Shown here: piece after piece, positions 1 to 64,000 of the stretch
How the letters are laid out: every line of letters starts with the position of its first letter
Numbering within the stretch: position 1 is the stretch's first letter
DNA from: Streptomyces sp. TLI_105
Lineage (GTDB): Bacteria > Actinomycetota > Actinomycetes > Streptomycetales > Streptomycetaceae
DNA: 64,000 nt
Assembly: GCF_900105415.1 (NCBI RefSeq)
Contig: NZ_FNSM01000001.1
Span: 7,944,001-8,008,000, forward strand
Direction: 5' to 3'
Program-made: the position numbers and the translations under genes
The notes under the pieces: model-generated
Databases searched by the model: none
What the model was told of the DNA's origin: nothing
The model's input: only the letters and a program-made list of their open reading frames with translations

Positions 1-225
1 GAGGGTGATCTCCGCGGGCGGCCGGGTGAGGGAGTAACCGCCGTCGGGGCCGCGCACGCCGCGCACCAGACGTGCCTGCCGCAAGTCGCTCAGCACGACG
101 AAGAGGAAGCGGACGGGGATGTCCTGGCGTCCGGCGATGTCCTCGGCCTTGAGGGGCCGGTCCGGGGAGCAGGCCAACTCGGCCATGGCCCGGATGGCGT
201 AGTCCGTTCGTGCTGAGATCCTCAC
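1..225 (-). CDS. Rrf2-family transcriptional regulator, N-terminal part
   Basis: The first 75 residues are visible; the gene runs off the left edge. The protein starts VRISARTDYAIRAMAEL, the classic opening of Rrf2 winged-helix regulators, and continues with a recognition-helix stretch (IPVRFLFVVLSDLRQARLV) and the wing motif RGPDGGYSL. Rrf2 proteins (IscR, NsrR, RsrR, CymR types) often sense Fe-S clusters, NO or cysteine through cysteines in the C-terminal half, which lies outside the window. The start is GTG at 225. The gene is divergent from the FAD/TPR fusion gene at 395, so it could control that gene and itself. Subfamily cannot be assigned. Confidence 0.85.
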   Translation of the reverse strand, partial: MRISARTDYAIRAMAELACSPDRPLKAEDIAGRQDIPVRFLFVVLSDLRQARLVRGVRGPDGGYSLTRPPAEITL

Positions 226-336
226 GGACCCAATGTCTCACGAGTAGCCGGAACCTGACCTGCGGTGGTGTCGGCAGGCCGTCAACAACACTCCGGCGCA
301 CCGTGCTTGTCCGGAAGCGGCGTTGCCACTCCACTT

Positions 337-357
337 TGTTCATCGACATAGTGAACA
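337..357. promoter_or_regulatory. Inverted repeat TGTTCA-N9-TGAACA between Rrf2 and FAD/TPR genes
   Basis: Perfect 6-bp arms separated by 9 bp lie in the only intergenic space between the divergent Rrf2 gene and the gene starting at 395. It is a candidate operator for the Rrf2 protein. Spacing and position are seen; binding is inferred. Confidence 0.35.
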
Positions 358-394
358 TTGGCCGTGCAGTACCCGCCCCTGGTCGGAGGTTTCC

Positions 395-3124
395 GTGGTA
401 CCTGTCGTGTCCTCGCCGTCCACCGAGTCCGCCCGTCCTCGACCGACCGTGGCAGTCGTCGGCGCGGGCGCGGCTGGTGCGCTCGTCGCGGTCCAGCTGT
501 GCGAAGGGGCGGCCCGACGCCGTACCCCGCTCGATCTGATCCTCGTCGACCCCGCGCCAGAGGCGGGCCGGGGCACCGCGTACGCCACCGAGGTCCCCGA
601 GCACCGGCTCAACGTGCCCGTCGGCGGCATGAGCTGCTACCCGGACGACCCGGGTCACTTCCGGCGCTGGCTCTGCCGGCACGGCGAATCCACCGTCACC
701 GCGGCGGACTTCGCCTCCCGGTACCGCTACGGCTCGTACCTCGCCGACACGCTCGGCCGGGCCATCATCACGGCGCACGGCACGGTCTCCGTACGGCGGC
801 TGCGCACCAGGGCGGTGGGGTGCGCCGACGCGGCCGGGGGGCGCCTGGAGCTCAAGCTCGCCGACGGCGGCACGGTGACGGCGGACAACGTGGTCCTCGC
901 CACCGGACCCGCGGCGGGCCGGTCCGGCTGGGCCCCGCCCGAGCTGGTCGCCTCCGACCGGTTCGTCCCCCGTCCCTGGACACCGGGCGCGCTCGACGTC
1001 GTCGGCGAGTCGGAAGACGTCCTCCTCGTCGGCACCGGTCTCACCGCCGTCGACCTCGCGCTCGTCCTCGACCGTCCCGGCCGCACGGTGCACGCCGTGT
1101 CCCGTGGCGGGCTGCTTCCCCAGCCGCACGCGGTCACCCCGCTGCCCCCCGTACCGCCGCCGCCGGGTCTCGCCGCTCTCCCGTTCCACCGCCTCCGCAG
1201 GGAGCTGACGCGGCACTTCGCCGCCACGCGCCGCGCCCACGGCGACTGGCGGCCCGCACTCGACGGGCTGCGGCCCGAGATCGTACGGCTCTGGCAGGGC
1301 CTCACCGACGACGAGCGGGCTGAGTTCCTCGGCCGTGACGCCACCCTGTGGAACGTGCACCGGCATCGCATGGCACCCTCCACCGCCGAGACCATCGCCC
1401 GGGCGCGCGCCGCCCGCAGGCTCCGCGTCCACGCCGGCCGGGTCACCTCCGCGGCACCACAAAAGGACGGCGGCCTGATCGTTTCCCTCGCCGACGGCCG
1501 CGAGGTGCGCGTGGCATGGGTGGTGGACTGTACGGGCCCGGGGCTGCGGGCCGACGCCGGCGGCGACCCGTTGTGGAGCGGGCTGCTGTCCGACGGCCTC
1601 GCCGCACCCGGACCGCTGGGCATCGGTGTGTCCACCGACGGCGGCAGGCTGCTCGACGCCCGAGGGCACCTGGAGCGGCCGCTGTTCACCCTGGGCGCGC
1701 CCCGCCGGGGCGAGCTGTGGGAGACGACCGCGATCCCCGAGATCCGTCACCAGGCCAAGGAGATCGCAGAGGCCGTACTCGCCCCGCTCACCAGCGCCCC
1801 CCGGTCGGTACGCCGCCGGCCCACCGACCAGTTCGGACTGCCGCTGTCCACCCATGCCGCAGCCGCCGCGTCCTTCCGCTGCGGACTCGCCCGGGTGATC
1901 ACCGTACGGGCGAAGGCGGCCGAGGCGTTCGCGCGCGCCACCGAACTGGACCCCGGGTTCGCGCTCGGGCACGCCGCACTCGCCCTGCTCGGTCACGAGT
2001 GCGGAGCGGACGTCGATGTCGCCCGGGAGCTGGCGGACGCCCAGCGCAGCGTGCGGGAACGCGGCGACGAACGGGAGCGGTCGTTCGTCGACGTCGTCAC
2101 GCGCCGCATCAGGGAGCACGAAGCCCACGCGGGCGCCGCGGGCGACGGCGACACGGCGCTCGTCGGCCACCTCGGCCGCTTTCCCGCCGACGCGTTCGCG
2201 CTCGGCATCGCCGTCCCCACCATCGCCTTCTCCGGCGTCGCGGATCTCGACGGCACGCTGGCCCTCGGTCTGGTGGAGCGGACCGCGTCCGCCTACGAAG
2301 GGCACTGGTTCCACACCTCCCTCCTCTCCTTCGTCCGGCAGGAGCAAGGAAGGATCGAGGAGGCCGGCGAGCTCGCTCAGGCAGCACTCGCCGCGCAACC
2401 CGCCTCCGGTCACGCCGTGCACACCCTCGCCCACGTCCACTACGAGTCCGGTGCGCACCGCACCGGCCGGGACTGGCTCGACGGCTGGATCGGCGGCCAG
2501 GGGCGGGGCGCCGTGCACCGGGCGCACTTCTCCTGGCACGTGGCGCTCCACGAACTGGCCCTCGACGACTCCGCGGCGGTACGCCGCCGCTGGTTCGCTC
2601 AGCTCGCACCAGGCCGGGTGAACGGGGTGCGGGCCCTCGTCGACTCCGGCTCCCTGCTGTGGCGGGCCCGCATGTCCCGGAACTGGACCGGTCGCGTCCC
2701 CGTCGACGGCGTGCTCGACGCGGTCGCCCGCGATCTGGTCGAACGTCCCTCGACGGCGTTCACGGCCCTGCACGGCGCCGTCGCCCTCGCCGCCGCCGGA
2801 GACCTCCCCGCCCTCCGCCGCCTGCGCACCCACGCGGCCGGCGCGGACCCGGTGCAGCGGGAGGTCGTCGTCCCGCTGTGCAGCGCGCTGGAAGCGGTCC
2901 TGGAGGAGGAGTGGGCCAGCGCGGTGCGGGAACTGCGCGGACTGCTGCCCTCGCTGCGCCGCGTGGGAGGCAGCGCGGCACAGCGCGAGATCGTCGAGGA
3001 GACCCTGCTGTACGCGCTGGTGGAGGCGGGACACAGCGACACCGCCCGCCACCTCCTCGAACAACGCCTCGATCGCCGGGCGTCGCCGCTCGACCGGCGC
3101 AGGCTGGCCGGACTGAGCCTCTGA
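395..3124 (+). CDS. FAD/NAD(P)-binding protein fused to a TPR (TTC38-like) domain
   Basis: About 909 residues in two halves. Residues 1-490 look like the FAD/NAD(P)-binding NAD_binding_9 type: a GAGAAG dinucleotide loop near residue 23, a LNVPVGGMSCYPDD stretch, a second nucleotide-binding motif (LLVGTGLTAVDLAL) and a VVDCTGPGL motif. From about residue 495 to the end it resembles tetratricopeptide TTC38-like proteins, with AFARATELDPGFALGHAALA, a HTLAHVHYESG helix pair and FSWHVALHELAL. These halves usually occur as separate proteins of 400-500 residues. The start is GTG at 395 because GGAGG sits at 385-389; an upstream ATG at 323 would lack that site. Substrate is unknown; the TPR half may dock a partner. 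Confidence 0.75.
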   Translation: MVPVVSSPSTESARPRPTVAVVGAGAAGALVAVQLCEGAARRRTPLDLILVDPAPEAGRGTAYATEVPEHRLNVPVGGMSCYPDDPGHFRRWLCRHGESTVTAADFASRYRYGSYLADTLGRAIITAHGTVSVRRLRTRAVGCADAAGGRLELKLADGGTVTADNVVLATGPAAGRSGWAPPELVASDRFVPRPWTPGALDVVGESEDVLLVGTGLTAVDLALVLDRPGRTVHAVSRGGLLPQPHAVTPLPPVPPPPGLAALPFHRLRRELTRHFAATRRAHGDWRPALDGLRPEIVRLWQGLTDDERAEFLGRDATLWNVHRHRMAPSTAETIARARAARRLRVHAGRVTSAAPQKDGGLIVSLADGREVRVAWVVDCTGPGLRADAGGDPLWSGLLSDGLAAPGPLGIGVSTDGGRLLDARGHLERPLFTLGAPRRGELWETTAIPEIRHQAKEIAEAVLAPLTSAPRSVRRRPTDQFGLPLSTHAAAAASFRCGLARVITVRAKAAEAFARATELDPGFALGHAALALLGHECGADVDVARELADAQRSVRERGDERERSFVDVVTRRIREHEAHAGAAGDGDTALVGHLGRFPADAFALGIAVPTIAFSGVADLDGTLALGLVERTASAYEGHWFHTSLLSFVRQEQGRIEEAGELAQAALAAQPASGHAVHTLAHVHYESGAHRTGRDWLDGWIGGQGRGAVHRAHFSWHVALHELALDDSAAVRRRWFAQLAPGRVNGVRALVDSGSLLWRARMSRNWTGRVPVDGVLDAVARDLVERPSTAFTALHGAVALAAAGDLPALRRLRTHAAGADPVQREVVVPLCSALEAVLEEEWASAVRELRGLLPSLRRVGGSAAQREIVEETLLYALVEAGHSDTARHLLEQRLDRRASPLDRRRLAGLSL

Positions 3125-3222
3125 CGGACGGGAAGGGAAGCGGGTCTCGCACTCCCCCCATCGAGCGACGGCGGCCATCGAGGCGCTGAAGAGGAGGCCT
3201 TCCTCGCGCCCGTGCTCGACTC

Positions 3223-3241
3223 CGCTCTCCTGTGGAGAGCG
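3223..3241. terminator. Hairpin between convergent genes
   Basis: CGCTCTCC-TGT-GGAGAGCG forms an 8-bp stem with a 3-nt loop in the short gap between the convergent FAD/TPR gene and the Imm49 gene. It is a likely two-way terminator, without a T-run, as is common in Streptomyces. Confidence 0.45.
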
Positions 3242-3279
3242 TGAAGTCGGCGCCGGGGGAGTGGTCAGGGGGCTCGTGG

Positions 3280-4233
3280 CTACTTGACGTGCCAATGGCC
3301 GAGGTCGTTCTGCTCGGTGTCCGCGGCTCGTCGGAGGGCGTCGGTACGGCCGACGATGCCGTGGGGCAGGTAGCCGGACCGGACGCGCAGGTCCCACCCG
3401 TGCACCTGGACGGCCAGGGCTGCCAGGGCGAGGGTGTCCAGTGGCAGCAGCGTCCGCGGGGCGGGGTCCGCGCCCACACTCTCGCGGTGCGCGACCAGCC
3501 GGGTCACGAGGGCATGCTCGAAGGCGTCCTGGTCGTCGTCGAGCAGGACGCGCAGCAGCCGCTGGTCCGGCGTCAGCGCGCCGGCCGCGTCCAGTCGCCC
3601 GGCGGCTTCGGCACGCTCCTCGGGTCCGGGCTTGCACAGGGGCACGGTCGGCCAGTCGCGGGGGAGATGACCGCTCTCCTCTGTCAGGTAGCCCCTCAGC
3701 GCCTCCACGGCCGCCAGATCGGCCGGCGTCGACACCGACGTCAGCTTCGAATACGGCACGCCGTCCCGGATCGCGGACGCGAAGTCGCCCCGGAGCAGCA
3801 GTCCGGTGACCCGCCGCCACTCCCACACCAGGCCGCTGACCACGACGGCCGCGAAGGTGTCCAGCCATGTCCGCGCCGTGGGTGCCTCGTCGACGACGTC
3901 CTCGAACGCGAGCTCCTCGCTCGTCAGCTCCTCGTGGACCAGCGGGAACCGGATCTCCTGGTCGCCGTTGGGGTAGCAGCCCAGGCTGATCACTCCCAGC
4001 GCACACTCCGCCGCGGTCAGCAGCGCGACGCGTGACGCATCGTCGAGCTCCGGTGCGCCCAGGGTGCGGGCGGCGACGTGGTCGAGCAGCTCGTCACTCA
4101 TCTCGCGCAGCCTGTCGAGGCGGAAGGAGTCGTAACGCATGCTGTGCCAGCGGCCGAAGGCCCTCCCCTTGATGTCCTCGAGCGCGTGGGCGATGCGCTC
4201 GTCGCTCACCTCGTGATGTGCCACTTCCTGCAT
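3280..4233 (-). CDS. Imm49-family immunity protein
   Basis: About 317 residues, no signal peptide or membrane segment. Sequence features match the Imm49 family (immunity proteins of polymorphic toxin systems): an N-terminal YDSFRLDRLREMSDELLDHVAARTL helix region, the SLGCYPNGDQEIRFPL block, FAAVVVSGLVWEWRRVTGLLL and a C-terminal PLDTLALAALAVQVHGWDL segment. The start is ATG at 4233 behind GAAGGGA; a longer reading to 4404 has no such site. No toxin gene lies nearby, so it is an orphan here. It may protect against toxins from sibling strains or act in another regulatory role. Confidence 0.75.
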   Translation of the reverse strand: MQEVAHHEVSDERIAHALEDIKGRAFGRWHSMRYDSFRLDRLREMSDELLDHVAARTLGAPELDDASRVALLTAAECALGVISLGCYPNGDQEIRFPLVHEELTSEELAFEDVVDEAPTARTWLDTFAAVVVSGLVWEWRRVTGLLLRGDFASAIRDGVPYSKLTSVSTPADLAAVEALRGYLTEESGHLPRDWPTVPLCKPGPEERAEAAGRLDAAGALTPDQRLLRVLLDDDQDAFEHALVTRLVAHRESVGADPAPRTLLPLDTLALAALAVQVHGWDLRVRSGYLPHGIVGRTDALRRAADTEQNDLGHWHVK

Positions 4234-4423
4234 GACTGCCGTCCCTTCATGATCGATCCGGCCGGGCAGCGGCACGCTATCAACGCGCTGGGACATCCCC
4301 GTGTCGGGTCGACGAACGGCAGGCCGGGCGAGGGGCGCGGGGCACCCGCGTGGTGCCGCGCCGCGCCGGTCGAACGAGAGCCGGACCGAGGAGCACCGGG
4401 GCACCCGCGGCGAAACGATCCGA

Positions 4424-5824
4424 TCAGATCATCACGTGCTTGGGCCGGGTGTAGTCGAGGAGGCCGGAGAGGGACAGGTCGCTGCCGTAGCCGGAGTGTT
4501 TGACTCCGCCGTGCGGCATTTCGGAGACCGTGGTGCCGTGGGTGTTCACCCACACGATCCCGGTGTGCAGGGCCCTGGTCGCCCGCATCGCCCGGTCGTG
4601 GTCCCTGGTCCATACGCTCGCGGCCAGTCCGAAGCGTACGTCGTCGGCGAGCCGCAGCGCTTCGGACTCGTCGCCGAACGGCTGCACGGTCACGACGGGT
4701 CCGAAGATCTCCTCCTGGACGATCTCGCCGTCCTGGCGCACCCCGGCGACGACGGTGGGGGCGTGGAAGAAGCCGGGCCGCGCGGGCGGCGGGCCGCCGG
4801 CCACGATCCGGGCGTGGCCGGGCAGCCGGTCGAGCAGTGCGCGGACAGAGGCGAGCTGGGCGGCGTTGTTGAGCGGGCCGAGGTCGATGCCGGGGCGCAG
4901 TGCGCGGGCGGCGTCGGCGAGGGCGTCCAGGAAGGCGTCGTGAATGCGGGCGTGGACCAGGAAGCGGGTGGGAGCGGTGCAGTCCTGGCCCGCGTTGGAG
5001 AAGGCGACCTGGGCCAGGGCGGCGGCGGTGGCGGGGACGTCGACGTCGTCGTGGACGATCACGGGCGCGTTGCCGCCCAGTTCGAGGTGGACCCGCTTCA
5101 GTCCGGCCGCGGCCGCGGTGGCGATCTCCCGGCCGGCACGGACGCTGCCGGTGAGCGCGATCAGGGCGACGGCGGGGTGGGCGGTGAGGGCACGGCCGGT
5201 GTCGCGGTCGCCGCAGACGACGTTCAGCACGCCCGGGGGCAGGTGGGGAGCCGCGATCCGGGCGAGCAGTACCGATGAGGAGGGGGTGGTGTCGGCGGGT
5301 TTGAGGACGGTGGTGTTGCCGGCGGCGAGGGCCGGTGCGATCTTCCACGCGGCCATCATCAGGGGGTAGTTCCACGGGGTGATCTGGGCGCAGACGCCGA
5401 CCGGTTCGCGCCGCAGCAGCGAGGTGCGGCCCTCGGTGTACTCGGCCGCGGCGGCGCCCGGGAGGTTGCGGGCGGCTCCGGCGAAGTAGCGGAAGGCGTC
5501 GGCGATCGCGGGGAGTTCCTCCGTGCGGAACTGCGCCGCGGGCTTCCCGGTGTCGGCGGTCTCCGCGGCGGTCAGCTCGTCCGCGTGCGCCTCGACGGCA
5601 TCGGCGACGGCGAGCAGGGCCCGCTGCCGGTCGGCCGGGGTGGTGGCCGACCAGGACCCGTACGCGGCCGCGGCGGCCGCGCAGGCGGCGTCGGTGTCGG
5701 CGCGGCCGGAGCGTGGGGCGCGGCCGTGCACGCGCCCGGTGGCGGGGTCGACCAGCTCGGTGGTCGCGCCCGTGGCGGCGGCTCGGTCTTCGCCGCCGAT
5801 GTGGTTCAGCAGACTGTCAGCCAC
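4424..5824 (-). CDS. Gamma-aminobutyraldehyde-type aldehyde dehydrogenase
   Basis: About 466 residues of the NAD(P)-dependent aldehyde dehydrogenase superfamily. ITPWNYPLMMAAWKIAPALAAGNT, the LELGGNAP motif with general-base Glu near residue 250, and NAGQDCTAPTR with the catalytic Cys near residue 281 are intact, as is EEIFGPV. NAGQDC is characteristic of PatD/aminobutyraldehyde dehydrogenases of putrescine breakdown. It would oxidise the aldehyde made by the amine oxidase encoded just upstream to the acid. The GTG start overlaps the end of that gene by 8 bp, with GAAGGAGG inside the upstream gene, so the two are translationally coupled. It is the last gene of the leftward operon. Exact amino-aldehyde unknown. 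Confidence 0.85.
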   Translation of the reverse strand: MADSLLNHIGGEDRAAATGATTELVDPATGRVHGRAPRSGRADTDAACAAAAAAYGSWSATTPADRQRALLAVADAVEAHADELTAAETADTGKPAAQFRTEELPAIADAFRYFAGAARNLPGAAAAEYTEGRTSLLRREPVGVCAQITPWNYPLMMAAWKIAPALAAGNTTVLKPADTTPSSSVLLARIAAPHLPPGVLNVVCGDRDTGRALTAHPAVALIALTGSVRAGREIATAAAAGLKRVHLELGGNAPVIVHDDVDVPATAAALAQVAFSNAGQDCTAPTRFLVHARIHDAFLDALADAARALRPGIDLGPLNNAAQLASVRALLDRLPGHARIVAGGPPPARPGFFHAPTVVAGVRQDGEIVQEEIFGPVVTVQPFGDESEALRLADDVRFGLAASVWTRDHDRAMRATRALHTGIVWVNTHGTTVSEMPHGGVKHSGYGSDLSLSGLLDYTRPKHVMI

Positions 5825-7133
5825 GGCGCAGGGCCTCCTTCGCGGCGGCGCGGCCGGTGCGGACGGCGCCCTCCATGTAGCCGGCCACCCACTGGTCGGA
5901 TCCGCAGACGTAGAAGGGCGGTTCATGGGTGCCGTGACGGGGGCCGACGGCCATGACGTCGCCCGGAGCCCATTGCGTGACGTACCCCTGGGTCCAGGGG
6001 TCGGTGCCCCACAGGCGCAGGTGCGCGGCGCGTGGCCGGTGGGCCTGATCGCCGTACAGCCGGGCGATCTCGGCGAGGAGTTCGCGGGTGCGCAGGTGGG
6101 CGGGGGTGCCGAGCAGGACGCCGTATCGCTCGGGCGGGATCAGGGCGGACAGGACGCCGTCGCTCTGCGGCCAGGTGCTGCCCAGCACCCCTTCGCACTC
6201 GGACAGACCGCTGAGCCCCCGGTCGCGCCAGAACGGGCGGTCGTAGGCGGCGACGAACTTCGCGGCGAGGGCGTGCCGCTGGTGGTGCAGCGAGGCCAGG
6301 CGCTCCTCGCCGACGCCGGTGACGGCGAGCGAGCGCAGCGGGCCTGCGGGCAGCGCGCTGACGACGGCGGCCGCGGTGAGGGTCTCGCCGCCCGCGAGGC
6401 GCACCGAGCAACCGCCGGAGCGACGGACCACGAGCGCCTCGACGGGCGCGCCGGTACGGATTCTGCCGCCGAGCCCGGCCGCCATCCGCAGGGCCACGGT
6501 CGCCGAGCCCTCGGCCACCCGCAGGCCCTCCCAGGCCTCGTACTCGTAGTGCCCGGGGCCGGGAACGGCGGCGTGCTTGCGGAGGGCGGCGAGCAGCGAG
6601 GCGCGTTCGGACGAGCCGTCGGCGAGCGCGAGCCGGCCGATCTCCCAGAGCCGTACGACGGCCGGGCTCGCCCCCTCGTCGCGCAGCCAGCCTGCCACGG
6701 ACAGCCGGTCGAGGGCGGTGGCCTGCGGGTGGGACCAGGGGTCGTCGGGGTCGACGGTCGCGGCGAGTGCGGCGAAGGCGGCGGTGACCTTCCGATGGGA
6801 GGCGTCGTCACCGGGACCGAACCAGTGCGGCGGGTCGCCGGCGCTGACGCCTTCGGGCGTGGCGCGGGCGAGCGCGCCGGGTTCGGCGACGTAGCTGGGG
6901 ACGAGGGAGAGGCCGAGTTCGGCGACGAGGGCCGTGTACGCGGTGTGCGCCGAGCCGACCACCTCCCCGCCGAGCTGGACGAGGCGGCCGTCGGGCAGCG
7001 CGGTCTGCTCGACGCGGCCGCCGACCCGGTCGCGGGCCTCGACGACGAGGACGTCGACTCCGCCCGCGGCCAGGTCGCGGGCGGCGACGAGTCCGGCGAG
7101 TCCGGCGCCGAGCACGATGACATCGTGGTTCAC
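5817..7133 (-). CDS. Flavin-containing amine oxidase
   Basis: About 438 residues, flavin monoamine oxidase/putrescine oxidase family. It opens with the FAD-binding motif VIVLGAGLAGLVAARDLA followed by VVEARDRVGGRV, and ends with the conserved FAD-contacting block VCGSDQWVAGYMEGAVRTG. No signal peptide, so it is cytoplasmic. It would deaminate an imported amine to aldehyde, ammonia and H2O2. The start is GTG at 7133 behind CGGAGGA. It lies 25 bp after the ABC ATPase gene and overlaps the aldehyde dehydrogenase gene, so import, deamination and aldehyde oxidation are encoded as a unit. The specific amine (putrescine, agmatine or another) cannot be read from sequence. Confidence 0.85.
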   Translation of the reverse strand: MNHDVIVLGAGLAGLVAARDLAAGGVDVLVVEARDRVGGRVEQTALPDGRLVQLGGEVVGSAHTAYTALVAELGLSLVPSYVAEPGALARATPEGVSAGDPPHWFGPGDDASHRKVTAAFAALAATVDPDDPWSHPQATALDRLSVAGWLRDEGASPAVVRLWEIGRLALADGSSERASLLAALRKHAAVPGPGHYEYEAWEGLRVAEGSATVALRMAAGLGGRIRTGAPVEALVVRRSGGCSVRLAGGETLTAAAVVSALPAGPLRSLAVTGVGEERLASLHHQRHALAAKFVAAYDRPFWRDRGLSGLSECEGVLGSTWPQSDGVLSALIPPERYGVLLGTPAHLRTRELLAEIARLYGDQAHRPRAAHLRLWGTDPWTQGYVTQWAPGDVMAVGPRHGTHEPPFYVCGSDQWVAGYMEGAVRTGRAAAKEALRRG

Positions 7134-7158
7134 GGGTGTTCCTCCGGTGGGGCCGTCG

Positions 7159-8319
7159 TCAGTCCAGGACCAGGCAGTGCTCGGGCCGCCAGCCGAGCTC
7201 GACCTCCTCGCCGCCGCTCCAGCGGTCCTCCATGCGGGAGCGGGCGGTGTTCTGCTCCAGGACGTGCACGGTGACGCCGGGGGCCAGTTCGATGAGGTAC
7301 GTGGTGGTGGGGCCGGAGTAGACGGTCTCCCGGACGACGCCGGTGACCCGGGCCATGCCGGGCTCGAAGTCGGACAGCCAGATCTTCTCGGGCCGCAGCG
7401 AGAGGCTGACCCGGCTGCCGTCGGTCATGCCGGGGCGGTCGCCGACGGGAAGCGCCGGGCCCTGGTCGAGCAGCACCCGTCCGGCGCGGTAGGTGCCGGG
7501 GACCAGGTTGGAGGTCCCGAGGAACGAGGCGGTGAAGCTGCTGGTGGGACGCTCGTACACGTCCTCCGGAGTTCCGCACTGCTCGATGCGGCCCTCGTTC
7601 ATGACGGCGAGGCGGTCCGACATGGTCAGGGCCTCGTCCTGGTCGTGGGTGACGAACAGGAAGGTGATGCCCACCTCGCGCTGGATCTGCTTGAGCTCGA
7701 CCTGCATCCGACGCCGGAGCTTCAGGTCGAGGGCCGCCAGCGGCTCGTCGAGCAGCAGCACCTGCGGACGGTTGACCAGGGCGCGGGCGAGGGCGACGCG
7801 CTGGCGCTGGCCGCCGGAGAGGGTGGGCGGCCTGCGGCCGGCCAGGTCGCCGAGCTGCACGAGGTCGAGCATCTCGGCGACCCGGCGACGGATCTCGGGG
7901 CGGGCGACGCCCTTGCGCTTGAGGCCGAAGGCCACGTTGTCGGCGAGGGACAGGTGGTCGAAGAGGGCGTAGCTCTGGAAGACGGTGTTGACGTTGCGCC
8001 GGTGGGGCGGGAGACCCGTCACGTCCTCCCCGTCGAGCAGGACGCTGCCCTCGGTGGGGTCGGCGAAGCCGCCGATCATGCGCAGCATGGTGGTCTTGCC
8101 GCAGCCGGAGGGACCGAGCAGGGAGAAGAACTCGCCGGGGGCGATGTCCAGGCTGATGTCGTGGACGGCGTACGAGGCGGAGCTGCCGGAGCCGCCGGGG
8201 TAGCGCTTGCCGACCCCGTCGAGCCGGACAGCGGGGTGGGGGAGCACGGCTTGCGGTTGCGGGGATCGCGCGGTGCGTGGCGTCTGCGGGGGCGTGGGTT
8301 GCGAGGTCATGGCGTTCAC
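7159..8319 (-). CDS. potA: PotA-like ABC transporter ATP-binding protein
   Basis: About 386 residues. Walker A GPSGCGKTT is at about 69-77, the signature LSGGQRQRVALARAL and Walker B LLLDEPLAALD follow, and the H-loop FVTHDQDEALTMSD is intact. The C-terminal third is the TOBE/MalK-like regulatory domain (LSLRPEKIWLS). This matches the spermidine/putrescine (PotA) ATPase class. The GTG start at 8319 shares a GTGA overlap with the permease stop, which argues for coupled translation. It would energise the two PotB/PotC-type permeases encoded directly upstream. Confidence 0.9.
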   Translation of the reverse strand: MNAMTSQPTPPQTPRTARSPQPQAVLPHPAVRLDGVGKRYPGGSGSSASYAVHDISLDIAPGEFFSLLGPSGCGKTTMLRMIGGFADPTEGSVLLDGEDVTGLPPHRRNVNTVFQSYALFDHLSLADNVAFGLKRKGVARPEIRRRVAEMLDLVQLGDLAGRRPPTLSGGQRQRVALARALVNRPQVLLLDEPLAALDLKLRRRMQVELKQIQREVGITFLFVTHDQDEALTMSDRLAVMNEGRIEQCGTPEDVYERPTSSFTASFLGTSNLVPGTYRAGRVLLDQGPALPVGDRPGMTDGSRVSLSLRPEKIWLSDFEPGMARVTGVVRETVYSGPTTTYLIELAPGVTVHVLEQNTARSRMEDRWSGGEEVELGWRPEHCLVLD

Positions 8320-9152
8320 TTCCCGGAGAGCAGGTCGAGGCCGCCGCGCCGGCCGAACAGGCGCGGGATGGCGAGGGCGAGGGCGACGAGTCCGACGGAG
8401 CCGGCCAGCATCAGCGTGCCGATGGCGTTGACGGTGGGCTGGACGCCGAACCGGATGGCCGAGTAGATCCGGACCGACAGGGGCTGCGGATCGACGCCGG
8501 TGGTGAAGTAGGCGAGGACGAAGTCGTCGAAGACCAGGGCGAAGACGAGGACGGCGGAGGCGAGGATGCCGGGGAGCAGCGCGGGCAGCGTCACCAGCCG
8601 TACGGCCTGCCGGCGGGTGGCCCCGAGGTCCATGGCCGCCTCCTCGATCTCCGGGTTGAGGGCGGCGACGCGGGAGCGCAGGATCACCGTCACGTAGGAG
8701 ATGGAGAAGGTGATCTCGGCGAGCATCACGGTCGTCGTGGACAGGGTGATGCCGAGGCCCTTGAACAGGAGCATCGCGGCGACGCCGGTGACGATCTCCG
8801 GGGTGATGAGCGGGACGAGCATCACCAGTCCGGCGAAGGAGCCGAGCCGGCTGCGGCCGCGGACCAGGCCGAGCGCGAGGGCGACGCCCAGCGCCACCGA
8901 GCCGGCCATGGCGACGAGGGAGACCCGCAGGCTCATGCCGAGCGAGTCCAACAGCACGTCGTCGCGGAGGAACGCCCCGTACCAGCGCAGGCTGACGTCG
9001 TCGAAGACGGTCAGGGACTTCTGCGAGTTGAACGAGAACAGGACGACGACGCCGATGGGGACGTAGAGCAGCGCGAAGAAGACGGCGGTGACGGCGATGG
9101 CGAACCGGGGACGGCGTTCGGCGCCGCGGCGGCGCCCGCGGGCGGCCCTCAT
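8316..9152 (-). CDS. potC: PotC-like ABC transporter permease
   Basis: About 278 residues. Membrane segments begin with AIAVTAVFFALLYVPIGVVVL, and the ABC inner-membrane motif EEAAMDLGATRRQAVRLVTLP (EAA loop) sits in the second half; FDDFVLAYFTTG is typical of PotC/polyamine permeases. The ATG overlaps the upstream permease stop as ATGA (9149-9152). The reading frame stays open far upstream through the neighbouring gene, but that part is a shadow. It pairs with PotB to form the channel. Confidence 0.9.
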   Translation of the reverse strand: MRAARGRRRGAERRPRFAIAVTAVFFALLYVPIGVVVLFSFNSQKSLTVFDDVSLRWYGAFLRDDVLLDSLGMSLRVSLVAMAGSVALGVALALGLVRGRSRLGSFAGLVMLVPLITPEIVTGVAAMLLFKGLGITLSTTTVMLAEITFSISYVTVILRSRVAALNPEIEEAAMDLGATRRQAVRLVTLPALLPGILASAVLVFALVFDDFVLAYFTTGVDPQPLSVRIYSAIRFGVQPTVNAIGTLMLAGSVGLVALALAIPRLFGRRGGLDLLSGK

Positions 9153-10039
9153 CGGACCGCCTCCGCCTCGTCCTTGCGGGCGCGCCGCAGGTAGCCGAGC
9201 ATGCCGAGGAAGAGGACGGCCATCAGGAGCATGGTGAGGGCGGAGCCGAGCGGCCAGTTCTGGCCCTGGAAGAACTTGTCCTGGATCAGGTTGCCGATCA
9301 TGATCTGGTCGGGGCCTCCCATGAGCTGGGCACTGACGAAGTCGCCCATGGCGGGCAGCAGGACGAGGACGCAGCCGGCGGCCGCCCCCTGCCGGGTGGC
9401 CGGGACGGTGACGAACAGGAAGGTCCGCAGCGGATCGGCGTACAGGTCGCGGCCGGCCTCGACGAGCGAGGTGTCCATGCGCTCCATGGCCGCGTAGAGC
9501 GGGATGATCATGAAGACGACGAAGCCGTAGACGAGACCGGCGACGACGCCCGCGCCGGTCTGCAGGATCCGGGTCCCCCCGTCGGCGAGTCCGATGGCGC
9601 GCAGCGCCCTGAGCAGCGGTCCGTCGTCGGACAGGACGACGGACCAGCCGTACATCCGCACCAGGTAGTTGGCGAAGAACGGGACGACGATCGCCGTGAT
9701 CAACAGGTTCTTGTACCGGCCGCCGCTGGTCGCGATGGCGTACGCGACGGGGTAGGCGACGACCAGACAGACGGCGCAGGTGACCAGGGCGTAGCCCAGC
9801 GACCGCAGCAGGACCGTGCGGTACGCCGGGTCGGCCAGGGCCGTGATGTTGTCGAGGACGAACCCGAAGCGCGGATTGCCGAGCGGGTCGGTGGTGCCGA
9901 ACGCGAGGGTGGCCACCAGGATCAGGGAGGCGACCAGGAAGACGGTCATCCAGAGCGTGCCGGGGAGCATCAGCCAGGTCCACAGACGTTCCCGGACCGG
10001 CTTTCTGCCGGCGCGTGGGGGACGGGCGGCGTCGGCCAT
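9149..10039 (-). CDS. potB: PotB-like ABC transporter permease
   Basis: About 296 residues. A cytoplasmic N-terminus (KPVRERLWTWLMLPGTLWM) leads into the first membrane helix, and the EAA loop reads EAGRDLYADPLRTFLFVTVP. FFANYLVRMYGW and GDFVSAQLMGGPD are blocks shared with polyamine permeases of the PotB family. It starts one base after the stop of the binding-protein gene and overlaps the PotC-like gene, fixing the operon order binding protein, PotB, PotC, PotA. Confidence 0.9.
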   Translation of the reverse strand: MADAARPPRAGRKPVRERLWTWLMLPGTLWMTVFLVASLILVATLAFGTTDPLGNPRFGFVLDNITALADPAYRTVLLRSLGYALVTCAVCLVVAYPVAYAIATSGGRYKNLLITAIVVPFFANYLVRMYGWSVVLSDDGPLLRALRAIGLADGGTRILQTGAGVVAGLVYGFVVFMIIPLYAAMERMDTSLVEAGRDLYADPLRTFLFVTVPATRQGAAAGCVLVLLPAMGDFVSAQLMGGPDQIMIGNLIQDKFFQGQNWPLGSALTMLLMAVLFLGMLGYLRRARKDEAEAVR

Positions 10040-10040
10040 G

Positions 10041-11171
10041 TCAGCCCGCCTTCACGTCGGTCCAGGCGGCGTCGCGGGCCTTCTCGCCCGTCGCGGTGCC
10101 GTTGCGGAAGAACATGTCGTCGCTGAGGTCGGCCGCGGTCACGAGGCACTGGGGGAAGGGCTCCACGAGCGCGGCGTAGGTGTCCTCCGTGCCGCGCACC
10201 GGCATCGGGTAGCCGATGTACTCGATGTTCCGCTTCACGTTCTCGGGCCGGAGCATGTAGTCGATGAAGAGCATGGCGGTGCCGGGGTGCGGCGCGTCGG
10301 CGGGGATGGCGTAGCAGTCGGAGTTGACCGGGGCGCCCTCGCGGGCGGTCTCGAAGCCGAACACGGACGGGTCCTTCGCCTGGGCGAGCATCGCGGCCAT
10401 GTCCCCGCTCCACGCCTGGGTCATGTCGGCGTTGCCGTTGAGCAGGTTGTTGTAGCTGTCGCTGGAGAAGCCGCGCAGCCGGGGGCGCAGGGCGCGCAGG
10501 GTGTCGGTGACGCGGTCGAGGTCGCCCGGCCGGTCGGTGGTGAGGGGCAGGCCGTGCTTGAGTGCGCCGATGGCCAGCACCTCGTCGCGGTCGTCGAGGA
10601 CGAAGACCTTGCCCTTGGCGTGGTCGTTCCACAGGTCGTCCCAGGAGCCGGTGAGGTCGCCGAGCCGGTCCCGGCGCCAGCCGATGCCGGTCTTGTACAT
10701 GGTGAAGGGGACGGTGTGCGCGGAGCGGGGGTCGTACCAGGGGTCGGCGAAGTAGTCGTACGCGCCGAACACGGCCTCGGCGTTCCTCAGGCGGGCGTGG
10801 TCGATGCGGCGCAGCCGGCCCCCTCGGGAGAGGCGCTCGGCCCACTTCGCCGTGGGGAAGATGATGTCGTAGCGGTTGCCGGCGTTGAGTTTGGCGGCCA
10901 TGCCTTCCATGGAGTCGTAGTTCGACTGGACGACTTTGACCCCGTACTCCTTGGAGAAGCCCGCGAAGACGGCCGGGTCGACGAAGTCGGCCCAGTTGAA
11001 GTAGACGAGGTCGCCGTCGACCTTGACGTCGATGGGGGCGTCGGCGGCCGCCTGGTCGGCGGCGTCGGAGGCGGAGGAGAATCCGCAGCCGGCCGCCGTC
11101 AGACCGAGGGCGGCGGTGGCGCCGGCGCGGAGCACTGAGCGGCGGGACAGGGAAGGTGCCTCGGGGGACAT
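10041..11171 (-). CDS. PotD-like polyamine/amine substrate-binding lipoprotein
   Basis: About 376 residues. The N-terminus has a twin-arginine segment (SLSRRSVLRAGATAALG) and a lipobox ending LTAAGC, so it is probably a Tat-exported lipoprotein. The mature part carries the PotD-type start VYFNWADFVDP, the YDIIFPTAKW block, VPFTMYKTGIGW and a WSGDMAAML stretch. It would bind the amine outside the membrane. ATG at 11171 follows GGAGAGGA; the frame is open to 11543, but the upstream part is low-complexity. A 166-bp repeat-rich leader separates it from the Rieske oxygenase gene. PotD-like proteins also bind other cationic solutes, so the ligand is open. Confidence 0.85.
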   Translation of the reverse strand: MSPEAPSLSRRSVLRAGATAALGLTAAGCGFSSASDAADQAAADAPIDVKVDGDLVYFNWADFVDPAVFAGFSKEYGVKVVQSNYDSMEGMAAKLNAGNRYDIIFPTAKWAERLSRGGRLRRIDHARLRNAEAVFGAYDYFADPWYDPRSAHTVPFTMYKTGIGWRRDRLGDLTGSWDDLWNDHAKGKVFVLDDRDEVLAIGALKHGLPLTTDRPGDLDRVTDTLRALRPRLRGFSSDSYNNLLNGNADMTQAWSGDMAAMLAQAKDPSVFGFETAREGAPVNSDCYAIPADAPHPGTAMLFIDYMLRPENVKRNIEYIGYPMPVRGTEDTYAALVEPFPQCLVTAADLSDDMFFRNGTATGEKARDAAWTDVKAG

Positions 11172-11270
11172 GGGGTCCTCTCCGTAGGGGCCGCTGGGGG
11201 ACGGCGGGCGGAACGGTCGGTGCGTCGACGCGTGGGGCGTTCGTCCGGGCGCGTTCGGGCGCGTTCGGGG

Positions 11271-11334
11271 CGGGGTACGGCGGTACGGCAATGCGGCGGT
11301 GCGGAGGTACGGCGATACGGCGGTACGGCGGTGT
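11271..11334. repeat. Tandem octanucleotide tract (GGCGGTAC)
   Basis: Eight consecutive 8-bp units follow the consensus GGCGGTAC (exact copies at 11279-11286 and 11319-11326; others differ at one to three positions). A 10-mer GCGTTCGGGC is also repeated at 11251-11270. The tract lies in the leader between the Rieske oxygenase gene and the binding-protein gene, and could vary in length and affect expression or RNA structure. Confidence 0.7.
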
Positions 11335-11337
11335 CGC

Positions 11338-12597
11338 TCACCCGCGCGGCGGGCCGGAGCCGGGGTCGGAGGCCGGTGCGGTACCCGTGGGATCGGCGGC
11401 ACCCGTGGGATCGGCTGGGTCCGAGGGCTCCGCGGGGTCGGCCAGGTCGGCGCGGATGCGGTCGGCGAACCAGCCGACCGCGAGCTCGCGCCGGGACAGC
11501 GGTCCGGGTTCGAACCCCGGGGTGGACAGACCGCGTTGGACACGGGCGACCAGCTCGGCGTCCTCGTCGTTGGTGATCCACCCGATGTGCATGTTCAGGC
11601 GCCGGGCGAGGCGGGTGCGCAGCCCGGTGCCGCGGCGGGTGTAGAAGGCGCCGGGGACGGCCACCCGGTCGACCGCGGTCGGCACGGCGGTCCACGCGAG
11701 CACGTGGTCGGGGTAGAAGTCGATGAGGGTGTTGGGGTAGATCACGGCGTACCGCCAGACCCTGCGGTCGGCCTCGGTGAGGCCGGGCATGGGCGCGGCG
11801 ACGCGCTGGTACAGCCGCTCGGCCCAGTTGGAGGACGGCTTGTCGCGCAGCGGCGAGGTGAACAGGACGTAGGAGTCGTGGATCTCGCAGCCGTAGCCCT
11901 GGTAGTCGAGCAGTCGCATCAGGCCGGGGTGGGCGACGGGTACGTGGTACCCCTCCAGGTAGTTGTCGACCGCGACCTTCCAGTTGGCCTCCTGGACCTC
12001 GGCGCGGGCCAGGAGGTGGATCCTGTCCCGGCCGACCGGCACCAGGTCCGCCCCGGCGTAGTGGCCGACGGCCTCGGCGAGTCCTGCGCAGCTCTCGGCG
12101 AGCGGAACGGCGCCGGGGTCGAGGTTGACGAAGACGAAGCCGAGGAAGGATTCGACCCGGGCCGGGAACAGGCCGAGGCGGGGCCTGTCGAGGCAGGGGA
12201 TCTGCCGGGCCTCGGGGGCGCCGACCAGGCTGCCGTCGAGGCGGTAGGTCCAGCCGTGGTACGGGCAGCGGATCGCCTTGCCGGCCGGTTCGGGGGCGGT
12301 GACCAGGCGGGTTCCGCGATGGCGGCAGACGTTGAGGTGGGCGGCGAGGCCGCCGTCCTCGGTGCGGACGACCAGGACCTCCCGGTCGGCGACGGTGGCG
12401 GCGAGCCGGGCCCCGGGGCCGGGCAGGTCGGACTCGTGGCACACGAGCTGCCAGGACCTGGCGAAGACCTGGCGGGTCTCGGCGTCGGCGACGGCGGGAT
12501 CGGTGTAGTGGCGGGCCGGCAGCGCGGGAGCGGGGAGGTCCCGGGCGGCCGTGTCGGGCGCGGTGGGTGCGCTGGGTGCGGGGGCTCTGGGGTGCAT
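11338..12597 (-). CDS. Rieske non-haem iron oxygenase, alpha subunit
   Basis: About 419 residues. The Rieske [2Fe-2S] ligands are C91-x-H93 (CRHRGTRL) and C111-x2-H114 (CPYHGW). The mononuclear iron site is DNYLEGYHVPVAHP, with H218 and H223, and a later Asp in DFYPDH near 297. The bridging acid between the two metal sites aligns to Glu215, whereas ring-hydroxylating enzymes have Asp; Glu is reported for the carnitine monooxygenase CntA group, so an N-dealkylating or quaternary-amine oxygenase is plausible. No beta-subunit gene is present. The last 40 residues are Pro/Asp/Thr low complexity. ATG at 12597 follows GAGGAG. It heads the leftward amine import operon and faces the gene set with a flavoprotein and ferredoxin that could supply electrons. 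Confidence 0.85.
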   Translation of the reverse strand: MHPRAPAPSAPTAPDTAARDLPAPALPARHYTDPAVADAETRQVFARSWQLVCHESDLPGPGARLAATVADREVLVVRTEDGGLAAHLNVCRHRGTRLVTAPEPAGKAIRCPYHGWTYRLDGSLVGAPEARQIPCLDRPRLGLFPARVESFLGFVFVNLDPGAVPLAESCAGLAEAVGHYAGADLVPVGRDRIHLLARAEVQEANWKVAVDNYLEGYHVPVAHPGLMRLLDYQGYGCEIHDSYVLFTSPLRDKPSSNWAERLYQRVAAPMPGLTEADRRVWRYAVIYPNTLIDFYPDHVLAWTAVPTAVDRVAVPGAFYTRRGTGLRTRLARRLNMHIGWITNDEDAELVARVQRGLSTPGFEPGPLSRRELAVGWFADRIRADLADPAEPSDPADPTGAADPTGTAPASDPGSGPPRG

Positions 12598-12694
12598 CGG
12601 TGACTCCTCGTGCCGCGGGGCGGCGATCGGTGTCGGGCGTCGATGTCGTGCGAACCGGACGCGGGCAGCGGGTCGGGGCGGGCGCCGGGACTGG

Positions 12695-12716
12695 GCTGAC
12701 CGATTGGACAGTCAGC
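12695..12716. promoter_or_regulatory. Degenerate third copy of the TetR-type site
   Basis: GCTGAC-N10-GTCAGC with the internal sequence CGATTGGACA resembles the two perfect palindromes 40-90 bp to the right and shares CTGACCGATtGG. It lies nearer the Rieske oxygenase start and may be a weaker operator for the leftward operon. Confidence 0.4.
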
Positions 12717-12751
12717 GTGGTGGCTGAATTCCGCCGGGTCAAGACTTGTAC

Positions 12752-12769
12752 GCTGACCGATCGGTCAGC
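12752..12769. promoter_or_regulatory. Perfect 18-bp TetR-type operator, copy 1
   Basis: GCTGACCGATCGGTCAGC is a perfect palindrome in the 491-bp divergent promoter region between the Rieske oxygenase gene and the gene at 13089. The TGACCGATCGGTCA core is typical of TetR-family operators. The regulator gene at 20854 at the end of the rightward operon is the obvious candidate to bind it. Confidence 0.7.
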
Positions 12770-12784
12770 TAGCTTGGTTATTGC

Positions 12785-12800
12785 CTGACCGATCGGTCAG
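12785..12800. promoter_or_regulatory. Perfect 16-bp TetR-type operator, copy 2
   Basis: CTGACCGATCGGTCAG repeats the core of copy 1; the two centres are 32 bp apart, about three helical turns, so two dimers would sit on the same DNA face. The stretch to its right up to 13088 contains no recognised gene and ends in GGAGG before the ATG at 13089. Confidence 0.7.
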
Positions 12801-13088
12801 CAAACGTGTTTCTGTCGCTGCTCCGCCGCCGCACTGCTTCTGACCTGCGTATTTGCTCGTCATCCCAGTGGGCGCGGCCCACGGCCCTCGCACCGGAAGC
12901 AGCCCGGCGTGCCCTGGCACCCGCCCCGGCACGTACCTCCCTCGCTTTCCTCCCCGATTCCCTCCCTCGACCGAGACCGCGGACGAGCCTCGGGCTCGAA
13001 CGCCCCCGCCTGGCCGCCCCACCGCCTGCCGGGACGGGCGGCCGGACCGGTCACGGCACCCGCACCCCCTTCCCTTCCGGAGGCACGC

Positions 13089-13730
13089 ATGAGTGGTCGT
13101 CGGCGTCTGGACTGGCTCGGGCTCACCCCCGAGCCGGAGCGGGAGCTGCCCGCAGCCGTCGCCGCGCTGCGTGCCTCCCTCGGCACGGCGCACCACCCGC
13201 CGCCGGGCCGGGCCGAACTCGCGGCCGCCGAGCGGCGCCGGGTGGAACGCCTGGTCCTGCGGGGCAGCCGGCACAGCTGGTTGCGCTACCTCACCGAAGC
13301 CACCGCGCTGGTGACCGCCGTGGCCCTCCGGCTCGACGAGCAGGGCGGCAAGGACCGCCAAGCGGACACCGACGCGGACATGAAGGCGGACGCGGACACG
13401 AGAGCCGGCGCGGGCACGGACACACGAGCCGACGCGGATACGCGAGCCGACTCGGACGCGAACACGCGAGCCGATCCGGACGCGAACACGCGAGCCGATC
13501 CGGACGCGGACACGCGAGCCGATGCCGACACGGACGTCTCGACCGCAGCCGCGCTGCTCGCCGCCGAGGTGATCCTCGATCACCACCGCATGCTCATCGG
13601 CCTGCCAGGAGCGGGATACGGCCGCACCGCAGGGGACCGCGCCGCGCTCGAAAGCGCGCTACGGCTCCTGCGCACCCGGTCCCGTACCGCCGGAACCGCC
13701 CCCACCGCCCGTACAGGAGACGGCAGATGA
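13089..13730 (+). CDS. Hypothetical protein with an internal Asp/Ala/Thr/Arg repeat
   Basis: About 213 residues; I do not recognise a family. The N-terminal half (residues 1-95) is ordinary helical sequence (RLVLRGSRHSWLRYLTEATALV), residues about 99-146 are an octapeptide repeat of the form DANTRADP, and the rest (AAALLAAEVILDHHRMLIGLP) is helical again. Apart from the repeat it is a small basic soluble protein. ATG at 13089 follows CCGGAGG; its TGA overlaps the next ATG (ATGA), so it is coupled to the NuoF-like gene and is the first gene of the rightward operon. It may be a small subunit or assembly factor of the NuoF-like flavoprotein; this is inference from position only. Confidence 0.7.
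   Translation: MSGRRRLDWLGLTPEPERELPAAVAALRASLGTAHHPPPGRAELAAAERRRVERLVLRGSRHSWLRYLTEATALVTAVALRLDEQGGKDRQADTDADMKADADTRAGAGTDTRADADTRADSDANTRADPDANTRADPDADTRADADTDVSTAAALLAAEVILDHHRMLIGLPGAGYGRTAGDRAALESALRLLRTRSRTAGTAPTARTGDGR
13383..13526 (+). repeat. 24-bp coding minisatellite, six units
   Basis: Six units of 24 bp in frame inside the hypothetical gene. The units at 13455-13478 and 13479-13502 are identical; the others diverge by a few bases. Each encodes eight residues ending in the TRA(D) theme. The 24-bp period keeps the frame, so copy number can change without breaking the protein. Confidence 0.85.
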
Positions 13731-15217
13731 CCCGCAGCCGCCACTCGACCCCGAGCCACCCCCCGACCACCAGCCGCCCCTCGACCACCATCCGTTACCC
13801 GACCGCCCCCGCGCCGGGTTCCGTGCTGGGCGCGACGCCCTGCTCCACGGAGAACGCCGAGGCGTACGAGGCCACCGGCGGCTACGCCGCCGCCGTCACC
13901 CCCGACGAGCTGCTGCACCACCTCGACGCCTGCGGTCTGCGCGGCCGCGGCGGCGCCGGATTCCCGGCCGCCGTCAAGCTCCGCACCGTCCGCGAGCACG
14001 GGCGACGCGGCCGGGGGAGCGGGACGCGCGGCGAGCGCGCCGCAGGTGCCGGCACCCCGGTCGTGGTGGCCAACGGGGAAGAGGGCGAGCCCGGTTCGGT
14101 CAAGGACCGCTGGCTGCTGCGGGCCCGCCCGCACCTGGTCCTCGACGGCCTCGTCCACGCGGCAGCGGTCACCGGCGCCGAACACGGCTACGTCTACCTC
14201 TCCGATCCGGAGGCGGCCCGCCGCGTCCGCCGAGCCCTCGCCGAACGCGTACCGCCGCTGCCCGTCGAGGTCGTCGAGACCGCCGCCGCCTATGTCGCCG
14301 GTGAGGAGACCGCGGTCGTCCGCCGGATCGACGGCGGGCCGGCCCTGCCGACCGCCAAACCGCCCCGTCCCTTCGAGCGGGGCGTCCGGGGCGCGCCGAC
14401 CCTGGTCGCCAACGTCGAGACCCTCGCCCGGATCGCGCTCGTCGCCGCCCGGCCCGACCTGCGCGAGCCGATCGCGCGCTCCACCCTGGTCACCCTCTCG
14501 GGCGGCAGCGTCGCACCTGTGCTCACCGAGGTGCCGTACGGGGTCCCCCTGCGCACCCTCGCCGCCGCCCACGGCACCCCGGCCCCGGTCGGCGCCCTGA
14601 TGGGAGGTCTCTTCGGCGGGCTCGTCGACGCCCGCGCCCTGGACCTGCCCCTCGAACCCGGCGCACTCGCTGCCGCGGGCACGGCGCTCGGCTGCGGAGC
14701 GATCCGCTTCCTCGCCGCCGACGTCTGCCCGGTGGGCGCCGCCGCCGACGCGGTCGGTCACCTCGCGGCCGAGAGCGCACGGCAGTGTGGCGTCTGCGTG
14801 TCGGGCTCGGCCGCGATCAGCGACGCTCTGGACCGCCTCGCCTCCGGATCCGCCGAACCCGACACTGCTGAGCGGCTGCACCGATGGGCGCGAGGACTGC
14901 CCGGGCGGGGAGCGTGCGGGCTGCTGGACGCCGCCGCCGGCCTCGCCGGAAGCCTGCTGCGGGTCTTCCCGGCACAGGTCAGGGCCCATCTCGACGGGCC
15001 CTGCCCGGTATGCCGGGCCGACGCCCCCGCCCGGGACCCGCACCGCCTGACCCGCCTGACCGTTCCGGTGCCGACCGTGCGCGCACCCGCCCCGACCGGA
15101 TCTGACCCGATCGCATCTGCCCCGACCCCGTCCGCTCCGACCCCGTCCGCTCCGGCCGCATCCGCCCCTACCACGCCCGCCGAGCCCAGGGCCGCCGTAC
15201 TGGAAGGAACGTCATGA
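13727..15217 (+). CDS. NuoF-like NADH-binding iron-sulfur flavoprotein
   Basis: About 496 residues, related to the 51-kDa (NuoF) subunit of complex I and to formate/hydrogen dehydrogenase flavoproteins. GLRGRGGAGFPAAVKL is the FMN/NADH-binding glycine-rich motif, VVVANGEEGEPGSVKDR matches the NuoF NADH site, and the SLBB-like and 4Fe-4S region follows (QCGVC then GACG). NuoF usually has C-x2-C-x2-C near the C-terminus; here the spacing differs. The last 40 residues are a Pro/Ala/Ser/Thr tail with a duplicated 15-bp unit. No other Nuo subunits are near, so it is not part of complex I; it could pass electrons from NADH to the adjacent ferredoxin. ATGA overlaps on both sides. Confidence 0.8.
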   Translation: MTRSRHSTPSHPPTTSRPSTTIRYPTAPAPGSVLGATPCSTENAEAYEATGGYAAAVTPDELLHHLDACGLRGRGGAGFPAAVKLRTVREHGRRGRGSGTRGERAAGAGTPVVVANGEEGEPGSVKDRWLLRARPHLVLDGLVHAAAVTGAEHGYVYLSDPEAARRVRRALAERVPPLPVEVVETAAAYVAGEETAVVRRIDGGPALPTAKPPRPFERGVRGAPTLVANVETLARIALVAARPDLREPIARSTLVTLSGGSVAPVLTEVPYGVPLRTLAAAHGTPAPVGALMGGLFGGLVDARALDLPLEPGALAAAGTALGCGAIRFLAADVCPVGAAADAVGHLAAESARQCGVCVSGSAAISDALDRLASGSAEPDTAERLHRWARGLPGRGACGLLDAAAGLAGSLLRVFPAQVRAHLDGPCPVCRADAPARDPHRLTRLTVPVPTVRAPAPTGSDPIASAPTPSAPTPSAPAASAPTTPAEPRAAVLEGTS

Positions 15218-15402
15218 AACTGCTGCTGGACGCCACGCTGTGCAACGGCTACGGCCTCTGCCAGGAGAACGCCCCCGAACTCGTCGAGCTCGACGAGTGG
15301 GGCTACGCGAAGGTCGTCGTCGACGTGCCGCCCGCTGCCGAGGACCGGGCCCGCGCCTGCGCGGAGAGCTGCCCCAACTCAGCCCTGCGCGTGGAGGGAT
15401 GA
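15214..15402 (+). CDS. [3Fe-4S] ferredoxin
   Basis: 62 residues, a single-cluster ferredoxin of the actinobacterial P450/oxygenase type. CNGYGLC near residues 10-16 supplies two ligands and CAESCP near the C-terminus another; the missing Cys in the first motif (C-x5-C rather than C-x2-C-x2-C) points to a 3Fe-4S cluster. Such ferredoxins normally donate electrons to oxygenases or acyl-CoA enzymes. Its ATG overlaps the stop of the NuoF-like gene (ATGA), and the next gene starts two bases after its stop. A ferredoxin beside a NADH-oxidising flavoprotein is a plausible chain to the Rieske enzyme. Confidence 0.9.
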   Translation: MKLLLDATLCNGYGLCQENAPELVELDEWGYAKVVVDVPPAAEDRARACAESCPNSALRVEG

Positions 15403-15403
15403 G

Positions 15404-17473
15404 ATGACGCGTGAGCTGACCTCGCTCTTCGACCCCGGATCGGTCGCCGTGGTCGGCGCCAGCGACGACCCGGCGAAGTACGGCCACGCGGTGGCCGCCC
15501 AGGCCCTTCGCGCGCCCGACCGGCGGCCCGTCCACCTGGTGAACCGGCGCGGCGGCACCGTACTCGGCCGGACGGCGGCCACCTCCCTCGCCGAGATCGG
15601 CGAGCCGGTCGACCTGGTGGTGATCTCCGTACCCGGCACCGGTTTCGAGGCGGCCGTCGACGACGCCCTCGCCTGCGGGGCGAAGGCGATCGTCGCCATC
15701 ACCGCCGGCTTCGCCGAGGCCGGCCCCGCCGGTCTCGCCCGCCAGCGGGCCGTCGCCGAGCGGGTCCGGGCCGCCGGAGCCGTGCTCGTCGGCCCCAACT
15801 GCCTGGGCATCGCGGACAACACCACCGAGCTGTACCTGGCCTCGGACCGGTTCGCGCCCGGTCGAGTCGCCCTGCTCAGCCAGAGCGGCAACCTGGCCCT
15901 CGAACTCCAGCTGCGCGGCGCCCCGCACGGCCTCGGATTCTCCCGTTTCGTCTCGCTGGGAAACCAGGCCGACGTCACCCTCGTCGACCTCGTCGAGGAC
16001 TGTGCCCACCACGAGCCCACCTCCGTGATCGCCGTGTACGCCGAGGACTTCGGCGACGGCCGGGCCTTCGCCCGCGCCGCCGCCGAGGCCGGCAAGCCCG
16101 TGGTCCTCCTCACCGCCGGCCGCGGCGCCGCCTCGGCCCGCAGCGCCCGGTCGCACACGGGGGCACTGACCACCTCGGCCGGCGTGGTGGCCGCGGCCTG
16201 CCGCGACGCGGGTGTCGAACTCGTCCGCACCCCACGGGAGATGACCGTGGTGCTCGCCGCCCTGGCCGGCGGGCGGCGCACGACCGGACGGCGGACCGCG
16301 GTCCTCACGGACGGCGGCGGCCACGGCGCGGTCGCCGCCGACGCCGCCGAGGACGCCGGGCTCGACGTGCCCGAGCTCGGCGCCCCGGCCCAGGACCGGC
16401 TGCGGAGCGTGCTGTGGGAGCAGTCCGCCGTCCGCAACCCGGTCGACCTCGCCGGCATGGGGGAGCGGCGCCCCCTCTCGTACGCCGACACCGTCCGCGA
16501 GCTGCTGGCCGCCGACGAGGTCGACGCCGTCCTGATGACGGGCTACTTCGGCGGGTACGCCGCCTCCGAAGGCGGCCTGGGCGGCGGGCCGGCCGGCGGC
16601 TCCGTCCTCGCCGAGGGCGAGCAACGGGCCGCGAAGGAGATCGCCGGACACCTCGCCGCCACACCGAAGCCGCTGGTCGTGCAGTCCATGTACCCGGAGT
16701 CGCCCAGCTGCCGGGCGCTCGCGGAGGCCGGCGTCCCGGTGTTCGCCGCCACCGAGGACGCGGCCCGCGCCCTCGCCGCGCTGACCGGCCGCGCGGCGGG
16801 CGCTCCGGCCGGGGTGGCCGCGCCGCCGCCGGTCGCGGCACCCCTGGGGGACCCCTCGTACCACGGTGTGCGGGCGCTGCTGGCCACGGCCGGAGTGCCC
16901 TTCCCACCGGCCCGGGAGATCACCGACGAGGCCGGGCTGCTCGCCGCTGCCGCCTCGTTCGAGGGGCCGTACGTCCTGAAGGCCCTCCACGTCCTGCACA
17001 AGTCCGACGCCGGCGGGGTGGCGCTGCGGCTCGCCGACCGGGACGCGCTGCTGGCCGCGTACCGGCGGATGCACGCCCGCCTCGACGCCCCGTCGTACTC
17101 GGTCGAGGCCATGGCGGACCTCTCGGACGGTGTCGAACTGATCGTCGGCGTCCAACGCGACCCCCGGTTCGGCCCGGTGGCGATGGTCGGCCTCGGCGGG
17201 GTGCTCACCGAGACCCTGCGGGACGTGGCCTTCGCCCTCGCGCCCGTGGCCGCCGGTTCCGCCGAGAAGCTGCTGAGGGGGCTGCGGACCGCCGCCCTGC
17301 TCGACGGTGTGCGCGGCCGGCCCGCCGTGGACGTGACGGCGGCCGCCGCTGTCATCGCCCGCGTCACCGAGGTCGCCACGGCCCACCCGGAGATCGCCGA
17401 GCTGGAGGTCAACCCGCTCCTGGTACGCCCGGACGGCGCCATCGCGCTGGACGCACGAGCCGTCCTCGGCTGA
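15404..17473 (+). CDS. NDP-forming acyl-CoA synthetase (CoA-binding plus ATP-grasp)
   Basis: About 689 residues. Domain order is CoA-binding Rossmann domain (SVAVVGASDDPAKYG, residues 10-130), succinyl-CoA ligase-like domain with the phospho-histidine motif RSHTGAL near residue 250, and a C-terminal ATP-grasp domain from about 480 (GPYVLKALHVLHKSDAGGV, LEVNPLLVRPDG). This is the single-chain acetate-CoA ligase (ADP-forming) architecture also used for other organic acids. It would activate the acid made in the pathway to an acyl-CoA for the dehydrogenases encoded next. Chain-length specificity cannot be read. It is followed by 108 bp before the first dehydrogenase gene. Confidence 0.88.
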   Translation: MTRELTSLFDPGSVAVVGASDDPAKYGHAVAAQALRAPDRRPVHLVNRRGGTVLGRTAATSLAEIGEPVDLVVISVPGTGFEAAVDDALACGAKAIVAITAGFAEAGPAGLARQRAVAERVRAAGAVLVGPNCLGIADNTTELYLASDRFAPGRVALLSQSGNLALELQLRGAPHGLGFSRFVSLGNQADVTLVDLVEDCAHHEPTSVIAVYAEDFGDGRAFARAAAEAGKPVVLLTAGRGAASARSARSHTGALTTSAGVVAAACRDAGVELVRTPREMTVVLAALAGGRRTTGRRTAVLTDGGGHGAVAADAAEDAGLDVPELGAPAQDRLRSVLWEQSAVRNPVDLAGMGERRPLSYADTVRELLAADEVDAVLMTGYFGGYAASEGGLGGGPAGGSVLAEGEQRAAKEIAGHLAATPKPLVVQSMYPESPSCRALAEAGVPVFAATEDAARALAALTGRAAGAPAGVAAPPPVAAPLGDPSYHGVRALLATAGVPFPPAREITDEAGLLAAAASFEGPYVLKALHVLHKSDAGGVALRLADRDALLAAYRRMHARLDAPSYSVEAMADLSDGVELIVGVQRDPRFGPVAMVGLGGVLTETLRDVAFALAPVAAGSAEKLLRGLRTAALLDGVRGRPAVDVTAAAAVIARVTEVATAHPEIAELEVNPLLVRPDGAIALDARAVLG

Positions 17474-17581
17474 CCCCGCCCCTTCCGGCGAAGCCTCCCC
17501 TCGCCCCTCCCGCGAAGCCTTCCCACATACCTTCCGCACGCCTTTCCGCACCCCCTTCATGCCACGGAGGAGACCCGCACC

Positions 17582-18751
17582 ATGGACTTCCGCTACACCC
17601 CCGAGCAGACCGAGCTCAAGGCGCGCGCCGCGGCCTACACGCGGCTCCTGATGCGGTACGAGGAGCAGTCCGAGGAAGCGGGCGGCCCGCTGCCGGCCGA
17701 CACCGTGCGGGAGCTGACCCGGGCCGCGATCGACGCCGGCGTCTACGCCGTCAACATGCCCGCCGAGTGGGGCGGCGCCGGACTCTCCCTGCTGGACCAG
17801 GTGATCGTCGAGGAGGAGTTCGGCAAGGTCACCAACTGCCTTTGGGACATTCCCTGGCGGCCCGCCAACGTCCTCGCGTACGGCACCGAGGCACAACGCG
17901 AGAAGTACCTGCTGCCGGTGATCCGCGGCGAGCGCTTCGACGCCTTCGCCGTCACCGAGCCCGGGGCCGGATCCGACCCCGGCTCGGGCACGAGCACCGC
18001 GACCCGCACGGTGGGCGGCTGGCTTCTGAACGGCGAGAAGTGGTTCGTCACCTGCGGCGACATCGCCGACTTCCTGCTGGTGCAGGCCGATGCCGGGCCG
18101 GACCGCGCGGCGACGCTGTTCTTCGTCGACAAGCAGGCGCCGGGGGTCGAGATGACGCGGGTCCCCCGTTTCATGCACTCCGCGGTGAACGGGCACCCCG
18201 AGTTCCGGTTCACCGACGTCTTCGTGCCCGACGAGGACGTGCTCGGCGGCGTCGGCAACGGCTACCAACTGACGAAGGAGTGGTTCACCGACGAGCGGCT
18301 GATGATCGCAGCCCGGACCGTCGGCGCCGCCGAGAGGGCCCTGGAACTGGCGCGTGACTGGGCCGTCGGACGCCGTCAGTTCGGCTCCCGCATCGCCGAC
18401 TTCCAGCTGATCCAGGGGATGCTCGCCGACTCGGCCGTCGACATCGCCGTCAACCGCGCCTACACCCACCAGGTCGCCTGGGAGGCCGACCGGCCCCAGA
18501 CCGACCGCAAGACCCTGCACGCCAAGGCCTCCACGGCGAAGCTCGCGGCGAGCGAGGCCGCCGGTCGGGTGGTCGACCGGTGCCTGCAGATCTTCGGTGG
18601 GCGCGGCTACGACCGCTCGTACCCCGTCGAGCGTCTCTACCGCGAGCTGCGCGTCGACCGGATCTGGGAGGGCACCTCCGAGATCCAGCGGCTGATCATC
18701 GCCAACGAGCTGATCAAGCGCGGCACCGGGGCGCTGGCCCTGCCGCGCTGA
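17582..18751 (+). CDS. Acyl-CoA dehydrogenase 1
   Basis: 389 residues, the usual length of the family. It has the FAD/substrate-binding block FAVTEPGAGSDPGSGT, GEKWFVT, the FGSRIADFQLIQGMLADSAVDI helix and the C-terminal QIFGGRGYDRSYPVERLYRELRVDRIWEGTSEIQR, with the catalytic Glu in IWEGTSEIQ. It would introduce the first double bond of beta-oxidation. ATG at 17582 follows GGAGGAG. Residues from about 250 to 373 are nearly identical at DNA level to acyl-CoA dehydrogenase 2 downstream, while the first 245 residues differ clearly. The substrate is unknown. Confidence 0.92.
   Translation: MDFRYTPEQTELKARAAAYTRLLMRYEEQSEEAGGPLPADTVRELTRAAIDAGVYAVNMPAEWGGAGLSLLDQVIVEEEFGKVTNCLWDIPWRPANVLAYGTEAQREKYLLPVIRGERFDAFAVTEPGAGSDPGSGTSTATRTVGGWLLNGEKWFVTCGDIADFLLVQADAGPDRAATLFFVDKQAPGVEMTRVPRFMHSAVNGHPEFRFTDVFVPDEDVLGGVGNGYQLTKEWFTDERLMIAARTVGAAERALELARDWAVGRRQFGSRIADFQLIQGMLADSAVDIAVNRAYTHQVAWEADRPQTDRKTLHAKASTAKLAASEAAGRVVDRCLQIFGGRGYDRSYPVERLYRELRVDRIWEGTSEIQRLIIANELIKRGTGALALPR
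18331..18702 (+). repeat. Near-identical segment shared with 19621-19992
   Basis: About 372 bp of the first acyl-CoA dehydrogenase gene repeats at exactly +1290 bp in the second. Only scattered changes occur, mainly around 18484-18503 and 18530-18560, whereas sequence before 18331 is far more diverged. The sharp boundary is best explained by gene conversion after duplication. Confidence 0.85.
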
Positions 18752-18874
18752 GCCCACCGCCGGCCGCCGACTGTCCGCCGCCGGCTGCGACACGGAGGCC
18801 GTGACCGGCGGCCGTCCCCCAGGAACACACCCCCGCCCTGCCCCGTCACCCACGCCCGAGAGGACCAGCACCCC

Positions 18875-20047
18875 ATGGACTTCCGTCTCACCGCACGCCA
18901 GCAGGAGCTCAAGGAATCGGCGCGTGACCTCACCGACTTCATCATGAAGCACGAGCTCGACTGCGAGGAGAACAACGGTCTGCCGCCGCAGGTCCACGCC
19001 GAGATCCGCGACGCCGTCCTCGACAGCGGCCTCCAGGCCGTCAACATGCCGGCCGAGTGGGGCGGCGCCGGACTCACCGTCCCTGAGCAGGTCGTCGTCC
19101 AGGAGGAACTGGGCCGGCTCACCGGCGCCCTGTGGGACATGGTGTGGCGGCCGGCCAACGCCCTCTCGCACTGCACGCCCGAGCAGCGTGAGCGGTACCT
19201 CGTGCCCGTGATCCACGGGCGCCGACGCGACTGCTACGCGGTCAGCGAGCCCGAGGCCGGCTCCGACCCGCAGAACCTGCGCACCACCGCGACCCGGACC
19301 GCCGACGGCTGGGTGCTGAACGGCGAGAAGTGGTTCGTCACCGTGGGCGACCACGCCGACTTCATGATCGTGCTCGCCGCCGCGGGGGAAGAGCGGGCGC
19401 CGACGCTGTTCCTCGTGGACAAGGACGCCCCGGGCATCGAGATGACCCGGGTGCCCCGCTGGATGCACACCTTCGTCTACGAACACCCCGAGTTCACCTT
19501 CACCGACGTACGCCTGCCCGAGGACGCGGTGCTCGGCGGCGTCGGCAACGGCTACGACCTCACCCGCTCCTGGTTCTCCGAAGAGCGGCTGATGATCGCC
19601 GCCCGCACGATCGGGGCCGCCGAGAGGGCCCTGGAACTGGCGCGTGACTGGGCCGTCGGACGCCGTCAGTTCGGCTCCCGCATCGCCGACTTCCAGTTGA
19701 TCCAGGGGATGCTCGCCGACTCGGCCGTCGACATCGCCGTCAACCGCGCCTACACCCACCAGGTCGCCTGGGAGGTCGGCGAGGGCCGAACCGACCGCAA
19801 GACCCTGCACGCGAAGGCCGCGATCGCCAAGCTCGCGGCGAGCGAGGCGTCCGGTCGGGTGGTCGACCGGTGCCTGCAGATCTTCGGTGGGCGCGGCTAC
19901 GACCGCTCGTACCCCGTCGAGCGTCTCTACCGCGAGCTGCGCGTCGACCGGATCTGGGAGGGCACCTCCGAGATCCAGCGGCTGATCATCGCGGGCGAAC
20001 TCGTCAAGCGCGGGACGGGTGTCCTGCAGCTGCCGGTGACCCCGTGA
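18875..20047 (+). CDS. Acyl-CoA dehydrogenase 2
   Basis: 390 residues, paralogue of the preceding gene. CYAVSEPEAGSDPQNLRT, GEKWFVT and the C-terminal IWEGTSEIQRLII catalytic segment are intact. The N-terminal and middle parts differ from paralogue 1 at many positions (for example MVWRPANALSH against IPWRPANVLAY), so acyl pockets could differ, while the FAD and dimer-forming C-terminal part is almost the same. The two may form a homo- or heterotetramer. ATG at 18875 follows AGAGGA at a distance. The stop overlaps the GTG of the broken 3-hydroxyacyl-CoA dehydrogenase gene (GTGA). Confidence 0.92.
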   Translation: MDFRLTARQQELKESARDLTDFIMKHELDCEENNGLPPQVHAEIRDAVLDSGLQAVNMPAEWGGAGLTVPEQVVVQEELGRLTGALWDMVWRPANALSHCTPEQRERYLVPVIHGRRRDCYAVSEPEAGSDPQNLRTTATRTADGWVLNGEKWFVTVGDHADFMIVLAAAGEERAPTLFLVDKDAPGIEMTRVPRWMHTFVYEHPEFTFTDVRLPEDAVLGGVGNGYDLTRSWFSEERLMIAARTIGAAERALELARDWAVGRRQFGSRIADFQLIQGMLADSAVDIAVNRAYTHQVAWEVGEGRTDRKTLHAKAAIAKLAASEASGRVVDRCLQIFGGRGYDRSYPVERLYRELRVDRIWEGTSEIQRLIIAGELVKRGTGVLQLPVTP

Positions 20048-20756
20048 GCGACCCCGCCCGGGTGGGGATCACGGGCTGCGGGCTCATGGGCTCCGGCATC
20101 GCCGAGGTCCGCGCCCGCGCCGGCCGCGACGGCGTGGTGGTGGAGGACGAGCGGACGAAGACCGAGGTCTTCGCCCGGCTCGACGCCGTCGTGGAGCGCC
20201 GGGACGCCGTACTGGCGACCGACACCTCGTCCCTGTCCGTCATCAGGCCGGCGGCCGCGACCTCGCGGCCGTCCCAGGTCATCGGACTGCACTCCTTCCA
20301 CCCGGCGCCGCGGCTGCCGCTGGTGGAACCGGTGCCCTCGCTGCTCACCGGTGAGGACACCGTCCGGCGCGCGGGGCCTTCGCCACCGAGGTCCTCGGCA
20401 AGGAGGTCGTGCACCCCCGGGACCGTGCGGGGTTCGTCGTCAACGCCCTGCTCATGCCGTACCTGCTGACAGCGGTACGGATGGCCGAGTCCGGTGCGGC
20501 GTCGGCCGAGGACATCGACCGGGCCATGACCTTGGGCCACGCCCATCCGCTCGGCCCGCTCGCCCTTGCCGACCTGATCGGTCCGGACACGGGGCAGGCC
20601 ATCGCCCGGTCGATGTACGCGGAGTACCGCGAGCCGCTGTACGCCCCGTCGCCGCTGCCGGCTCGGATGGTGGAAGCGGGGCGGCTCGGCCGGAAGACGG
20701 GTCGGGGCTTCCACCCGTACCCGGGGCGCCTGGCGGGGCAGGATGGGCAGGGATGA
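20044..20756 (+). pseudogene. 3-hydroxyacyl-CoA dehydrogenase, broken
   Basis: Starts with the Rossmann motif VGITGCGLMGSGIAEV and continues with TEVFARLDAVVERRDAVLATDTSS, then after a frame change with the C-terminal domain RAGFVVNALLMPYLL and GLGRKTGRGF-like sequence. Two lesions are visible. First, about 60-65 residues of the Rossmann fold are missing in frame between two VVVE-type stretches (around 20140). Second, one base is missing near 20371 (CGGCGCGCGGGGCC where a 21-base run is expected), moving the frame. NTSS is also DTSS and HFFNP is HSFHP, so catalytic motifs have decayed. The usual length is about 285-290 residues; the activity must be supplied by another gene. Confidence 0.8.
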
Positions 20757-20772
20757 TGGTCCGGGACGGAGA

Positions 20773-20844
20773 CCGAAACCGAAACCGGAACCGGAACCGG
20801 GACAGGGGCCGATACCGAGACCGATGCCGACACCGAAAGCGGGA
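20773..20844 (+). repeat. Hexanucleotide tract (CCGAAA/CCGGAA), 12 units
   Basis: Twelve consecutive 6-bp units, most of the form CCGNNA, fill the space between the broken hydroxyacyl-CoA dehydrogenase gene and the TetR start, ending 9 bp before the GTG. In the TetR frame it would encode alternating Lys/Glu-Pro residues, so a start upstream of it is less likely than GTG 20854. Confidence 0.75.
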
Positions 20845-20853
20845 GTTGCCGAC

Positions 20854-21465
20854 GTGACCAAGGCCGAGCGCGCACTCGAGACACGGGAGCGAATCCTCAA
20901 GGCCGCGTGCGAGGTGATCGCGGACATCGGGTTCGAGAACGTCAGCATGCGCAAGGTCGCCGAGCACGCGGGGGTGTCGAAGGCGCTGCTCCACTACCAC
21001 TTCGACACCCGCGAGAAGCTCTTCGCCGAGGCGATGACGCACTCGTTCGCCCAGACCGGCACGGACCTCGACGGCGGCGACGCCGACGTGTCGGCCGGCG
21101 TCCTGCTCGCACGCATCGTGCGCACCATGCTGCCCACGGACGAGGAGCTGCGCCAGGACTGGAAACTGTGGCAGGAACTGTGGGTGCGCGCACAGCGCGA
21201 CGACGCAGCCCGGCACCTCGCCGTCGACCTGTACGACCAGCTCCACGCCTGGGTCGGCGGCGCGGTGGAACGCGGCGTCGCGTCGGGAGAGTTCGCCCCC
21301 TGCGATGTCGCCGCGATCAGCACTCTGATCCTGGCGCTGTGTGACGGCCTGGGCATTCGCGTGATGCTCGCCGACCCACATGTCGACCTGCCCACGGCCC
21401 AGTCGACGATCTGGTCGGCCATCGCCCCGTCACTGGGCATCTCTCCCGCCTTCCCTGAGGCCTGA
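20854..21465 (+). CDS. TetR-family transcriptional regulator
   Basis: About 203 residues. The N-terminal helix-turn-helix is clear: RERILKAACEVIADIGFENVSMRKVAEHAGVSKALLHYHF, then a helical ligand domain (LWQELWVRAQRDDAARHLAVDLYDQL, TLILALCDGLGIRVML). SKALLHYHF is the usual TetR recognition helix. GTG at 20854 follows GGGAG. It is the last gene of the rightward operon, and the twin TGACCGATCGGTCA palindromes at 12752-12800 are its probable operators. An acyl-CoA or an amine-derived intermediate could be the inducer; this is inference. Confidence 0.9.
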   Translation: MTKAERALETRERILKAACEVIADIGFENVSMRKVAEHAGVSKALLHYHFDTREKLFAEAMTHSFAQTGTDLDGGDADVSAGVLLARIVRTMLPTDEELRQDWKLWQELWVRAQRDDAARHLAVDLYDQLHAWVGGAVERGVASGEFAPCDVAAISTLILALCDGLGIRVMLADPHVDLPTAQSTIWSAIAPSLGISPAFPEA

Positions 21466-22527
21466 CCCAGCGGCCGAGCGGTCGGTTCCGAAGGGACTGC
21501 TCGGACCAGGGGCATACGTAGCGCGCTGCCCGAAGGGCAGGCGAACGGTCGAACGGGCCACCCGGCCCGCCCGTGTGCGGGCCGGGCCACGGCGGCCGGG
21601 CCGCCGCTTCCCGCCGACCCGAGGCCGGTCCTTCCCCGGACCGTGGGAATCCCGGTGTGCGCTCACCGCGCCCGGGCATCATGGTCGCGATGCCCGCACG
21701 GCGGCCGCTGCGGGCGCCGCCGGGAAACGGGGGCACGATCGGGTTGGCCGAGCCGGCGGCGGCGACGGCCGAGGGCGCGGGGCAGGAGCTGCGCTTCGAG
21801 CTCGGGACCGTCGAGCCGGCCCTCGGCCGGACCGGACGGGGAACCGGTCGATCCAGGTCCCGGACGCTACCGAGAACGGAGGACCGACCTGGCTCACCTG
21901 CCGGTGCCCGGCGGCAGAACCGTCTCCTCGGGCCGCGGGTGCCGAGCGGACGAGCGGGCGACGGGTTCCGCGGTCACCGCGTGCAGGACCACATGGAGCA
22001 GGACGGTGGCGGCGGTCACGTGGTGGTTGTCGGTATCCGACTGCAGGCAACGTTACTCATGCCTTGCTCCACCGGCCTGGACCGGGCGGCACTGGTCACG
22101 GCCTCGGTTCACGCCTGGTGGGGGACCGACTTCCCCGGCCGGGAGCGAAACGCTTCATGCATGCGGGGCTCAATGCATCCAGCCACGTCGGCGAGCCCGG
22201 GGAGAAGGCCTGTGCTCAGCGCGAGAGCGTTCGCAACGCTGTCCCCCCGTGCCACCGGGACTCATGGGCCCCAGCTTGGCTCACGAGCGAGAGCCGCCTT
22301 GACGGTCCCGCCGAAACGAGGGGTGGGCGGCCGAGCCCACCACTACGGGGCGGCCCGGGACGCCCGTCTCGCGCGTCCGGCGGTCTCTCGTTCCGCTCCG
22401 TGGGGCGAAAGCACTACTCCGGTACTTGCTCACCACAACGGGAAGGGCGGTTCTCGGTTCGACCGATCCGGTCCGGCTCGGGATCGAGCGCACTGCGGTC
22501 GCGACCGCTCGGAAGGATGATGGGAGC
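21466..22527. other. No convincing gene
   Basis: About 1.06 kb between the TetR gene and the phosphatase gene. Several open frames exist but none has a start site plus family resemblance. A short stretch near 21738-21845 (IGLAEPAAATAEGAGQEL then RFELGTVE) recalls trypco2-type domains of Streptomyces, and may be a decayed remnant. No tRNA or strong hairpin was seen. Confidence 0.4.
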
Positions 22528-24924
22528 ATGGAAGGGCTACCGTTCACTGCTCCCGCCGGGGCGGACGAAGGCGGGCAGCTCAGCCCGCCCCCGGCAGCTT
22601 TCGCCCTGCTCGCCGCGGACGGAGTGCTCGTCGGGTGGAGTCGTGAGGCCGAGGCCCTCCTGGGATATCCGGCTTCGCAGGTGCTGGGACGCCGGGCGGC
22701 GGACCTGATCGCGACCTCGCACGCCGATCGCGACAGCTCGGAAGAGCCGCGGTCGGATCAGCGGCTGCGGCTCGACGGGACACGCAGTGCCGTCGTGGAC
22801 GTGCGCCACCGCAGCGGCGACACCGTACGTGTGGCAGTGACTCTGCATCCCCTGGCCCCCGCCTCCGACGGGGCCTCCTCCGGCCAGGCCCCCTCCGCCG
22901 TCCTCATGGCGGCTGAGCTGGAGGCGCTTCGCTGGTGGGAGACCCGACAGGCGATGCTGCAGGGGCTCGTCACCCAGTCGCCGGTGACACTGACCATCTA
23001 CGGTCCCGGCGCACGCCTCTTGTGGGCCAACGCATCCAGTGTCCGGGAGCTCGGCGGCGACCTCACAGCACTGCTCGGCCGTTCCATGACCGAACTCTTT
23101 CCCGGTGATGTCCTCACCACCCAGCATCTGGTGCCGCCGGAGGAGTTCGTCCAACAGATCCTCGAGACCGGTGAGCCGGTCATCGACGTGCATTTCCGAG
23201 GGCGCTCCCCGGCCGACCCGCGGCGTGAGCACGTCTGGTCCTCGTCCTATTTCCGGCTGCTGGACGGCCGGGGAGAGCCGGTGGGCGTGTGCGAACAGTC
23301 CATCGACGTCACCGACCACTACCGTGCGCAGCAGCGCCTCGCGCTCCTCGCGGAGGCCGGCGCGCGGATCGGGTCGACGCTCGACCCGTCCGGAACGGCA
23401 GCGGAGCTCGCCAAGATCGCCGTGCCGCAGTACGCCGACGCCGTGCTCGTCGACGTAGCGGCAGAAGTGCTCGAAGGAGAGGAGCCGAAGCCCGTCACGG
23501 GATGGGGACTCGTACGCGCGGCGGCTTCCGACGGGGAACCTTCCCGGGTGGGCGAGCGGGTCGCGTACGCCGCCGGATCGTCGCAGGCCGAGAGCCTGGC
23601 CAGGGGCCGGTCGACCACCGACACCGTGGTGGCGCCGACACGGCTGTACGTCCCGCTGATCGTGCGGGGGACGCCCTTGGGCCTCGTCACCTTCGTGCGG
23701 GGCGACGACTCGGAACCCTTCGACGACGGCGATCGGGCAGTGGCCGAGGAGCTGGCGTCGCGGACCGCCGTATGCATCGACAACGCCCGGCAGTACCGCC
23801 GAGAGCACACCGCCGCGTTCATGCTCCAGCGCAGCCTGCTGCCACGATCGCTGCCCGAGCTGAGCGCGGTCGAGGCGGCGAGTCGCTACCTGCCGGCCGA
23901 CAGCCACCTCGGCGCCGGCGGCGACTGGTTCGACGTCATTCCGCTTTCAGGGGCACGTGTCGGGCTCGTCGTGGGGGAGGTTGTCGGCCACGGACTCGGG
24001 GCCGCCGCCACGATGGGGCGCTTGCGCGCGATGGTGCGCACCCTGGCCGAGCTGGACCTCGCGCCCGACGAGCTCCTGGCCCGGTTGAACGATCAAGTCG
24101 GCAAGGACGCGTCGGACCAGAACGGGGAAGACGCGGACGGCAGTGGCGCCGTCGGAGCGACGTGCGTCTACGGGATCTACGATCCGGCTTCCCGGACGAG
24201 CGCCTGGGCGGCGGCGGGGCACCTGCCGCCGGCTGTGGTGCAGCCGAACGGCCCCGTCAGCTTCCTTCGTCTGCCGCCGGGGTCTCCTCTGGGCGTGGGA
24301 CGGCTTCCCTACGAGGGCGCGGAAGTGGAGCTCGCCGAGGGAAGCCTGGTCGTCCTGTTCACCGACGGCCTCGTGGAGGCCCGGGGGAAGGGCATCGACG
24401 TGGGGTTGGACCGGTTGGCGGCTGTACTCGGCGAGCAGCGGGGATCGTCGTCCGACCGATTGTGTGCCCAGATCGTCGCGGAGCTGGCATCGGACCAGGT
24501 GGAGGACGACGCGACGCTCCTCGTCGTGCGCACCCGTGCGCTGGGGGCACGTCAGGTGGCGGCCTGGGAGCTGCCCTCGGACCCCGCGCTCGTCGCACGC
24601 GCACGTGCGATGGCCGCGGAACAGCTGGGGCGGTGGGGACTGGACGATCTGGCCTTCACCACGGAACTGGTGGTCAGCGAACTGGTCACCAACGCGATCC
24701 GTCACGCCTCCGGCCCGATCGGCCTGCGGTTGATCCGGGACCGTTCTCTCATCTGTGAGGTCTCCGACTCGCAGCACACCTCACCGCATGCCCGTTACGC
24801 CGGCAGCGACGAGGAGGGCGGACGTGGACTGTTCATGGTCGCCCAGCTCACCGAGCACTGGGGTACGCGCTACATGCCGGCAGGGAAAACGATCTGGGCG
24901 GAACAGACCTTGCCCGTGGCTTGA
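22528..24924 (+). CDS. PAS/GAF/SpoIIE phosphatase/HATPase multidomain sensor
   Basis: About 798 residues, cytoplasmic. Domain order: PAS-like (FALLAADGVLVGWSREAEALLGY, about 20-120), second PAS (about 140-260, ending VCEQSIDVTDHYRAQQRL), GAF (about 275-425), SpoIIE PP2C-type phosphatase (about 440-665) and a C-terminal HATPase_c of the anti-sigma kinase type (ELVVSELVTNAIRHA, DEEGGRGLFMVAQL). The phosphatase has D466 in GGDWFDV, FTDGLVEARG and VEDDATLLV, but the metal-binding GDVxGHG motif reads GEVVGHG with Glu484 replacing Asp. Proteins like this act in partner-switching on anti-anti-sigma factors. ATG at 22528 is preceded by GGGAG. Confidence 0.88.
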   Translation: MEGLPFTAPAGADEGGQLSPPPAAFALLAADGVLVGWSREAEALLGYPASQVLGRRAADLIATSHADRDSSEEPRSDQRLRLDGTRSAVVDVRHRSGDTVRVAVTLHPLAPASDGASSGQAPSAVLMAAELEALRWWETRQAMLQGLVTQSPVTLTIYGPGARLLWANASSVRELGGDLTALLGRSMTELFPGDVLTTQHLVPPEEFVQQILETGEPVIDVHFRGRSPADPRREHVWSSSYFRLLDGRGEPVGVCEQSIDVTDHYRAQQRLALLAEAGARIGSTLDPSGTAAELAKIAVPQYADAVLVDVAAEVLEGEEPKPVTGWGLVRAAASDGEPSRVGERVAYAAGSSQAESLARGRSTTDTVVAPTRLYVPLIVRGTPLGLVTFVRGDDSEPFDDGDRAVAEELASRTAVCIDNARQYRREHTAAFMLQRSLLPRSLPELSAVEAASRYLPADSHLGAGGDWFDVIPLSGARVGLVVGEVVGHGLGAAATMGRLRAMVRTLAELDLAPDELLARLNDQVGKDASDQNGEDADGSGAVGATCVYGIYDPASRTSAWAAAGHLPPAVVQPNGPVSFLRLPPGSPLGVGRLPYEGAEVELAEGSLVVLFTDGLVEARGKGIDVGLDRLAAVLGEQRGSSSDRLCAQIVAELASDQVEDDATLLVVRTRALGARQVAAWELPSDPALVARARAMAAEQLGRWGLDDLAFTTELVVSELVTNAIRHASGPIGLRLIRDRSLICEVSDSQHTSPHARYAGSDEEGGRGLFMVAQLTEHWGTRYMPAGKTIWAEQTLPVA

Positions 24925-24965
24925 CGGCCACGCGCCGCCCCCCCCGCGTGGGGGAGCGAACGGGT

Positions 24966-25215
24966 TCAGGCCGATGCACGACGTACGTGCTGATGCCCGT
25001 CGAGCGGGTAGGAGGGAGGGACCGCCGGCAGGATCCTCTCGAACGTGTAACCGCTTTTCTCGGCGACGCGGCAAGGTGCCGAATCGTCCACCCATCGAGG
25101 CGGCGCCGCGTCAGGCACCTGCTCGAGCACGTCGAAGCCGAACCGGGTCCGTGTCGCCCAGCCCCGCTCTTGAGCCCGCATCCACCGCAGGCCGTCGTCC
25201 TCGCTTTCCAGCGAG
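24966..25215 (-). pseudogene. GNAT acetyltransferase relic with internal deletion
   Basis: The minus strand reads ESEDDGLRWMRAQERGWATRTRFGFDVLEQ, a typical N-terminal part of RimJ-like GNAT enzymes, and then jumps directly to DDSAPCRVAEKSGYTFERIL and PLDGHQHVRR, the C-terminal part. The central acetyl-CoA-binding region, normally about 60 residues, is missing in frame, and the true N-terminus is absent. It is therefore non-functional. Confidence 0.55.
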
Positions 25216-25257
25216 GCCGAGCGGCGTGGGGGCTCACGGCCTCTCCGTACGCATGGC

Positions 25258-26349
25258 TCATGGCGTGTGCAGGCGCACCGCCAAGGCGGCGATGTCATCG
25301 TCGAGGCTGCCTCTGCTGTGACGGAGGAGATCGTGGTGCAGGGCCGTGAGCAGATCACGGGGAGGTATGGGGAGCTGTCGACGCATCCACTCTGTCAACG
25401 GGAAGAACTCACCGTCCCGGGCGCGGGTTTCGGCGATCCCGTCCGTATAGAGGAGGAGAAGCTCGCCGGGAGCGAAGTCGAAGGCGTCCGCACGGTACTG
25501 GTCACCCATCAACTCCGCGAGGCTGAGCAGGGGCGATGGGGCGGACGGCTCGAGGACGCGCACGTTCTTCAGGCTGTGGATCAACGGTGGGGGGTGTCCG
25601 CAGTTGACGATGGTGATGCGGCTGCCTTGATACGGGATCTCGACGAGCAGCGCGGTGGCGAAGCGTTCCATCGGTGCCTCGGGTGGATGGGCGGCGTTGT
25701 GCCGGGCGCAGCTGGCGTCGAGCCTGCGGGCGATGTCGGCCATGGAGGCCTCGCCGTGTGCCGCCTCCCGGAAGGCGTTGACGATCGCCGCGGCCGCCCC
25801 CACTGCCGGCAGGCCTTTGCCCCGCACGTCGCCGATGAGCAGCCGTACCCCGTACGGCGTATCGACCACCTCGTAGAAGTCCCCGCCGATGCGGGCTTCC
25901 GCGGCGGCCGCGAGGTACAGCGATTCGATCTCGACGTTCCGGAAACGGTGCGGCAGGGGCCGCAGCACCACCTGCTGGGCCGCGTCGGCGACGAGCCGTA
26001 CCTGAAAGAGGGTGCGCTCCCGCTGAAGCCGGACATGGCTTCCGTATGCGGCGGCCACGGTGACCGCGACGATCCCCCCGCACGTCCACCAGGTCCCCAG
26101 ATCGGGGAAGACGAGGCTGAGGCCGATCATCAGAAAGAGGCAGACGGTCCCGAGCAGGACGGTCGGGAGGACCGGCCACATGGCGGCGGCCAGAGCCGGC
26201 GCCGCGGGCAGGAGGCGGCTGAAGGCCATCTCCGGCGGGGTGGCGTAGGCCAGGCCGGCGATCACGACGGTCAGAATCACCGGTGACAGCCGCACAAGCC
26301 TGCCGTAGCCGTGGCTCCGACGGAGCCGCGGCCGTCCGGACTCGATCAT
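25258..26349 (-). CDS. Membrane-anchored SpoIIE/RsbU-type PP2C phosphatase
   Basis: About 363 residues. The N-terminal 110 residues hold about four membrane helices (LSPVILTVVIAGLAYA; LAAAMWPVLPTVLLGTVCLFLMIGL; WTCGGIVAVTVAAAYG), followed by a short linker and the catalytic domain. Metal-binding acids are intact: IGGDFYEVVD, LLIGDVRGKGLPAV, YTDGIAETRARDG and LDDDIAALAV. This is the common Streptomyces type of phosphatase of anti-sigma factor antagonists. ATG at 26349 (ATGATCGAG) was chosen because the long upstream frame is not protein-like. It is on the opposite strand to the multidomain phosphatase and convergent with it. Confidence 0.88.
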   Translation of the reverse strand: MIESGRPRLRRSHGYGRLVRLSPVILTVVIAGLAYATPPEMAFSRLLPAAPALAAAMWPVLPTVLLGTVCLFLMIGLSLVFPDLGTWWTCGGIVAVTVAAAYGSHVRLQRERTLFQVRLVADAAQQVVLRPLPHRFRNVEIESLYLAAAAEARIGGDFYEVVDTPYGVRLLIGDVRGKGLPAVGAAAAIVNAFREAAHGEASMADIARRLDASCARHNAAHPPEAPMERFATALLVEIPYQGSRITIVNCGHPPPLIHSLKNVRVLEPSAPSPLLSLAELMGDQYRADAFDFAPGELLLLYTDGIAETRARDGEFFPLTEWMRRQLPIPPRDLLTALHHDLLRHSRGSLDDDIAALAVRLHTP

Positions 26350-26501
26350 GAATCCCAGCGTATCCGCGAGGGGCCCGCTCAGCGACGTGACGAGCGGGCT
26401 CCGCGCGTGTGACGGAGCACGCCTGTGGGCTCGCGAGGGCGCGACCGCGTGATTCGTCAGTGACCCGTGGGGCTCAGGAAACCTCACGGATGGTGAGAAC
26501 C

Positions 26502-26518
26502 GAATACCAAGGGTATTC
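26502..26518. promoter_or_regulatory. Operator-like palindrome GAATACC-AAG-GGTATTC
   Basis: A perfect palindrome with 7-bp arms lies in the 295-bp gap upstream of the membrane phosphatase gene, in the most A/T-rich part of the gap. It could be an operator or part of an alternative-sigma promoter for that gene. Confidence 0.4.
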
Positions 26519-26644
26519 CTTTTGCCGCGACAGGCCCGCGGACGGACGGCGTGGTGCTCAGCTCGGCTCTCTCGGGCCTCGCGCCGGGGAGCGTTCGCGT
26601 GCCCGAGGAGCCCGGCGGGTGAGAGGTTCGGGCGGTGGCCGGGA

Positions 26645-27574
26645 CTACGGAACGCGCGTGGGTTCCGGAACGCGCACGGACTCCGGCAGGTTCTCGGGCT
26701 CCGGTTCGTGGCTCTCCGGGGCGCCGAACCACGCCACCGCCACCGCGCCCGTGACCGCCAGCACGAAGCCGAGGACGGCCGCCCAGGCGAAGCCCGGGCG
26801 GGAGGCGTCTCCCAGCCACCACACACCGATCATCCCCGGCAGCATGGTCTCGCCGACCACGAGCGCTGCCGTCGCCCCGTTCACCGAGCCGACTTGCAGC
26901 GCGACCGTGTGCAGGTACATGCCGCCGCCGCCGGCCACAAGGATCGCGTACAGCGCCGGGTCCGTCAGGACGGTGCCCGCGTCGAAGGGGTCGACGCCGT
27001 TCAGGATCCGCACCCCGAGCCCGAGCGCGCCGAAGCCGAGACCCGACAGAAGGCCCGCGAGGATCGCCGCCCGGGCGCCGAGCACCCGTACGAGGACCGT
27101 GCCGCCGACCATCAGCAGCAGCGAGACGGCGAGCAGCCACCAGTGCGTGGCGATCGGGGTGCGCCCGCTGCCTTCCGGGCCCGCCGCACTCGCAAGCAGC
27201 ACCAGGGCCGAGCAGACCACGCCGATCGAGGTCCACTCCGCGCGGGTCAGCCGAATGCCCAGCAGCCGCACGCCGAGGACGGCCGTGATGACCAGATTGG
27301 CGCTGATCACGGTCTGGGAGAGGAAGAGCGGGAGCATGCGGGCGGCGAGCGCGCCGAGGCCGAAGCCGACGAAGTCCAGAATCGTGCCGCCGATGAACTC
27401 CCAGGTCATCGCGGCCTTCGCGGTCGACGACAGGCTCGGTCCGCCGTGCTGGGTGACCCGCCCCGCCGCGGCCGCCTCGCGCCGGGCGGACTTGCGGGAG
27501 CCGACGGCCTGCAGGACGGATCCCGTGCCGTAACAGATCGAGGCGGCGACGGCGGTCAGCAGTCCTATGAGCAC
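26645..27574 (-). CDS. DMT-superfamily (EamA-like) membrane protein
   Basis: About 309 residues with nine or ten predicted membrane segments, starting VLIGLLTAVAASICYGTGSVLQAVG and including ISANLVITAVLGVRLLGIRL, HWWLLAVSLLLMVGGTVLV and MIGVWWLGDASRPG. The glycine-rich helices and internal repeat fit the drug/metabolite transporter superfamily or the related NIPA-like membrane proteins. The C-terminal 25 residues are Glu/Pro rich and cytoplasmic. GTG at 27574 follows GGAGG by ten bases. No neighbour suggests a substrate. Confidence 0.75.
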   Translation of the reverse strand: MLIGLLTAVAASICYGTGSVLQAVGSRKSARREAAAAGRVTQHGGPSLSSTAKAAMTWEFIGGTILDFVGFGLGALAARMLPLFLSQTVISANLVITAVLGVRLLGIRLTRAEWTSIGVVCSALVLLASAAGPEGSGRTPIATHWWLLAVSLLLMVGGTVLVRVLGARAAILAGLLSGLGFGALGLGVRILNGVDPFDAGTVLTDPALYAILVAGGGGMYLHTVALQVGSVNGATAALVVGETMLPGMIGVWWLGDASRPGFAWAAVLGFVLAVTGAVAVAWFGAPESHEPEPENLPESVRVPEPTRVP

Positions 27575-28114
27575 CAGCAGGCTCCCTCCACACGGCGGGG
27601 GGTCGGTCCGCCCGGTTCGTTCTCCGCTTGGCAGACGTCGGATCGGGCTCCCGCGTTGCCTCCGACCTCCGACCGCAGGTGGCCCGTGGCAGCAGGGGGC
27701 CGATGCCACGCCGGGCGTGGTGGGGGATCCGCAGGAGGACCGGCCCCGAACCTGCTGACCGCGCAGGGCGACTTCGGCCCGCTCGCCGGAACCACCACCC
27801 AGCGGCTGACCCCGCTCGACCAGCACACCACCCGACTGGTCGACACCGTCCACCTCACCGCCGGCGGAGCCCTCAAGGCCATTGGTGCTGTGCGTGACCA
27901 GGGCCCGCGGCAGGAAGAGCACGGCCGGCCCCGGATTTTCCCTGGGCCCGCTGCCTTCGTCGGTCGTCCAGTGCCACGGTCCGGAGCTTCGCATGACGGA
28001 AGTCTCTTCGTAACAAGCATTACATCTAGCCATTACAAACATTGATGTGTAACTTCTGGAACGTCGGCGGAGGTGATTCCGCTCGCTTCGGACGTTCGAG
28101 AGGGAACGACGTTG
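27575..28114. other. Intergenic region with A/T-rich promoter and TTACA-N10-TGTAA repeat
   Basis: No gene recognised in most of this stretch. At 28008-28055 GC drops sharply and CATTAC occurs twice; TTACA at 28033-28037 and TGTAA at 28048-28052 form an inverted repeat 60-80 bp before the amino acid binding-protein start. It is the likely promoter and operator of the ABC operon, possibly bound by the RpiR protein encoded at 32170. Confidence 0.45.
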
Positions 28115-29062
28115 ATGTACATCTCTGCGCCCCGCCGTGGGGCGACTGCCGTGCTGGCCTGCACGGCTCTGGTGGTGGTCTCCGGCTGCGGCGCGAGCGG
28201 TTCCGGCGGTGGTGAGCCCCCGGCCGGGGGCGAGGTCGCGGGGGTGACGGTCACGCGGGACGCGGCCCTCCACGATGTCCTGCCCGAGCAGATCAAGAAG
28301 GCGGGCACCGTGCGCGTGGCCACGGACGTCCCCTACCCCCCGTTCGCGATGTTCGTCACCGAAGGGGAGAGCGAACTGACCGGCCTGGACTACGACCTCG
28401 GCCAGGCCTTGGGCGCGAAGCTCGGCGTCAGGTTCGCCTTCACCCCGACGAAGTTCGACGGCATAGTGCCCGCCCTCCAGGCCGGCAAGTTCGACGCCGC
28501 GATGTCCGCACTGACCGACAACAAGGAGCGGCAGAAGGTCGTCGACTTCGTGGACTACTCGCGCTCCGGCTCGGGCATCCTGGTGGCCGAGGGCAACCCG
28601 GCGAAGATCAGCACGCTGGACGACCTCTGCGGCAGGAAGGTCGGCGTCCAGGCGGCCACCCATCAGTACGACCTGCTCCAGGCCCACCAGGCGACATGCC
28701 GGGCGGCCGGCCGGGAGCCGGCCGACATCCAGACCTTTCCCAAGGACTCCGACGCCCAACTCGCCCTGCGCTCCGGCAAGGTGATCGCGGAGGTCGTCAC
28801 CCAGCCCGCCGCCGGCTGGTCGGCCAAGACAGCCGACGGCGGCAAGGCCTTCGACCTGGCCGAGGACCCTGAGGCACCGGCCGGCTACCGTGCCTCGCCC
28901 AACGGCATCGCGGTCAGCAGACGACTCCCGCAGCTGACCGAAGCGATCAGGCGGGCGCTGCAGGCGCTGATCGACGACGGCACCCTCACCAAGATCTGCG
29001 ACAAGTACGGCGTCGCCTCCATCGCCGTGAAGGAAGCCACCAAGAACGCGGCGGTGGACTAG
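28115..29062 (+). CDS. Polar amino acid-type ABC substrate-binding lipoprotein
   Basis: About 315 residues. A lipoprotein signal (TAVLACTALVVVSGC) precedes the SBP_bac_3 domain: KKAGTVRVATDVPYPPFAM, ELTGLDYDLGQALGAKLGV, FDAAMSALTDNKERQKVVDFVDY and CGRKVGVQAATHQYD. It would bind an amino acid or small acidic/peptidic solute. ATG at 28115 follows GAGAGGGA; a TTG three bases earlier is an alternative. The permease gene starts two bases after its stop. Confidence 0.9.
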   Translation: MYISAPRRGATAVLACTALVVVSGCGASGSGGGEPPAGGEVAGVTVTRDAALHDVLPEQIKKAGTVRVATDVPYPPFAMFVTEGESELTGLDYDLGQALGAKLGVRFAFTPTKFDGIVPALQAGKFDAAMSALTDNKERQKVVDFVDYSRSGSGILVAEGNPAKISTLDDLCGRKVGVQAATHQYDLLQAHQATCRAAGREPADIQTFPKDSDAQLALRSGKVIAEVVTQPAAGWSAKTADGGKAFDLAEDPEAPAGYRASPNGIAVSRRLPQLTEAIRRALQALIDDGTLTKICDKYGVASIAVKEATKNAAVD

Positions 29063-29064
29063 AG

Positions 29065-30027
29065 ATGACCACCACCCACGTGGGCACACCGCACACCGGC
29101 GAGACCCTCGCACCCGACACCTTCGAGATCGTCCCCGTCCGCCACTGGGGTCGCTGGATCTCCGCGGTGGCCGCCGTCGCCGGGCTGGCCGGCCTCATCG
29201 GCTCGCTCGCGAAGAACGGCAACCTGCACTGGGACGTCGTCGGCCGCTACCTGTTCGCCGGGCTCATCTTCGACGGCCTGGCCACCACCCTGTGGCTGAC
29301 CGCCGCCGCGATGACCCTCGGCCTCGCCCTCGGCACCCTCGTCGCCGTCATGCGGCTCTCCGGCAATCCGGTCCTGTACGGCCTCTCGTCGCTGTTCGTC
29401 TGGGTCTTCCGCGGCACCCCGCTACTCGTGCAGATCATCTTCTGGGGATACGCCGGAGCCCTCTACCAGCACGTGATGATCGGCATCCCGTTCACCGGCG
29501 TCACCTTCCTCCAGGCCGACACCAACACCCTGCTCACCCCGTCCGTCGCGGCCCTGCTCGCGCTCGGCCTGAACGAGGCCGCGTACGCTTCCGAGATCGT
29601 CCGCGCCGGGATCCGGTCCGTCGACCCGGGGCAGACCGAGGCGGCCCACTCGCTCGGCATGCGCCCGGCACTCACCATGCGGCGGATCGTGCTGCCCCAG
29701 GCGATGCGGGTGATCATCCCGCCGCTGGGAAACGAGACGATCAACATGCTCAAGATGACCGCCCTCGTGTCGGTGATCGCGGCGCATGACCTGATGTCCA
29801 ACATCCAGGACGTGTACGGGCAGAACTACCAGGTCATCCCGATGCTCGTGGTGGCGTCGCTCTGGTACCTGGCCCTGGTCAGTTTCCTGGGCGTCCCGCA
29901 GGCGTGGCTCGAACGCCGCTACGGGCGCGGCACGGCCCGCGGAGCCGAGGTCTCCCCCCTGCGACGCCTCTGCGCCGGGCCTCTCACCGCCCTGCGCGAC
30001 CGCACACAGAAGGAGGCGGGCCGTTGA
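29065..30027 (+). CDS. Polar amino acid-type ABC transporter permease
   Basis: About 320 residues of the HisMQ/ArtMQ class. [15 protein letters not shown] is the family hallmark, and [31 protein letters not shown] is the EAA coupling loop. About five membrane helices, beginning with [15 protein letters not shown], which is unusually preceded by 30 cytoplasmic residues. Single permease gene, so it likely forms a homodimer. Its stop overlaps the TTG of the ATPase gene. Confidence 0.9.
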
Positions 30028-30788
30028 ACGCGCCCATGGTGCACGCCGAGGGCGTGCGCAAACACTTCGGGAAGCTCCAGGTCCTCAAGGGCATCGACCT
30101 GACGGTCGAACGCGGCCAGGTGTGCTGCCTCCTTGGCCCCTCCGGGTCCGGCAAGTCCACGTTCCTGCGGTGCATCAACCATCTGGAGAAGATCGACGGA
30201 GGGCGGCTCTCCGTCGACGGCGAACCGGTCGGCTACCGGGCGCAGGGCGCCCGCCTCCACGAGTTGCGTGAGCGCGAGGTCGCCGCCCGGAGGCGCGACA
30301 TCGGCATGGTGTTCCAGCGGTTCAACCTCTTCCCGCACATGACCGCCCTGGAGAACGTCATGGAGGCTCCCGTCAAGGTCGCCGGCGTCACCAGGGACCG
30401 GGCCCGTGACGAGGCGAGGGCCCTCCTTGACCAGGTGGGGCTCGCCGACCGGGAGGGGCACTACCCGGCCGAACTCTCGGGCGGCCAGCAGCAGCGCGTC
30501 GCCATCGCCCGCGCCCTCGCCATGAAACCGAAACTGATGCTGTTCGACGAACCGACATCGGCGCTCGACCCCGAACTCGTCGGCGACGTCCTCGACGTCA
30601 TGCGCCGGCTCGCGGAGGACGGCATGACCATGGTCGTCGTCACCCACGAGATCGGCTTCGCCCGGGAAGTCGGTGACCTGGCGGTGTTCATGGACGAAGG
30701 CGTCGTCGTCGAATCCGGCGACCCCCGACGGGTCCTGGCCGAACCGGAGCAGGAGCGCACCCGCGCCTTCCTGTCGAAGGTCCTGTGA
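30024..30788 (+). CDS. Polar amino acid-type ABC ATPase
   Basis: About 254 residues: Walker [12 protein letters not shown]-loop [21 protein letters not shown] (hallmark of polar amino acid ATPases), signature [15 protein letters not shown], Walker [15 protein letters not shown] and H-loop [12 protein letters not shown] choose TTG at 30024 as start because AGGAGG is at 30011-30016, seven bases away, and it makes a TTGA overlap with the permease stop; ATG at 30036 is too far from that site. Confidence 0.9.
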
Positions 30789-31999
30789 GCGCCCCGCCCC
30801 GGCAGCAGCCCCTCGACGAAGCGCTGCTGTCGCTGTCCCACGCGCACCAGGAGCGGTACCTGGAAGACCTGGCCGAACTCGTCGCGATCGACTCCGGCTC
30901 GTACAGCGCCGACGGCGTCAACCGGGTCGCCGACCTGGTCCGGGCACATCTCGAGCGCCTGGACTTCTCCGTGGAACGCGTCCCGCTGCCGCCGGCCCAC
31001 GGACACCGCACCGGAGATGTGCTCATCGGCCGCAAACAAGGTCGCCTCGCCGTCGCCGACGGAGGCCGCAGACTCCTGCTCGCCGCCCACATGGACACCG
31101 TCTTCGACGACGGAGCCGCCGCCGAACGCCCCTTCTCCCTCAGCGGATCCCTCGCCCACGGACCAGGCGTCAGCGACGACAAGGGAGGCCTGGTCGCCGG
31201 CCTCGCAGCCCTCGAGATCCTCGCCTCGGCGGGCATCGAGGACTACGCGGAAATCATCTTCCTCACCACGCCCGACGAGGAGATCGGCTCACCCGCCAGC
31301 CGGCCGGTCACCCGGCGGGCGGCCGACGGGGCGCACTACGCCCTCGCCCTCGAATGCGCCCGGGAGAACGGCGACCTGGTCATCGCGCGCAAGGGTGTGG
31401 CCGACTTCAGGGTCACCGTCACCGGCCGCGCCGCACACGCGGGCATCGAACCCGAACGCGGAGCGAACGCGGCTCTGGCCGCCGCCCACCTCGTCATCGC
31501 GATCCAAGCGCTGAACGGCACGTGGGAGGGCGTCACCCTCAACGTGGGCGTCGTGCGCGCGGGCAGCCGCTTCAACATCGTCTGCCCCGAGGCGGAACTC
31601 CTCGTCGAGATCCGCTCGGCCACGGACAGCGGCATGCGCGCGGCCACCGCCGCCCTCGAGGAGGTCGCCTCGCGGCCCGTCGTCCCCGGCACCCGCGCCA
31701 CCGTCGAGGAACTCTCCTCCTGCCCGCCGATGGAAGACACAGCCGCCTCCCGCCGGATGCTCGACCGGGCCCAGGACATCGGCGTACGCCTGGGCCTGGC
31801 CTTCGGCGCCACGGCGACAGGCGGCGTGGGGGACGCCAACACCATCGCCGGCACAGGAGTCCCGACACTGGACGGCCTGGGACCGGTCGGCGGCGCCGAC
31901 CACACCCCCGAGGAATGGCTCGACGTCAGTACCGTCCCGGCCAGGGTCGCCCTGCTCGCCTCCCTCATCGCCGACCTCGGCGACAGCCGCAGCGACTGA
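30785..31999 (+). CDS. M20-family metallopeptidase (glutamate carboxypeptidase-like)
   Basis: 404 residues, no signal peptide. Zinc ligands and catalytic residues are recognisable: AAHMDTV (His and Asp), GVSDDKGG (Asp), PDEEIGS (general base and ligand Glu), LECARENG (Glu) and [10 protein letters not shown] (His). A dimerisation domain lies between about residues 205 and 315 ([16 protein letters not shown]). It resembles carboxypeptidase G2/ArgE-DapE relatives that remove a C-terminal glutamate or an N-acyl group. The GTG start overlaps the ATPase stop (GTGA), so it probably hydrolyses the imported solute in the cytoplasm. Confidence 0.88.
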
Positions 32000-32014
32000 C
32001 GCTGCCCCCCCGAC

Positions 32015-32056
32015 GCTCCCGCACCGGTTCCTCGCGCCGTTGCCCGGTGCGGGAGC
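32015..32056 (+). terminator. Strong hairpin after the M20 peptidase gene
   Basis: GCTCCCGCACCGG and CCGGTGCGGGAGC make a perfect 13-bp stem with a 16-nt loop, 16 bp after the peptidase stop. It separates the ABC/peptidase operon from the RpiR gene, which therefore has its own promoter in the remaining 113 bp. Confidence 0.7.
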
Positions 32057-32169
32057 ACCCGCCCCCTCGGGGGCGCGGCGGCCGTGATCGCGGCTCAGGT
32101 GATCGACATTCGGCATTAGGCTCGGCACGCGGGCCGCACGCCCGCCGACGACCGAGAAAGGAACCCGCG

Positions 32170-33042
32170 ATGGCCTCCGGCGCACTCGCCGACGTGATCC
32201 GGCACAAGCTGGGCGACCTCAGCCCGGCCGAGCGCAAGGTAGCCCGCGTCCTCCTGGTCAACTACCCCTCCGCCGGCTTCGAGACCGTCGCCGTCCTCGC
32301 CGAACGGGCGGGCGTCAGCGCCCCCACCGTCATCCGCTTCGTCAACCGGCTCGGCTACCGGGGCTTCCCCGACTTCCAGACCGCCCTGCGCGAGGAACTC
32401 GACGAACGCAACGCCTCGCCCCTGTCCCTGTACGAGTCCGCCGACCGCACCCGCACCGACGCCGCGCCAGACGGCGAAGCATCCCTTCTCGAACAGGGCA
32501 GCAGACTGTTCAGTTCCGCCGTCGCGCAGACCCTCACCGAACTCCCGCCGCACGACCTGGAACACGCCGTCTCACTCCTGGTCGACGGCAAACGGCGCAT
32601 CACCCTGACCGGCGGCCGCTTCACCCGGCTCCTCGCCCAGTACCTCGGACTGCACCTCATGCAGTTGCGCGGCGACATCCGGATCCTGCCCGCGGGCGAC
32701 GTCGAGCGGACCGCGGCACTCGGTACGCTCACACGCCGCGACGTCCTGGTCGTCTTCGACTACCGCCGCTACGAGCAGGACAAGGTCACCATGGCCCAAC
32801 TCGCCGTCGAACAAGGCGCGAAGGTCATCCTGTTCACCGACCGATGGCTCTCCCCGGTCTCCGCGCACGCCGAAGTCGTACTTCCCAGCCTGGTCACGAC
32901 ACCATCACCGTACGACAGCTTCGTACCCACCCTCGCCGTGGTCGAGACCGTCGTCGCCGGAGTCGTCACGGCACTCGGCGACGAGGCCCCCGCACGCCTG
33001 CGGCACACCGAGGAGATCGCACGGCGCCTCGGACTGCAGTGA
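32170..33042 (+). CDS. RpiR/MurR-family transcriptional regulator
   Basis: About 290 residues. N-terminal HTH_6: LSPAERKVARVLLVNYPSAGFETVAVLAERAGVSAPTVIRFVNRLGYRGFPDFQ is the classic RpiR signature. The C-terminal SIS-fold domain follows (ITLTGGRFTRLLAQYLGLHL, VLVVFDYRRYEQDKVTMAQLA, VILFTDRWLSPVSAHAEVVLP). RpiR proteins sense sugar phosphates or amino-sugar acids, but members beside amino acid ABC/M20 gene sets also occur. ATG at 32170 follows AAAGGA. It probably controls the operon starting at 28115. Confidence 0.88.
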   Translation: MASGALADVIRHKLGDLSPAERKVARVLLVNYPSAGFETVAVLAERAGVSAPTVIRFVNRLGYRGFPDFQTALREELDERNASPLSLYESADRTRTDAAPDGEASLLEQGSRLFSSAVAQTLTELPPHDLEHAVSLLVDGKRRITLTGGRFTRLLAQYLGLHLMQLRGDIRILPAGDVERTAALGTLTRRDVLVVFDYRRYEQDKVTMAQLAVEQGAKVILFTDRWLSPVSAHAEVVLPSLVTTPSPYDSFVPTLAVVETVVAGVVTALGDEAPARLRHTEEIARRLGLQ

Positions 33043-33061
33043 CCCGCGGCACCGGCCCGCG

Positions 33062-33195
33062 GTGACCCGGGCTGTCGGCCCGCGAGGTCTGGCGGGACAC
33101 CGTATCGCCATGTGCTGTTCCACCATGCGGGGAACAGGCCAATCGTCTCGTCGAGCAGTCCATGGACGGAGTGGGACCGCGTCAGCCGGGGTGAG
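33062..33195 (+). pseudogene. Tyrosine recombinase C-terminal relic, copy 1
   Basis: LAGHRIAM in one frame and QANRLVEQSMDGVG / TEWDRVSRGEAP in shifted frames match the end of the integrase at 42220 (QEHSNRLIEESMQEWSRRS). The tyrosine nucleophile region is lost by frameshift. Only the last 40 residues remain. It is followed by DNA homologous to that behind the other integrase relic. Confidence 0.55.
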
Positions 33196-33364
33196 GCTCC
33201 TGCGGACTGAGCCGGAGTTCTGGCCCGTGACCGGCCCGGAAACGCTGGTCAGGAGCGGGATACGGATGGGGTGAACTGGGAGTTTCGACGCGGACAAGGC
33301 CCTTCCCCAGGAGGAGCGATCGAGAGGGCCTGATGGGCAAAGGTCCAGGTCAGGAGCCTCTTTT

Positions 33365-33445
33365 CGTGTCTCTGGAAGAAGCTGGGCTTCTTCGGCGAGT
33401 ACGACACGAGCAAGTTCTTCGAGTGCTGGTGGTACACGCCTCGTA
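33365..33445 (-). other. Relic attachment site, copy 1 (ALDH C-terminus)
   Basis: The minus strand encodes VYHQHSKNLLVSYSPKKPSFF, which resembles the C-terminus of AldB/ExaC-type aldehyde dehydrogenases (…YQQTKxLLVSYSxKxLGxF). GAAGAAGC-TGG-GCTTCTTC at 33375-33393 is the 8-bp inverted repeat shared with copy 2 at 42769. The stop codon is changed to CAG. No rest of an aldehyde dehydrogenase gene is adjacent, so it is best read as an att-core remnant. Confidence 0.5.
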
Positions 33446-33578
33446 TGGCTGTTGACCAGCAGGAACGGCCACGATGCGGCCAAGCTGTAGGCGGCTGGTC
33501 CGCGTATGGCCCGGATCTTGGTCGGCACGGAGCGGACCTCTGACCGATGGTCCGTGGCGGCGGTGAGCCGAGCAGAGC

Positions 33579-33800
33579 CGCGACCTGGACCTGCTGCTCG
33601 CTGTCGGCCAGCTCTTCGCGCTGGTCGTCCACGCCCAGCTCGTCCTGGAGCAGACGGCCCTGACCGGTCTCGACGCGGACGTGTTCGACGAGCTGTTCGC
33701 CGTCTTCGTCCGCGACTGATCCGCGCACGCTGTCGAGCTTCACGGAAAGGACTCCGGGGCCGAGGCACAGCAGCAGTGGGCGCTCGGCGCGGTCCGCTGC
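33579..33800 (+). pseudogene. Acyl-CoA dehydrogenase C-terminal relic
   Basis: RDLDLLLAVGQLFALVVHAQ followed by LVLEQTALTGLDADVFDELFAVFVRD resembles the last domain of long Streptomyces acyl-CoA dehydrogenases. A TGA at 33717 stands where Phe is expected; SAHAVELHGKDSGAEAQQQW continues in the same frame beyond it and then degenerates. The rest of the gene is absent. It lies inside the att-like bracket. Confidence 0.5.
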
Positions 33801-33950
33801 CCGGTCGTCGACACGGGGGCGCTCGCAGCGTGTCGAGGTGCTGTCCGGCGCGTACGAGATGGCCCGGTAGCCGCCTTGTCGCACCCCGCGCCGGGTGACA
33901 GGCCGAGCCCGCTCCAGCCTGTCACCCGAAACCGCCTACGATGACCGTCC

Positions 33951-35651
33951 ATGAGCACGAATGACGACCGAAGACCCCTGGTCGACGGACGCTTCCGACT
34001 GATCTCCCGACTCGGCAGCGGCGGTATGGGCACCGTCTGGCGCGCCCGCGACATCGCTCTCGACCGCGACGTCGCCCTCAAGGAGGTCCGCCCGCCCGAC
34101 CCCGCCGTCGAGGACGCGAACCCCGGATTCGCCGCGCAGCTGCGCGAACGCGCCGTCCGTGAAGCCCGCGCCCTGGCCCGGCTGTCGAACCCGCACGTCG
34201 TGACGATCCACCACATCGTCGAGCCGCAGGACGGCTCGCACCCGTGGATCGTGATGGAGCTCGTCGAGGGCAGCTCCGTGTACGACCGGCTCGCCGCGGG
34301 CCCGATGCCCGTCCCCGAGGTGCTCGCCCTCGGCCGCCAGGTCCTCTCCGCACTGCGCGCCGCGCACACCGCCGGCATCCAGCACCGCGACGTCAAACCC
34401 GCCAACGTCCTGCTCCGCCACGGAGGCGGGGCCGTGCTCACCGACTTCGGCATCGCCGCGTTCGACGGCGCCGCCTCCCGGCTCACTTCCACCGGCGACC
34501 TGATCGGCTCGCCGGAGTTCATCGCCCCCGAGCGGGTCCGCGGCGAGGAGGGCAACCCGGCCTCCGACTTGTGGTCGCTCGGCATGCTCCTGTACGTGGC
34601 GGCCGAGGGCCACCACCCGCTGCGCCGCGCCACCGGCCTCGCGACCGTGGTCGCGGTGCTCGACGACCCGATCCCCGCGCCGGTGCGGTCCGGCGCGCTG
34701 GGTCCCGTACTGACCCGGCTCCTCGTCCGCGATCCGGCGCAGCGGCCGGACGGGGCGCTCCTGGACCGGCTGCTGGCGGAGGCGGAGGGCGGCGCGGCCG
34801 CGGCTCCTGCTCCCGCCGCTGTTCCTGCCGCCGTTCCTTCTGCGCCCGTCGCCGTCCCTGCCGCCCCCGGCCCGTATGCGCCGGCGCCCGCGCCGTACCC
34901 GCACCCCGCCTACGGCCCGCCCGCCGCGCCGGGCGCGGGCTTCGGCCCGCCGACGCTGCCCACCCCCGCGCCCTCCAGCCCGCGCAAGCGCGCCGCAGGC
35001 GTCGCCGTCGGCCTCGCACTGGCGGCCGCCGCGGTGATCGGCGTCGTGAACCTGTTCCCCGACGGCGGCGACGGCAGCGGCGGGACCTCCGGGGCGAAGG
35101 GCGGCGCCTCGCCGACCGGCGCCGTACGCACCCCCGGCCAGGGCCAGGGGACGGGCACGGTCCCGTCCACCTCCGCGCCCGCGCCCGCGGTCCGCGGCAG
35201 CCTCCTCACCACCGCCAACGTCCGTGCCGTCATCGAGGAGTTCCGCCGGGCGAGCGGCACCACGAAGATCAAGGACCTGACGGTCTACGAGGAGTACGCC
35301 CTGGCGAACATCCCGACCCGGCCCGGCGCGAAGACCTACGACGCGTACGAGTACCGGGCCGGCGTGGCCAGGAAGACCGGCCCCGGCGGCACCATCAGCG
35401 CCGACGACGCCGACGAGCAGCCCTTCGACGTGTCCACGATGCCCTGGGACAGCCTCCCCGCGCTGATGAAGCGCGGCGAACGCGACCTCAAGGTGGACGA
35501 CCCCACGATGCGCTACGTCGTCGTCGACCGCTGGACCTTCAACGACGACCGTCCGACACTGCGCTTCTACCTCAGCAACGACTACAGTGCCAGCGGCTAT
35601 CTCGCTGCCGACGCCTCCGGCAAGGTCGTGTCGACCCTGCCCGCGTCCTGA
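33951..35651 (+). CDS. Hanks-type Ser/Thr protein kinase, single-pass membrane
   Basis: About 566 residues. Kinase domain residues 14-270: GSGGMGTVW loop, Lys44 in VALKEV, catalytic HRDVKPANVLL with Asp147, DFG at 165-167 and GSPEFIAPER. A Pro/Ala-rich linker (about 275-345) leads to one membrane helix (VAVGLALAAAAVIGVVNLF, about 350-368) and an extracytoplasmic C-terminal domain of about 170 residues (LTVYEEYALANIPTRPGAKTY) of unknown fold, without PASTA repeats. The outside domain likely senses a ligand. ATG at 33951 is 6 bp after TACGATGACCGTCC with no strong SD visible. It stands alone. Confidence 0.92.
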   Translation: MSTNDDRRPLVDGRFRLISRLGSGGMGTVWRARDIALDRDVALKEVRPPDPAVEDANPGFAAQLRERAVREARALARLSNPHVVTIHHIVEPQDGSHPWIVMELVEGSSVYDRLAAGPMPVPEVLALGRQVLSALRAAHTAGIQHRDVKPANVLLRHGGGAVLTDFGIAAFDGAASRLTSTGDLIGSPEFIAPERVRGEEGNPASDLWSLGMLLYVAAEGHHPLRRATGLATVVAVLDDPIPAPVRSGALGPVLTRLLVRDPAQRPDGALLDRLLAEAEGGAAAAPAPAAVPAAVPSAPVAVPAAPGPYAPAPAPYPHPAYGPPAAPGAGFGPPTLPTPAPSSPRKRAAGVAVGLALAAAAVIGVVNLFPDGGDGSGGTSGAKGGASPTGAVRTPGQGQGTGTVPSTSAPAPAVRGSLLTTANVRAVIEEFRRASGTTKIKDLTVYEEYALANIPTRPGAKTYDAYEYRAGVARKTGPGGTISADDADEQPFDVSTMPWDSLPALMKRGERDLKVDDPTMRYVVVDRWTFNDDRPTLRFYLSNDYSASGYLAADASGKVVSTLPAS

Positions 35652-35689
35652 GGACACCGCCCTTGCGGATCACAGCTGTCCGCAAGGGC

Positions 35690-36405
35690 TCCACCGCGGC
35701 CACCGGGTCCCCGAGCTCACCCGCGATGCGGGGAAGGCCCGGTTCCCCGACGGGGTGGAGATGGTGCAGGGCGACCTGACCGAGCCGGACGGCCTGGCCC
35801 GGCCCTGGAGGGCGTCACCGGCCTCCATCTGATCGCCTTCGGCGGGGAGCACTTCGCTCCGCTGGAGGCCGGTCCGCGGATCCTGGAGCTGGTCCGGGCC
35901 GCGGGCGTCCGGCGGGTCACCTTGCTGCACAGCGGCGGGCCGACGCCGCTGGAGGACGCGGTACGGGAGGACGACGGGCTGGACTGGTCGGTGCTGATGC
36001 CGGTCGAGTTCATGTCCAACGCCCTGGAACGGGCGGCCGGGACCGTCGAACGGGACAAGGTCCGCGAGCCGTCCGTGAACCGGCTCAGCGCCATGGGGCA
36101 CGAGGGCGACATCGGCGCGGTCGCCGCCGTCGCGCTCACCGAGGAGGGCCACGGCGGCCACGAGTACGTCATCACCGGCCCCCAGGCGCTGACCCCCGCC
36201 GAGGACCGCGACGATCGCCGGGCCGAGCGGCCGCACGGTCGTGCTGGTGGAGCTGACCGAGGACGAGGTGTCGCCCGTGGCGGGCCACGGGCCACGACGA
36301 GGGTCTGATCGGCTTCCTCTTGGAGGTGTACGGGAACATGCCCGAGGCCAGGTACACCGTCGAGAAGGTCACCGGCCGCCCGGCCAGGTCCTTCGCCGAT
36401 ACGGC
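35690..36405 (+). pseudogene. NmrA-like NAD(P)-binding protein, multiply frameshifted
   Basis: Pieces of one NmrA/NAD(P)H-binding protein appear in order but in three frames: GHRVPELTRDAGKARFPDGV, then LHLIAFGGEHFAPLEAGPRI and LDWSVLMPVEFMSNALE through HEYVITGPQALTPAEDR, then TVVLVELTEDE, then LLEVYGNMPEARYTVEKVTG. Frame changes lie near 35804, 36212 and 36285, and the N-terminal nucleotide-binding GATG motif is missing. Non-functional. Confidence 0.75.
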
Positions 36406-36525
36406 CAGACCCGCGCCCTGGCCACCCCCGTCTCCCTGGCCGTCAACGTCATCACTATCTGATGCTCCGGTACCACCGCTCGCTCTCTGCCACCACCCTC
36501 GGTGGCCTTCGGGTGTGTCAGGGCG

Positions 36526-36574
36526 AGACCGGCCACCCGGCGCGAGATGTCCTGGCTCGCCGGGTGGCCGGTCT
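36526..36574. terminator. Perfect 17-bp stem terminator
   Basis: AGACCGGCCACCCGGCG and its exact complement enclose a 15-nt loop. It lies between the end of the NmrA relic and the stop of the convergent GMC oxidoreductase gene, so it ends transcription of the three-gene leftward operon. Confidence 0.75.
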
Positions 36575-36600
36575 TCCGTCGGGCGGGTGGGCGGCTGTGT

Positions 36601-38301
36601 TCAGAGTCGGGCAACGAGTTTGTCGGCGGTGCGCAGGGTCGTCGCGGCGAGAGTGAGGGTGGGATTGGCGGTGCCGCCGGTGGGGAAGACGGAGGAGCCG
36701 ACGACCCAGACGTTGGGGTGGTCGTGGGAGTTCCCGTCGGGGTGGACCACGTGGGTGGCGCCGCTGTCGCCCATGCGCATGGTGCCCATGAGATGGCCGG
36801 CGCCGTTGAACTTCAGGGGCGGCCACTGGGGATCGACGTCGGCGGCGCCCGCGGTCTGTTCGAGGTGCTGCCACAGGCGGCGGGTGACGCTGTGGCCGTA
36901 GGCCAGGGCGCGCTTGGAGTAATCGTCGACCTTGTAGGTGATCTTCGGCCGGCGCACCCCCAGCGCGTCGGTCTCGTCCGACAGGGTGACGCGGTTGGCG
37001 GGGTCGGGCAGCTGCTCGGTGGAGTAGCCGAAGCGCAGCATGCTGGTGACCCGCTCGGCCACCTTCTCCTGGAGAGGCTTGCCGAACTGTTTGACCTTGC
37101 CGGTGGTGGAGTCCCACATCAGGCGTTCCACGGCGGCGCCGGGGCTTTCGGTGCGGCCCCAGCCGTCGTTGCCGATGGTGATGCGGAACGCGCCGTTGGT
37201 CTTGCGGAACGCGCCGTCGCGGAACGTCTCGATGCTGAGGATGGACTGGGGTCCGCGGAAGGGGAAGAGCGGTTCGCCGAAGTGCCCGGTGACCTCCTCC
37301 GCGAGATGGTCCATCAGGTTGCGTCCGACCTGGTCGCTGGTGTTCTTCAGCTCGGAGGCCAGCCACAGTTTCGGCGTCTCGATCGCGTTGAGGGCCAGCA
37401 CGATGTGGGCGCCGGTCACCTTGTGCTCGGTGGCGGTGTCCGGATAACTGCGATAGACGACGGTGTGCACCTCCTTGCCGGGGCCGGGCACCAGGCGGGT
37501 CACCACGCTGCTCGTGCGGAGCTCCACATCCAGCTCGTCGCGGGCGCGCTTGACGTGCACCGAGGCGTCGTACTTGGCTCCGGAAGGACAGACGGGGATG
37601 CAGCTGGAATTGCCCTGACAGGCACTACGGCCCTGGTACTCCTCGGAGTTGCGGGCCTGGGGCGTGGTGACGACGGTGACCGGGATGCCGTCGAGCGGCG
37701 GGGCGGTGCCCAGGGCCGCGCGCACCCGGGTGTCGCCGTAGCTGGGGACGATCCCGGGCATGGGGAAGGGAGCGCTGCGGTGGGCCCCGTAGAGGCCGTC
37801 CCACTCGTCGTGGTTGCCCGAGACGCCGAGCTCTGCTTCGGCCTGCACGTAGTACGGCTCCAGCTCGTCGTACGTGATCGGCCAGTCCACGCCGACGTTG
37901 TACAGCGTCTTGAGCTGGAAGTCGGCGGGCAGCCAGCGCGGGCAGTTGCCGCGCCAGGCCCAGGTGCTGCCGCCGGTCATCCGCTGGAACCCGCTCTTGA
38001 AGAGGTCCGGACCTGCTTCCACGTAGTAGCGGTTCATGAGCAGCGGATCGCCGACGCCGTCCGAGGACGGGGCGTAGCCCTGAGCGTTGTTGGGGAGCGC
38101 GGCGTAGGGGGTGGGCACGTTCTTCGTCGGGGAGACCTGGTAGGCGTCGACGAACGTGGCGCGCTGGGCGCCGTCGAGGCCGTTGTTCCCGGCGTCGAGG
38201 ATCAGCACCCGCGCCTGGGGCTTGGCCTTTTTGATCCGGCAGGCGGCGAGGGCGCCGGCCACGCCCGCGCCGACGATCACGACGTCGTAGTCGGAGGGCA
38301 T
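36601..38301 (-). CDS. GMC-type FAD-dependent oxidoreductase (sugar/alcohol dehydrogenase)
   Basis: About 566 residues, no export signal. FAD motif VVIVGAGVAGALAACRIKKA near residue 8, NRYYVEAGP/FKSGFQRMTGGSTWAWRGNCPRW substrate and FAD contacts, and the C-terminal VVGSSVFPTGGTANPTLTL motif of GMC enzymes with NPT active site region. A Cys cluster (SACQGNSSCIPVCPSGAKYDA) resembles the fructose/gluconate dehydrogenase-like branch, which pass electrons to a partner rather than O2. ATG at 38301 follows AGGAGG. It follows the small-subunit gene by 17 bp, and the SNase-like gene further upstream. Substrate not predictable. Confidence 0.88.
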   Translation of the reverse strand: MPSDYDVVIVGAGVAGALAACRIKKAKPQARVLILDAGNNGLDGAQRATFVDAYQVSPTKNVPTPYAALPNNAQGYAPSSDGVGDPLLMNRYYVEAGPDLFKSGFQRMTGGSTWAWRGNCPRWLPADFQLKTLYNVGVDWPITYDELEPYYVQAEAELGVSGNHDEWDGLYGAHRSAPFPMPGIVPSYGDTRVRAALGTAPPLDGIPVTVVTTPQARNSEEYQGRSACQGNSSCIPVCPSGAKYDASVHVKRARDELDVELRTSSVVTRLVPGPGKEVHTVVYRSYPDTATEHKVTGAHIVLALNAIETPKLWLASELKNTSDQVGRNLMDHLAEEVTGHFGEPLFPFRGPQSILSIETFRDGAFRKTNGAFRITIGNDGWGRTESPGAAVERLMWDSTTGKVKQFGKPLQEKVAERVTSMLRFGYSTEQLPDPANRVTLSDETDALGVRRPKITYKVDDYSKRALAYGHSVTRRLWQHLEQTAGAADVDPQWPPLKFNGAGHLMGTMRMGDSGATHVVHPDGNSHDHPNVWVVGSSVFPTGGTANPTLTLAATTLRTADKLVARL

Positions 38302-38318
38302 GTGGATCCTCCTCTCGT

Positions 38319-38714
38319 TCAGGGCTGGTAGGCCCAGTAGCCGTATCCGCCGGTGGGTGCGGCGGACAGGGGGTGGGCCCTGATGACCTGCCAGACCAGT
38401 CCGGCCCGGTACTGCTCCGGCGTGCCGGGAGGGTCCTGGGTCTCGTCGGGCCGCTTGAACTGGGCGGTGAACCACACCATGATCGTTTCCTTGGCGACGC
38501 GGGCCAGCGCGGTGTCGGCGTCGAGCGCGGCGGCCAGCGCCTGGCCGGGGTCGGGCTGGGTGGCGGCGGTGCGCCAGGCGTCGATCAGGCGGTCGAGATC
38601 GGCGGGGTAGGCGCGGTGGAGGCGTTCGCGGTACGCGTCGGCCAGAGCCTGGTCCAGTGAGCTCTCGCCGGTGAGCAGCTCGGACAGGGCGGGGAAGTCG
38701 GCCGCGTGGGTCAT
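38319..38714 (-). CDS. Small subunit of a FAD-dependent sugar/alcohol dehydrogenase (FAD-SLDH-like)
   Basis: About 131 residues. The C-terminal pattern VAKETIMVWFTAQF, YRAGLVWQVIRAHPLSAAP and GYGYWAYQP matches the D-sorbitol/fructose dehydrogenase small subunit family (PF12318). Such subunits are usually exported by Tat with a signal sequence and stabilise the flavoprotein; here the protein starts MTHAADFPALSELL and lacks a signal, suggesting a cytoplasmic pair. ATG at 38714, 17 bp ahead of the GMC gene. Confidence 0.75.
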   Translation of the reverse strand: MTHAADFPALSELLTGESSLDQALADAYRERLHRAYPADLDRLIDAWRTAATQPDPGQALAAALDADTALARVAKETIMVWFTAQFKRPDETQDPPGTPEQYRAGLVWQVIRAHPLSAAPTGGYGYWAYQP

Positions 38715-38728
38715 GGTGACCGTCTCCC

Positions 38729-39601
38729 TCAGGCTTCGTCGAAGAGCAGGTTCTCGGGGGGCTGGGTCATCTTGACCTTGGTGGTGTTGACCTCGACGAC
38801 CAGGTCGAGGCCGGTGGTGAAGTGGGCCGTGGAGATGATGGTGAACCTGTCGGCCTTCTGCGCCAGGAAGGGGAGGAAGCCGTCGAGCGCCGGGTCGCCG
38901 TTGTTGAGGACGATGTACTCGGCCAGGCGGCGGTAGAGCTTGGGCATGATGATGTCGTCGCTGATCGTCGGCGGTGCGACGACCTCGGCACCCGAGTTGG
39001 TCTTGTCGCTGGGCCACAGTCCCTTGCCGTTCTGCCGGGCCGACTTGACGGCCGCGTTGAACTCGGTGCGCAACTCGGGGAAGAGGCTGCGGTAGTAGGT
39101 AGGGAAGGCCATGCCCTCGGCGAGCTGGTGGTGGTTGGCCGTCTCCTCCAGCATGGCCTTGGTGACGTGGACCGGTGTGCCGCTGGCCGCCGACGGGGCG
39201 CCGCGTCCGGCAAGGGCCACGCAGCGGCCGTACTTGTCGGCGCCGCGGGTCAGGATGTAGCCGGGGACCTCGGACGGGTCGGTGGGCGCCTTGACGGTGC
39301 CGTCGGGCTTGCGCTGCACGGGCTGGAAGCCGATCCAGGTCAGCAGCTCGGCGGCCGCCTTGTCCGCGAACGGTGCCGGCTGGTGGAGCTCCGCACCCCC
39401 GGTCGGGGGGCGGTAGTGGGTCTCCAGGGTGTCGATCCCCTCCAGGCGGAGGTTGGCGCCGCCCGTGGCGTTGCGCTGAACCGGATGGGGTCCGGGGACC
39501 AGGTCCCACTCCGTGGGGTCGTCGGGGACGAAGCGGACCGTGTCGCCGTCCGGGCGGGTCCCGGCGATGCGGTAGACACCCTGGATGAGGAGCATGGGCA
39601 T
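38729..39601 (-). CDS. SNase-like (thermonuclease-fold) protein
   Basis: About 290 residues, no signal peptide. Residues 1-115 read like the staphylococcal nuclease fold: VYRIAGTRPDGDTVRFVPDD, LRLEGIDTLETHYR and TRGADKYGRCVAL, matching the positions of the catalytic Arg, Asp and Glu residues of the family. The C-terminal 170 residues (PTYYRSLFPELRTEFNAAVK, KLYRRLAEYIVLNNGDPALD) match nothing I recognise. ATG at 39601 follows AAAGGCG. It is first in the operon with the FAD-dehydrogenase pair; the association of a nuclease-like domain with a sugar/alcohol dehydrogenase is unusual. The region 39602-39822 upstream holds its promoter. Confidence 0.65.
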   Translation of the reverse strand: MPMLLIQGVYRIAGTRPDGDTVRFVPDDPTEWDLVPGPHPVQRNATGGANLRLEGIDTLETHYRPPTGGAELHQPAPFADKAAAELLTWIGFQPVQRKPDGTVKAPTDPSEVPGYILTRGADKYGRCVALAGRGAPSAASGTPVHVTKAMLEETANHHQLAEGMAFPTYYRSLFPELRTEFNAAVKSARQNGKGLWPSDKTNSGAEVVAPPTISDDIIMPKLYRRLAEYIVLNNGDPALDGFLPFLAQKADRFTIISTAHFTTGLDLVVEVNTTKVKMTQPPENLLFDEA

Positions 39602-39822
39602 GGTGACGCCTTTCGGGGAGAGAGAGGAGGCACAGAGCTGACGAGCAGCGGGCCACACCACTTGCGTCACTCTGTGTCAGATTGTGGTTACATTTTGTGC
39701 CGGGTCCGCTCGGACGGCATCCTGGGGTGGGCATCCGGACGCGGTTCGCCGAGCGGAGATGCCGCGGACCGTGGAGCCGGCCGCCCGGCCACGCACCCGC
39801 CGTCCGGGCTCCGGCCCTGCTT

Positions 39823-40476
39823 TCACCGACAGGTGCGCAGGTGGGATGTGTCATTGAGGAGGGCCAGGGTCCAGCTGCGGCGGCCGAAGCGGTCGTCGTG
39901 GTGCTCGAAGCGGGTGATCCCGGCGTGGTCGGTGCCGAAGTCGATGTCGGGGGCGGCCGACAACGGGATGCCGAGGAGGAGGTGGCACGCGGCGATGACC
40001 GTCTCCCCATGGGTGGCGACCAGGAGGGTCTGCCCCTCGTGCCGCTCGATCAGGCGGGCCAGACCGTCTCCGGCACGGAGCAGGAAGCCGGACCACGTCT
40101 CGGAGCCGGGAGCCCAGGCCCGCTCCGGATGGGCGGCCGGTGCGCCGCCGAACGCGGCCTCGACATCCCGCCAGGAGAGCCCGTCGGCGCTGCCGTGGTG
40201 GAGCCCGTCAAGGCCCTCGTCGGTGACCAGCGGCAGGCCGAGCGCGGCAGAGAGCACAGCTCCGGTCTCCTGAAGGCGCCGCCGGGGTCCGGCGTACAGG
40301 TGCTGGACCGGGCGCTCGGCGTGATGCTCCACGGCGAGGCGGGCCGCGGCGAGACGGACCTGCTCCACGCCCCGCTCGGTCAGGCCGGTGCAGGTTGCGG
40401 GCCCGCCGAGGAGGCCCGCGACATTGCATCTGGCCTCACCATGCCGGACAAAGACCAGCTGTGTGCCTGTGGCCAC
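39823..40476 (-). CDS. Histidine phosphatase family protein
   Basis: 217 residues. QLVFVRHGEARCN carries the catalytic RHG motif, GPRRRLQETGAVL supplies the second Arg, and the second-His region is LLVATHGETVIAACHLL. E in DGLHHGSADGLSW region may be the proton donor, normally in a GLxEx motif that is altered here. Family members include phosphoglycerate mutase-like, SixA-like and alpha-ribazole phosphatase-like enzymes; specificity cannot be assigned. GTG at 40476 follows GGGAGG. Confidence 0.85.
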   Translation of the reverse strand: MATGTQLVFVRHGEARCNVAGLLGGPATCTGLTERGVEQVRLAAARLAVEHHAERPVQHLYAGPRRRLQETGAVLSAALGLPLVTDEGLDGLHHGSADGLSWRDVEAAFGGAPAAHPERAWAPGSETWSGFLLRAGDGLARLIERHEGQTLLVATHGETVIAACHLLLGIPLSAAPDIDFGTDHAGITRFEHHDDRFGRRSWTLALLNDTSHLRTCR

Positions 40477-41020
40477 GCACGGCCTCCCGCCGGCAGGACC
40501 TGCAACGCATGCGGCAAGGCAGGAGCTGCGGCCCGGGGTCGGGGGCCGCAGACCCCGGCCCTCCGGAGCCGACGCGAATCGAGCCCGTGTCCAGGATGCC
40601 TACCTGCGGACAGACCTGCACTGCGAGGCCGCTGCAGGCCGTGCACCGGTGACGCAGCAGACGATGCGCGGCGCGCCGGAGGGCGCATGCGCCGCGTCCG
40701 CGACGCACGGCTGCGAGGGAATCTCGATCCGCGACATCTCCCGATGTCTGACCATCAGCCACACCCTGCTCACGGCGTGGTTTCGCCGCCGCCCCTTGCT
40801 GGACGAGCGGGGCGGCTTCACGTGGAGACATGGGCCGCTTTGTCAGTGGGAGTGCCGGGGCGGGCGTATGGCCCTCAATCAGGTCGGCATGATTCTCCGA
40901 ACCCCTCGGGGGGCCTGGGGTGTCCCGCTGCGCGTGCCCCGCTTCCTGGGCGGTGTGGAGGACCCTATTGGTCAAGGCCAGAGGCGGCGAGGGGCGTGAG
41001 ATGTCACTTCTTTAAGGTGG
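40477..41020. other. No recognisable gene; IS-rich spacer
   Basis: About 540 bp between the histidine phosphatase and IS5 relics. A helix-turn-helix-like stretch (GISIRDISRCLTISHTLLTAW) on the plus strand recalls a transposase N-terminus but is too short to assign. Otherwise low similarity to anything I know. Confidence 0.3.
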
Positions 41021-41049
41021 CTTGGCTTGCTGTGTTCGGCGTGACGGGT

Positions 41050-41258
41050 CTCGCTGAGCGGCTGGTGCCGGATGAGCTGTGGGAACTGTTCCGGCGGGTG
41101 GCGCCGGAGACGGTGGTGGTGCGTCCGCAGGGAGGTGGCCGTCGACGGGTCGGCGATCGTGAGTGCCTGGCCGCGATCGTGTTCGTGGCAACGTCGGGCT
41201 GTACCTGGAGGCAGGTGCCGCCGGTGTTCGGCCCGGCCCGGCCGCCCGGACCAGGCCC
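41050..41258 (+). mobile_element. IS5-family transposase N-terminal relic
   Basis: LAERLVPDELWELFRRVAPETVVVRPQGGG and CLAAIVFVATSGCTWRQVPPVFGP match the DUF4096 N-terminus of Streptomyces IS5-type transposases. It breaks off after about 70 residues into unrelated sequence. Confidence 0.75.
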
Positions 41259-41453
41259 GGTGCGCTGGACCGAATCACGGTGGCCACATCCTCGCTGTGA
41301 GGCGTGCCCCCGGCTGGAATCGTGCTGGGATGTCACACGGAGCCTTTTCCGGGCTGGCGGTGCTGACCGCGAGCTGGACATGCCTGCGCAACGACGAAGC
41401 TCCTGGCACACGGGCTCCCGGCCAAGATCACCCGTGTCTGCCGGGAGCTTCGT

Positions 41454-42203
41454 GTGCTTGCCTGCCCGTCCCCGGTCGACCTGTCCAGCCGCACCCTGCG
41501 GTTCCCGACCGGCCGACTGAGGCGCAGGCGGCAGCGGACCGGAACGCGGCGGCGGTGCCTTCCCGCCCCGCGGCAGGCCCTGCCCGCCCTGGCCCGCCCG
41601 CGGTGCGGTGACACCTACGCCCAGCTCGCCGCCGGGTTCGCCATCGCCACCGCGTGCCGCTCCCTGCGCGAGGCCGTCGACGTGCCGGCCGCCCTCGCGC
41701 CCACCCCGGCCGAGGCGATGCGCGTCGCACGGGCCACGGCATTGGTGATCCCGGAGGGCACCCTGCTGCCGATCGGCCGGATCGCCGCCGGCACCCCGTA
41801 CCCCTCGGGGAAACACAAGCGCCACGGCAGGAACGTCCAGGTCCTCACCGACCCGTTCGGCCGTCTGCTGCGGGCCTGGCCCGCACTGCCCGGTTCCCCG
41901 CACGATCCGACCGCCGCCCGCGCCCCCGGGAGCGTCGGGGCTCTCGCCGCCACGGGCCTCACGTGCCGGGCGGACAGGGCATGCCAAGGCGCCGACGGCC
42001 CGGTCGGGGTGCCCTTCCGCGGCCGTCGCCTCAAGCGAGGGCCGCGGCGCCGCCACGGCACGCACGCCCAGATCCGCTGCCTCGGCGAGCGGGCCATGGC
42101 CACCCCGACGGGCCGGCGGCTCCTGCGGAAGCTCCGCTGCGGCACCCACCGCACCACCGCGATCGTCCAGGCCGTACTCCTCCTTCACCACGCGGCAGCG
42201 TGA
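41454..42203 (+). mobile_element. IS5-family DDE transposase, degenerate
   Basis: About 249 residues, nearly full length for this type. LPIGRIAAGTPYPSGKHKRHGRNVQVLTDPFG, LPGSPHDPTAAR and LGERAMATPTGRRLLRKLRCG align with the catalytic region of IS5-family enzymes. The first catalytic Asp (normally VIDGT) is replaced by PEGT, while the second Asp (PHD) and the Glu (GER) remain. The N-terminal third is also degraded. It is not expected to transpose; no flanking inverted repeats were identified. Confidence 0.75.
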
Positions 42204-42219
42204 GGTTGAAAAAGGCTCA

Positions 42220-42594
42220 CTGCGAAATCACGTCGATCGCTTCGGCGTTGCGTCCGATGGCCGAGTGTTTCGCAATGCGGCTGACGGCTACGTGGACGCA
42301 GCTGCCTACGGCAAGACATGGGAGCGGGCCCGCAAGAAGGCCCTGGCTCCCCATGAGCAGCCGACGCTCCTCGCCGAGAGGCCCTATGACCTCCGGCACG
42401 CCGGGATCTCGTTCTGGCTGCACTCCGGCGTGGATCCTGCCGAATGCGCGCGCCGGGCTGGTCAGAGCATCCAAGTGCTCTTCCCGTACTACGCCAAGTT
42501 CCTGGACGGTCTTCAGGAGCATTCCAACCGGCTCATCGAGGAGTCGATGCAGGAGTGGAGCCGGCGCAGCGAGGACAACGGCCCCAAGGGCTGA
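42220..42594 (+). pseudogene. Tyrosine recombinase/integrase C-terminal fragment, copy 2
   Basis: About 125 residues of a Streptomyces integrase: FGVASDGRVFRNAADGYVDAAAYG, RPYDLRHAGISFWLHSGVDPAECARRAGQS and LFPYYAKFLDG with the nucleophilic Tyr. The N-terminal two thirds, including the first catalytic Arg, are gone, displaced by the IS5 relic that ends at 42203. The end and stop codon are intact. Related elements place att beside the integrase 3' end, as is seen here. Confidence 0.8.
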
Positions 42595-42765
42595 CCGCAA
42601 TCTGGCCCGTGTATGGCCCGGAACTGCTGGCCAGGACTGGGATATGGGTGGGATGAACTGGAAGAACAGGAGCATTCCGGCGCCTCCCCCATGGGAAGGA
42701 CCAGACGCTCCAAGAAGGCGCCTGGCTCGGAGGAAACCCCAGGCCAGGCGCTTTCTTTCGTGCCG

Positions 42766-42838
42766 CTAGAAGAAGCCGAGCTTCTTCGGCGAGTAGCTCA
42801 CCAGCAGGTTCTTCGTGTGCTGGTGGTACACGACGCGT
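42766..42838 (-). other. Relic attachment site, copy 2 (ALDH C-terminus with stop)
   Basis: Read on the minus strand this encodes VYHQHTKNLLVSYSPKKLGFF and TAG, the C-terminal end of an AldB/ExaC-like aldehyde dehydrogenase. GAAGAAGC-CGA-GCTTCTTC at 42769-42787 is an 8-bp inverted repeat at the heart of it. No other part of such a gene adjoins. It lies about 170 bp after the integrase fragment, the usual place for attP/attR. Copy 1 is at 33365-33445 in the same orientation. Confidence 0.55.
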
Positions 42839-43012
42839 GGCCCCCTTGACCTGCGGACATGGCCGCTCGTGGCGGTCGAATTGCTTTCGTGGACCGGGAA
42901 TGGTCCGGATGGCGCTCGGGGCGCTTCGGCGGCGAGCCCGTGGCGTTCTCCCGCATCTCCTGCCGTGGGTAGAAGCGGGGCGAGGGCGACGGTTGGGAGG
43001 GGGCTTTCGGCC

Positions 43013-43987
43013 TCAGAGCCAGCCGCGACGGCTCGCCTGGACGCCGAGTTGGAAGCGTGTTCGTGCGCCCAGCAGCTCCTGGAGGCGGGTGATGCGGCGG
43101 CCGACCGTCCTTTCGCTGACGCCGAGTTCGCGGGCGATCGACTCGTCGGTCAGACCACCGCTGAGACAGGTGAGGAGCTGTCGGGTCTCGGCGGTGGGAG
43201 CCGCGCGGTCGTCGTCGGCCGTGTCGACGGCGTTGGGCAGCGGGACGGCGATCTGCCAGTACGAGTCGAAGACACCGATCAGCGCGTCGAGGAGGTCCGA
43301 CCGCCGCACGACGATGTGGTGACGGCGGTCCCAGTCGCGTGCCGGGGGAGCCACCAGGGCGAAGCGGTCGTCGCAGATGCCCATGTTCAGAGGGACCTCT
43401 GTGAAGACACGCGCTTGTTCACCGAGGTCGATGGAGGTCTGGACGGCCTCCCGGGCGAGCCTGTCCCGCAGGACCCGGGACCCGTACACGACCGAGGTCC
43501 TGACGCCGCGGGACAGTGCCTCCTCGCAGCCCGGTGCCAGTTTGTTGGGGCGTGCCGACCGGCCGGTGTAGCCGATGGTGAGGGCGCGGATCTGTTCGGT
43601 GGCCTCGTCGTACAGCCGTCGGCCGATCGCGGTGCGGGCGGCCTCCGTGCGGATGATCTCGATGTAGCCGGCGCCTTGGGCGTGATGGTCGTGCCAGAAC
43701 CGGGTCAGCTCCTCGACACCGTCGCGCAACGTGGCGAGCTCCTTGGCCCGGCTCTCCACCAGGGCGTCGAGCGCGGCACGAGGAGGGTGGGCCACGAGCC
43801 CCGCGCCGTCCAGGTCCACCAGGCCGAGGCCGGTGAGTTCGACGACAGCCGCGCTCATGGAGTGCCCGCTCACACGTAGGACGTCCGCGAGTTCGGCCGG
43901 CATCGTCGGGCCGCGCTCGACGAGGGAGAGATAGACGTCCTCGGCAGTCGCACTGATGCCAATGCCTTGAAGTGAATACACGTTCAA
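43013..43987 (-). CDS. TrmB/LuxR-type transcriptional regulator
   Basis: About 324 residues. N-terminal winged helix of the TrmB type (AEDVYLSLVERGPTMPAELADVL), a central region with GYIEIIRTEAAR and VVRRSDLLDALIGVFDSYW, and a C-terminal LuxR-type HTH (LLTCLSGGLTDESIARELGVSERTVGRRI). This arrangement is common in actinobacteria next to catabolic or biosynthetic operons. Start is TTG 43987 or GTG 43981; neither has a strong ribosome site. It is divergent from the sugar ABC operon starting at 44531 and is its probable regulator. Confidence 0.8.
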   Translation of the reverse strand: MNVYSLQGIGISATAEDVYLSLVERGPTMPAELADVLRVSGHSMSAAVVELTGLGLVDLDGAGLVAHPPRAALDALVESRAKELATLRDGVEELTRFWHDHHAQGAGYIEIIRTEAARTAIGRRLYDEATEQIRALTIGYTGRSARPNKLAPGCEEALSRGVRTSVVYGSRVLRDRLAREAVQTSIDLGEQARVFTEVPLNMGICDDRFALVAPPARDWDRRHHIVVRRSDLLDALIGVFDSYWQIAVPLPNAVDTADDDRAAPTAETRQLLTCLSGGLTDESIARELGVSERTVGRRITRLQELLGARTRFQLGVQASRRGWL

Positions 43988-44530
43988 ACTATTGCACGAG
44001 CCGCGCGGGAGTCGGTGGGGTCCTCCACGGGCGAGGCCTGTCCTCTTTCCGCCATGCCGGAATCCGACACCATGAACGCTTCGGTTTCACGCCGGTTCCC
44101 CGCACACTCTGCGTACGGCACGACTGATCGCCCGCGCCTCATGCCACTTGAACATTTCCCGACATGAGGCTTCCTGTGAGAGCGGCGTCGTGCGACTTCG
44201 CGTGCCCGCGTCCCTTACGGCGTCCGTTTGTGCGGCCCGGTGCCCGCTGCGGCCCGGTGCTCGACGTCAGGCGACCTTGGATCACCAACTCCCTTTCCAG
44301 GGAAACATGTTGCGAACGTTCATGTTGACTACTGGGTCATCGTGTTCGACCATGTGCGAAGTTGATCCGTTGTCGGGGTGGCTTCCGCCGACGGGACAAG
44401 CGTCGCCTCCCGGACTCGGAAAGCGCGTGCAGGGATGACACGAGCCTTTTGATTTCGCGTGAGTTCGGCGATGTGTTGCCGTTCGCGCACCGCCGTGCGT
44501 TTCTCGAGCCGTCTCTCAAGGAGTAATTCC
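43988..44530. promoter_or_regulatory. Divergent promoter region with ACGTTCA half-sites
   Basis: 543 bp without a gene. ACGTTCA occurs at 43980-43986 beside the regulator start and at 44316-44322, where it forms the palindrome GAACGTTC (44314-44321). Sequence around 44300-44350 is relatively A/T rich, so the leftmost promoter elements of the sugar operon probably lie there. AAGGAG at 44518 region is the ribosome site of the next gene. Binding by the regulator is inferred. Confidence 0.4.
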
Positions 44531-45583
44531 ATGTCCACTCATCGCAGTCGCCGACGTGCCGCAGCCGTCGCTCTGGGAACGGTCGTCACCTTGGCGCTCG
44601 GGGCGTGTTCCAGTGGCCAGGACACCGTGAAGCCGGGCGGCGACGACACCGCGAAGGTCGAGGGGAAGATCTCCCTGACGTATCTGCAGAAGCAGGGCGA
44701 CCAGGAGTACTTCATCGGTGAGGCCGCGGGGGCCAAGGCGAAGGCCCAGGAGCTCGGCATCGACCTGAGAGTGGTCAACCTGGGCAACGACGCCAACAAG
44801 ACGATCAGTGAGGTGCAGTCCGCCATCGCGCAGAAGACGAACGGCCTGATCGTCGTCGTCCCGGACCCCGCGGTGGGCCCCCAGCTAGCCCAGACCGCCA
44901 AGGACGGAAAGGTCGCGCTGCTCACCTCCGACGACCAGATCTGCACGACCGGCCCGGACCCGTCCGCCTGTGCTCCCGAGGCCCTGGTGCCGCGCATCGG
45001 GTTCAGCGGCGCCCAGATGGGTGGCGAGGTCGGCAAGCGCGCCGCCGAGGAGTTCAAGAAGGCCGGCTGGAACGCCGCCGACACCCGTACCGTCTCCGCC
45101 TGGAAGCAGGACGTCACCGTCTGCACCGACCGGGTGAAGGCCGCCGAGAAGGCCTTCAAGGACGGCGCGGGCGCGGACGTGAAGAACATCGCGGTCCCGA
45201 CGGACAACACGCCGACCGGTGCCCAGGACAAGATCGCGGCGACCGTCACCGCCAACCCCGGCGTGAAGCACTGGATCGTGTGGGGCTGCAACGACGAGAA
45301 CGTCCAGGGTGGCGTCACCGCCCTGGAGAACGCCGGCTTCAAGGCGTCCGACGTCATCGGCGTCGGCCTCGGCGCCTACCTGGCCTGCAAGAACTGGAGC
45401 TCGGGCAAGCCGTCCGGGATGAAGGCCGCCCTGTTCATCAACGGTGCCGACGTCGGCGCCCTGGCTGTGCAGACCATGTACGACAGGCTCAAGAACGGCA
45501 AGGGGTTCCCGAAGGAGGCGTTCGCGCCGACCAAGATGGTGGACGCCGCCGACTGGAAGGCCTCCGGGGTCACGTGCAGCTGA
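44531..45583 (+). CDS. Sugar ABC transporter substrate-binding lipoprotein (AraF-like)
   Basis: About 350 residues. Signal with a lipobox (VTLALGAC), then a type I periplasmic-binding fold: KISLTYLQKQGDQEYFIGEAAGAKAKAQELG, TISEVQSAIAQKTNGLIVVVPDP, and IGFSGAQMGGEVGKRAAEEF. This is the AraF/L-arabinose-type branch of the sugar binding proteins, which also includes galactose and rhamnose binders. ATG at 44531 follows AAGGAG. It heads the operon with the AraG- and AraH-like genes. Given the downstream galactosidases, D-galactose is a reasonable ligand, but L-arabinose is equally compatible. Confidence 0.85.
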   Translation: MSTHRSRRRAAAVALGTVVTLALGACSSGQDTVKPGGDDTAKVEGKISLTYLQKQGDQEYFIGEAAGAKAKAQELGIDLRVVNLGNDANKTISEVQSAIAQKTNGLIVVVPDPAVGPQLAQTAKDGKVALLTSDDQICTTGPDPSACAPEALVPRIGFSGAQMGGEVGKRAAEEFKKAGWNAADTRTVSAWKQDVTVCTDRVKAAEKAFKDGAGADVKNIAVPTDNTPTGAQDKIAATVTANPGVKHWIVWGCNDENVQGGVTALENAGFKASDVIGVGLGAYLACKNWSSGKPSGMKAALFINGADVGALAVQTMYDRLKNGKGFPKEAFAPTKMVDAADWKASGVTCS

Positions 45584-45594
45584 ACCGGCGCCGT

Positions 45595-45616
45595 GCGCCG
45601 GTCGCCTGACCGGCGC
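45595..45616 (+). terminator. Hairpin between the binding-protein and ATPase genes
   Basis: GCGCCGGTC-GCCT-GACCGGCGC is a 9-bp stem with a 4-nt loop, 12 bp after the binding-protein stop. In such operons this often protects or attenuates so that the binding protein is made in excess. The rest of the 338-bp gap contains short GACCTGAGGCTCCCCG-like repeats at 45640-45690 and no gene. Confidence 0.5.
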
Positions 45617-45921
45617 GCCTCCTCCGGTCGGTTGACCTGAGCCTCCCCGTCCGCTCGACTGACCTGAGGCTCCCCGCCGGGTCGACCGCCGGCCTGACGG
45701 TCGACGTCCGGTCGGCTGCCCGACACTCCAGGTGCGCCCGGTGTGGTGGGTCCGCCGGACCGCCACACAGGCCCCCCTCCTCTCGCGCCGCCGGCCCCGC
45801 CGTCGCTGCGTCGGGCCCCGCGCAGAGAGCCGCGCCCCCCCCGGCCACCCCTCGGCCGTGTACACCCTCCACCCCGTTGCCCACGCCGAAGCCGACCCGC
45901 TTCCAGCCTGCGAGGCCACCC

Positions 45922-47514
45922 ATGAACAGATCCGGCGCCGAACCACCGGAGCCCACACCCTCCACCGGCCGCCCCGGAGCCGACCGCCGCGGCGCGGTGA
46001 TCACCGTCGAGAACATCGCCAAGCGGTTCGGGACCGTCCAGGCGCTCGGCGGCGTCACGCTCGACTTCCCCGCGGGGCAGGTCACCGCGCTGATGGGGGA
46101 GAACGGTGCGGGCAAGTCGACCCTGCTCAAGATCCTCACCGGTGACCACCAGCCCACCGAGGGCCGTGTCCTCCTCGACGGCGAGCCGATCGCGTTCGCC
46201 GCCCCTCAGGACGCCATCAGGGCCGGCATCCGGATCATCCCGCAGGAACCGGAGATCATCCCGCACGTCTCGGTGGCGGAGAACGTCTACGCGGGCTCCC
46301 TGCCCCGCAAGCGCGGACGCGTCCTCGACCGTGCGGAGCTGAGGCGCCGCGTCGCGGCCGACCTCGCCCGGCTGGGCTTCGACAAGGTCATCGACCCCGG
46401 CGCACTCGGCTCGGAGCTCACCGCGGCCCAGCGTCAGCTGGTCGAGATCCTGCGCGCACTGACCGGTGATGCCAAGATCATCGCCTTCGACGAGCCCACC
46501 TCCTCGCTGTCCGAGCACGAGGTCGAGGCGCTGTTCGCGCTCATCGGCCGCCTCCGCGCCCAAGGCATCGCCGTCATCTACGTCTCGCACCGCATGAAGG
46601 AGATCTTCCGGCTCGCCGACCGGGTCGCCGTCCTGCGCGACGGTGCGGCGGCCGGGGTGCTGGACGCCGCGGCGACGAACGAGGAGGAGGTCGTCCGCCT
46701 CATGGTGGGCCGCGACCTGTCCTCGCTCTTCGTCCGTCAGGACGTCGCACGGGACGAGGTCGTCCTCGAACTGCACGACGTCGCCACCGACGACGTGACC
46801 GGCGTCGACCTCCGGATCCGGGCCGGTGAGGTCGTCGCCCTCGCCGGACTCATCGGCGCCGGCCGCTCGGAACTGGCCGGCGCGATCGCCGGAGACCTCC
46901 CGATCCGCTCCGGCAGCATCAGCATGAACGGCCGGCGTCTCTCCCTGCGCAACCCGAAGGACGCCATCAGGGCCGGTATCGGGCTCGCCCCCGAGGAACG
47001 CAAGGCCCAGGCACTGTTCCTCCAGCGATCCATCCGGGACAACACCTCACTCGTCAGCCTCGAACGGCTGCGCCGTCTGAGGTTCGTGAGAAGAGGTCAG
47101 GAAAGCGCCGTCGCGCAGGAGTACACCGACCGGCTGCGGGTCCGCACGCCCTCCATCGAGCACGAGACCGGGAAGCTCTCCGGAGGAAACCAGCAGAAGG
47201 TGGTCCTCGCCCGCTGGCTGGCCCGCACACCCCGGCTGCTGATCCTCGACGAGCCCACGCGTGGCATCGACATCGGAGCCAAGGCCGAGATCTACCAGAT
47301 CATCGCGGACCTCGCCCGCAGCGGCGTCGCCCTCCTGGTGATCTCCTCCGAACTCCCCGAGGTGCTCGGCCTCGCGGACCGTGTCGCCGTCATGCAGAAC
47401 GGCCGGATCACCGGCGAACTGAGCCGGGCAGAGGCCACCGAGGAGGCCATCCTCAGCCTCGCCATGGCCGACGACCTCAGCACCCCCGCCCTCATGCCTG
47501 GAGCACTCCGATGA
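45922..47514 (+). CDS. Sugar ABC transporter ATP-binding protein (AraG/RbsA type)
   Basis: About 530 residues, two ATPase domains in tandem. First: MGENGAGKSTLLKILTGDH, LTAAQRQLVEILRALTGDAKIIAFDEPTSSLS. Second: Walker A is degenerate (GLIGAGRSELAGAIAG), signature SGGNQQKVVLARWL and Walker B LLILDEPTRGIDIGAK. This is the AraG/MglA/RbsA pattern with one non-catalytic-like Walker A, typical for the family. ATG at 45922 follows GAGG; a start 15 codons upstream lacks a site. It couples by ATGA overlap to the permease gene. Confidence 0.88.
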   Translation: MNRSGAEPPEPTPSTGRPGADRRGAVITVENIAKRFGTVQALGGVTLDFPAGQVTALMGENGAGKSTLLKILTGDHQPTEGRVLLDGEPIAFAAPQDAIRAGIRIIPQEPEIIPHVSVAENVYAGSLPRKRGRVLDRAELRRRVAADLARLGFDKVIDPGALGSELTAAQRQLVEILRALTGDAKIIAFDEPTSSLSEHEVEALFALIGRLRAQGIAVIYVSHRMKEIFRLADRVAVLRDGAAAGVLDAAATNEEEVVRLMVGRDLSSLFVRQDVARDEVVLELHDVATDDVTGVDLRIRAGEVVALAGLIGAGRSELAGAIAGDLPIRSGSISMNGRRLSLRNPKDAIRAGIGLAPEERKAQALFLQRSIRDNTSLVSLERLRRLRFVRRGQESAVAQEYTDRLRVRTPSIEHETGKLSGGNQQKVVLARWLARTPRLLILDEPTRGIDIGAKAEIYQIIADLARSGVALLVISSELPEVLGLADRVAVMQNGRITGELSRAEATEEAILSLAMADDLSTPALMPGALR

Positions 47515-48557
47515 CCGACACCACCGTCTCCCTCGCCCCGGACCGGACGGAGGGCGATCCGGCACTGGCACCGGCAGCGCCCGGCCGGCGGTTCCGGATC
47601 GCCGCGGTCGGCGGGCAGAACCTCAGCCTGATCGGCGCCCTCGTCGTCGTGCTCGCGCTGTTCGGCTTGCTCAACGACAACTACCTCAGCTGGTCGAACA
47701 TGCAGGTCATCGGCGAGGCCGCGACCCTCGTCGGGCTCCTCGCCGTCGTCCAGACCGTCGTCATCATCTGCGGCGCGCTGGACATCTCCGTCGGCTCCCA
47801 GGCCGGACTCGCCTCCGTCGTCAGCGCCATGGCCTTCACCTCCACGGGCTCCAGCGCCGTCGTCGGCATCGCCGCGTCCCTCGGCGTCGGCGTGCTCGCC
47901 GGCGTACTGAACGGTGTGATCATCGTGTACGGGCGGGTCAACCCGACCATCGCGACGCTCGCCGGACTCGCCGCGTACAAGGGCATCGCGCAGCTCGTCT
48001 CGGACGGCCGCGCGCAGGGCTACGTCCTCAACGACAGCGTCTTCGTCTTCCTCGGCCGCGGGAAGATCGCCGGACTGCCGGTGATGATCTGGATCCTGGC
48101 CGTCGTCGCGCTCGCGGTCCACGTCCTCCTCACCTACACGGACATCGGCCGCAACCTCTACGCCATCGGCGGCAACGACACCGCGGCCCGCCTCGCCGGC
48201 ATCTCCATCAACAAGTACCTCATCGCCGCCTACTCCCTGTGCGGCGTGGTCGCGGCCGTCGCCGGCGTCCTGCTCACCGCACGCACCGGATCGGGACAGC
48301 CCGTGTCCGGCAGCGAGGGCCTGGAACTCAAGGCCATCACCGCCGCCGCACTGGGCGGCTGCGCCCTCAAGGGCGGCAAGGGCGGCATCGGCGGCACCCT
48401 GCTCGCGGTCGCCCTGCTCGGCGCCCTCGAGAACGGGCTCACCGTCCAGGGCATCAACACCTTCTGGCAGAACGTCGCCCAGGGCGCGCTGCTCGTCATC
48501 GCCGTCGTCATCCAGCAGCGCCGCAACAAGGAACGCCGCATCGGCCTCCCCACCTGA
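47511..48557 (+). CDS. Sugar ABC transporter permease (AraH/RbsC type)
   Basis: About 348 residues with around ten membrane segments. GALDISVGSQAGLASVVSAM, VNPTIATLAGLAAYKGIAQL, NLYAIGGNDTAARLAGISIN and ALENGLTVQGINTFWQNVAQGALLV are the hallmarks of the RbsC/AraH/MglC permease group. Starts with an ATGA overlap at 47511 and lies 49 bp ahead of the GH2 gene. It likely works as a homodimer with the AraG-like ATPase. Confidence 0.9.
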   Translation: MTDTTVSLAPDRTEGDPALAPAAPGRRFRIAAVGGQNLSLIGALVVVLALFGLLNDNYLSWSNMQVIGEAATLVGLLAVVQTVVIICGALDISVGSQAGLASVVSAMAFTSTGSSAVVGIAASLGVGVLAGVLNGVIIVYGRVNPTIATLAGLAAYKGIAQLVSDGRAQGYVLNDSVFVFLGRGKIAGLPVMIWILAVVALAVHVLLTYTDIGRNLYAIGGNDTAARLAGISINKYLIAAYSLCGVVAAVAGVLLTARTGSGQPVSGSEGLELKAITAAALGGCALKGGKGGIGGTLLAVALLGALENGLTVQGINTFWQNVAQGALLVIAVVIQQRRNKERRIGLPT

Positions 48558-48606
48558 GGCGACCGCGACCTGGCAGGAACACCCCCGTCTCACAAGGAGT
48601 GGAGAT

Positions 48607-51600
48607 TTGACGCGCAGACGCACCTTCCTCATGGCAGGAACCGCCGTCGTGGCGGGAGTGGTGGCCGGCCCGCTGGGCTCCGCGACCACGGCGGCGGCCT
48701 CCGGGACCGTCGACGGAGCGGGAGCGGGGGCCCCGGCAGACGCTCTGCCGCAGCCCACGGTCACCCTGACACCCGTGCCCGACACCGTCGCGGGTGTGCG
48801 CGAGCCGGTGCTGAGCCTCAACGGCAGCTGGTCGATCTCCACCGAGCCGCCCGCGGAGTTCTGGCGCGACGACGTCGACACCTCGGGCTGGCCGCGGGTC
48901 GAGGTGCCCGGAGAGCCCGCCATGCAGGGTGTGGACGTGCCGCAGGACAAGGAGTTCGCGTACCGGACCAAGGTCCCGGTGCCCGCCGACTTCGCCGGGC
49001 AGCGGATCGTCCTGCGCTTCGACGGGGTGTACAGCGACGCCCGGCTCTGGGTGAACGGGGCCCACGTCCGCGACCACCGAGGCGGATTCACGAGCTGGCA
49101 GGCGGACATCACCGACCACGTCACCGCGGGTACGGAGGCGTGGGTCACCGTCGGCGTCACCGACCGCTGGCAGGACCTGTCGTACGAGACCTTCTACGCC
49201 CGCCACCGCATCGGCGGCATCCTCGGCGACGTACGGCTGATCGCCCTACCGCCGGGACATCTGTCGAGCGTCCACGTGTCCACGACCTTCGACACCCGAT
49301 ACCGCGACGCGGCCCTCGGCCTCCGGCTGACCCCGGCGGGCGCCGGCGCACTGCCGGTGCGGCTGGTCCTGCGGGACCCTGCGGGAGCCGAGGTGCTCAG
49401 CCGCTCCCTCACCCCCGGCGGACCCACGCAGTACGACATCGCCGTCACTGCCCCGCTCAAGTGGGACGCCGAACACCCGAACCTCTACACCCTGGAACTG
49501 ACAGCGGGGCCCGAGGGCGCCGAGTCCACCGTGACGCGCAGAGTGGGCTTCCGGCAGATCAAGGTCGACGGCAAGCGACTGCTCGTCAACGGCCGGGAGG
49601 TCAAGCTGCGCGGTGTCGCCCACCACCAGGTCAGCCCGACGATGGGCCGAGGCGCCACCGGCCGCTGGGACGAGCAGGACGTACGCCTGTTCAAGGAAGC
49701 CAACGTCAACCTCATCCGTACCTCCCACTACCCGCCCACCGAGGCCCTGCTCGACGCCGCCGACCGGTACGGGATGTACGTGGAGGAGGAGACCGCGGTC
49801 TGCTGGGTGAACCAGCAGGGTCACGACGACCTCCTCGACGACCCGGCGTTCAAGCCGGACTGGCTCGGCCAGCTCGCCGAGATGGTGGAGCGGGACCGCA
49901 ACCACGCCTGCGTCCTGATCTGGTCCATGGGCAACGAGAACATCGGCTGGGGCGCCAATCCGCAGGCCCAGTGGGACTACCTGAAGGCCGCCGACCCCTC
50001 GCGGCCCGCCGTCTACAGCCACGCCGAGACGTACTCGACCGGCGCGAGCTACGACATCTTCACCGCCCACTACCCGGACGTGAAGGGCCAGTTGGGCGGC
50101 GAGACCGCCAAGCCCTCGCTCTACGACGAGTACGCCCACCTGCCCGCGTACAACGTCGACGACCTGAGGACCGACCCGGGCGTCCGCACCTTCTGGGGCG
50201 AGACGATCTCGCGGTTCTGGCCCAAGGTCCACGACACGTACGGGGTCGTCGGCGGCGCGATCTGGGGCGGGGTCGACGAGGTGTTCCCGCTTCCCGGAGA
50301 GGTCTCCGGCACCGCCGAATGGGGCCTCGTCGACATCTGGCGGCGGCAGAAGCCGGAGTACTGGCTGGCGAAGAAGGCGTACTCGCCCGTCCGGGTCCCC
50401 GACGCGCCGCTGCTCGGGCAGCGGGCCCGTACCCCCCTCACCGTTCCGGTCTCCAACTGGTTCGACTTCACGAACCTGTCGGAGCTGACCGTCCGTTGGC
50501 GGGTGGGCGGCGCCCAGGGGACGATGCCCGGCATCGACCTCAAGCCGGGAGCGAGCGGCAAGCTGAGCATCCCGTACCGCTCCTGGACCGAAGGCGAGGT
50601 GCTCGCACTCGACTTCCTCGACGACCGGGACCGCCTGGTCGACTCCTACGCCCTGCCCATCGGACCCGTCGCCGCACCGGCCCCGCCCCGCCCCGCGGGC
50701 TCCGCGCCCGCCGTCGAGGAGAGCGACGCGAGCCTCACACTGACCGGTGCCGGCTTCTCCGTCGCCTTCAGCAGGACGACCGGCCTGATCACCCGGGCGG
50801 AGTACGGCGGCACGACCGTGCTCACCGACGGCCCGCACCTGCACGTCCGCGGCGGATATCTGCCGCCCTGGACCTTCGGGTCGATCAGCGTGCGCCAGAA
50901 GGACGCGAGCACCACCGTCGTCACGATCTCGGGCAGCCACGGCGCGAGTCCGGTCGTCTTCGACGTCACGGTCGACGGCACCGGACTGCTCACCACGACG
51001 TACACCATCGTCAAGGCCCTGCCGGGGCAGCCGGACAGCGGCTACAAGGAACTCGGCGTGCGCTTCGGCGCCCCCGACGGGGCCGACCGCATCGACTGGC
51101 GCACCGGTTCCCTCTGGTCGGTGTACCCGGACGACCACATCGGCCGGCCCGTGGGCACCGCGCTCGCGGTGCCGCAGCACGCGGGATCCGTCTACCGGGA
51201 ACGGCCCGGATGGAGCTGGTCGCAGGACACCCACTCGTACTTCCTCTACGGGAAGGACGACGCCGGCCGGGAGACGAACGACTTCCGCGCCCTGCGCTCC
51301 GCCGTCCACACCTTCGCGCTGACCCGCCCGGACGGCACCGGCGTGCGCGTCGAGTCCGACGGGAGCGTCGCGGCCCGGGTCGACCGGACCCCGCCCCGGT
51401 GGGTCGACGACAGCGACCCGGGCATCACGTACCAGGGCGCATGGACACATGCGCGGGGTGAGGGGTGGACGCACGATGACTTCGGGGACACCGAGTCCTT
51501 CTCGTTCACCGCGGGCGACTGGTGCGAGTTCGGCTTCGACGGCACCGGCGTCGAGTGGCTCGGCGGTCACGGCTCCAACCTCGGCCTGATCGACGTGTTC

Positions 51601-51942
51601 ATCGACGGGCGACTCGACACCACCGTCGACCAGTACGCACCCGCCAAGCAGTACCAGCAGGTCGTCTACCGCAAGACGGGCCTCGCCGAGGGGCGGCACA
51701 CCATCCGCCTGGTCGTCACCGGAGAGAAGAACCCCTCTTCCTCAGGCATCCTCCCGCTCGTGGACGCGTTCCAGGCCCTGTCGGCCACCACAGGGGCGGC
51801 ACGGGCCCTGTTCGTCGACACGCACTGGAACTATCCCGACTTCGGCTACGGGGGCGGCGACTACTACCGGCCCACCGTGCGGGTCGTCGACGGGACGACG
51901 GGCGCGGTCTCGCTGCGGCTGGGAACGTTCGCGACGACCTGA
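48607..51942 (+). CDS. Exported glycoside hydrolase family 2 (beta-galactosidase-like)
   Basis: 1111 residues. TTG start (48607) behind AAGGAG; N-terminus TRRRTFLMAGTAVVAGVVAG is a twin-arginine signal. Domains: GH2 sugar-binding fold (about 60-210), immunoglobulin-like (about 210-330), catalytic TIM barrel (about 330-600) with acid/base Glu444 in SMGNEN and nucleophile Glu508 in YDEYAHL, a further beta-rich region and a C-terminal glycan-binding-like domain (WCEFGFDGTGVEWLGG, about 965-1070). This is the long beta-galactosidase/beta-glycosidase type. It is the fourth gene of the sugar-import operon, hydrolysing glycans outside the cell. Confidence 0.9.
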   Translation: MTRRRTFLMAGTAVVAGVVAGPLGSATTAAASGTVDGAGAGAPADALPQPTVTLTPVPDTVAGVREPVLSLNGSWSISTEPPAEFWRDDVDTSGWPRVEVPGEPAMQGVDVPQDKEFAYRTKVPVPADFAGQRIVLRFDGVYSDARLWVNGAHVRDHRGGFTSWQADITDHVTAGTEAWVTVGVTDRWQDLSYETFYARHRIGGILGDVRLIALPPGHLSSVHVSTTFDTRYRDAALGLRLTPAGAGALPVRLVLRDPAGAEVLSRSLTPGGPTQYDIAVTAPLKWDAEHPNLYTLELTAGPEGAESTVTRRVGFRQIKVDGKRLLVNGREVKLRGVAHHQVSPTMGRGATGRWDEQDVRLFKEANVNLIRTSHYPPTEALLDAADRYGMYVEEETAVCWVNQQGHDDLLDDPAFKPDWLGQLAEMVERDRNHACVLIWSMGNENIGWGANPQAQWDYLKAADPSRPAVYSHAETYSTGASYDIFTAHYPDVKGQLGGETAKPSLYDEYAHLPAYNVDDLRTDPGVRTFWGETISRFWPKVHDTYGVVGGAIWGGVDEVFPLPGEVSGTAEWGLVDIWRRQKPEYWLAKKAYSPVRVPDAPLLGQRARTPLTVPVSNWFDFTNLSELTVRWRVGGAQGTMPGIDLKPGASGKLSIPYRSWTEGEVLALDFLDDRDRLVDSYALPIGPVAAPAPPRPAGSAPAVEESDASLTLTGAGFSVAFSRTTGLITRAEYGGTTVLTDGPHLHVRGGYLPPWTFGSISVRQKDASTTVVTISGSHGASPVVFDVTVDGTGLLTTTYTIVKALPGQPDSGYKELGVRFGAPDGADRIDWRTGSLWSVYPDDHIGRPVGTALAVPQHAGSVYRERPGWSWSQDTHSYFLYGKDDAGRETNDFRALRSAVHTFALTRPDGTGVRVESDGSVAARVDRTPPRWVDDSDPGITYQGAWTHARGEGWTHDDFGDTESFSFTAGDWCEFGFDGTGVEWLGGHGSNLGLIDVFIDGRLDTTVDQYAPAKQYQQVVYRKTGLAEGRHTIRLVVTGEKNPSSSGILPLVDAFQALSATTGAARALFVDTHWNYPDFGYGGGDYYRPTVRVVDGTTGAVSLRLGTFATT

Positions 51943-51945
51943 CAC

Positions 51946-51975
51946 GTGGGCCCTCGGGCAACCCCGAGGGCCCAC
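51946..51975 (+). terminator. Strong hairpin after GH2
   Basis: GTGGGCCCTCGGG-CAAC-CCCGAGGGCCCAC is a perfect 13-bp stem with a 4-nt loop, 4 bp after the GH2 stop, followed by CCCCTCTGTT. It ends the ABC/GH2 transcript; GH59 downstream needs its own promoter. Confidence 0.75.
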
Positions 51976-52054
51976 CCCCTCTGTTCCGCACCTCCGCAGT
52001 CGTTTCCCGGCGCCCGGTGCCACCTCCAGGCGCCCCCACCCAGAAGGAGTCCAC

Positions 52055-54469
52055 ATGACCCGGGCACCCGTGCGCCTCCGGCGCACGCTCGCCGCGTTCC
52101 TCGGCCTGTCGTTGGGCGTGCTCAGCGGCGGCCTGGCCGCGCCTACCGTCTCGCAGGCCGCGCCCTCGTCCGCGCCCACCCCCTCGACCTCGACCTCGAT
52201 CACGGTCAACGGCACCAAGCCGGGCCTGACCTTCGACGGAGTCGGAGCGATCTCCGGCGGCGGCGGCAACTCCCGTCTCCTGGTCGACTATCCGGAGCCG
52301 CAGCGCAGCGAGCTGCTCGACTACCTGTACAAGCCCGGCTACGGTGCCTCCCTGCAGCTGCTGAAGCTGGAGATCGGCGGCGACACCAACTCCACCGACG
52401 GTGCCGAACCCAGCCACATGCACACGGCCGGCACCGTCGACTGCAACCAGGGCTACGAGTGGTGGATGGCCGAGCAGGCCAAGGCCCGCAACCCGCGGAT
52501 CAAACTCGCCGCACTGTCCTGGGGCGCCCCCGGTTGGCTCGGCGGTGGCAACTTCTGGTCCCAGGACACCATCGACTACCTGATGTCCTGGATGGACTGC
52601 GCCGACGGCCACGGCCTCACCATCGACTACCTCGGCGGCTGGAACGAACGCGGCTACGACAAGACCTGGTACCGGAACCTCAAGGCCGCTCTGGTCTCCC
52701 ACGGCTACGGCGCCACCAAGGTCGTCGCCGCGGACAGCGACTGGGGCGTGGCCGACGCCATGGCGCAGGACCAGGCGTTCAAGGACGCCGTCGACATCGT
52801 CGGCGTGCACTACCCGTGCGGGTACCTCGACGCCTACGCCACCTGCCCCAGCACCCCCACCGCCCAACGTCTCGGCAAGCCGCTGTGGGCCAGTGAGAAC
52901 GGCTCCCAGGACGCCGACACCGGCGCGCCCGCCGTGGCGCGGTCGATCAACCGCGGTTACCTCGACGGAAAGATGACCGCCTACTTCAACTGGCCGGTCA
53001 TCGCCGCCCTCTACCCGAACCTCTTCTTCTCCACCGACGGCATGTCCGTCGCCAACCAGCCCTGGTCGGGCAACTACCACATCGGCAAGACCACCTGGGT
53101 GACCGCGCACACCACGCAGTTCACCCGGCCCGGCTGGCGCTACATCGACTCGGCGGGCGGCTACCTGGGCGGCACGCGCACCAACGGCAGCTACGTGACG
53201 CTGAAGTCGACGAACAACACCGACTACAGCACCGTCATCGAGACGATGGACGCCACCAGTGCCCAGACCGTCTCGTTCTCCGTCACCGGCGGCCTGTCCA
53301 CCGGCCAGGTCCACGTCTGGGACACCGACGTCAAGTCGGACGACTCCTCCCGCTGGTTCGTCCACCAGCAGGACGTCACCCCGAGCGGCGGCAAGTACAC
53401 GCTCACCCTCCAGCCCGGCCACCTCTACACCGTGACCACCACGACCGGCCAGGGCAAGGGCACGGCCGTCTCGCCCGCTCGCAAGGCGCTCGGCCTGCCG
53501 TACTCGGACGACTTCGAGACCCGCGCCACCACCACCTCGCCGAAGTACTTCTCCGACATGAACGGCGCCTTCCAGTCGGTGTCCTGCGGCGGAGGCCGTA
53601 CCGGCACCTGCCTGCGGCAGATGGCCCCGATGTCGCCGATCCGGTGGACCGAGGAGCCGTACAACGCCCCGTACACGATCATGGGCGACGGCACCTGGAG
53701 CAACTACACCGTCTCCGCCGACACCATGTTCGAGCAGGCGGGCACCGTCGAACTCCTGGGCCGCGTCAACCAGCAGGGCAGGAACAACAACGGCCTGAAC
53801 GCCTACCACCTGCGGGTCAGCGACACCGGCGCCTGGTCCATCGACAAGAGCGACACCAAGTGGAACTTCACCACCCTGGCGAGCGGCACCACCGGCGCAC
53901 TCGGCACCGGCAGCTGGCACACCATCGCGTTCACGCTTGAGGGCTCGGCCCTCACTGCGGTCGTCGACGGCGTCACCGTCGGCAGCGCCACCGACCTCGG
54001 CTATACCAACGGCCAGGCCGGCCTCGGTGTCACCGGCTACGTCACCGAACAGTTCGACGACTTCGCCCTGACCCCGGGCACCCCCACCTCGCACGAGGGC
54101 CGGGTCGCCTCCGGTCTGGCCGGCAAGTGCGCCGCCGCCGACGCCTCCGGAGCGAGCGGCACGCCGGTCGTGCTGTGGGACTGCGACGGGGGAGCCGCGC
54201 AGACCTGGACCTGGTCCAACGGCACCCTGACCCAGGGCGGCAAGTGCCTGGACGTCACCGGCCAGGGCACCGTCGACGGCACGGCCGTGATCCTCTGGGA
54301 CTGCACGGGCGGCGCCAACCAGCAGTGGGCGCCGCAGCCCGACGGCAGCCTGAAGGGCGTTCAGTCGGGCCGCTGCCTCGACGTCCCCGGGGGCTCGACC
54401 ACCAACGGCACCGAGCTGGTGATCTGGGACTGCAACGGCGGGGCCAACCAGCGGTGGACGCTCCCGTAG
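52055..54469 (+). CDS. Exported GH59-type galactosidase (galactocerebrosidase-like) with ricin-B lectin
   Basis: 804 residues. N-terminal signal (LAAFLGLSLGVLSGGLAAP). Catalytic domain about 50-350: FDGVGAISGGGGNSRLL, SWGAPGWLGGG, DYLGGWNERGYDKTW with acid/base Glu198 and LWASENGSQDAD with nucleophile Glu281, the GH59 motifs. A beta-sandwich follows (GGYLGGTRTNGSYVTLKST; laminin-like ETRATTTSPKYF) and the last 130 residues form a ricin-type beta-trefoil with three QxW repeats (QTW, QQW, QRW). GH59 enzymes remove beta-galactose from galactolipids or glycans. It starts with ATG 79 bp after the GH2 terminator. Confidence 0.9.
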   Translation: MTRAPVRLRRTLAAFLGLSLGVLSGGLAAPTVSQAAPSSAPTPSTSTSITVNGTKPGLTFDGVGAISGGGGNSRLLVDYPEPQRSELLDYLYKPGYGASLQLLKLEIGGDTNSTDGAEPSHMHTAGTVDCNQGYEWWMAEQAKARNPRIKLAALSWGAPGWLGGGNFWSQDTIDYLMSWMDCADGHGLTIDYLGGWNERGYDKTWYRNLKAALVSHGYGATKVVAADSDWGVADAMAQDQAFKDAVDIVGVHYPCGYLDAYATCPSTPTAQRLGKPLWASENGSQDADTGAPAVARSINRGYLDGKMTAYFNWPVIAALYPNLFFSTDGMSVANQPWSGNYHIGKTTWVTAHTTQFTRPGWRYIDSAGGYLGGTRTNGSYVTLKSTNNTDYSTVIETMDATSAQTVSFSVTGGLSTGQVHVWDTDVKSDDSSRWFVHQQDVTPSGGKYTLTLQPGHLYTVTTTTGQGKGTAVSPARKALGLPYSDDFETRATTTSPKYFSDMNGAFQSVSCGGGRTGTCLRQMAPMSPIRWTEEPYNAPYTIMGDGTWSNYTVSADTMFEQAGTVELLGRVNQQGRNNNGLNAYHLRVSDTGAWSIDKSDTKWNFTTLASGTTGALGTGSWHTIAFTLEGSALTAVVDGVTVGSATDLGYTNGQAGLGVTGYVTEQFDDFALTPGTPTSHEGRVASGLAGKCAAADASGASGTPVVLWDCDGGAAQTWTWSNGTLTQGGKCLDVTGQGTVDGTAVILWDCTGGANQQWAPQPDGSLKGVQSGRCLDVPGGSTTNGTELVIWDCNGGANQRWTLP

Positions 54470-54482
54470 CGACTGCCGGAAG

Positions 54483-54514
54483 CGCGCCGTCCGGACTTGA
54501 GTCCGGACGGCGCG
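54483..54514 (+). terminator. Strong hairpin after GH59
   Basis: CGCGCCGTCCGGAC-TTGA-GTCCGGACGGCGCG is a perfect 14-bp stem, 4-nt loop, 13 bp after the GH59 stop, and lies before the convergent amidohydrolase relic, so it may serve both directions. Confidence 0.75.
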
Positions 54515-54555
54515 TCGTCGCGTCGGCGTGTCGGCCTTTGTGGGGAGCGAGCCGG

Positions 54556-55235
54556 TCAGGAGACCTTCAGGGCTCCGGTGTCATGGGCGATGCGACCGCC
54601 TACGACGGTGGCCCCCACGGTCAGCTCTCCGATGCGGTCGGCGGGCACGCCAAGGAGGTCGTCGCTCAGGACTGTGAAGTCGGCGAGCATGCCCCCGGCG
54701 AGAGTGCCCCTGACCCGCTCCTCGTGCACCGCGTACGCCGAACCGACCGTGTCGCGTACAGCGCCTCCCGGGCCGTCACCGCCTCGTCCGGACCGATCGG
54801 CGCGCCCGAGGCCGTACGCCGGTTCACCATGTCGTGGATGCTCAGTAGCGGGTCGGAGGCGACCACGGGCGCGTCCGAGGAGCCGGGCAGCACCACGCCG
54901 GCGTCCAGGAACGACCGCATCCGGTAGGCGAGTTTCCCTCGTTCGGGGCCCAGCGCGGCCAGCAGCCCGTCACCCGTCTCCGACAGGAACCGGCCCTGCG
55001 GTACGGGGATCAGGCCGAGCTCCGCGATCCGGGCGACCTGCGCGTCGCTCGCCACGTCCGCTTGCTCGATCCGGTGGCGCACGTCGACGCGCGGATGCGA
55101 CCGGCCCGCTTCCTCGTAGGCCTCCAGGACGGCGTTCAGGGCCGCGTCGCCGATCGCGTGCGTGGCGACCTGCCAGCCGCAGCGGTGCGCCTCGACGATG
55201 TACCGGCGCAGCTGCTCGCGCTCGAAGGCGAGCAG
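54556..55235 (-). pseudogene. YtcJ-like amidohydrolase, 5'-truncated and frameshifted
   Basis: Minus strand: LRRYIVEAHRCGWQVATHAIGDAALNAVL, VDVRHRIEQADVASDAQ, GVVLPGSSDAPVVASDPLLSI and, after a frame change near 54760, VGSAYAVHEERVRGTLAGGML then VPADRIGELTVGATVVGGR. These are the C-terminal third of a YtcJ-like metal-dependent amidohydrolase. The first 300 or so residues, including the metal-binding HxH motif, are absent. The break at about 55235 coincides with the beginning of a headless LysR gene on the other strand. Confidence 0.75.
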
Positions 55236-55910
55236 GCCGCCGAGACGATGGCGGCCGCCGGCCGGGACGAGCCCGTGGCGCTCACGGTCGTCGCGTCGCC
55301 CACCACGGTCGCGCACCTTCTGGCGCCCTTCATGGCAGGCGGGGGCCCCGAGGGTCCCGCGCTCCGCGACGCCCTCCAGGAGGAGCCCAGCAGGGTCTTC
55401 GACACCTTGTTGCGCAGCGACGCCGACCTGGGCATCTCCACCATCCCGGCCCCGGCCCCGCTGGAGTCGGCCCTCCTGGGGCGCTCGCCGGTCCTCGCCC
55501 AGGTGCCCCGCGGCCACCCCTGGAGCGGGCGCACCGAGATCACCCTCGCCGAGCTGGTCACCGAACCGCTGATCCTGATGAGCCGCACCAACATGAGCCG
55601 GCTGGTCGTCGACGAGACCGTCGCCCGGGCGGGCCTCACCCTCACGGCTGTCACCGAGACCGGTTCCTCGGCCTTCGCCCAGGCACCCGCCGCCGCCGGC
55701 CGCGGCGTCTGCCTGGTCACCGACGAGACCCGCTTCGGCCTCGCCGAACTGACCGTGCGCACGCCCGAGGGTCTGCTGACCGTCCCCTTGTACGCGGGAT
55801 GGGACCCCGACCACTACGCCCGCTCGGCCATCCGGGACCTCGTCGAGGGGCTGCGCGCCTACTGCGACCACCACGCGCAGCGCTACGCGGGGCCGGACGC
55901 GCAGCGGTGA
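55236..55910 (+). pseudogene. LysR-family regulator lacking its DNA-binding domain
   Basis: Residues read EPVALTVVASPTTVAHLLAPFMAGG, ADLGISTIPAPAPLESALLG, AQVPRGHPWSGRTEITLAELVTEPLILMSR and GRGVCLVTDETRFGL, the complete co-inducer-binding domain of a LysR regulator. The N-terminal HTH and linker (about 85 residues) are missing. The frame runs on upstream but into the antisense of the amidohydrolase relic. Expression or function is unlikely. Confidence 0.7.
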
Positions 55911-56009
55911 CGGGGACGTCGGTTCCCGGTTCCCCTGCGCGCCCTCTGGCGAGATCCCGGCCGAATGGAGGCGGACCCGGGCGCCGAGGCCTTGGCGCCC
56001 GCCAAGGAG

Positions 56010-56337
56010 CCGGCCACCGCCCCGCTCCGTGCTCCGCTGCTTTCGGCGGGACACGACGAGGACGGCCGACGCGTCCGCGCGGCCGTGGACGACTTCCCCA
56101 CCGGACTCGGTGGCGCCGGCATCAGCCTGGAGCGGTGGGTCGTCGACGGGCGGCTGGATGCGGCCTGCCCCATGCCGGCCTCGCCCCGCCGCGCGGGCCT
56201 GGGCGTCTCCGCCGTGGCGGCCCGCTCCGGATTCACCGCCCCAGCCACCTTGCCGCCGTTTCCGGGCCGCGTGCGGTGTCACCCCGGGCGAGTGGCGTCG
56301 CCGTCGAAGGGGCGTACGCCGCGGAGGCCGCCCCTGA
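56010..56337 (+). pseudogene. AraC-type HTH relic, frameshifted
   Basis: GAGISLERWVVDGRLDAACP, VSAVAARSGFTAPATLPPF in one frame and FRAACGVTPGEWRRRRRGVRRG in another recall the double-HTH end of AraC regulators (SLERWIRDRRLEAC, VAARWGF, AYGVTPGEWRR). At least one frameshift and loss of the N-terminal domain. It ends shortly before an imperfect hairpin at 56381-56424. Confidence 0.6.
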
Positions 56338-56466
56338 CCCGCAGGAGCGGGCGCCCTCGAAATGCCGCCTCAGCTGCTCCAGGTACGGCCCGTACGGTCC
56401 GTGCGGGCGGTACGGCCCGTACCTGTCGATCGGCGGAACGGAGCAACGCCCCCCGTTCCTCGTCCG

Positions 56467-58515
56467 TCAGCAGCTCAGCTTCGCGTCCGCCCAGTCGGCG
56501 TGGTCGTAACCGATGCCGTCCCCGCCGTCGGTGACCACCAGGTGCACGGTCCGCGCACCCGCGATGTCGGCCTTGAGCGGCTGTGCGGGAGCGTCGTTCG
56601 TGAGGACGCCGGTCGACGCGGCCTTCCGGCCGTCGGCCCAGATCTCGAAGGCGACCGTTCCGTGGGCGCCGGACTCGTCGTCGAGGCCGACCCGGGCGCT
56701 CACGGTCGTACAGGCGCTGCCGGTGTAGAACTCGACGTCGCTGTGGGCGTGCGCTCCGAGCCCCTTGGCGAAGACCGTGCCGCCGATGGTGAGCGGGCCG
56801 CTGTCACCGGCCTGGTTCTCGCCGTTGGCGGCGTCGCGTTCCACCGGTCCCCAGCCGTTGGCGGCCGCGAGCCAGGGTAGGTCGCTCAGGTACGACGTCC
56901 CGGCGGGCGGTGCGACCACCACATGGGTCCGGACGGGCAGTACGGACCGCGCGGTGACGCCCAGCGGCGAGCGGTAGTCCGCGGTCAGCGTGAGGGCGTA
57001 CGCCCCGGTGGGCGTGCCCGCCGGCGCCGTGAGCCGCCACGTGGTCGCCAGCGAGGCACCCGTCGGAACCGTACCGTCGGTGTGGGGCGTGGCTGCCTCG
57101 ATCCGCCAGCCGGCCGGACCGGTGAGCGCCACGGAGAGGTCCCGCGCGGGGGTACGGCCGAGGTCGGTGACCGTGGTGGTCAACTCCGTGGTCTTGCCGG
57201 CTTCAAGGAGCGGAGCGGCTTCGAGAGCGGTTTCGACCGCCGGCGGGTACGACGCCCACGTGTCGTCGACGGAGAGGCGCAGCATCACCGTGCCGTGGGC
57301 GGGAACAGTCGCGGAGACGGTGCCGGCGGTGTTGGTGGTGGTGTGCTGCCACAGGTCGCGCACGGTGTAGGCGTCGGCGTCCGGCAGGCCTGCCGCGCGC
57401 GCCGTGGTGCCGATGCGCTGGGCGGACCCCGTCTCGTTGAACAGGGCCACGGCGCGACTGCCGTCCGCGAGTTCCTTGACGACGACCCAGCGGCCCGACG
57501 AAGAGGACACGACGGTGCCCTGCTTGCCGAGCGGGTCCTGGTCGACGGCGATGACCTCCCGGTTGGCGAGGATCTCGAAGGCGGCCGGGGTGGCCTTGCG
57601 CAGGTCGGACCCTATGAGCAGCGGTGAGGCCATCATCGACCACATCGAGAAGTGGGAGCGGTACTCGGTGTCCGTCATGCCGCCGTTGCCGACCTCCAGC
57701 ATGTCGGGGTCGTTCCAGCGGCCGGGGCCCGCGTACCGCGAGAGCGGCAGGTTCTGCTTCATGATCGACAGCATGCTGCCCCAGCTGTCGTTGATGTCGT
57801 AGGTGGTGCGCCAGAGCTGGCCCACGTCGCCGGCCCACTCCCAGGGCTTGTTCTCGCCCCACTCGCAGATGCTGTAGACGATCGGCCGGCCGGTGGCCCT
57901 GAGGGCGTCGCGCATCGTGATGTAGCGCCCCTTGGCGTCCACGCCTTGGTTGTTGCAGTTGTCGTACTTCAGGTAGTCGACGCCCCAGTCGGCGAACTGC
58001 CGTGCGTCGCTGTACTCGTGGCCCAGCGCGCCGGGGAAGCCGCTGCCGTCGCAGGTCCTGGTGCCGGCGCTGGTGTATAGGCCGAACTTCAGCCCCTTGG
58101 AATGGACGTAGTCGGCGACGGCCTTGATGCCTTGGGGGAAACGGGCCGGGTCGGGCACCAGCTTGCCGTCGGCGTCGCGCTCGGGCAGTGCCCAGCAGTC
58201 GTCGATGTTGACGTACCGGTATCCGGCGTCCTTGAGGCCCCTCTCGACGAATATGTCGGCGATCCCCTTGACCATGGTCTCGTTGAACTCGGCACGGCAG
58301 TGGGTGGAGTTCCAGTTGTTGAAGCCCATGGGCGGGGTGAGGGCGAGTCCGTCGCCCGTCACGGAGGCGGCGGGGACCGGGGCTGGGCCTGGGGCGGCAG
58401 TCGTGGCGTCGGCGGTGGCCGGCGCGGCGAGCCCTGCGGCCCCCAGCAGTGTGACGGCGGCCAGTGCCGTCAGGGCCCCTCGGGCCCTGGTGGTGCGGGT
58501 GGGTAGACGGCGCAT
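56467..58515 (-). CDS. Exported GH27 alpha-galactosidase with NPCBM domain
   Basis: 682 residues. Signal peptide at the N-terminus (ALTALAAVTLLGAAGLAAPATA). GH27 barrel about 55-330: LTPPMGFNNWNSTHC, YRYVNIDDCWALPERD, YLKYDNC with nucleophile Asp185, and GRWNDPDMLEVGNGGM with the acid/base Asp near 269-271. A beta-sandwich follows, then a fold of about 80 residues with Ig-like character and a C-terminal NPCBM/NEW2 domain (GGTVFAKGLGAHAHSDVEFYT). It releases terminal alpha-galactose outside the cell. ATG at 58515. It is alone on its transcript, with upstream promoter in 58516-58850. Confidence 0.92.
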   Translation of the reverse strand: MRRLPTRTTRARGALTALAAVTLLGAAGLAAPATADATTAAPGPAPVPAASVTGDGLALTPPMGFNNWNSTHCRAEFNETMVKGIADIFVERGLKDAGYRYVNIDDCWALPERDADGKLVPDPARFPQGIKAVADYVHSKGLKFGLYTSAGTRTCDGSGFPGALGHEYSDARQFADWGVDYLKYDNCNNQGVDAKGRYITMRDALRATGRPIVYSICEWGENKPWEWAGDVGQLWRTTYDINDSWGSMLSIMKQNLPLSRYAGPGRWNDPDMLEVGNGGMTDTEYRSHFSMWSMMASPLLIGSDLRKATPAAFEILANREVIAVDQDPLGKQGTVVSSSSGRWVVVKELADGSRAVALFNETGSAQRIGTTARAAGLPDADAYTVRDLWQHTTTNTAGTVSATVPAHGTVMLRLSVDDTWASYPPAVETALEAAPLLEAGKTTELTTTVTDLGRTPARDLSVALTGPAGWRIEAATPHTDGTVPTGASLATTWRLTAPAGTPTGAYALTLTADYRSPLGVTARSVLPVRTHVVVAPPAGTSYLSDLPWLAAANGWGPVERDAANGENQAGDSGPLTIGGTVFAKGLGAHAHSDVEFYTGSACTTVSARVGLDDESGAHGTVAFEIWADGRKAASTGVLTNDAPAQPLKADIAGARTVHLVVTDGGDGIGYDHADWADAKLSC

Positions 58516-58850
58516 TGTTGCGTTCCTCCGTGCTCCTCGCGTGATGAACGGTCATGCCGACGTCATGGCGCGCTTACGGTAGAGCTTGTGTGACTCTGTT
58601 GGAAGAGGGTGGCGGTAGTTAGTCGAGAATGAGCCAAACCCCTGGATGGGCGGCGCAGTTGACTGTGGCAATGGGGTCGAGTGTTTGGCTATGTTGAATT
58701 GAGGCGCGGGCTGGGGCACGAGGGAAGCGCCCGGTTAGACCGACGTCGCGAGGTGTCGCGACACGCGACTCAAACCTTCAGGGCGGCGGCACATCGTCCG
58801 CCCTCTCCGTCCTCCGCCTGCTGCTCCGTCGATCTGAATCTGAAGACGTG
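58516..58850. promoter_or_regulatory. Upstream region of GH27 with AGCCAAAC/GTTTGGCT inverted repeat
   Basis: AGCCAAAC at 58632-58639 and GTTTGGCT at 58683-58690 face each other across 43 bp in a fairly A/T-rich stretch (GTTTGGCTATGTTGAATTG). This may be the promoter/operator of the GH27 gene. No gene recognised here. Confidence 0.4.
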
Positions 58851-58854
58851 GGAG

Positions 58855-59095
58855 TTCCGCAGGCGAACCGCCGGACCCGCAGCCGGAGGGCGACATTTCG
58901 TCCGGCGCCCGGCACATCAGGGGGAACGCGCAGGCAGGAGCCACGAACCCGGTTCGACCAGACCCCGCAAACCGGGCACAGGGCACCGCCCCGTAGTGAG
59001 CGCGCGTCGACGCGCACCCGCTCCGCGCGCACGTTCACGGACAGCACCGCGACGTCCGTGACCGACGGGAACGATTGCTCCTTCAGCAGCTCCTT
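58855..59095 (-). mobile_element. ISL3-family transposase N-terminal relic
   Basis: KELLKEQSFPSVTDVAVLSV, RAERVRVDARSLRGGALCPVCGVWSNRVRGS and LRVPPDVPGAGRNVALRLRVRRFAC resemble the zinc-ribbon N-terminus of ISL3 transposases. It ends at FACGTPT where the family continues with a third Cys motif. Surrounding 59096-59348 shows no further gene. Confidence 0.7.
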
Positions 59096-59348
59096 CAGTC
59101 GGCGCGGGCTTCTTCCGCGGTCCGACCGCCGGTCCGACGACCGCCCCCAGAGCTCAGCTTCTGTCGAGCTGCGCAGGCCGGTTCGTTCCTGCCTCGGAAT
59201 GGCCCGGATCTTGGCCGATCCGCCGAGGCGCGGTCGGGTGCTCCCGTGCGCCCGCGGGTCGAGGGCATCCCGCGTACGGCCGTTCTCGGGACGATGCCCG
59301 TGGCCGGAAGGACCGGCCCTTCGCGGTAGGTCCGGGATGCGGGACGCG

Positions 59349-61151
59349 TCAGTACCGGGGTGCCGGCGCCACCGGTCCGAGGTCGGGCTGGTCACGGAGT
59401 TCGACGGTGAGGGGCCGGGCGGGGCCGGCGAGGTCCAGGACCAGGATCTCGTTCGTGCCCGCGTGCCACAGGGGTGCCGGGGCGTAGAGGGTGCGCTGGG
59501 GGCCCTGTTCGGTGCGCAGGCGGCCGAGCAGGAAGCCGTTGAGCCAGACCAGGGTGCGGTGGCTGTCGGGGACGGCGAGGAAGGCGTCGGCCGGCTGCGG
59601 CAGGTCGACCGTGGCGCGGTGGAAGACGGGGCCGTCGGCGGTTACCGCGGCGGGGGGCGTGGACAGTGCGGCCAGGTCGTCGAGGGGGAGCACGCGGACG
59701 TCCCAGCCGAACAGGTGCTGGTGGTCCAGCCGCACGCCCGCGATCAGGCCCTTGCGGTCGGCCAGGTGGGGACCGTAGTTGACCCGTCCGAAGGGCTCGA
59801 CGAGGATCTCCAGTTCCGCACCGCCCTCGGGGACGTCCAGCACGACGGTCGGGTTCGGGTCGTCGCGTTCGAGCACGCCGGCCAGGCGCCCGTCGAGGAA
59901 GACCTGGGCCAGGTCCCGGACGCCGTCGACGGTCAGTGTGGCGGGGCCGCCGGGTCCGGTGACACGGTGGCGGTAATGGACGAGCCCGCGGTGGTGGCCG
60001 AGCTTCTCCATCGGTTCGGGTACGGGACGGTGCGAGGGTGTGGACAGCTGGTCCAGGCTGTCGCGCAGGGCCGCGACCGGGGTGGCGGGGACCGTCTGCG
60101 GGGCGACCCTCGGAAGCTGGGCGGGCAGTTCCCTGTCCGGCAGCTTCACATGGCGGCCGATGACTTCGCGGAAGGCGTGGAACTTCTCGGTCAGCTCGCC
60201 GGCCTCGCCGATCGGCGCGTCGTAGTCGTAGCTGGTGATCGTGGGCATGTAGCCCGGCTCGGACAGGGTCTTGCCGGTGTGGTTGGCCCCCGCCCACCAG
60301 CCGAAGTTGGTCCCGCCGTGGCCCATGTAGATGTTGACCGAACCCCCGGCGGAGAGGATCCCGTCGAGCGCCTCGGCTGCGTCGGCGGCGTCCCGGACGT
60401 GGTGGGGGTCGCCGAAGTGGTCGAACCAGCCGTTCCAGAACTCCATGCAGACCAGCGGGGTGTCAGGCCGGAACGTGGTGAGGGCGGCGAAGGCCTCGTC
60501 GGGGCGCGAACCGAAGTTGGCGGTGGCCAGCACCCCGGGAAGGGTGCCGCCGGCGAGCATGCGTGCCTCGGGACCGTCGGACGTGAACAGCAGGCAGTCG
60601 ATTCCCCGAGCGAGAAGGCCGGCCTTCAGGTGCTCCAGGTAGGCCGCGTCGTTGCCGTAGCTGCCGTATTCGTTCTCGACCTGTACGGCGACGATCGGGC
60701 CGCCGCGTGACGTCTGGAGCTCGGCGAGCACGGGGATCAGCTGGTCGAACCACTGGTCCACGGCGGCCAGGTAGGCGGGATCCGAGGTGCGCAGCCGCAT
60801 CGATTCGTCCGCGAGCAGCCAGGCCGGGAGTCCCCCGAGGTCCCATTCGGCGCAGATGTACGGACCGGGGCGGGCGATCACGTCGAGGCCGAGCGCGTCG
60901 GCCTCGCGGATGAACCCGGCGACGTCGTGCCAGCCGCCGAAGCGGGCCGGGCCGGGGGTGGGCTGGTGGAAGTTCCAGGCGATGTAGAGCTCGACGGTGT
61001 TGCAGCCCATGGCCTGCAGACGCTGGAGCCGATCGCGCCAGAGCCCGGGGTGGATGCGGAAGTAGTGCACGGCGGCGGAGACCACGCGGTGCTCGTGGCC
61101 GCCGCGCAGGAAGCGGTGGCCGTCGACGGTCAGGGGAGGGCGGGTGTTCAT
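59349..61151 (-). CDS. GH35 beta-galactosidase
   Basis: 600 residues, no signal peptide, so likely cytoplasmic. Barrel 1-330 with VSAAVHYFRIHPGLWRDRLQRLQAMGCNTVELYIAWN at the start, RPGPYICAEWDLGGLP, acid/base Glu161 in VQVENEYG and nucleophile Glu237 in CMEFWNGW. GHGGTNFGWWAGAN is a substrate-contacting loop. The C-terminal half contains the usual beta-galactosidase jelly-roll domains (YRHRVTGPGG, LAALSTPPAAVTADG). It cleaves beta-1,3/1,4-linked galactose from imported or released oligosaccharides. ATG 61151, 111 bp from the end of the GH101-type gene upstream, and in the same orientation. Confidence 0.93.
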   Translation of the reverse strand: MNTRPPLTVDGHRFLRGGHEHRVVSAAVHYFRIHPGLWRDRLQRLQAMGCNTVELYIAWNFHQPTPGPARFGGWHDVAGFIREADALGLDVIARPGPYICAEWDLGGLPAWLLADESMRLRTSDPAYLAAVDQWFDQLIPVLAELQTSRGGPIVAVQVENEYGSYGNDAAYLEHLKAGLLARGIDCLLFTSDGPEARMLAGGTLPGVLATANFGSRPDEAFAALTTFRPDTPLVCMEFWNGWFDHFGDPHHVRDAADAAEALDGILSAGGSVNIYMGHGGTNFGWWAGANHTGKTLSEPGYMPTITSYDYDAPIGEAGELTEKFHAFREVIGRHVKLPDRELPAQLPRVAPQTVPATPVAALRDSLDQLSTPSHRPVPEPMEKLGHHRGLVHYRHRVTGPGGPATLTVDGVRDLAQVFLDGRLAGVLERDDPNPTVVLDVPEGGAELEILVEPFGRVNYGPHLADRKGLIAGVRLDHQHLFGWDVRVLPLDDLAALSTPPAAVTADGPVFHRATVDLPQPADAFLAVPDSHRTLVWLNGFLLGRLRTEQGPQRTLYAPAPLWHAGTNEILVLDLAGPARPLTVELRDQPDLGPVAPAPRY

Positions 61152-61216
61152 GAGGGGTGCTTTCGGTCGTGGTCATGGGCGTGGGGTGCCGGGCACAGCC
61201 AGACGGGTGGCAGTGC

Positions 61217-61256
61217 CCGGCACCCTGTCGGTCACACGTGTGTCAGCGGGTGCCGG
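61217..61256 (-). terminator. Hairpin between GH101-type and GH35 genes
   Basis: CCGGCACCC (61217-61225) and GGGTGCCGG (61248-61256) form a 9-bp stem; the loop contains the palindrome CACACGTGTG (61233-61242). It may end or attenuate transcription from the upstream glycosidase gene, or the CACACGTGTG may be an operator. Confidence 0.45.
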
Positions 61257-61262
61257 CGTCCG

Positions 61263-64000
61263 TCACGGGTGGCTCCACTGCTGGCTGGCGCCTCCGTCGC
61301 AGCGCCGGATCTCCAGCAGGGTGCCGTTGGTCGTGGCGCCGGCGACGGCCCCCAGGCAGCTGCCGGACTCGGCACCCTTGTACGTCTTGGCGGCGGTGTC
61401 GTAGGTCCACTGCTGGTTGGCGCCGCCGTTGCAGTTCCACAGTTCGACGCCGGTGCCGTCGGCGGTGCCGTGCCCGATGACGTCCAGGCACTTGCCGAGC
61501 GAGCGGATCGTGCCGTCCGCCGCGAAGGCCCAGGTCTGGTTGGCGCCGCCATTGCAGTCCCAGAGCGCGACGCGCGTGCCGTCGGTGGCGTCGCTGTTCG
61601 GCACGTCGACGCAGCGGTCGGAGCCCACGCCGGCGATCGGGCCGGAGACGGCGGGTCGGCAGGTCGGCAGGCCGGTGGCCGCGGTGCCGAGGTCGTCGAC
61701 GACCAGGTTGTCCAGGGTCGCGGCGCCGTTGCTGTCGGTGGCGCTGGTGAGGGACAGGTAGACGTCCCCGCAGTCGCCGACGGTGAAGGAGGTGTCGATG
61801 CGGCTGTGCGGGGCCGACCGTACGGGCGGCAGGCTGTCCGTCCAGGGGCCGGTCCACCAGGACGGCACGGGTCCGGGCGCCGGCGCGCCGGTCAGCTTCT
61901 CGGTCGTGGTCTGCTCCAGCAGCGTGTCGGTGATCGGGGCGGCGGCGTTCTCGCCGTCGACCTGGAAGCGGTACTGCCCGGCGATGTCGCTCTGGTAGTC
62001 CGCCTGCACGCGGTAGGAGTGACCGGGGAGGAAGCGGATCGATCCGGGCCAGGTGCGGAACTGCGGTCCGGCGCCGTTGTTGATGGTTTCGAGCGAGTAC
62101 GTGCCGCTGATGGTGTCGCGGGTGTAGCCGTCGTGGGCCTCGGAGAGGATCTCGCTCGGCTCGCCGGGCTTGCCGATCAGGAAGGGGCCGAACCCTCCGC
62201 CGGTGTTGTGCTCGAAGTCCTCGGTGTAGGTGTGCCCGTCCGCCCGGTGGGTGGCGCCGGGGTCGGCCATGGCGCGTACGTCGGACCAGAGCACGGTGTC
62301 ACCGCTGTCGGAGCCGGCGTCGGCCATCAGGTGCAGGGTGGCCGTGGTCGCTCCGGCGGGCTGGGTGAACAGCACCTCCAGGCGCTGGAACCGTTGGCCG
62401 CTGAACCGGTTGTTCGCGTCGGTCTGGACCGGGGTCGGCCTGTCGATCCAGTTCTCGACCGGGTCGGCGCCGTTTCCGTCGACCCGGAGCGTCGCCTTGC
62501 GGGAGCCGGTCACCGAGACGTACGCGGAGGCGGAGTACGTTTGACCCGGTGTCAGGCCGGTCAGCTTCTGGGTGACCTCGCCGTCGTGCGAGCCGGTGAT
62601 CCGCAGGTTCTGGAAGCCGTTGGAGTCGGTCACGACGGACACGCCGGACGTGTCCCCGGACGTGGAGGCGGACGTCCAGCCGCTGAGGTCGCGGGTGAAG
62701 AACTCCCCGTTCTTGACGATCGTGCCGGTGCCGAAGCCCACCGAGGTGGCGGTGTCGGCGCGCCGCACCGGGGCGCCGGTGTTGCTGCCGTCGGCGTACG
62801 TGCCGGCCGTCGGTACGGAGACCGGGGTGCCGGGGTAGATCACGTACGGCGTGTTCGGGTCCAGGTCGAGGGTGACCCGGCCGCCGCTGACCGTGATCTG
62901 CGCACCCGCGTCCTTGCCGGTGTCGGAGAGCTTGTACAGGGTGACCGAGCTCTGACCGGACCAGGCCTTGGGCAGCGTCCAGGTCCGTGACTCGGCCGTG
63001 TCGTTCCAGGCGTAGATCTTCTGCTGGCCCTGCGGGGACCAGGGGAGGAAGAACTTGTCGCCGTCGCGCTCCAGGGCTCCGTCGCGCCAGATCTGCGGCG
63101 AGGCGCCGTTCATCCGGGTGGAGACACCGCCGGTGAACGTGATGGCGCCGTCCTTCCAGTCGGTGATCCGGAAGTGCTGCAGGTACTTGGTCGGCAGGTT
63201 GTTGGTGAAGACCTGGGCGATCTCCTTGTTCACCGAGTGCTGGCTGTGCCAGCCCATGAACGAGGCCTTGTTCTGCACGCCGGCCAGCATCGGCTCGCTG
63301 TTGTTGATCCAGGCGTCCATGTCGTGGTTGTAGACGAAGCGCAGGATCCGGCTGTTGATGCCCACGTCGTCGTACTCGGCCGAGTCGTGGTACCAGGACA
63401 CGTACGGGAACATGTACGTCGGGAACTCGGTGTAGATCGGCAGTCCGTGCCGCGCGACGACGTTCGCCTCCTTCCAGGCGTTCCAGTTGACGCTGTCCTG
63501 CTGGAAGAACGCGTCGCTGTAGACGAAGCCCAGGTTGGGGACCTCGTGCACCAGGGCGGCGATCCGCTCGGCGTAGTCGCCGCTCGCGAGGTCCTTCCCG
63601 GTGTCGAGGCCGAAGGCGGTGTCTCCCCAGATGTACGGGGGCGCGGGGTTGGTCGGGTCGTACGTCTTGTCCCAGCGGAAGGCCTTGCTGCGCGGCGCCT
63701 GGCCGACATCGCTGATGTGGACGCCGACGATGGCGTTGTAGGCCGCGGCGCCGTCGACGACGGTGTTGATGTCGGCGAGACCGCCGGCGGCGGTGTTGTA
63801 GTGACCTGCGTAGTCGGGGTGGCCGGCGTCGTGGCCCTCGTCCTGATAGCCCTTCAGCTCGATGGACTGGCCGAGACCGTCGGTGTGGAGCGCCATCTTC
63901 TTGATGTCGTCGAGGGTCTTGACGAAGGGGTTCTGCGCCTGGGAGACGAAGTTCATCGCGATCTGGGAGACCACGTTGTTCTTCGTCTGGGCCGCCTGCT
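61263..64000 (-). CDS. GH101-type endo-alpha-N-acetylgalactosaminidase-like, with ricin-B lectin (partial)
   Basis: At least 912 residues; the N-terminus lies right of the window. The part seen begins inside a large catalytic barrel (AYNAIVGVHISDVGQAPRSKAFRWDKTYD, PNLGFVYSDAFFQQDSVNWN, RHGLPIYTEFPTYMFP), similar to GH101 enzymes that cut the mucin core-1 disaccharide Gal-GalNAc. It continues with a C-terminal beta-sandwich (ITDWKDGAITFTGG; TPYVIYPGTPV), galactose-binding-like modules (about 430-780) and a C-terminal ricin-type trefoil with QTW, QQW and QQW. Secretion is expected but the signal is off-window. The GH35 gene follows after 111 bp. Confidence 0.75.
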   Translation of the reverse strand, partial: QAAQTKNNVVSQIAMNFVSQAQNPFVKTLDDIKKMALHTDGLGQSIELKGYQDEGHDAGHPDYAGHYNTAAGGLADINTVVDGAAAYNAIVGVHISDVGQAPRSKAFRWDKTYDPTNPAPPYIWGDTAFGLDTGKDLASGDYAERIAALVHEVPNLGFVYSDAFFQQDSVNWNAWKEANVVARHGLPIYTEFPTYMFPYVSWYHDSAEYDDVGINSRILRFVYNHDMDAWINNSEPMLAGVQNKASFMGWHSQHSVNKEIAQVFTNNLPTKYLQHFRITDWKDGAITFTGGVSTRMNGASPQIWRDGALERDGDKFFLPWSPQGQQKIYAWNDTAESRTWTLPKAWSGQSSVTLYKLSDTGKDAGAQITVSGGRVTLDLDPNTPYVIYPGTPVSVPTAGTYADGSNTGAPVRRADTATSVGFGTGTIVKNGEFFTRDLSGWTSASTSGDTSGVSVVTDSNGFQNLRITGSHDGEVTQKLTGLTPGQTYSASAYVSVTGSRKATLRVDGNGADPVENWIDRPTPVQTDANNRFSGQRFQRLEVLFTQPAGATTATLHLMADAGSDSGDTVLWSDVRAMADPGATHRADGHTYTEDFEHNTGGGFGPFLIGKPGEPSEILSEAHDGYTRDTISGTYSLETINNGAGPQFRTWPGSIRFLPGHSYRVQADYQSDIAGQYRFQVDGENAAAPITDTLLEQTTTEKLTGAPAPGPVPSWWTGPWTDSLPPVRSAPHSRIDTSFTVGDCGDVYLSLTSATDSNGAATLDNLVVDDLGTAATGLPTCRPAVSGPIAGVGSDRCVDVPNSDATDGTRVALWDCNGGANQTWAFAADGTIRSLGKCLDVIGHGTADGTGVELWNCNGGANQQWTYDTAAKTYKGAESGSCLGAVAGATTNGTLLEIRRCDGGASQQWSHP

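Follow-up and report, generated by a model that had tools for sequence, protein, structure and literature searches.

What would a bacterium degrade with a polyamine-type importer, a Rieske oxygenase and acyl-CoA enzymes grouped around one divergent promoter? This question is raised by an island of 15 genes in Streptomyces sp. TLI_105, located at positions 4424-21465 of the window, i.e., the 64,000-nucleotide stretch of contig NZ_FNSM01000001.1 (7,944,001 to 8,008,000) that was analysed. Seven genes point leftward and encode, from the promoter outward, the Rieske oxygenase, PotD-, PotB-, PotC- and PotA-like proteins, a flavin amine oxidase and an aldehyde dehydrogenase (ALDH). The eight rightward genes specify ORFX, a NuoF-like protein, a ferredoxin, an acyl-CoA synthetase (ACS), two acyl-CoA dehydrogenases (ACADs), a broken 3-hydroxyacyl-CoA dehydrogenase (HCDH) and a TetR regulator. 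The first-pass annotation had described this two-armed arrangement and every gene it named is indeed there, but its list missed ORFX and the broken HCDH, with which the count comes to 15. That the island constitutes a single pathway is well supported. We cautiously lean towards an inducible route that degrades a polyamine-like cation substituted on nitrogen: the Rieske enzyme would cleave a C-N bond, and both halves would be catabolised.

The Rieske oxygenase and its companions

The first gene of the minus arm (11338-12597, minus strand; PF00355 and PF00848) encodes a Group-V-like Rieske oxygenase with a bridging Glu (E215) and a Tyr (Y213). It possesses the CxH and CxxH cluster ligands and the 2-His-1-carboxylate iron site of this enzyme class; C91/H93, C111/H114, H218, H223 and D346, which we presume from their positions to be the ligands, are invariant across 15 aligned sequences (the TLI_105 protein and 14 relatives), and so are the Glu bridge and the Tyr. 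CntA is the best sequence match among solved structures and occupies ranks 1-13 of the fold matches at about 26 % identity, with quaternary-ammonium demethylase entries at ranks 14-16 and 18. Y213 and E215 line up with CntA Y203 and E205, which bears out the earlier assignment to the Glu-bridged type. According to PMC7948474, Tyr203 of CntA is a pi-cation contact, and clade Va of group V is defined by the bridging Glu together with an aromatic residue at position 203; the island protein has both of these quaternary-amine hallmarks. The CxxC pair beside the iron is absent from it (G216 and V219 in the alignment of 15), a pair that PMC10952381 ascribes to “some Group V” enzymes and hence not to all. 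Glycine betaine monooxygenase GbcA is the best NCBIfam match, far below its cut-off (equivalog NF058607, 133 vs 670 bits). Since, in addition, the catalytic half remains unaligned to CntA in phmmer, the pocket chemistry of these enzymes is not transferable to the island protein. Among the 120 Rieske matches listed, named relatives are mostly called “aromatic ring-hydroxylating” and some “choline monooxygenase” or “Rieske 2Fe-2S family”. The gene context argues against the first of these names.

Whereas CntA is paired with CntB, no CntB-type FMN/2Fe-2S reductase was detected among the island proteins scanned; the island Rieske enzyme is instead accompanied by ORFX, the NuoF-like protein and the ferredoxin, as well as by polyamine-type genes. 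ORFX (about 13089-13730, plus strand, start inferred) belongs to no known family; it is a conserved, helical protein with the motif WLxLTPExE, and the TLI_105 copy carries a 24-bp repeat insert. The NuoF-like flavoprotein (about 13727-15217, plus strand, start inferred; PF01512 and PF10589) shares the Complex1_51K and NADH_4Fe-4S domains with respiratory NuoF, the NADH-binding subunit of complex I. However, it stays below the cut-off of the respiratory model (159.3 vs 558.65 bits), its neighbours are a small ferredoxin and the Rieske oxygenase, and the third Cys of its CxxCxxC motif is replaced by Gly in 25/25 relatives aligned there, further Cys being conserved. The ferredoxin (15214-15402, plus strand), recognised from its sequence, displays a three-Cys pattern that we take to be typical of P450-type 3Fe-4S ferredoxins.

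Uptake, amine oxidation and acyl-CoA genes

The PotD-like binding lipoprotein (10041 to about 11171, minus strand, start inferred within an ORF extending to 11543; PF13416) has putrescine/spermidine-binding proteins as its nearest PDB chains, even though it fails the PotD equivalog NF007048 (138 vs 582 bits). Its residues D62, E197 and D285, invariant among 27 PotD-like relatives, align with Glu36, Glu171 and Asp257 of E. coli PotD, to which PMC4096761 assigns polyamine contact roles. Because all three contacts are thereby acidic in the island protein, with Asp rather than Glu at position 36, the sequence favours a polyamine-like cation over a simple alkylamine as the substrate. The importer is completed by a PotB-like permease (9149-10039; PF00528), a PotC-like permease (8316 to about 9152, start inferred; PF00528 in the ORF 8316-9983) and a PotA-like ATPase (7159-8319), all on the minus strand; the latter exceeds the cut-off of TIGR01187 (368.1 vs 355.6 bits) and fails that of the PotA equivalog NF006987 (380.8 vs 482 bits).

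Further along the same strand, the flavin amine oxidase (5817-7133; PF01593) resembles putrescine oxidases, its best PDB matches being 3rha and 2yg6. Its E314 is invariant in 28 relatives and, in the phmmer alignment, is offset by one from Glu324 of Rhodococcus Puo, presumably the distal-amine Glu of that enzyme. The arm ends with an aminobutyraldehyde-dehydrogenase-like ALDH (4424 to about 5818, minus strand, start inferred; ORF to 5926), which narrowly passes NF010000 (616.9 vs 615 bits), fails the equivalog TIGR03374 (474 vs 909.3 bits) and has the gamma-aminobutyraldehyde dehydrogenase 6c43 as its best PDB match. Transporter, oxidase and ALDH are thus of the same families as in actinobacterial putrescine oxidation (PotABCD, Puo and aminobutyraldehyde dehydrogenase), but here they are tied to genes for a Rieske oxygenase, an acyl-CoA synthetase, acyl-CoA dehydrogenases and a TetR regulator.

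On the plus strand, the acyl-CoA synthetase (15404-17473) is of the ADP-forming type, with CoA-binding, Succ_CoA_lig and ATP-grasp domains and an SHTG motif invariant in 29 aligned relatives. It is followed by the two acyl-CoA dehydrogenases (17582-18751 and 18875-20047, both PF00441/PF02770/PF02771) and by the HCDH gene (20044-20756), which in TLI_105 is split over two frames and lacks part of the NAD-binding (N-) domain, whereas relatives carry intact copies. Among the island ORFs scanned, neither an enoyl-CoA hydratase nor a thiolase was matched by Pfam, and the idea of a complete route to beta-oxidation had to be abandoned.

Regulation and conservation of the island

The regulator (20743-21465, plus strand) combines PF00440 with a BetI-type C-terminal domain (PF13977) and fails the BetI equivalog cut-off. 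Three operator-like palindromes lie between the arms at 12697-12710 (two mismatches), 12754-12767 and 12786-12799, with exact copies nowhere else in the TLI_105 genome. Similar palindromes occur in 21/30 orthologous divergent gaps and none in the other 9/30, by a pattern that was framed after some relatives had been inspected. To judge from sequence, the TetR protein may bind these shared palindromes.

Conservation was assessed over 31 loci with a Rieske orthologue, gene presence being scored by set identity limits. All 15 genes are present in 15 of these loci and all except HCDH in seven more, so that the island gene set does recur, in large part intact, in other actinobacteria. ORFX is found in 30 loci, TetR also in 30 (at one of two positions), the ferredoxin in 29, ACS and each of PotA, PotB and PotC in 28, PotD and the amine oxidase in 27, the ALDH, the NuoF-like protein and each ACAD query in 26, and HCDH in 17. 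The putative electron chain is not universal: the three Mycobacterium-type loci are devoid of NuoF, and L036 of both NuoF and ferredoxin. In one Mycobacterium locus (L033), the amine oxidase and ALDH are accompanied by an NMT1-type transporter in place of the Pot genes.

Of 150 family genomes, 18 have the Rieske gene, 19 ORFX and 17 the amine oxidase, and the three go together; the association of the first two gives a Fisher p = 2e-22 with kinship ignored. Homologous loci devoid of Rieske and acyl-CoA genes had been named beforehand as evidence against a single pathway. In the 150 genomes, the sole amine-oxidase locus without Rieske is G119, where the contig breaks exactly at that place; two Rieske loci, L112 and L111, however, depart from the full set. 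L111 lacks the amine oxidase and has one ACAD. L112 has TetR, Rieske, ORFX, NuoF and ferredoxin together without Pot, amine oxidase, ALDH or acyl-CoA genes in the 19.9 kb examined, an arrangement which suggests that these five form one unit.

ORFX extends to the distant actinobacterial loci L037, L041, L042, L045, L047 and L173. Four of them (L041, L042, L045 and L047) show the order TetR-Rieske-ORFX-ACS-ACAD-ACS, with neither NuoF nor ferredoxin scoring >50 bits and no Pot or amine oxidase homologue >50 bits in the stretch examined. L173, where the Rieske protein is 31 % identical, combines it with ORFX, ACAD, ACS, HCDH, TetR, two amine oxidases and PotA, and the association of amine-side genes with Rieske recurs in both L037 and L173. 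In the Oxalobacteraceae locus L098, the neighbours of a Rieske relative (33 % identical) are PotDABC, an agmatinase that passes the cut-off of its model, a PuuD-like hydrolase that misses its own, an FAD oxidase and an ALDH; for ORFX, NuoF and ferredoxin, this locus yields no homologue scoring >50 bits. In its gene content, L098 resembles proteobacterial Puu/agmatinase-type clusters; in contrast to these, no Puu-type glutamyl chemistry is apparent among the scanned island genes.

A candidate pathway and its alternatives

The pathway that we infer, from its electron chain and the partnership of ORFX with the Rieske enzyme to the C-N cleavage, the order of steps and the substrate, would run as follows. 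A TetR repressor on the repeated palindromes would keep both arms off until the inducer arrives, and PotDBCA would import the polyamine-like cation. The CntA-like oxygenase, helped by ORFX and receiving electrons from NADH via the NuoF-like flavoprotein and the 3Fe-4S-type ferredoxin, may hydroxylate the carbon beside the substituted nitrogen, such that the C-N bond breaks to yield an amine and an aldehyde. The amine half would pass to the putrescine-oxidase-like enzyme and then the ALDH, while the carbon-chain half would be oxidised to an acid, activated by ACS and dehydrogenated by the two ACADs; hydration, thiolysis and, in TLI_105, the HCDH step would have to be supplied from elsewhere. 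The conserved gene set, its co-occurrence, the shared palindromes and the Rieske Glu and Tyr support a single, jointly regulated pathway that handles a cationic amine, as first proposed. A more specific version is a tentative possibility: a multi-component Rieske system (CntA-like enzyme, ORFX, NuoF-derived NADH flavoprotein with altered cysteines and 3Fe-4S ferredoxin) that splits N-alkylated polyamines, the amine half going to amine oxidase and ALDH and the acyl half to CoA ligation and beta-oxidation. Neither such a pathway nor such a Rieske electron chain was found in the literature searched.

Alternatively, the substrate could be a betaine or another quaternary amine from which a CntA-like Rieske enzyme releases trimethylamine or a methyl group, with ALDH, ACS, ACADs and HCDH acting as in gamma-butyrobetaine/carnitine CoA metabolism. 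The proximity to CntA in sequence and fold, the sub-threshold GbcA match, the Tyr at the pi-cation position (PMC7948474), the BetI-type domain of a regulator that is no BetI equivalog and the HCDH of 17/31 loci are all in keeping with this. We nevertheless consider it unlikely, as the PotD-like protein retains acidic residues suited to several amino groups, a betaine would offer no obvious task to a primary-amine oxidase or an aminobutyraldehyde-type dehydrogenase, and both the CxxC pair and, among scanned genes, a CntB-type reductase are missing. An improbable variant invokes a guanidino compound (agmatine or an N-alkylguanidine), which amine oxidase and ALDH would convert to a guanidino acid before the Rieske enzyme splits off guanidine via carbon hydroxylation. 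Agmatine would suit PotD-like transport, guanidinium could also sit on the Tyr, and L098 does contain an agmatinase; but this is one locus with a Rieske protein only 33 % identical, and no ureohydrolase or guanidinase family match exists among the island proteins scanned.

Two unrelated pathways might also share the promoter, one to the left for polyamine uptake and oxidation and one to the right that processes some acid by Rieske and acyl-CoA enzymes, as the four distant loci without Pot or amine oxidase homologues >50 bits and the locus L112 could indicate. This is quite improbable: the Rieske gene itself leads the arm with the Pot genes, some 166 bp ahead of the inferred start of PotD, no amine oxidase without Rieske was found in the 150 genomes apart from the one assembly break, and the association returns in L037 and L173. 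Ordinary putrescine/spermidine catabolism, of which Pot, Puo-like and aminobutyraldehyde-dehydrogenase-like genes are the usual parts, with Rieske and acyl-CoA genes as passengers, is very improbable, given that passengers would not persist in at least 26/31 loci and that the host has a separate polyamine-type locus at 2.404-2.424 Mb (PotD/PotA/PotB, two ALDH and an aminotransferase gene).

If confirmed, the pathway for an N-substituted polyamine-like cation would represent a new bacterial way of using polyamine-like amines, and an oxygen-dependent route to compounds closed to ordinary polyamine pathways. It would also mean that a complex-I-derived NADH module can power Rieske oxygenases through a P450-type ferredoxin. 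ORFX, a small family accompanying the oxygenase in 30/31 orthologous loci, offers a clear handle on this system.

Gene content and order of the island

All genes that the first-pass annotation had named at 4424–21465 of the window were recovered from ORF lists, third-position GC and Pfam/NCBIfam scans, and two island genes missing from its list were added. These code for ORFX, a conserved helical protein (about 13089–13730, + strand), and for a 3-hydroxyacyl-CoA dehydrogenase (HCDH). The two arms start from a divergent promoter at about 12.6–13.0 kb of the window, in a genome of 8.88 Mb. The left arm comprises seven genes in the order Rieske oxygenase (11338–12597, − strand), PotD, PotB, PotC, PotA, flavin amine oxidase and aldehyde dehydrogenase (ALDH), while the eight genes of the right arm encode ORFX, a NuoF-like protein, a ferredoxin, an acyl-CoA synthetase (ACS) of the ADP-forming type, two acyl-CoA dehydrogenases (ACADs), a broken HCDH and a TetR regulator. 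Among the matches listed, the nearest named relatives of the Rieske gene come from Streptomyces.

Decay is evident in the HCDH gene (20044–20756) at the right-arm end, which is split over two frames and has lost part of its NAD-binding domain. An ORF of at least 287 aa is found in 13 of the 15 relatives listed. Since the island also has no hydratase or thiolase genes, and in this genome no intact HCDH, the earlier description of the locus as a "complete route" was too strong.

A gene for an Imm49-family immunity protein (3280–4404) directly adjoins the left end of the island. Further along the window, at 52055–54469, a family 59 glycosyl hydrolase (galactocerebrosidase type) carries a ricin-B-type lectin domain and has a family 2 glycosyl hydrolase as its neighbour.

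Conservation, co-occurrence and probable shared control

The island is one unit, on the evidence of locus conservation, genome co-occurrence and a shared region of operator-like palindromes. An orthologue of the Rieske protein (53–89 % identity) was found in 31 loci, whose hosts include Streptomyces, Streptacidiphilus, Couchioplanes, three Mycobacterium-type records and an uncultured actinobacterium. ORFX and TetR are present in 30 of them, the ferredoxin in 29, ACS and PotA, PotB and PotC in 28, PotD and the amine oxidase in 27, ALDH, NuoF and each ACAD query in 26, and HCDH in 17. The full fifteen genes exceed the limits in 15 of the 31 loci, and seven more are missing only HCDH. These limits were 50 % identity for Rieske, 35 % for ORFX and TetR, 40 % for the ferredoxin and 45–60 % for the others, so that ALDH in L033 and L035 (41–42 %) and ACAD in L036 (50 %) were scored absent. 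L032, with fragmented ACADs, was scored as lacking both, L111 was scored for both ACAD queries on its single ACAD gene, and genes past the contig ends of the short contigs L024 and L108 count as absent. The set combines L020–L036 (17 of 79 loci; L037 was excluded) with L099–L112, which stem from 14 of the 18 Rieske-bearing genomes of the host family; the other four are the window's own genome and three with contigs matching loci of the 79-locus set. Near-duplicate strains were otherwise kept in the counts.

Among 150 genomes drawn from the host family, 19 have ORFX, 18 have Rieske and 17 have the amine oxidase. G119 alone sets the first two groups apart: its two island contigs break off exactly where Rieske is expected, between PotD and ORFX. 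In Fisher tests that ignore kinship between the genomes, Rieske and ORFX co-occur with p = 2e-22, Rieske and the amine oxidase with p = 2e-18. In two Rieske-bearing genomes, G030 (locus L112) and G037 (L111), the amine oxidase was not found at the search threshold. L112 retains only TetR, Rieske, ORFX, NuoF and ferredoxin among the island genes in the 19.9 kb fetched, and this reduced set gives the clearest hint that the five form a unit. At larger scales, Rieske is found at E ≤ 1e-70 in 8 of 394 genomes of the class, and ORFX in 4 of 396 genomes of the phylum, with Rieske adjacent in all four. Among the papers listed by literature searches, none dealt with this gene set.

In the putative control region between the arms (12697–12799), the palindrome TGACCGATCGGTCA occurs twice without mismatch and once as a near match. 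In the 64 kb window, three sites occur at up to two mismatches against a shuffle mean of 0.40; this number was reached in 2 of 100 shuffles. Exact sites are confined, genome-wide, to the inter-arm gap. A wider regulon was rejected: the sole additional genome site within one mismatch, at 97,662, has no relatives of island proteins among the ORFs called in the surrounding 4 kb. Of 30 orthologous divergent gaps, 21 contain a degenerate form of the palindrome, which was defined after inspection of the window and some of the relatives; it has 35 sites there in total, against an average of 0.06 over 200 mononucleotide shuffles. A pair of sites 57 bp apart, as in the window (12697 and 12754), is seen in 11 of these 30 gaps. 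The TetR gene stays with the island at one of two positions, either at the right-arm end or between Rieske and PotD (e.g., L023 versus L030), and HCDH at 50 % identity or more is found in loci with TetR at the right-arm end, plus L032 and L036. We infer that TetR binds the candidate sites between the arms.

The Rieske oxygenase and its probable partners

By sequence, the closest solved chain to the Rieske protein is the carnitine monooxygenase CntA, followed by other group V-type and aromatic oxygenases, with only residues 21–245 matched. The best NCBIfam model, GbcA, is far from reached (133 bits against a cut-off of 670). In a search with the predicted fold (pLDDT 83.4), ranks 1–13 are CntA entries and ranks 14–16 and 18 are entries for a quaternary-ammonium (stachydrine) demethylase. 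Tyr213 and Glu215 align to Tyr203 and Glu205 of CntA and do not vary among the 15 sequences aligned, which are the window protein and 14 relatives with identities as low as 32 %. Section 6 of PMC7948474 describes the tyrosine at this position of CntA as a pi-cation contact to the ammonium group and the mark of clade Va. Two differences from the CntA/CntB system count against full group V membership, however: the island protein lacks the CxxC pair that an excerpt of PMC10952381 reports for some group V members, and no CntB-type reductase is seen in the island. A ring-hydroxylating role was rejected on the group V Glu and Tyr, the fold list led by CntA and the demethylase, and the Pfam scan, which matched no ring-cleavage family among the island proteins.

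The putative electron supply consists of the NuoF-like protein and the ferredoxin. The former falls far short of the respiratory NuoF model (159.3 versus 558.65 bits). Its FMN and NADH motifs look intact, judging by the sequence; where its cluster motif should have a third Cys there is a Gly, as in all 25 relatives aligned at that point, and other cysteines are conserved. The ferredoxin has 62 residues and a three-Cys pattern, which we take to be typical of P450-type 3Fe-4S ferredoxins. Since the NuoF-like gene is absent from the three Mycobacterium-type loci, and both NuoF and ferredoxin from L036, another electron supply must serve in those loci.

ORFX is about 115–140 residues long, is invariant at its W, L.LTPE, G and WL..L positions, and is predicted to form a five-helix bundle (pLDDT 81.6) for which a fold search gave no PDB match at E ≤ 0.001. 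The window copy matched no Pfam family, and the sole match of three orthologues, to DUF3103 in one of them, was at chance level (E 0.26). A search yielded 425 relatives; the named ones among the 120 listed are hypothetical or uncharacterised proteins. The window copy contains an in-frame minisatellite of 24-bp units (13347–13550; DADTRADP-like) between two conserved blocks. By eye, 19 listed relatives are free of this repeat, and some have other low-complexity inserts. ORFX also directly follows a distant Rieske gene in L041, L042, L045 and L047, in the order TetR-Rieske-ORFX-ACS-ACAD-ACS. In L037 it lies near Rieske with TetR in between, and in L173 it faces, across a divergent gap, a Rieske gene of only 31 % identity. 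The records of L041, L042, L045 and L047 are titled Actinobacteria/Thermoleophilia; that of L041, where LUD/CCG-type genes come next, bears the title Bifidobacterium breve (MAG) and is suspected to be a mislabelled bin.

The putative substrate

Several components point to a polyamine-like compound. PotA scores above its polyamine subfamily cut-off and ALDH barely above that for aminobutyraldehyde dehydrogenase; the PotD-like protein remains below the PotD equivalog cut-off. The amine oxidase has its closest matches among putrescine oxidases. Glu324 is presumably the distal-amine Glu of the Rhodococcus putrescine oxidase; no paper was found for this residue in the literature search. Asp62, Glu197 and Asp285 of the binding protein occupy the positions of Glu36, Glu171 and Asp257 in PotD, which a passage of PMC4096761 gives as contacts to the amino groups of spermidine. 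Loci with distant Rieske genes have polyamine-type neighbours, namely PotDABC, ALDH, an FAD oxidase, a PuuD-like hydrolase and an agmatinase above its cut-off in L098, and varied Pot, ALDH, ACS, amine oxidase, aminotransferase or BKACE genes in L040, L044, L052, L055 and L059. An uncontrolled count gives at least two Pot homologues in 10 of the 62 distant loci (L037–L098). Taken together, the acids of PotD type, the PotA and ALDH scores, the kinship of the amine oxidase and these neighbours favour a polyamine-like cation as the probable substrate. Because a CntA-like oxygenase is needed together with a CoA ligase and dehydrogenases, the gene set suggests that the substrate nitrogen would bear a carbon substituent and that cleavage of the compound would give one amine and one acyl part.

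A conventional polyamine locus as the whole story was rejected, as the host has separate polyamine-type genes at 2.404–2.424 Mb. There, relatives of PotD, PotA and PotB, two ALDHs and a class III aminotransferase are found with unrelated genes interspersed; no PotC was picked out in this region. Given this second locus, the island is an addition to the host's other polyamine-type genes.
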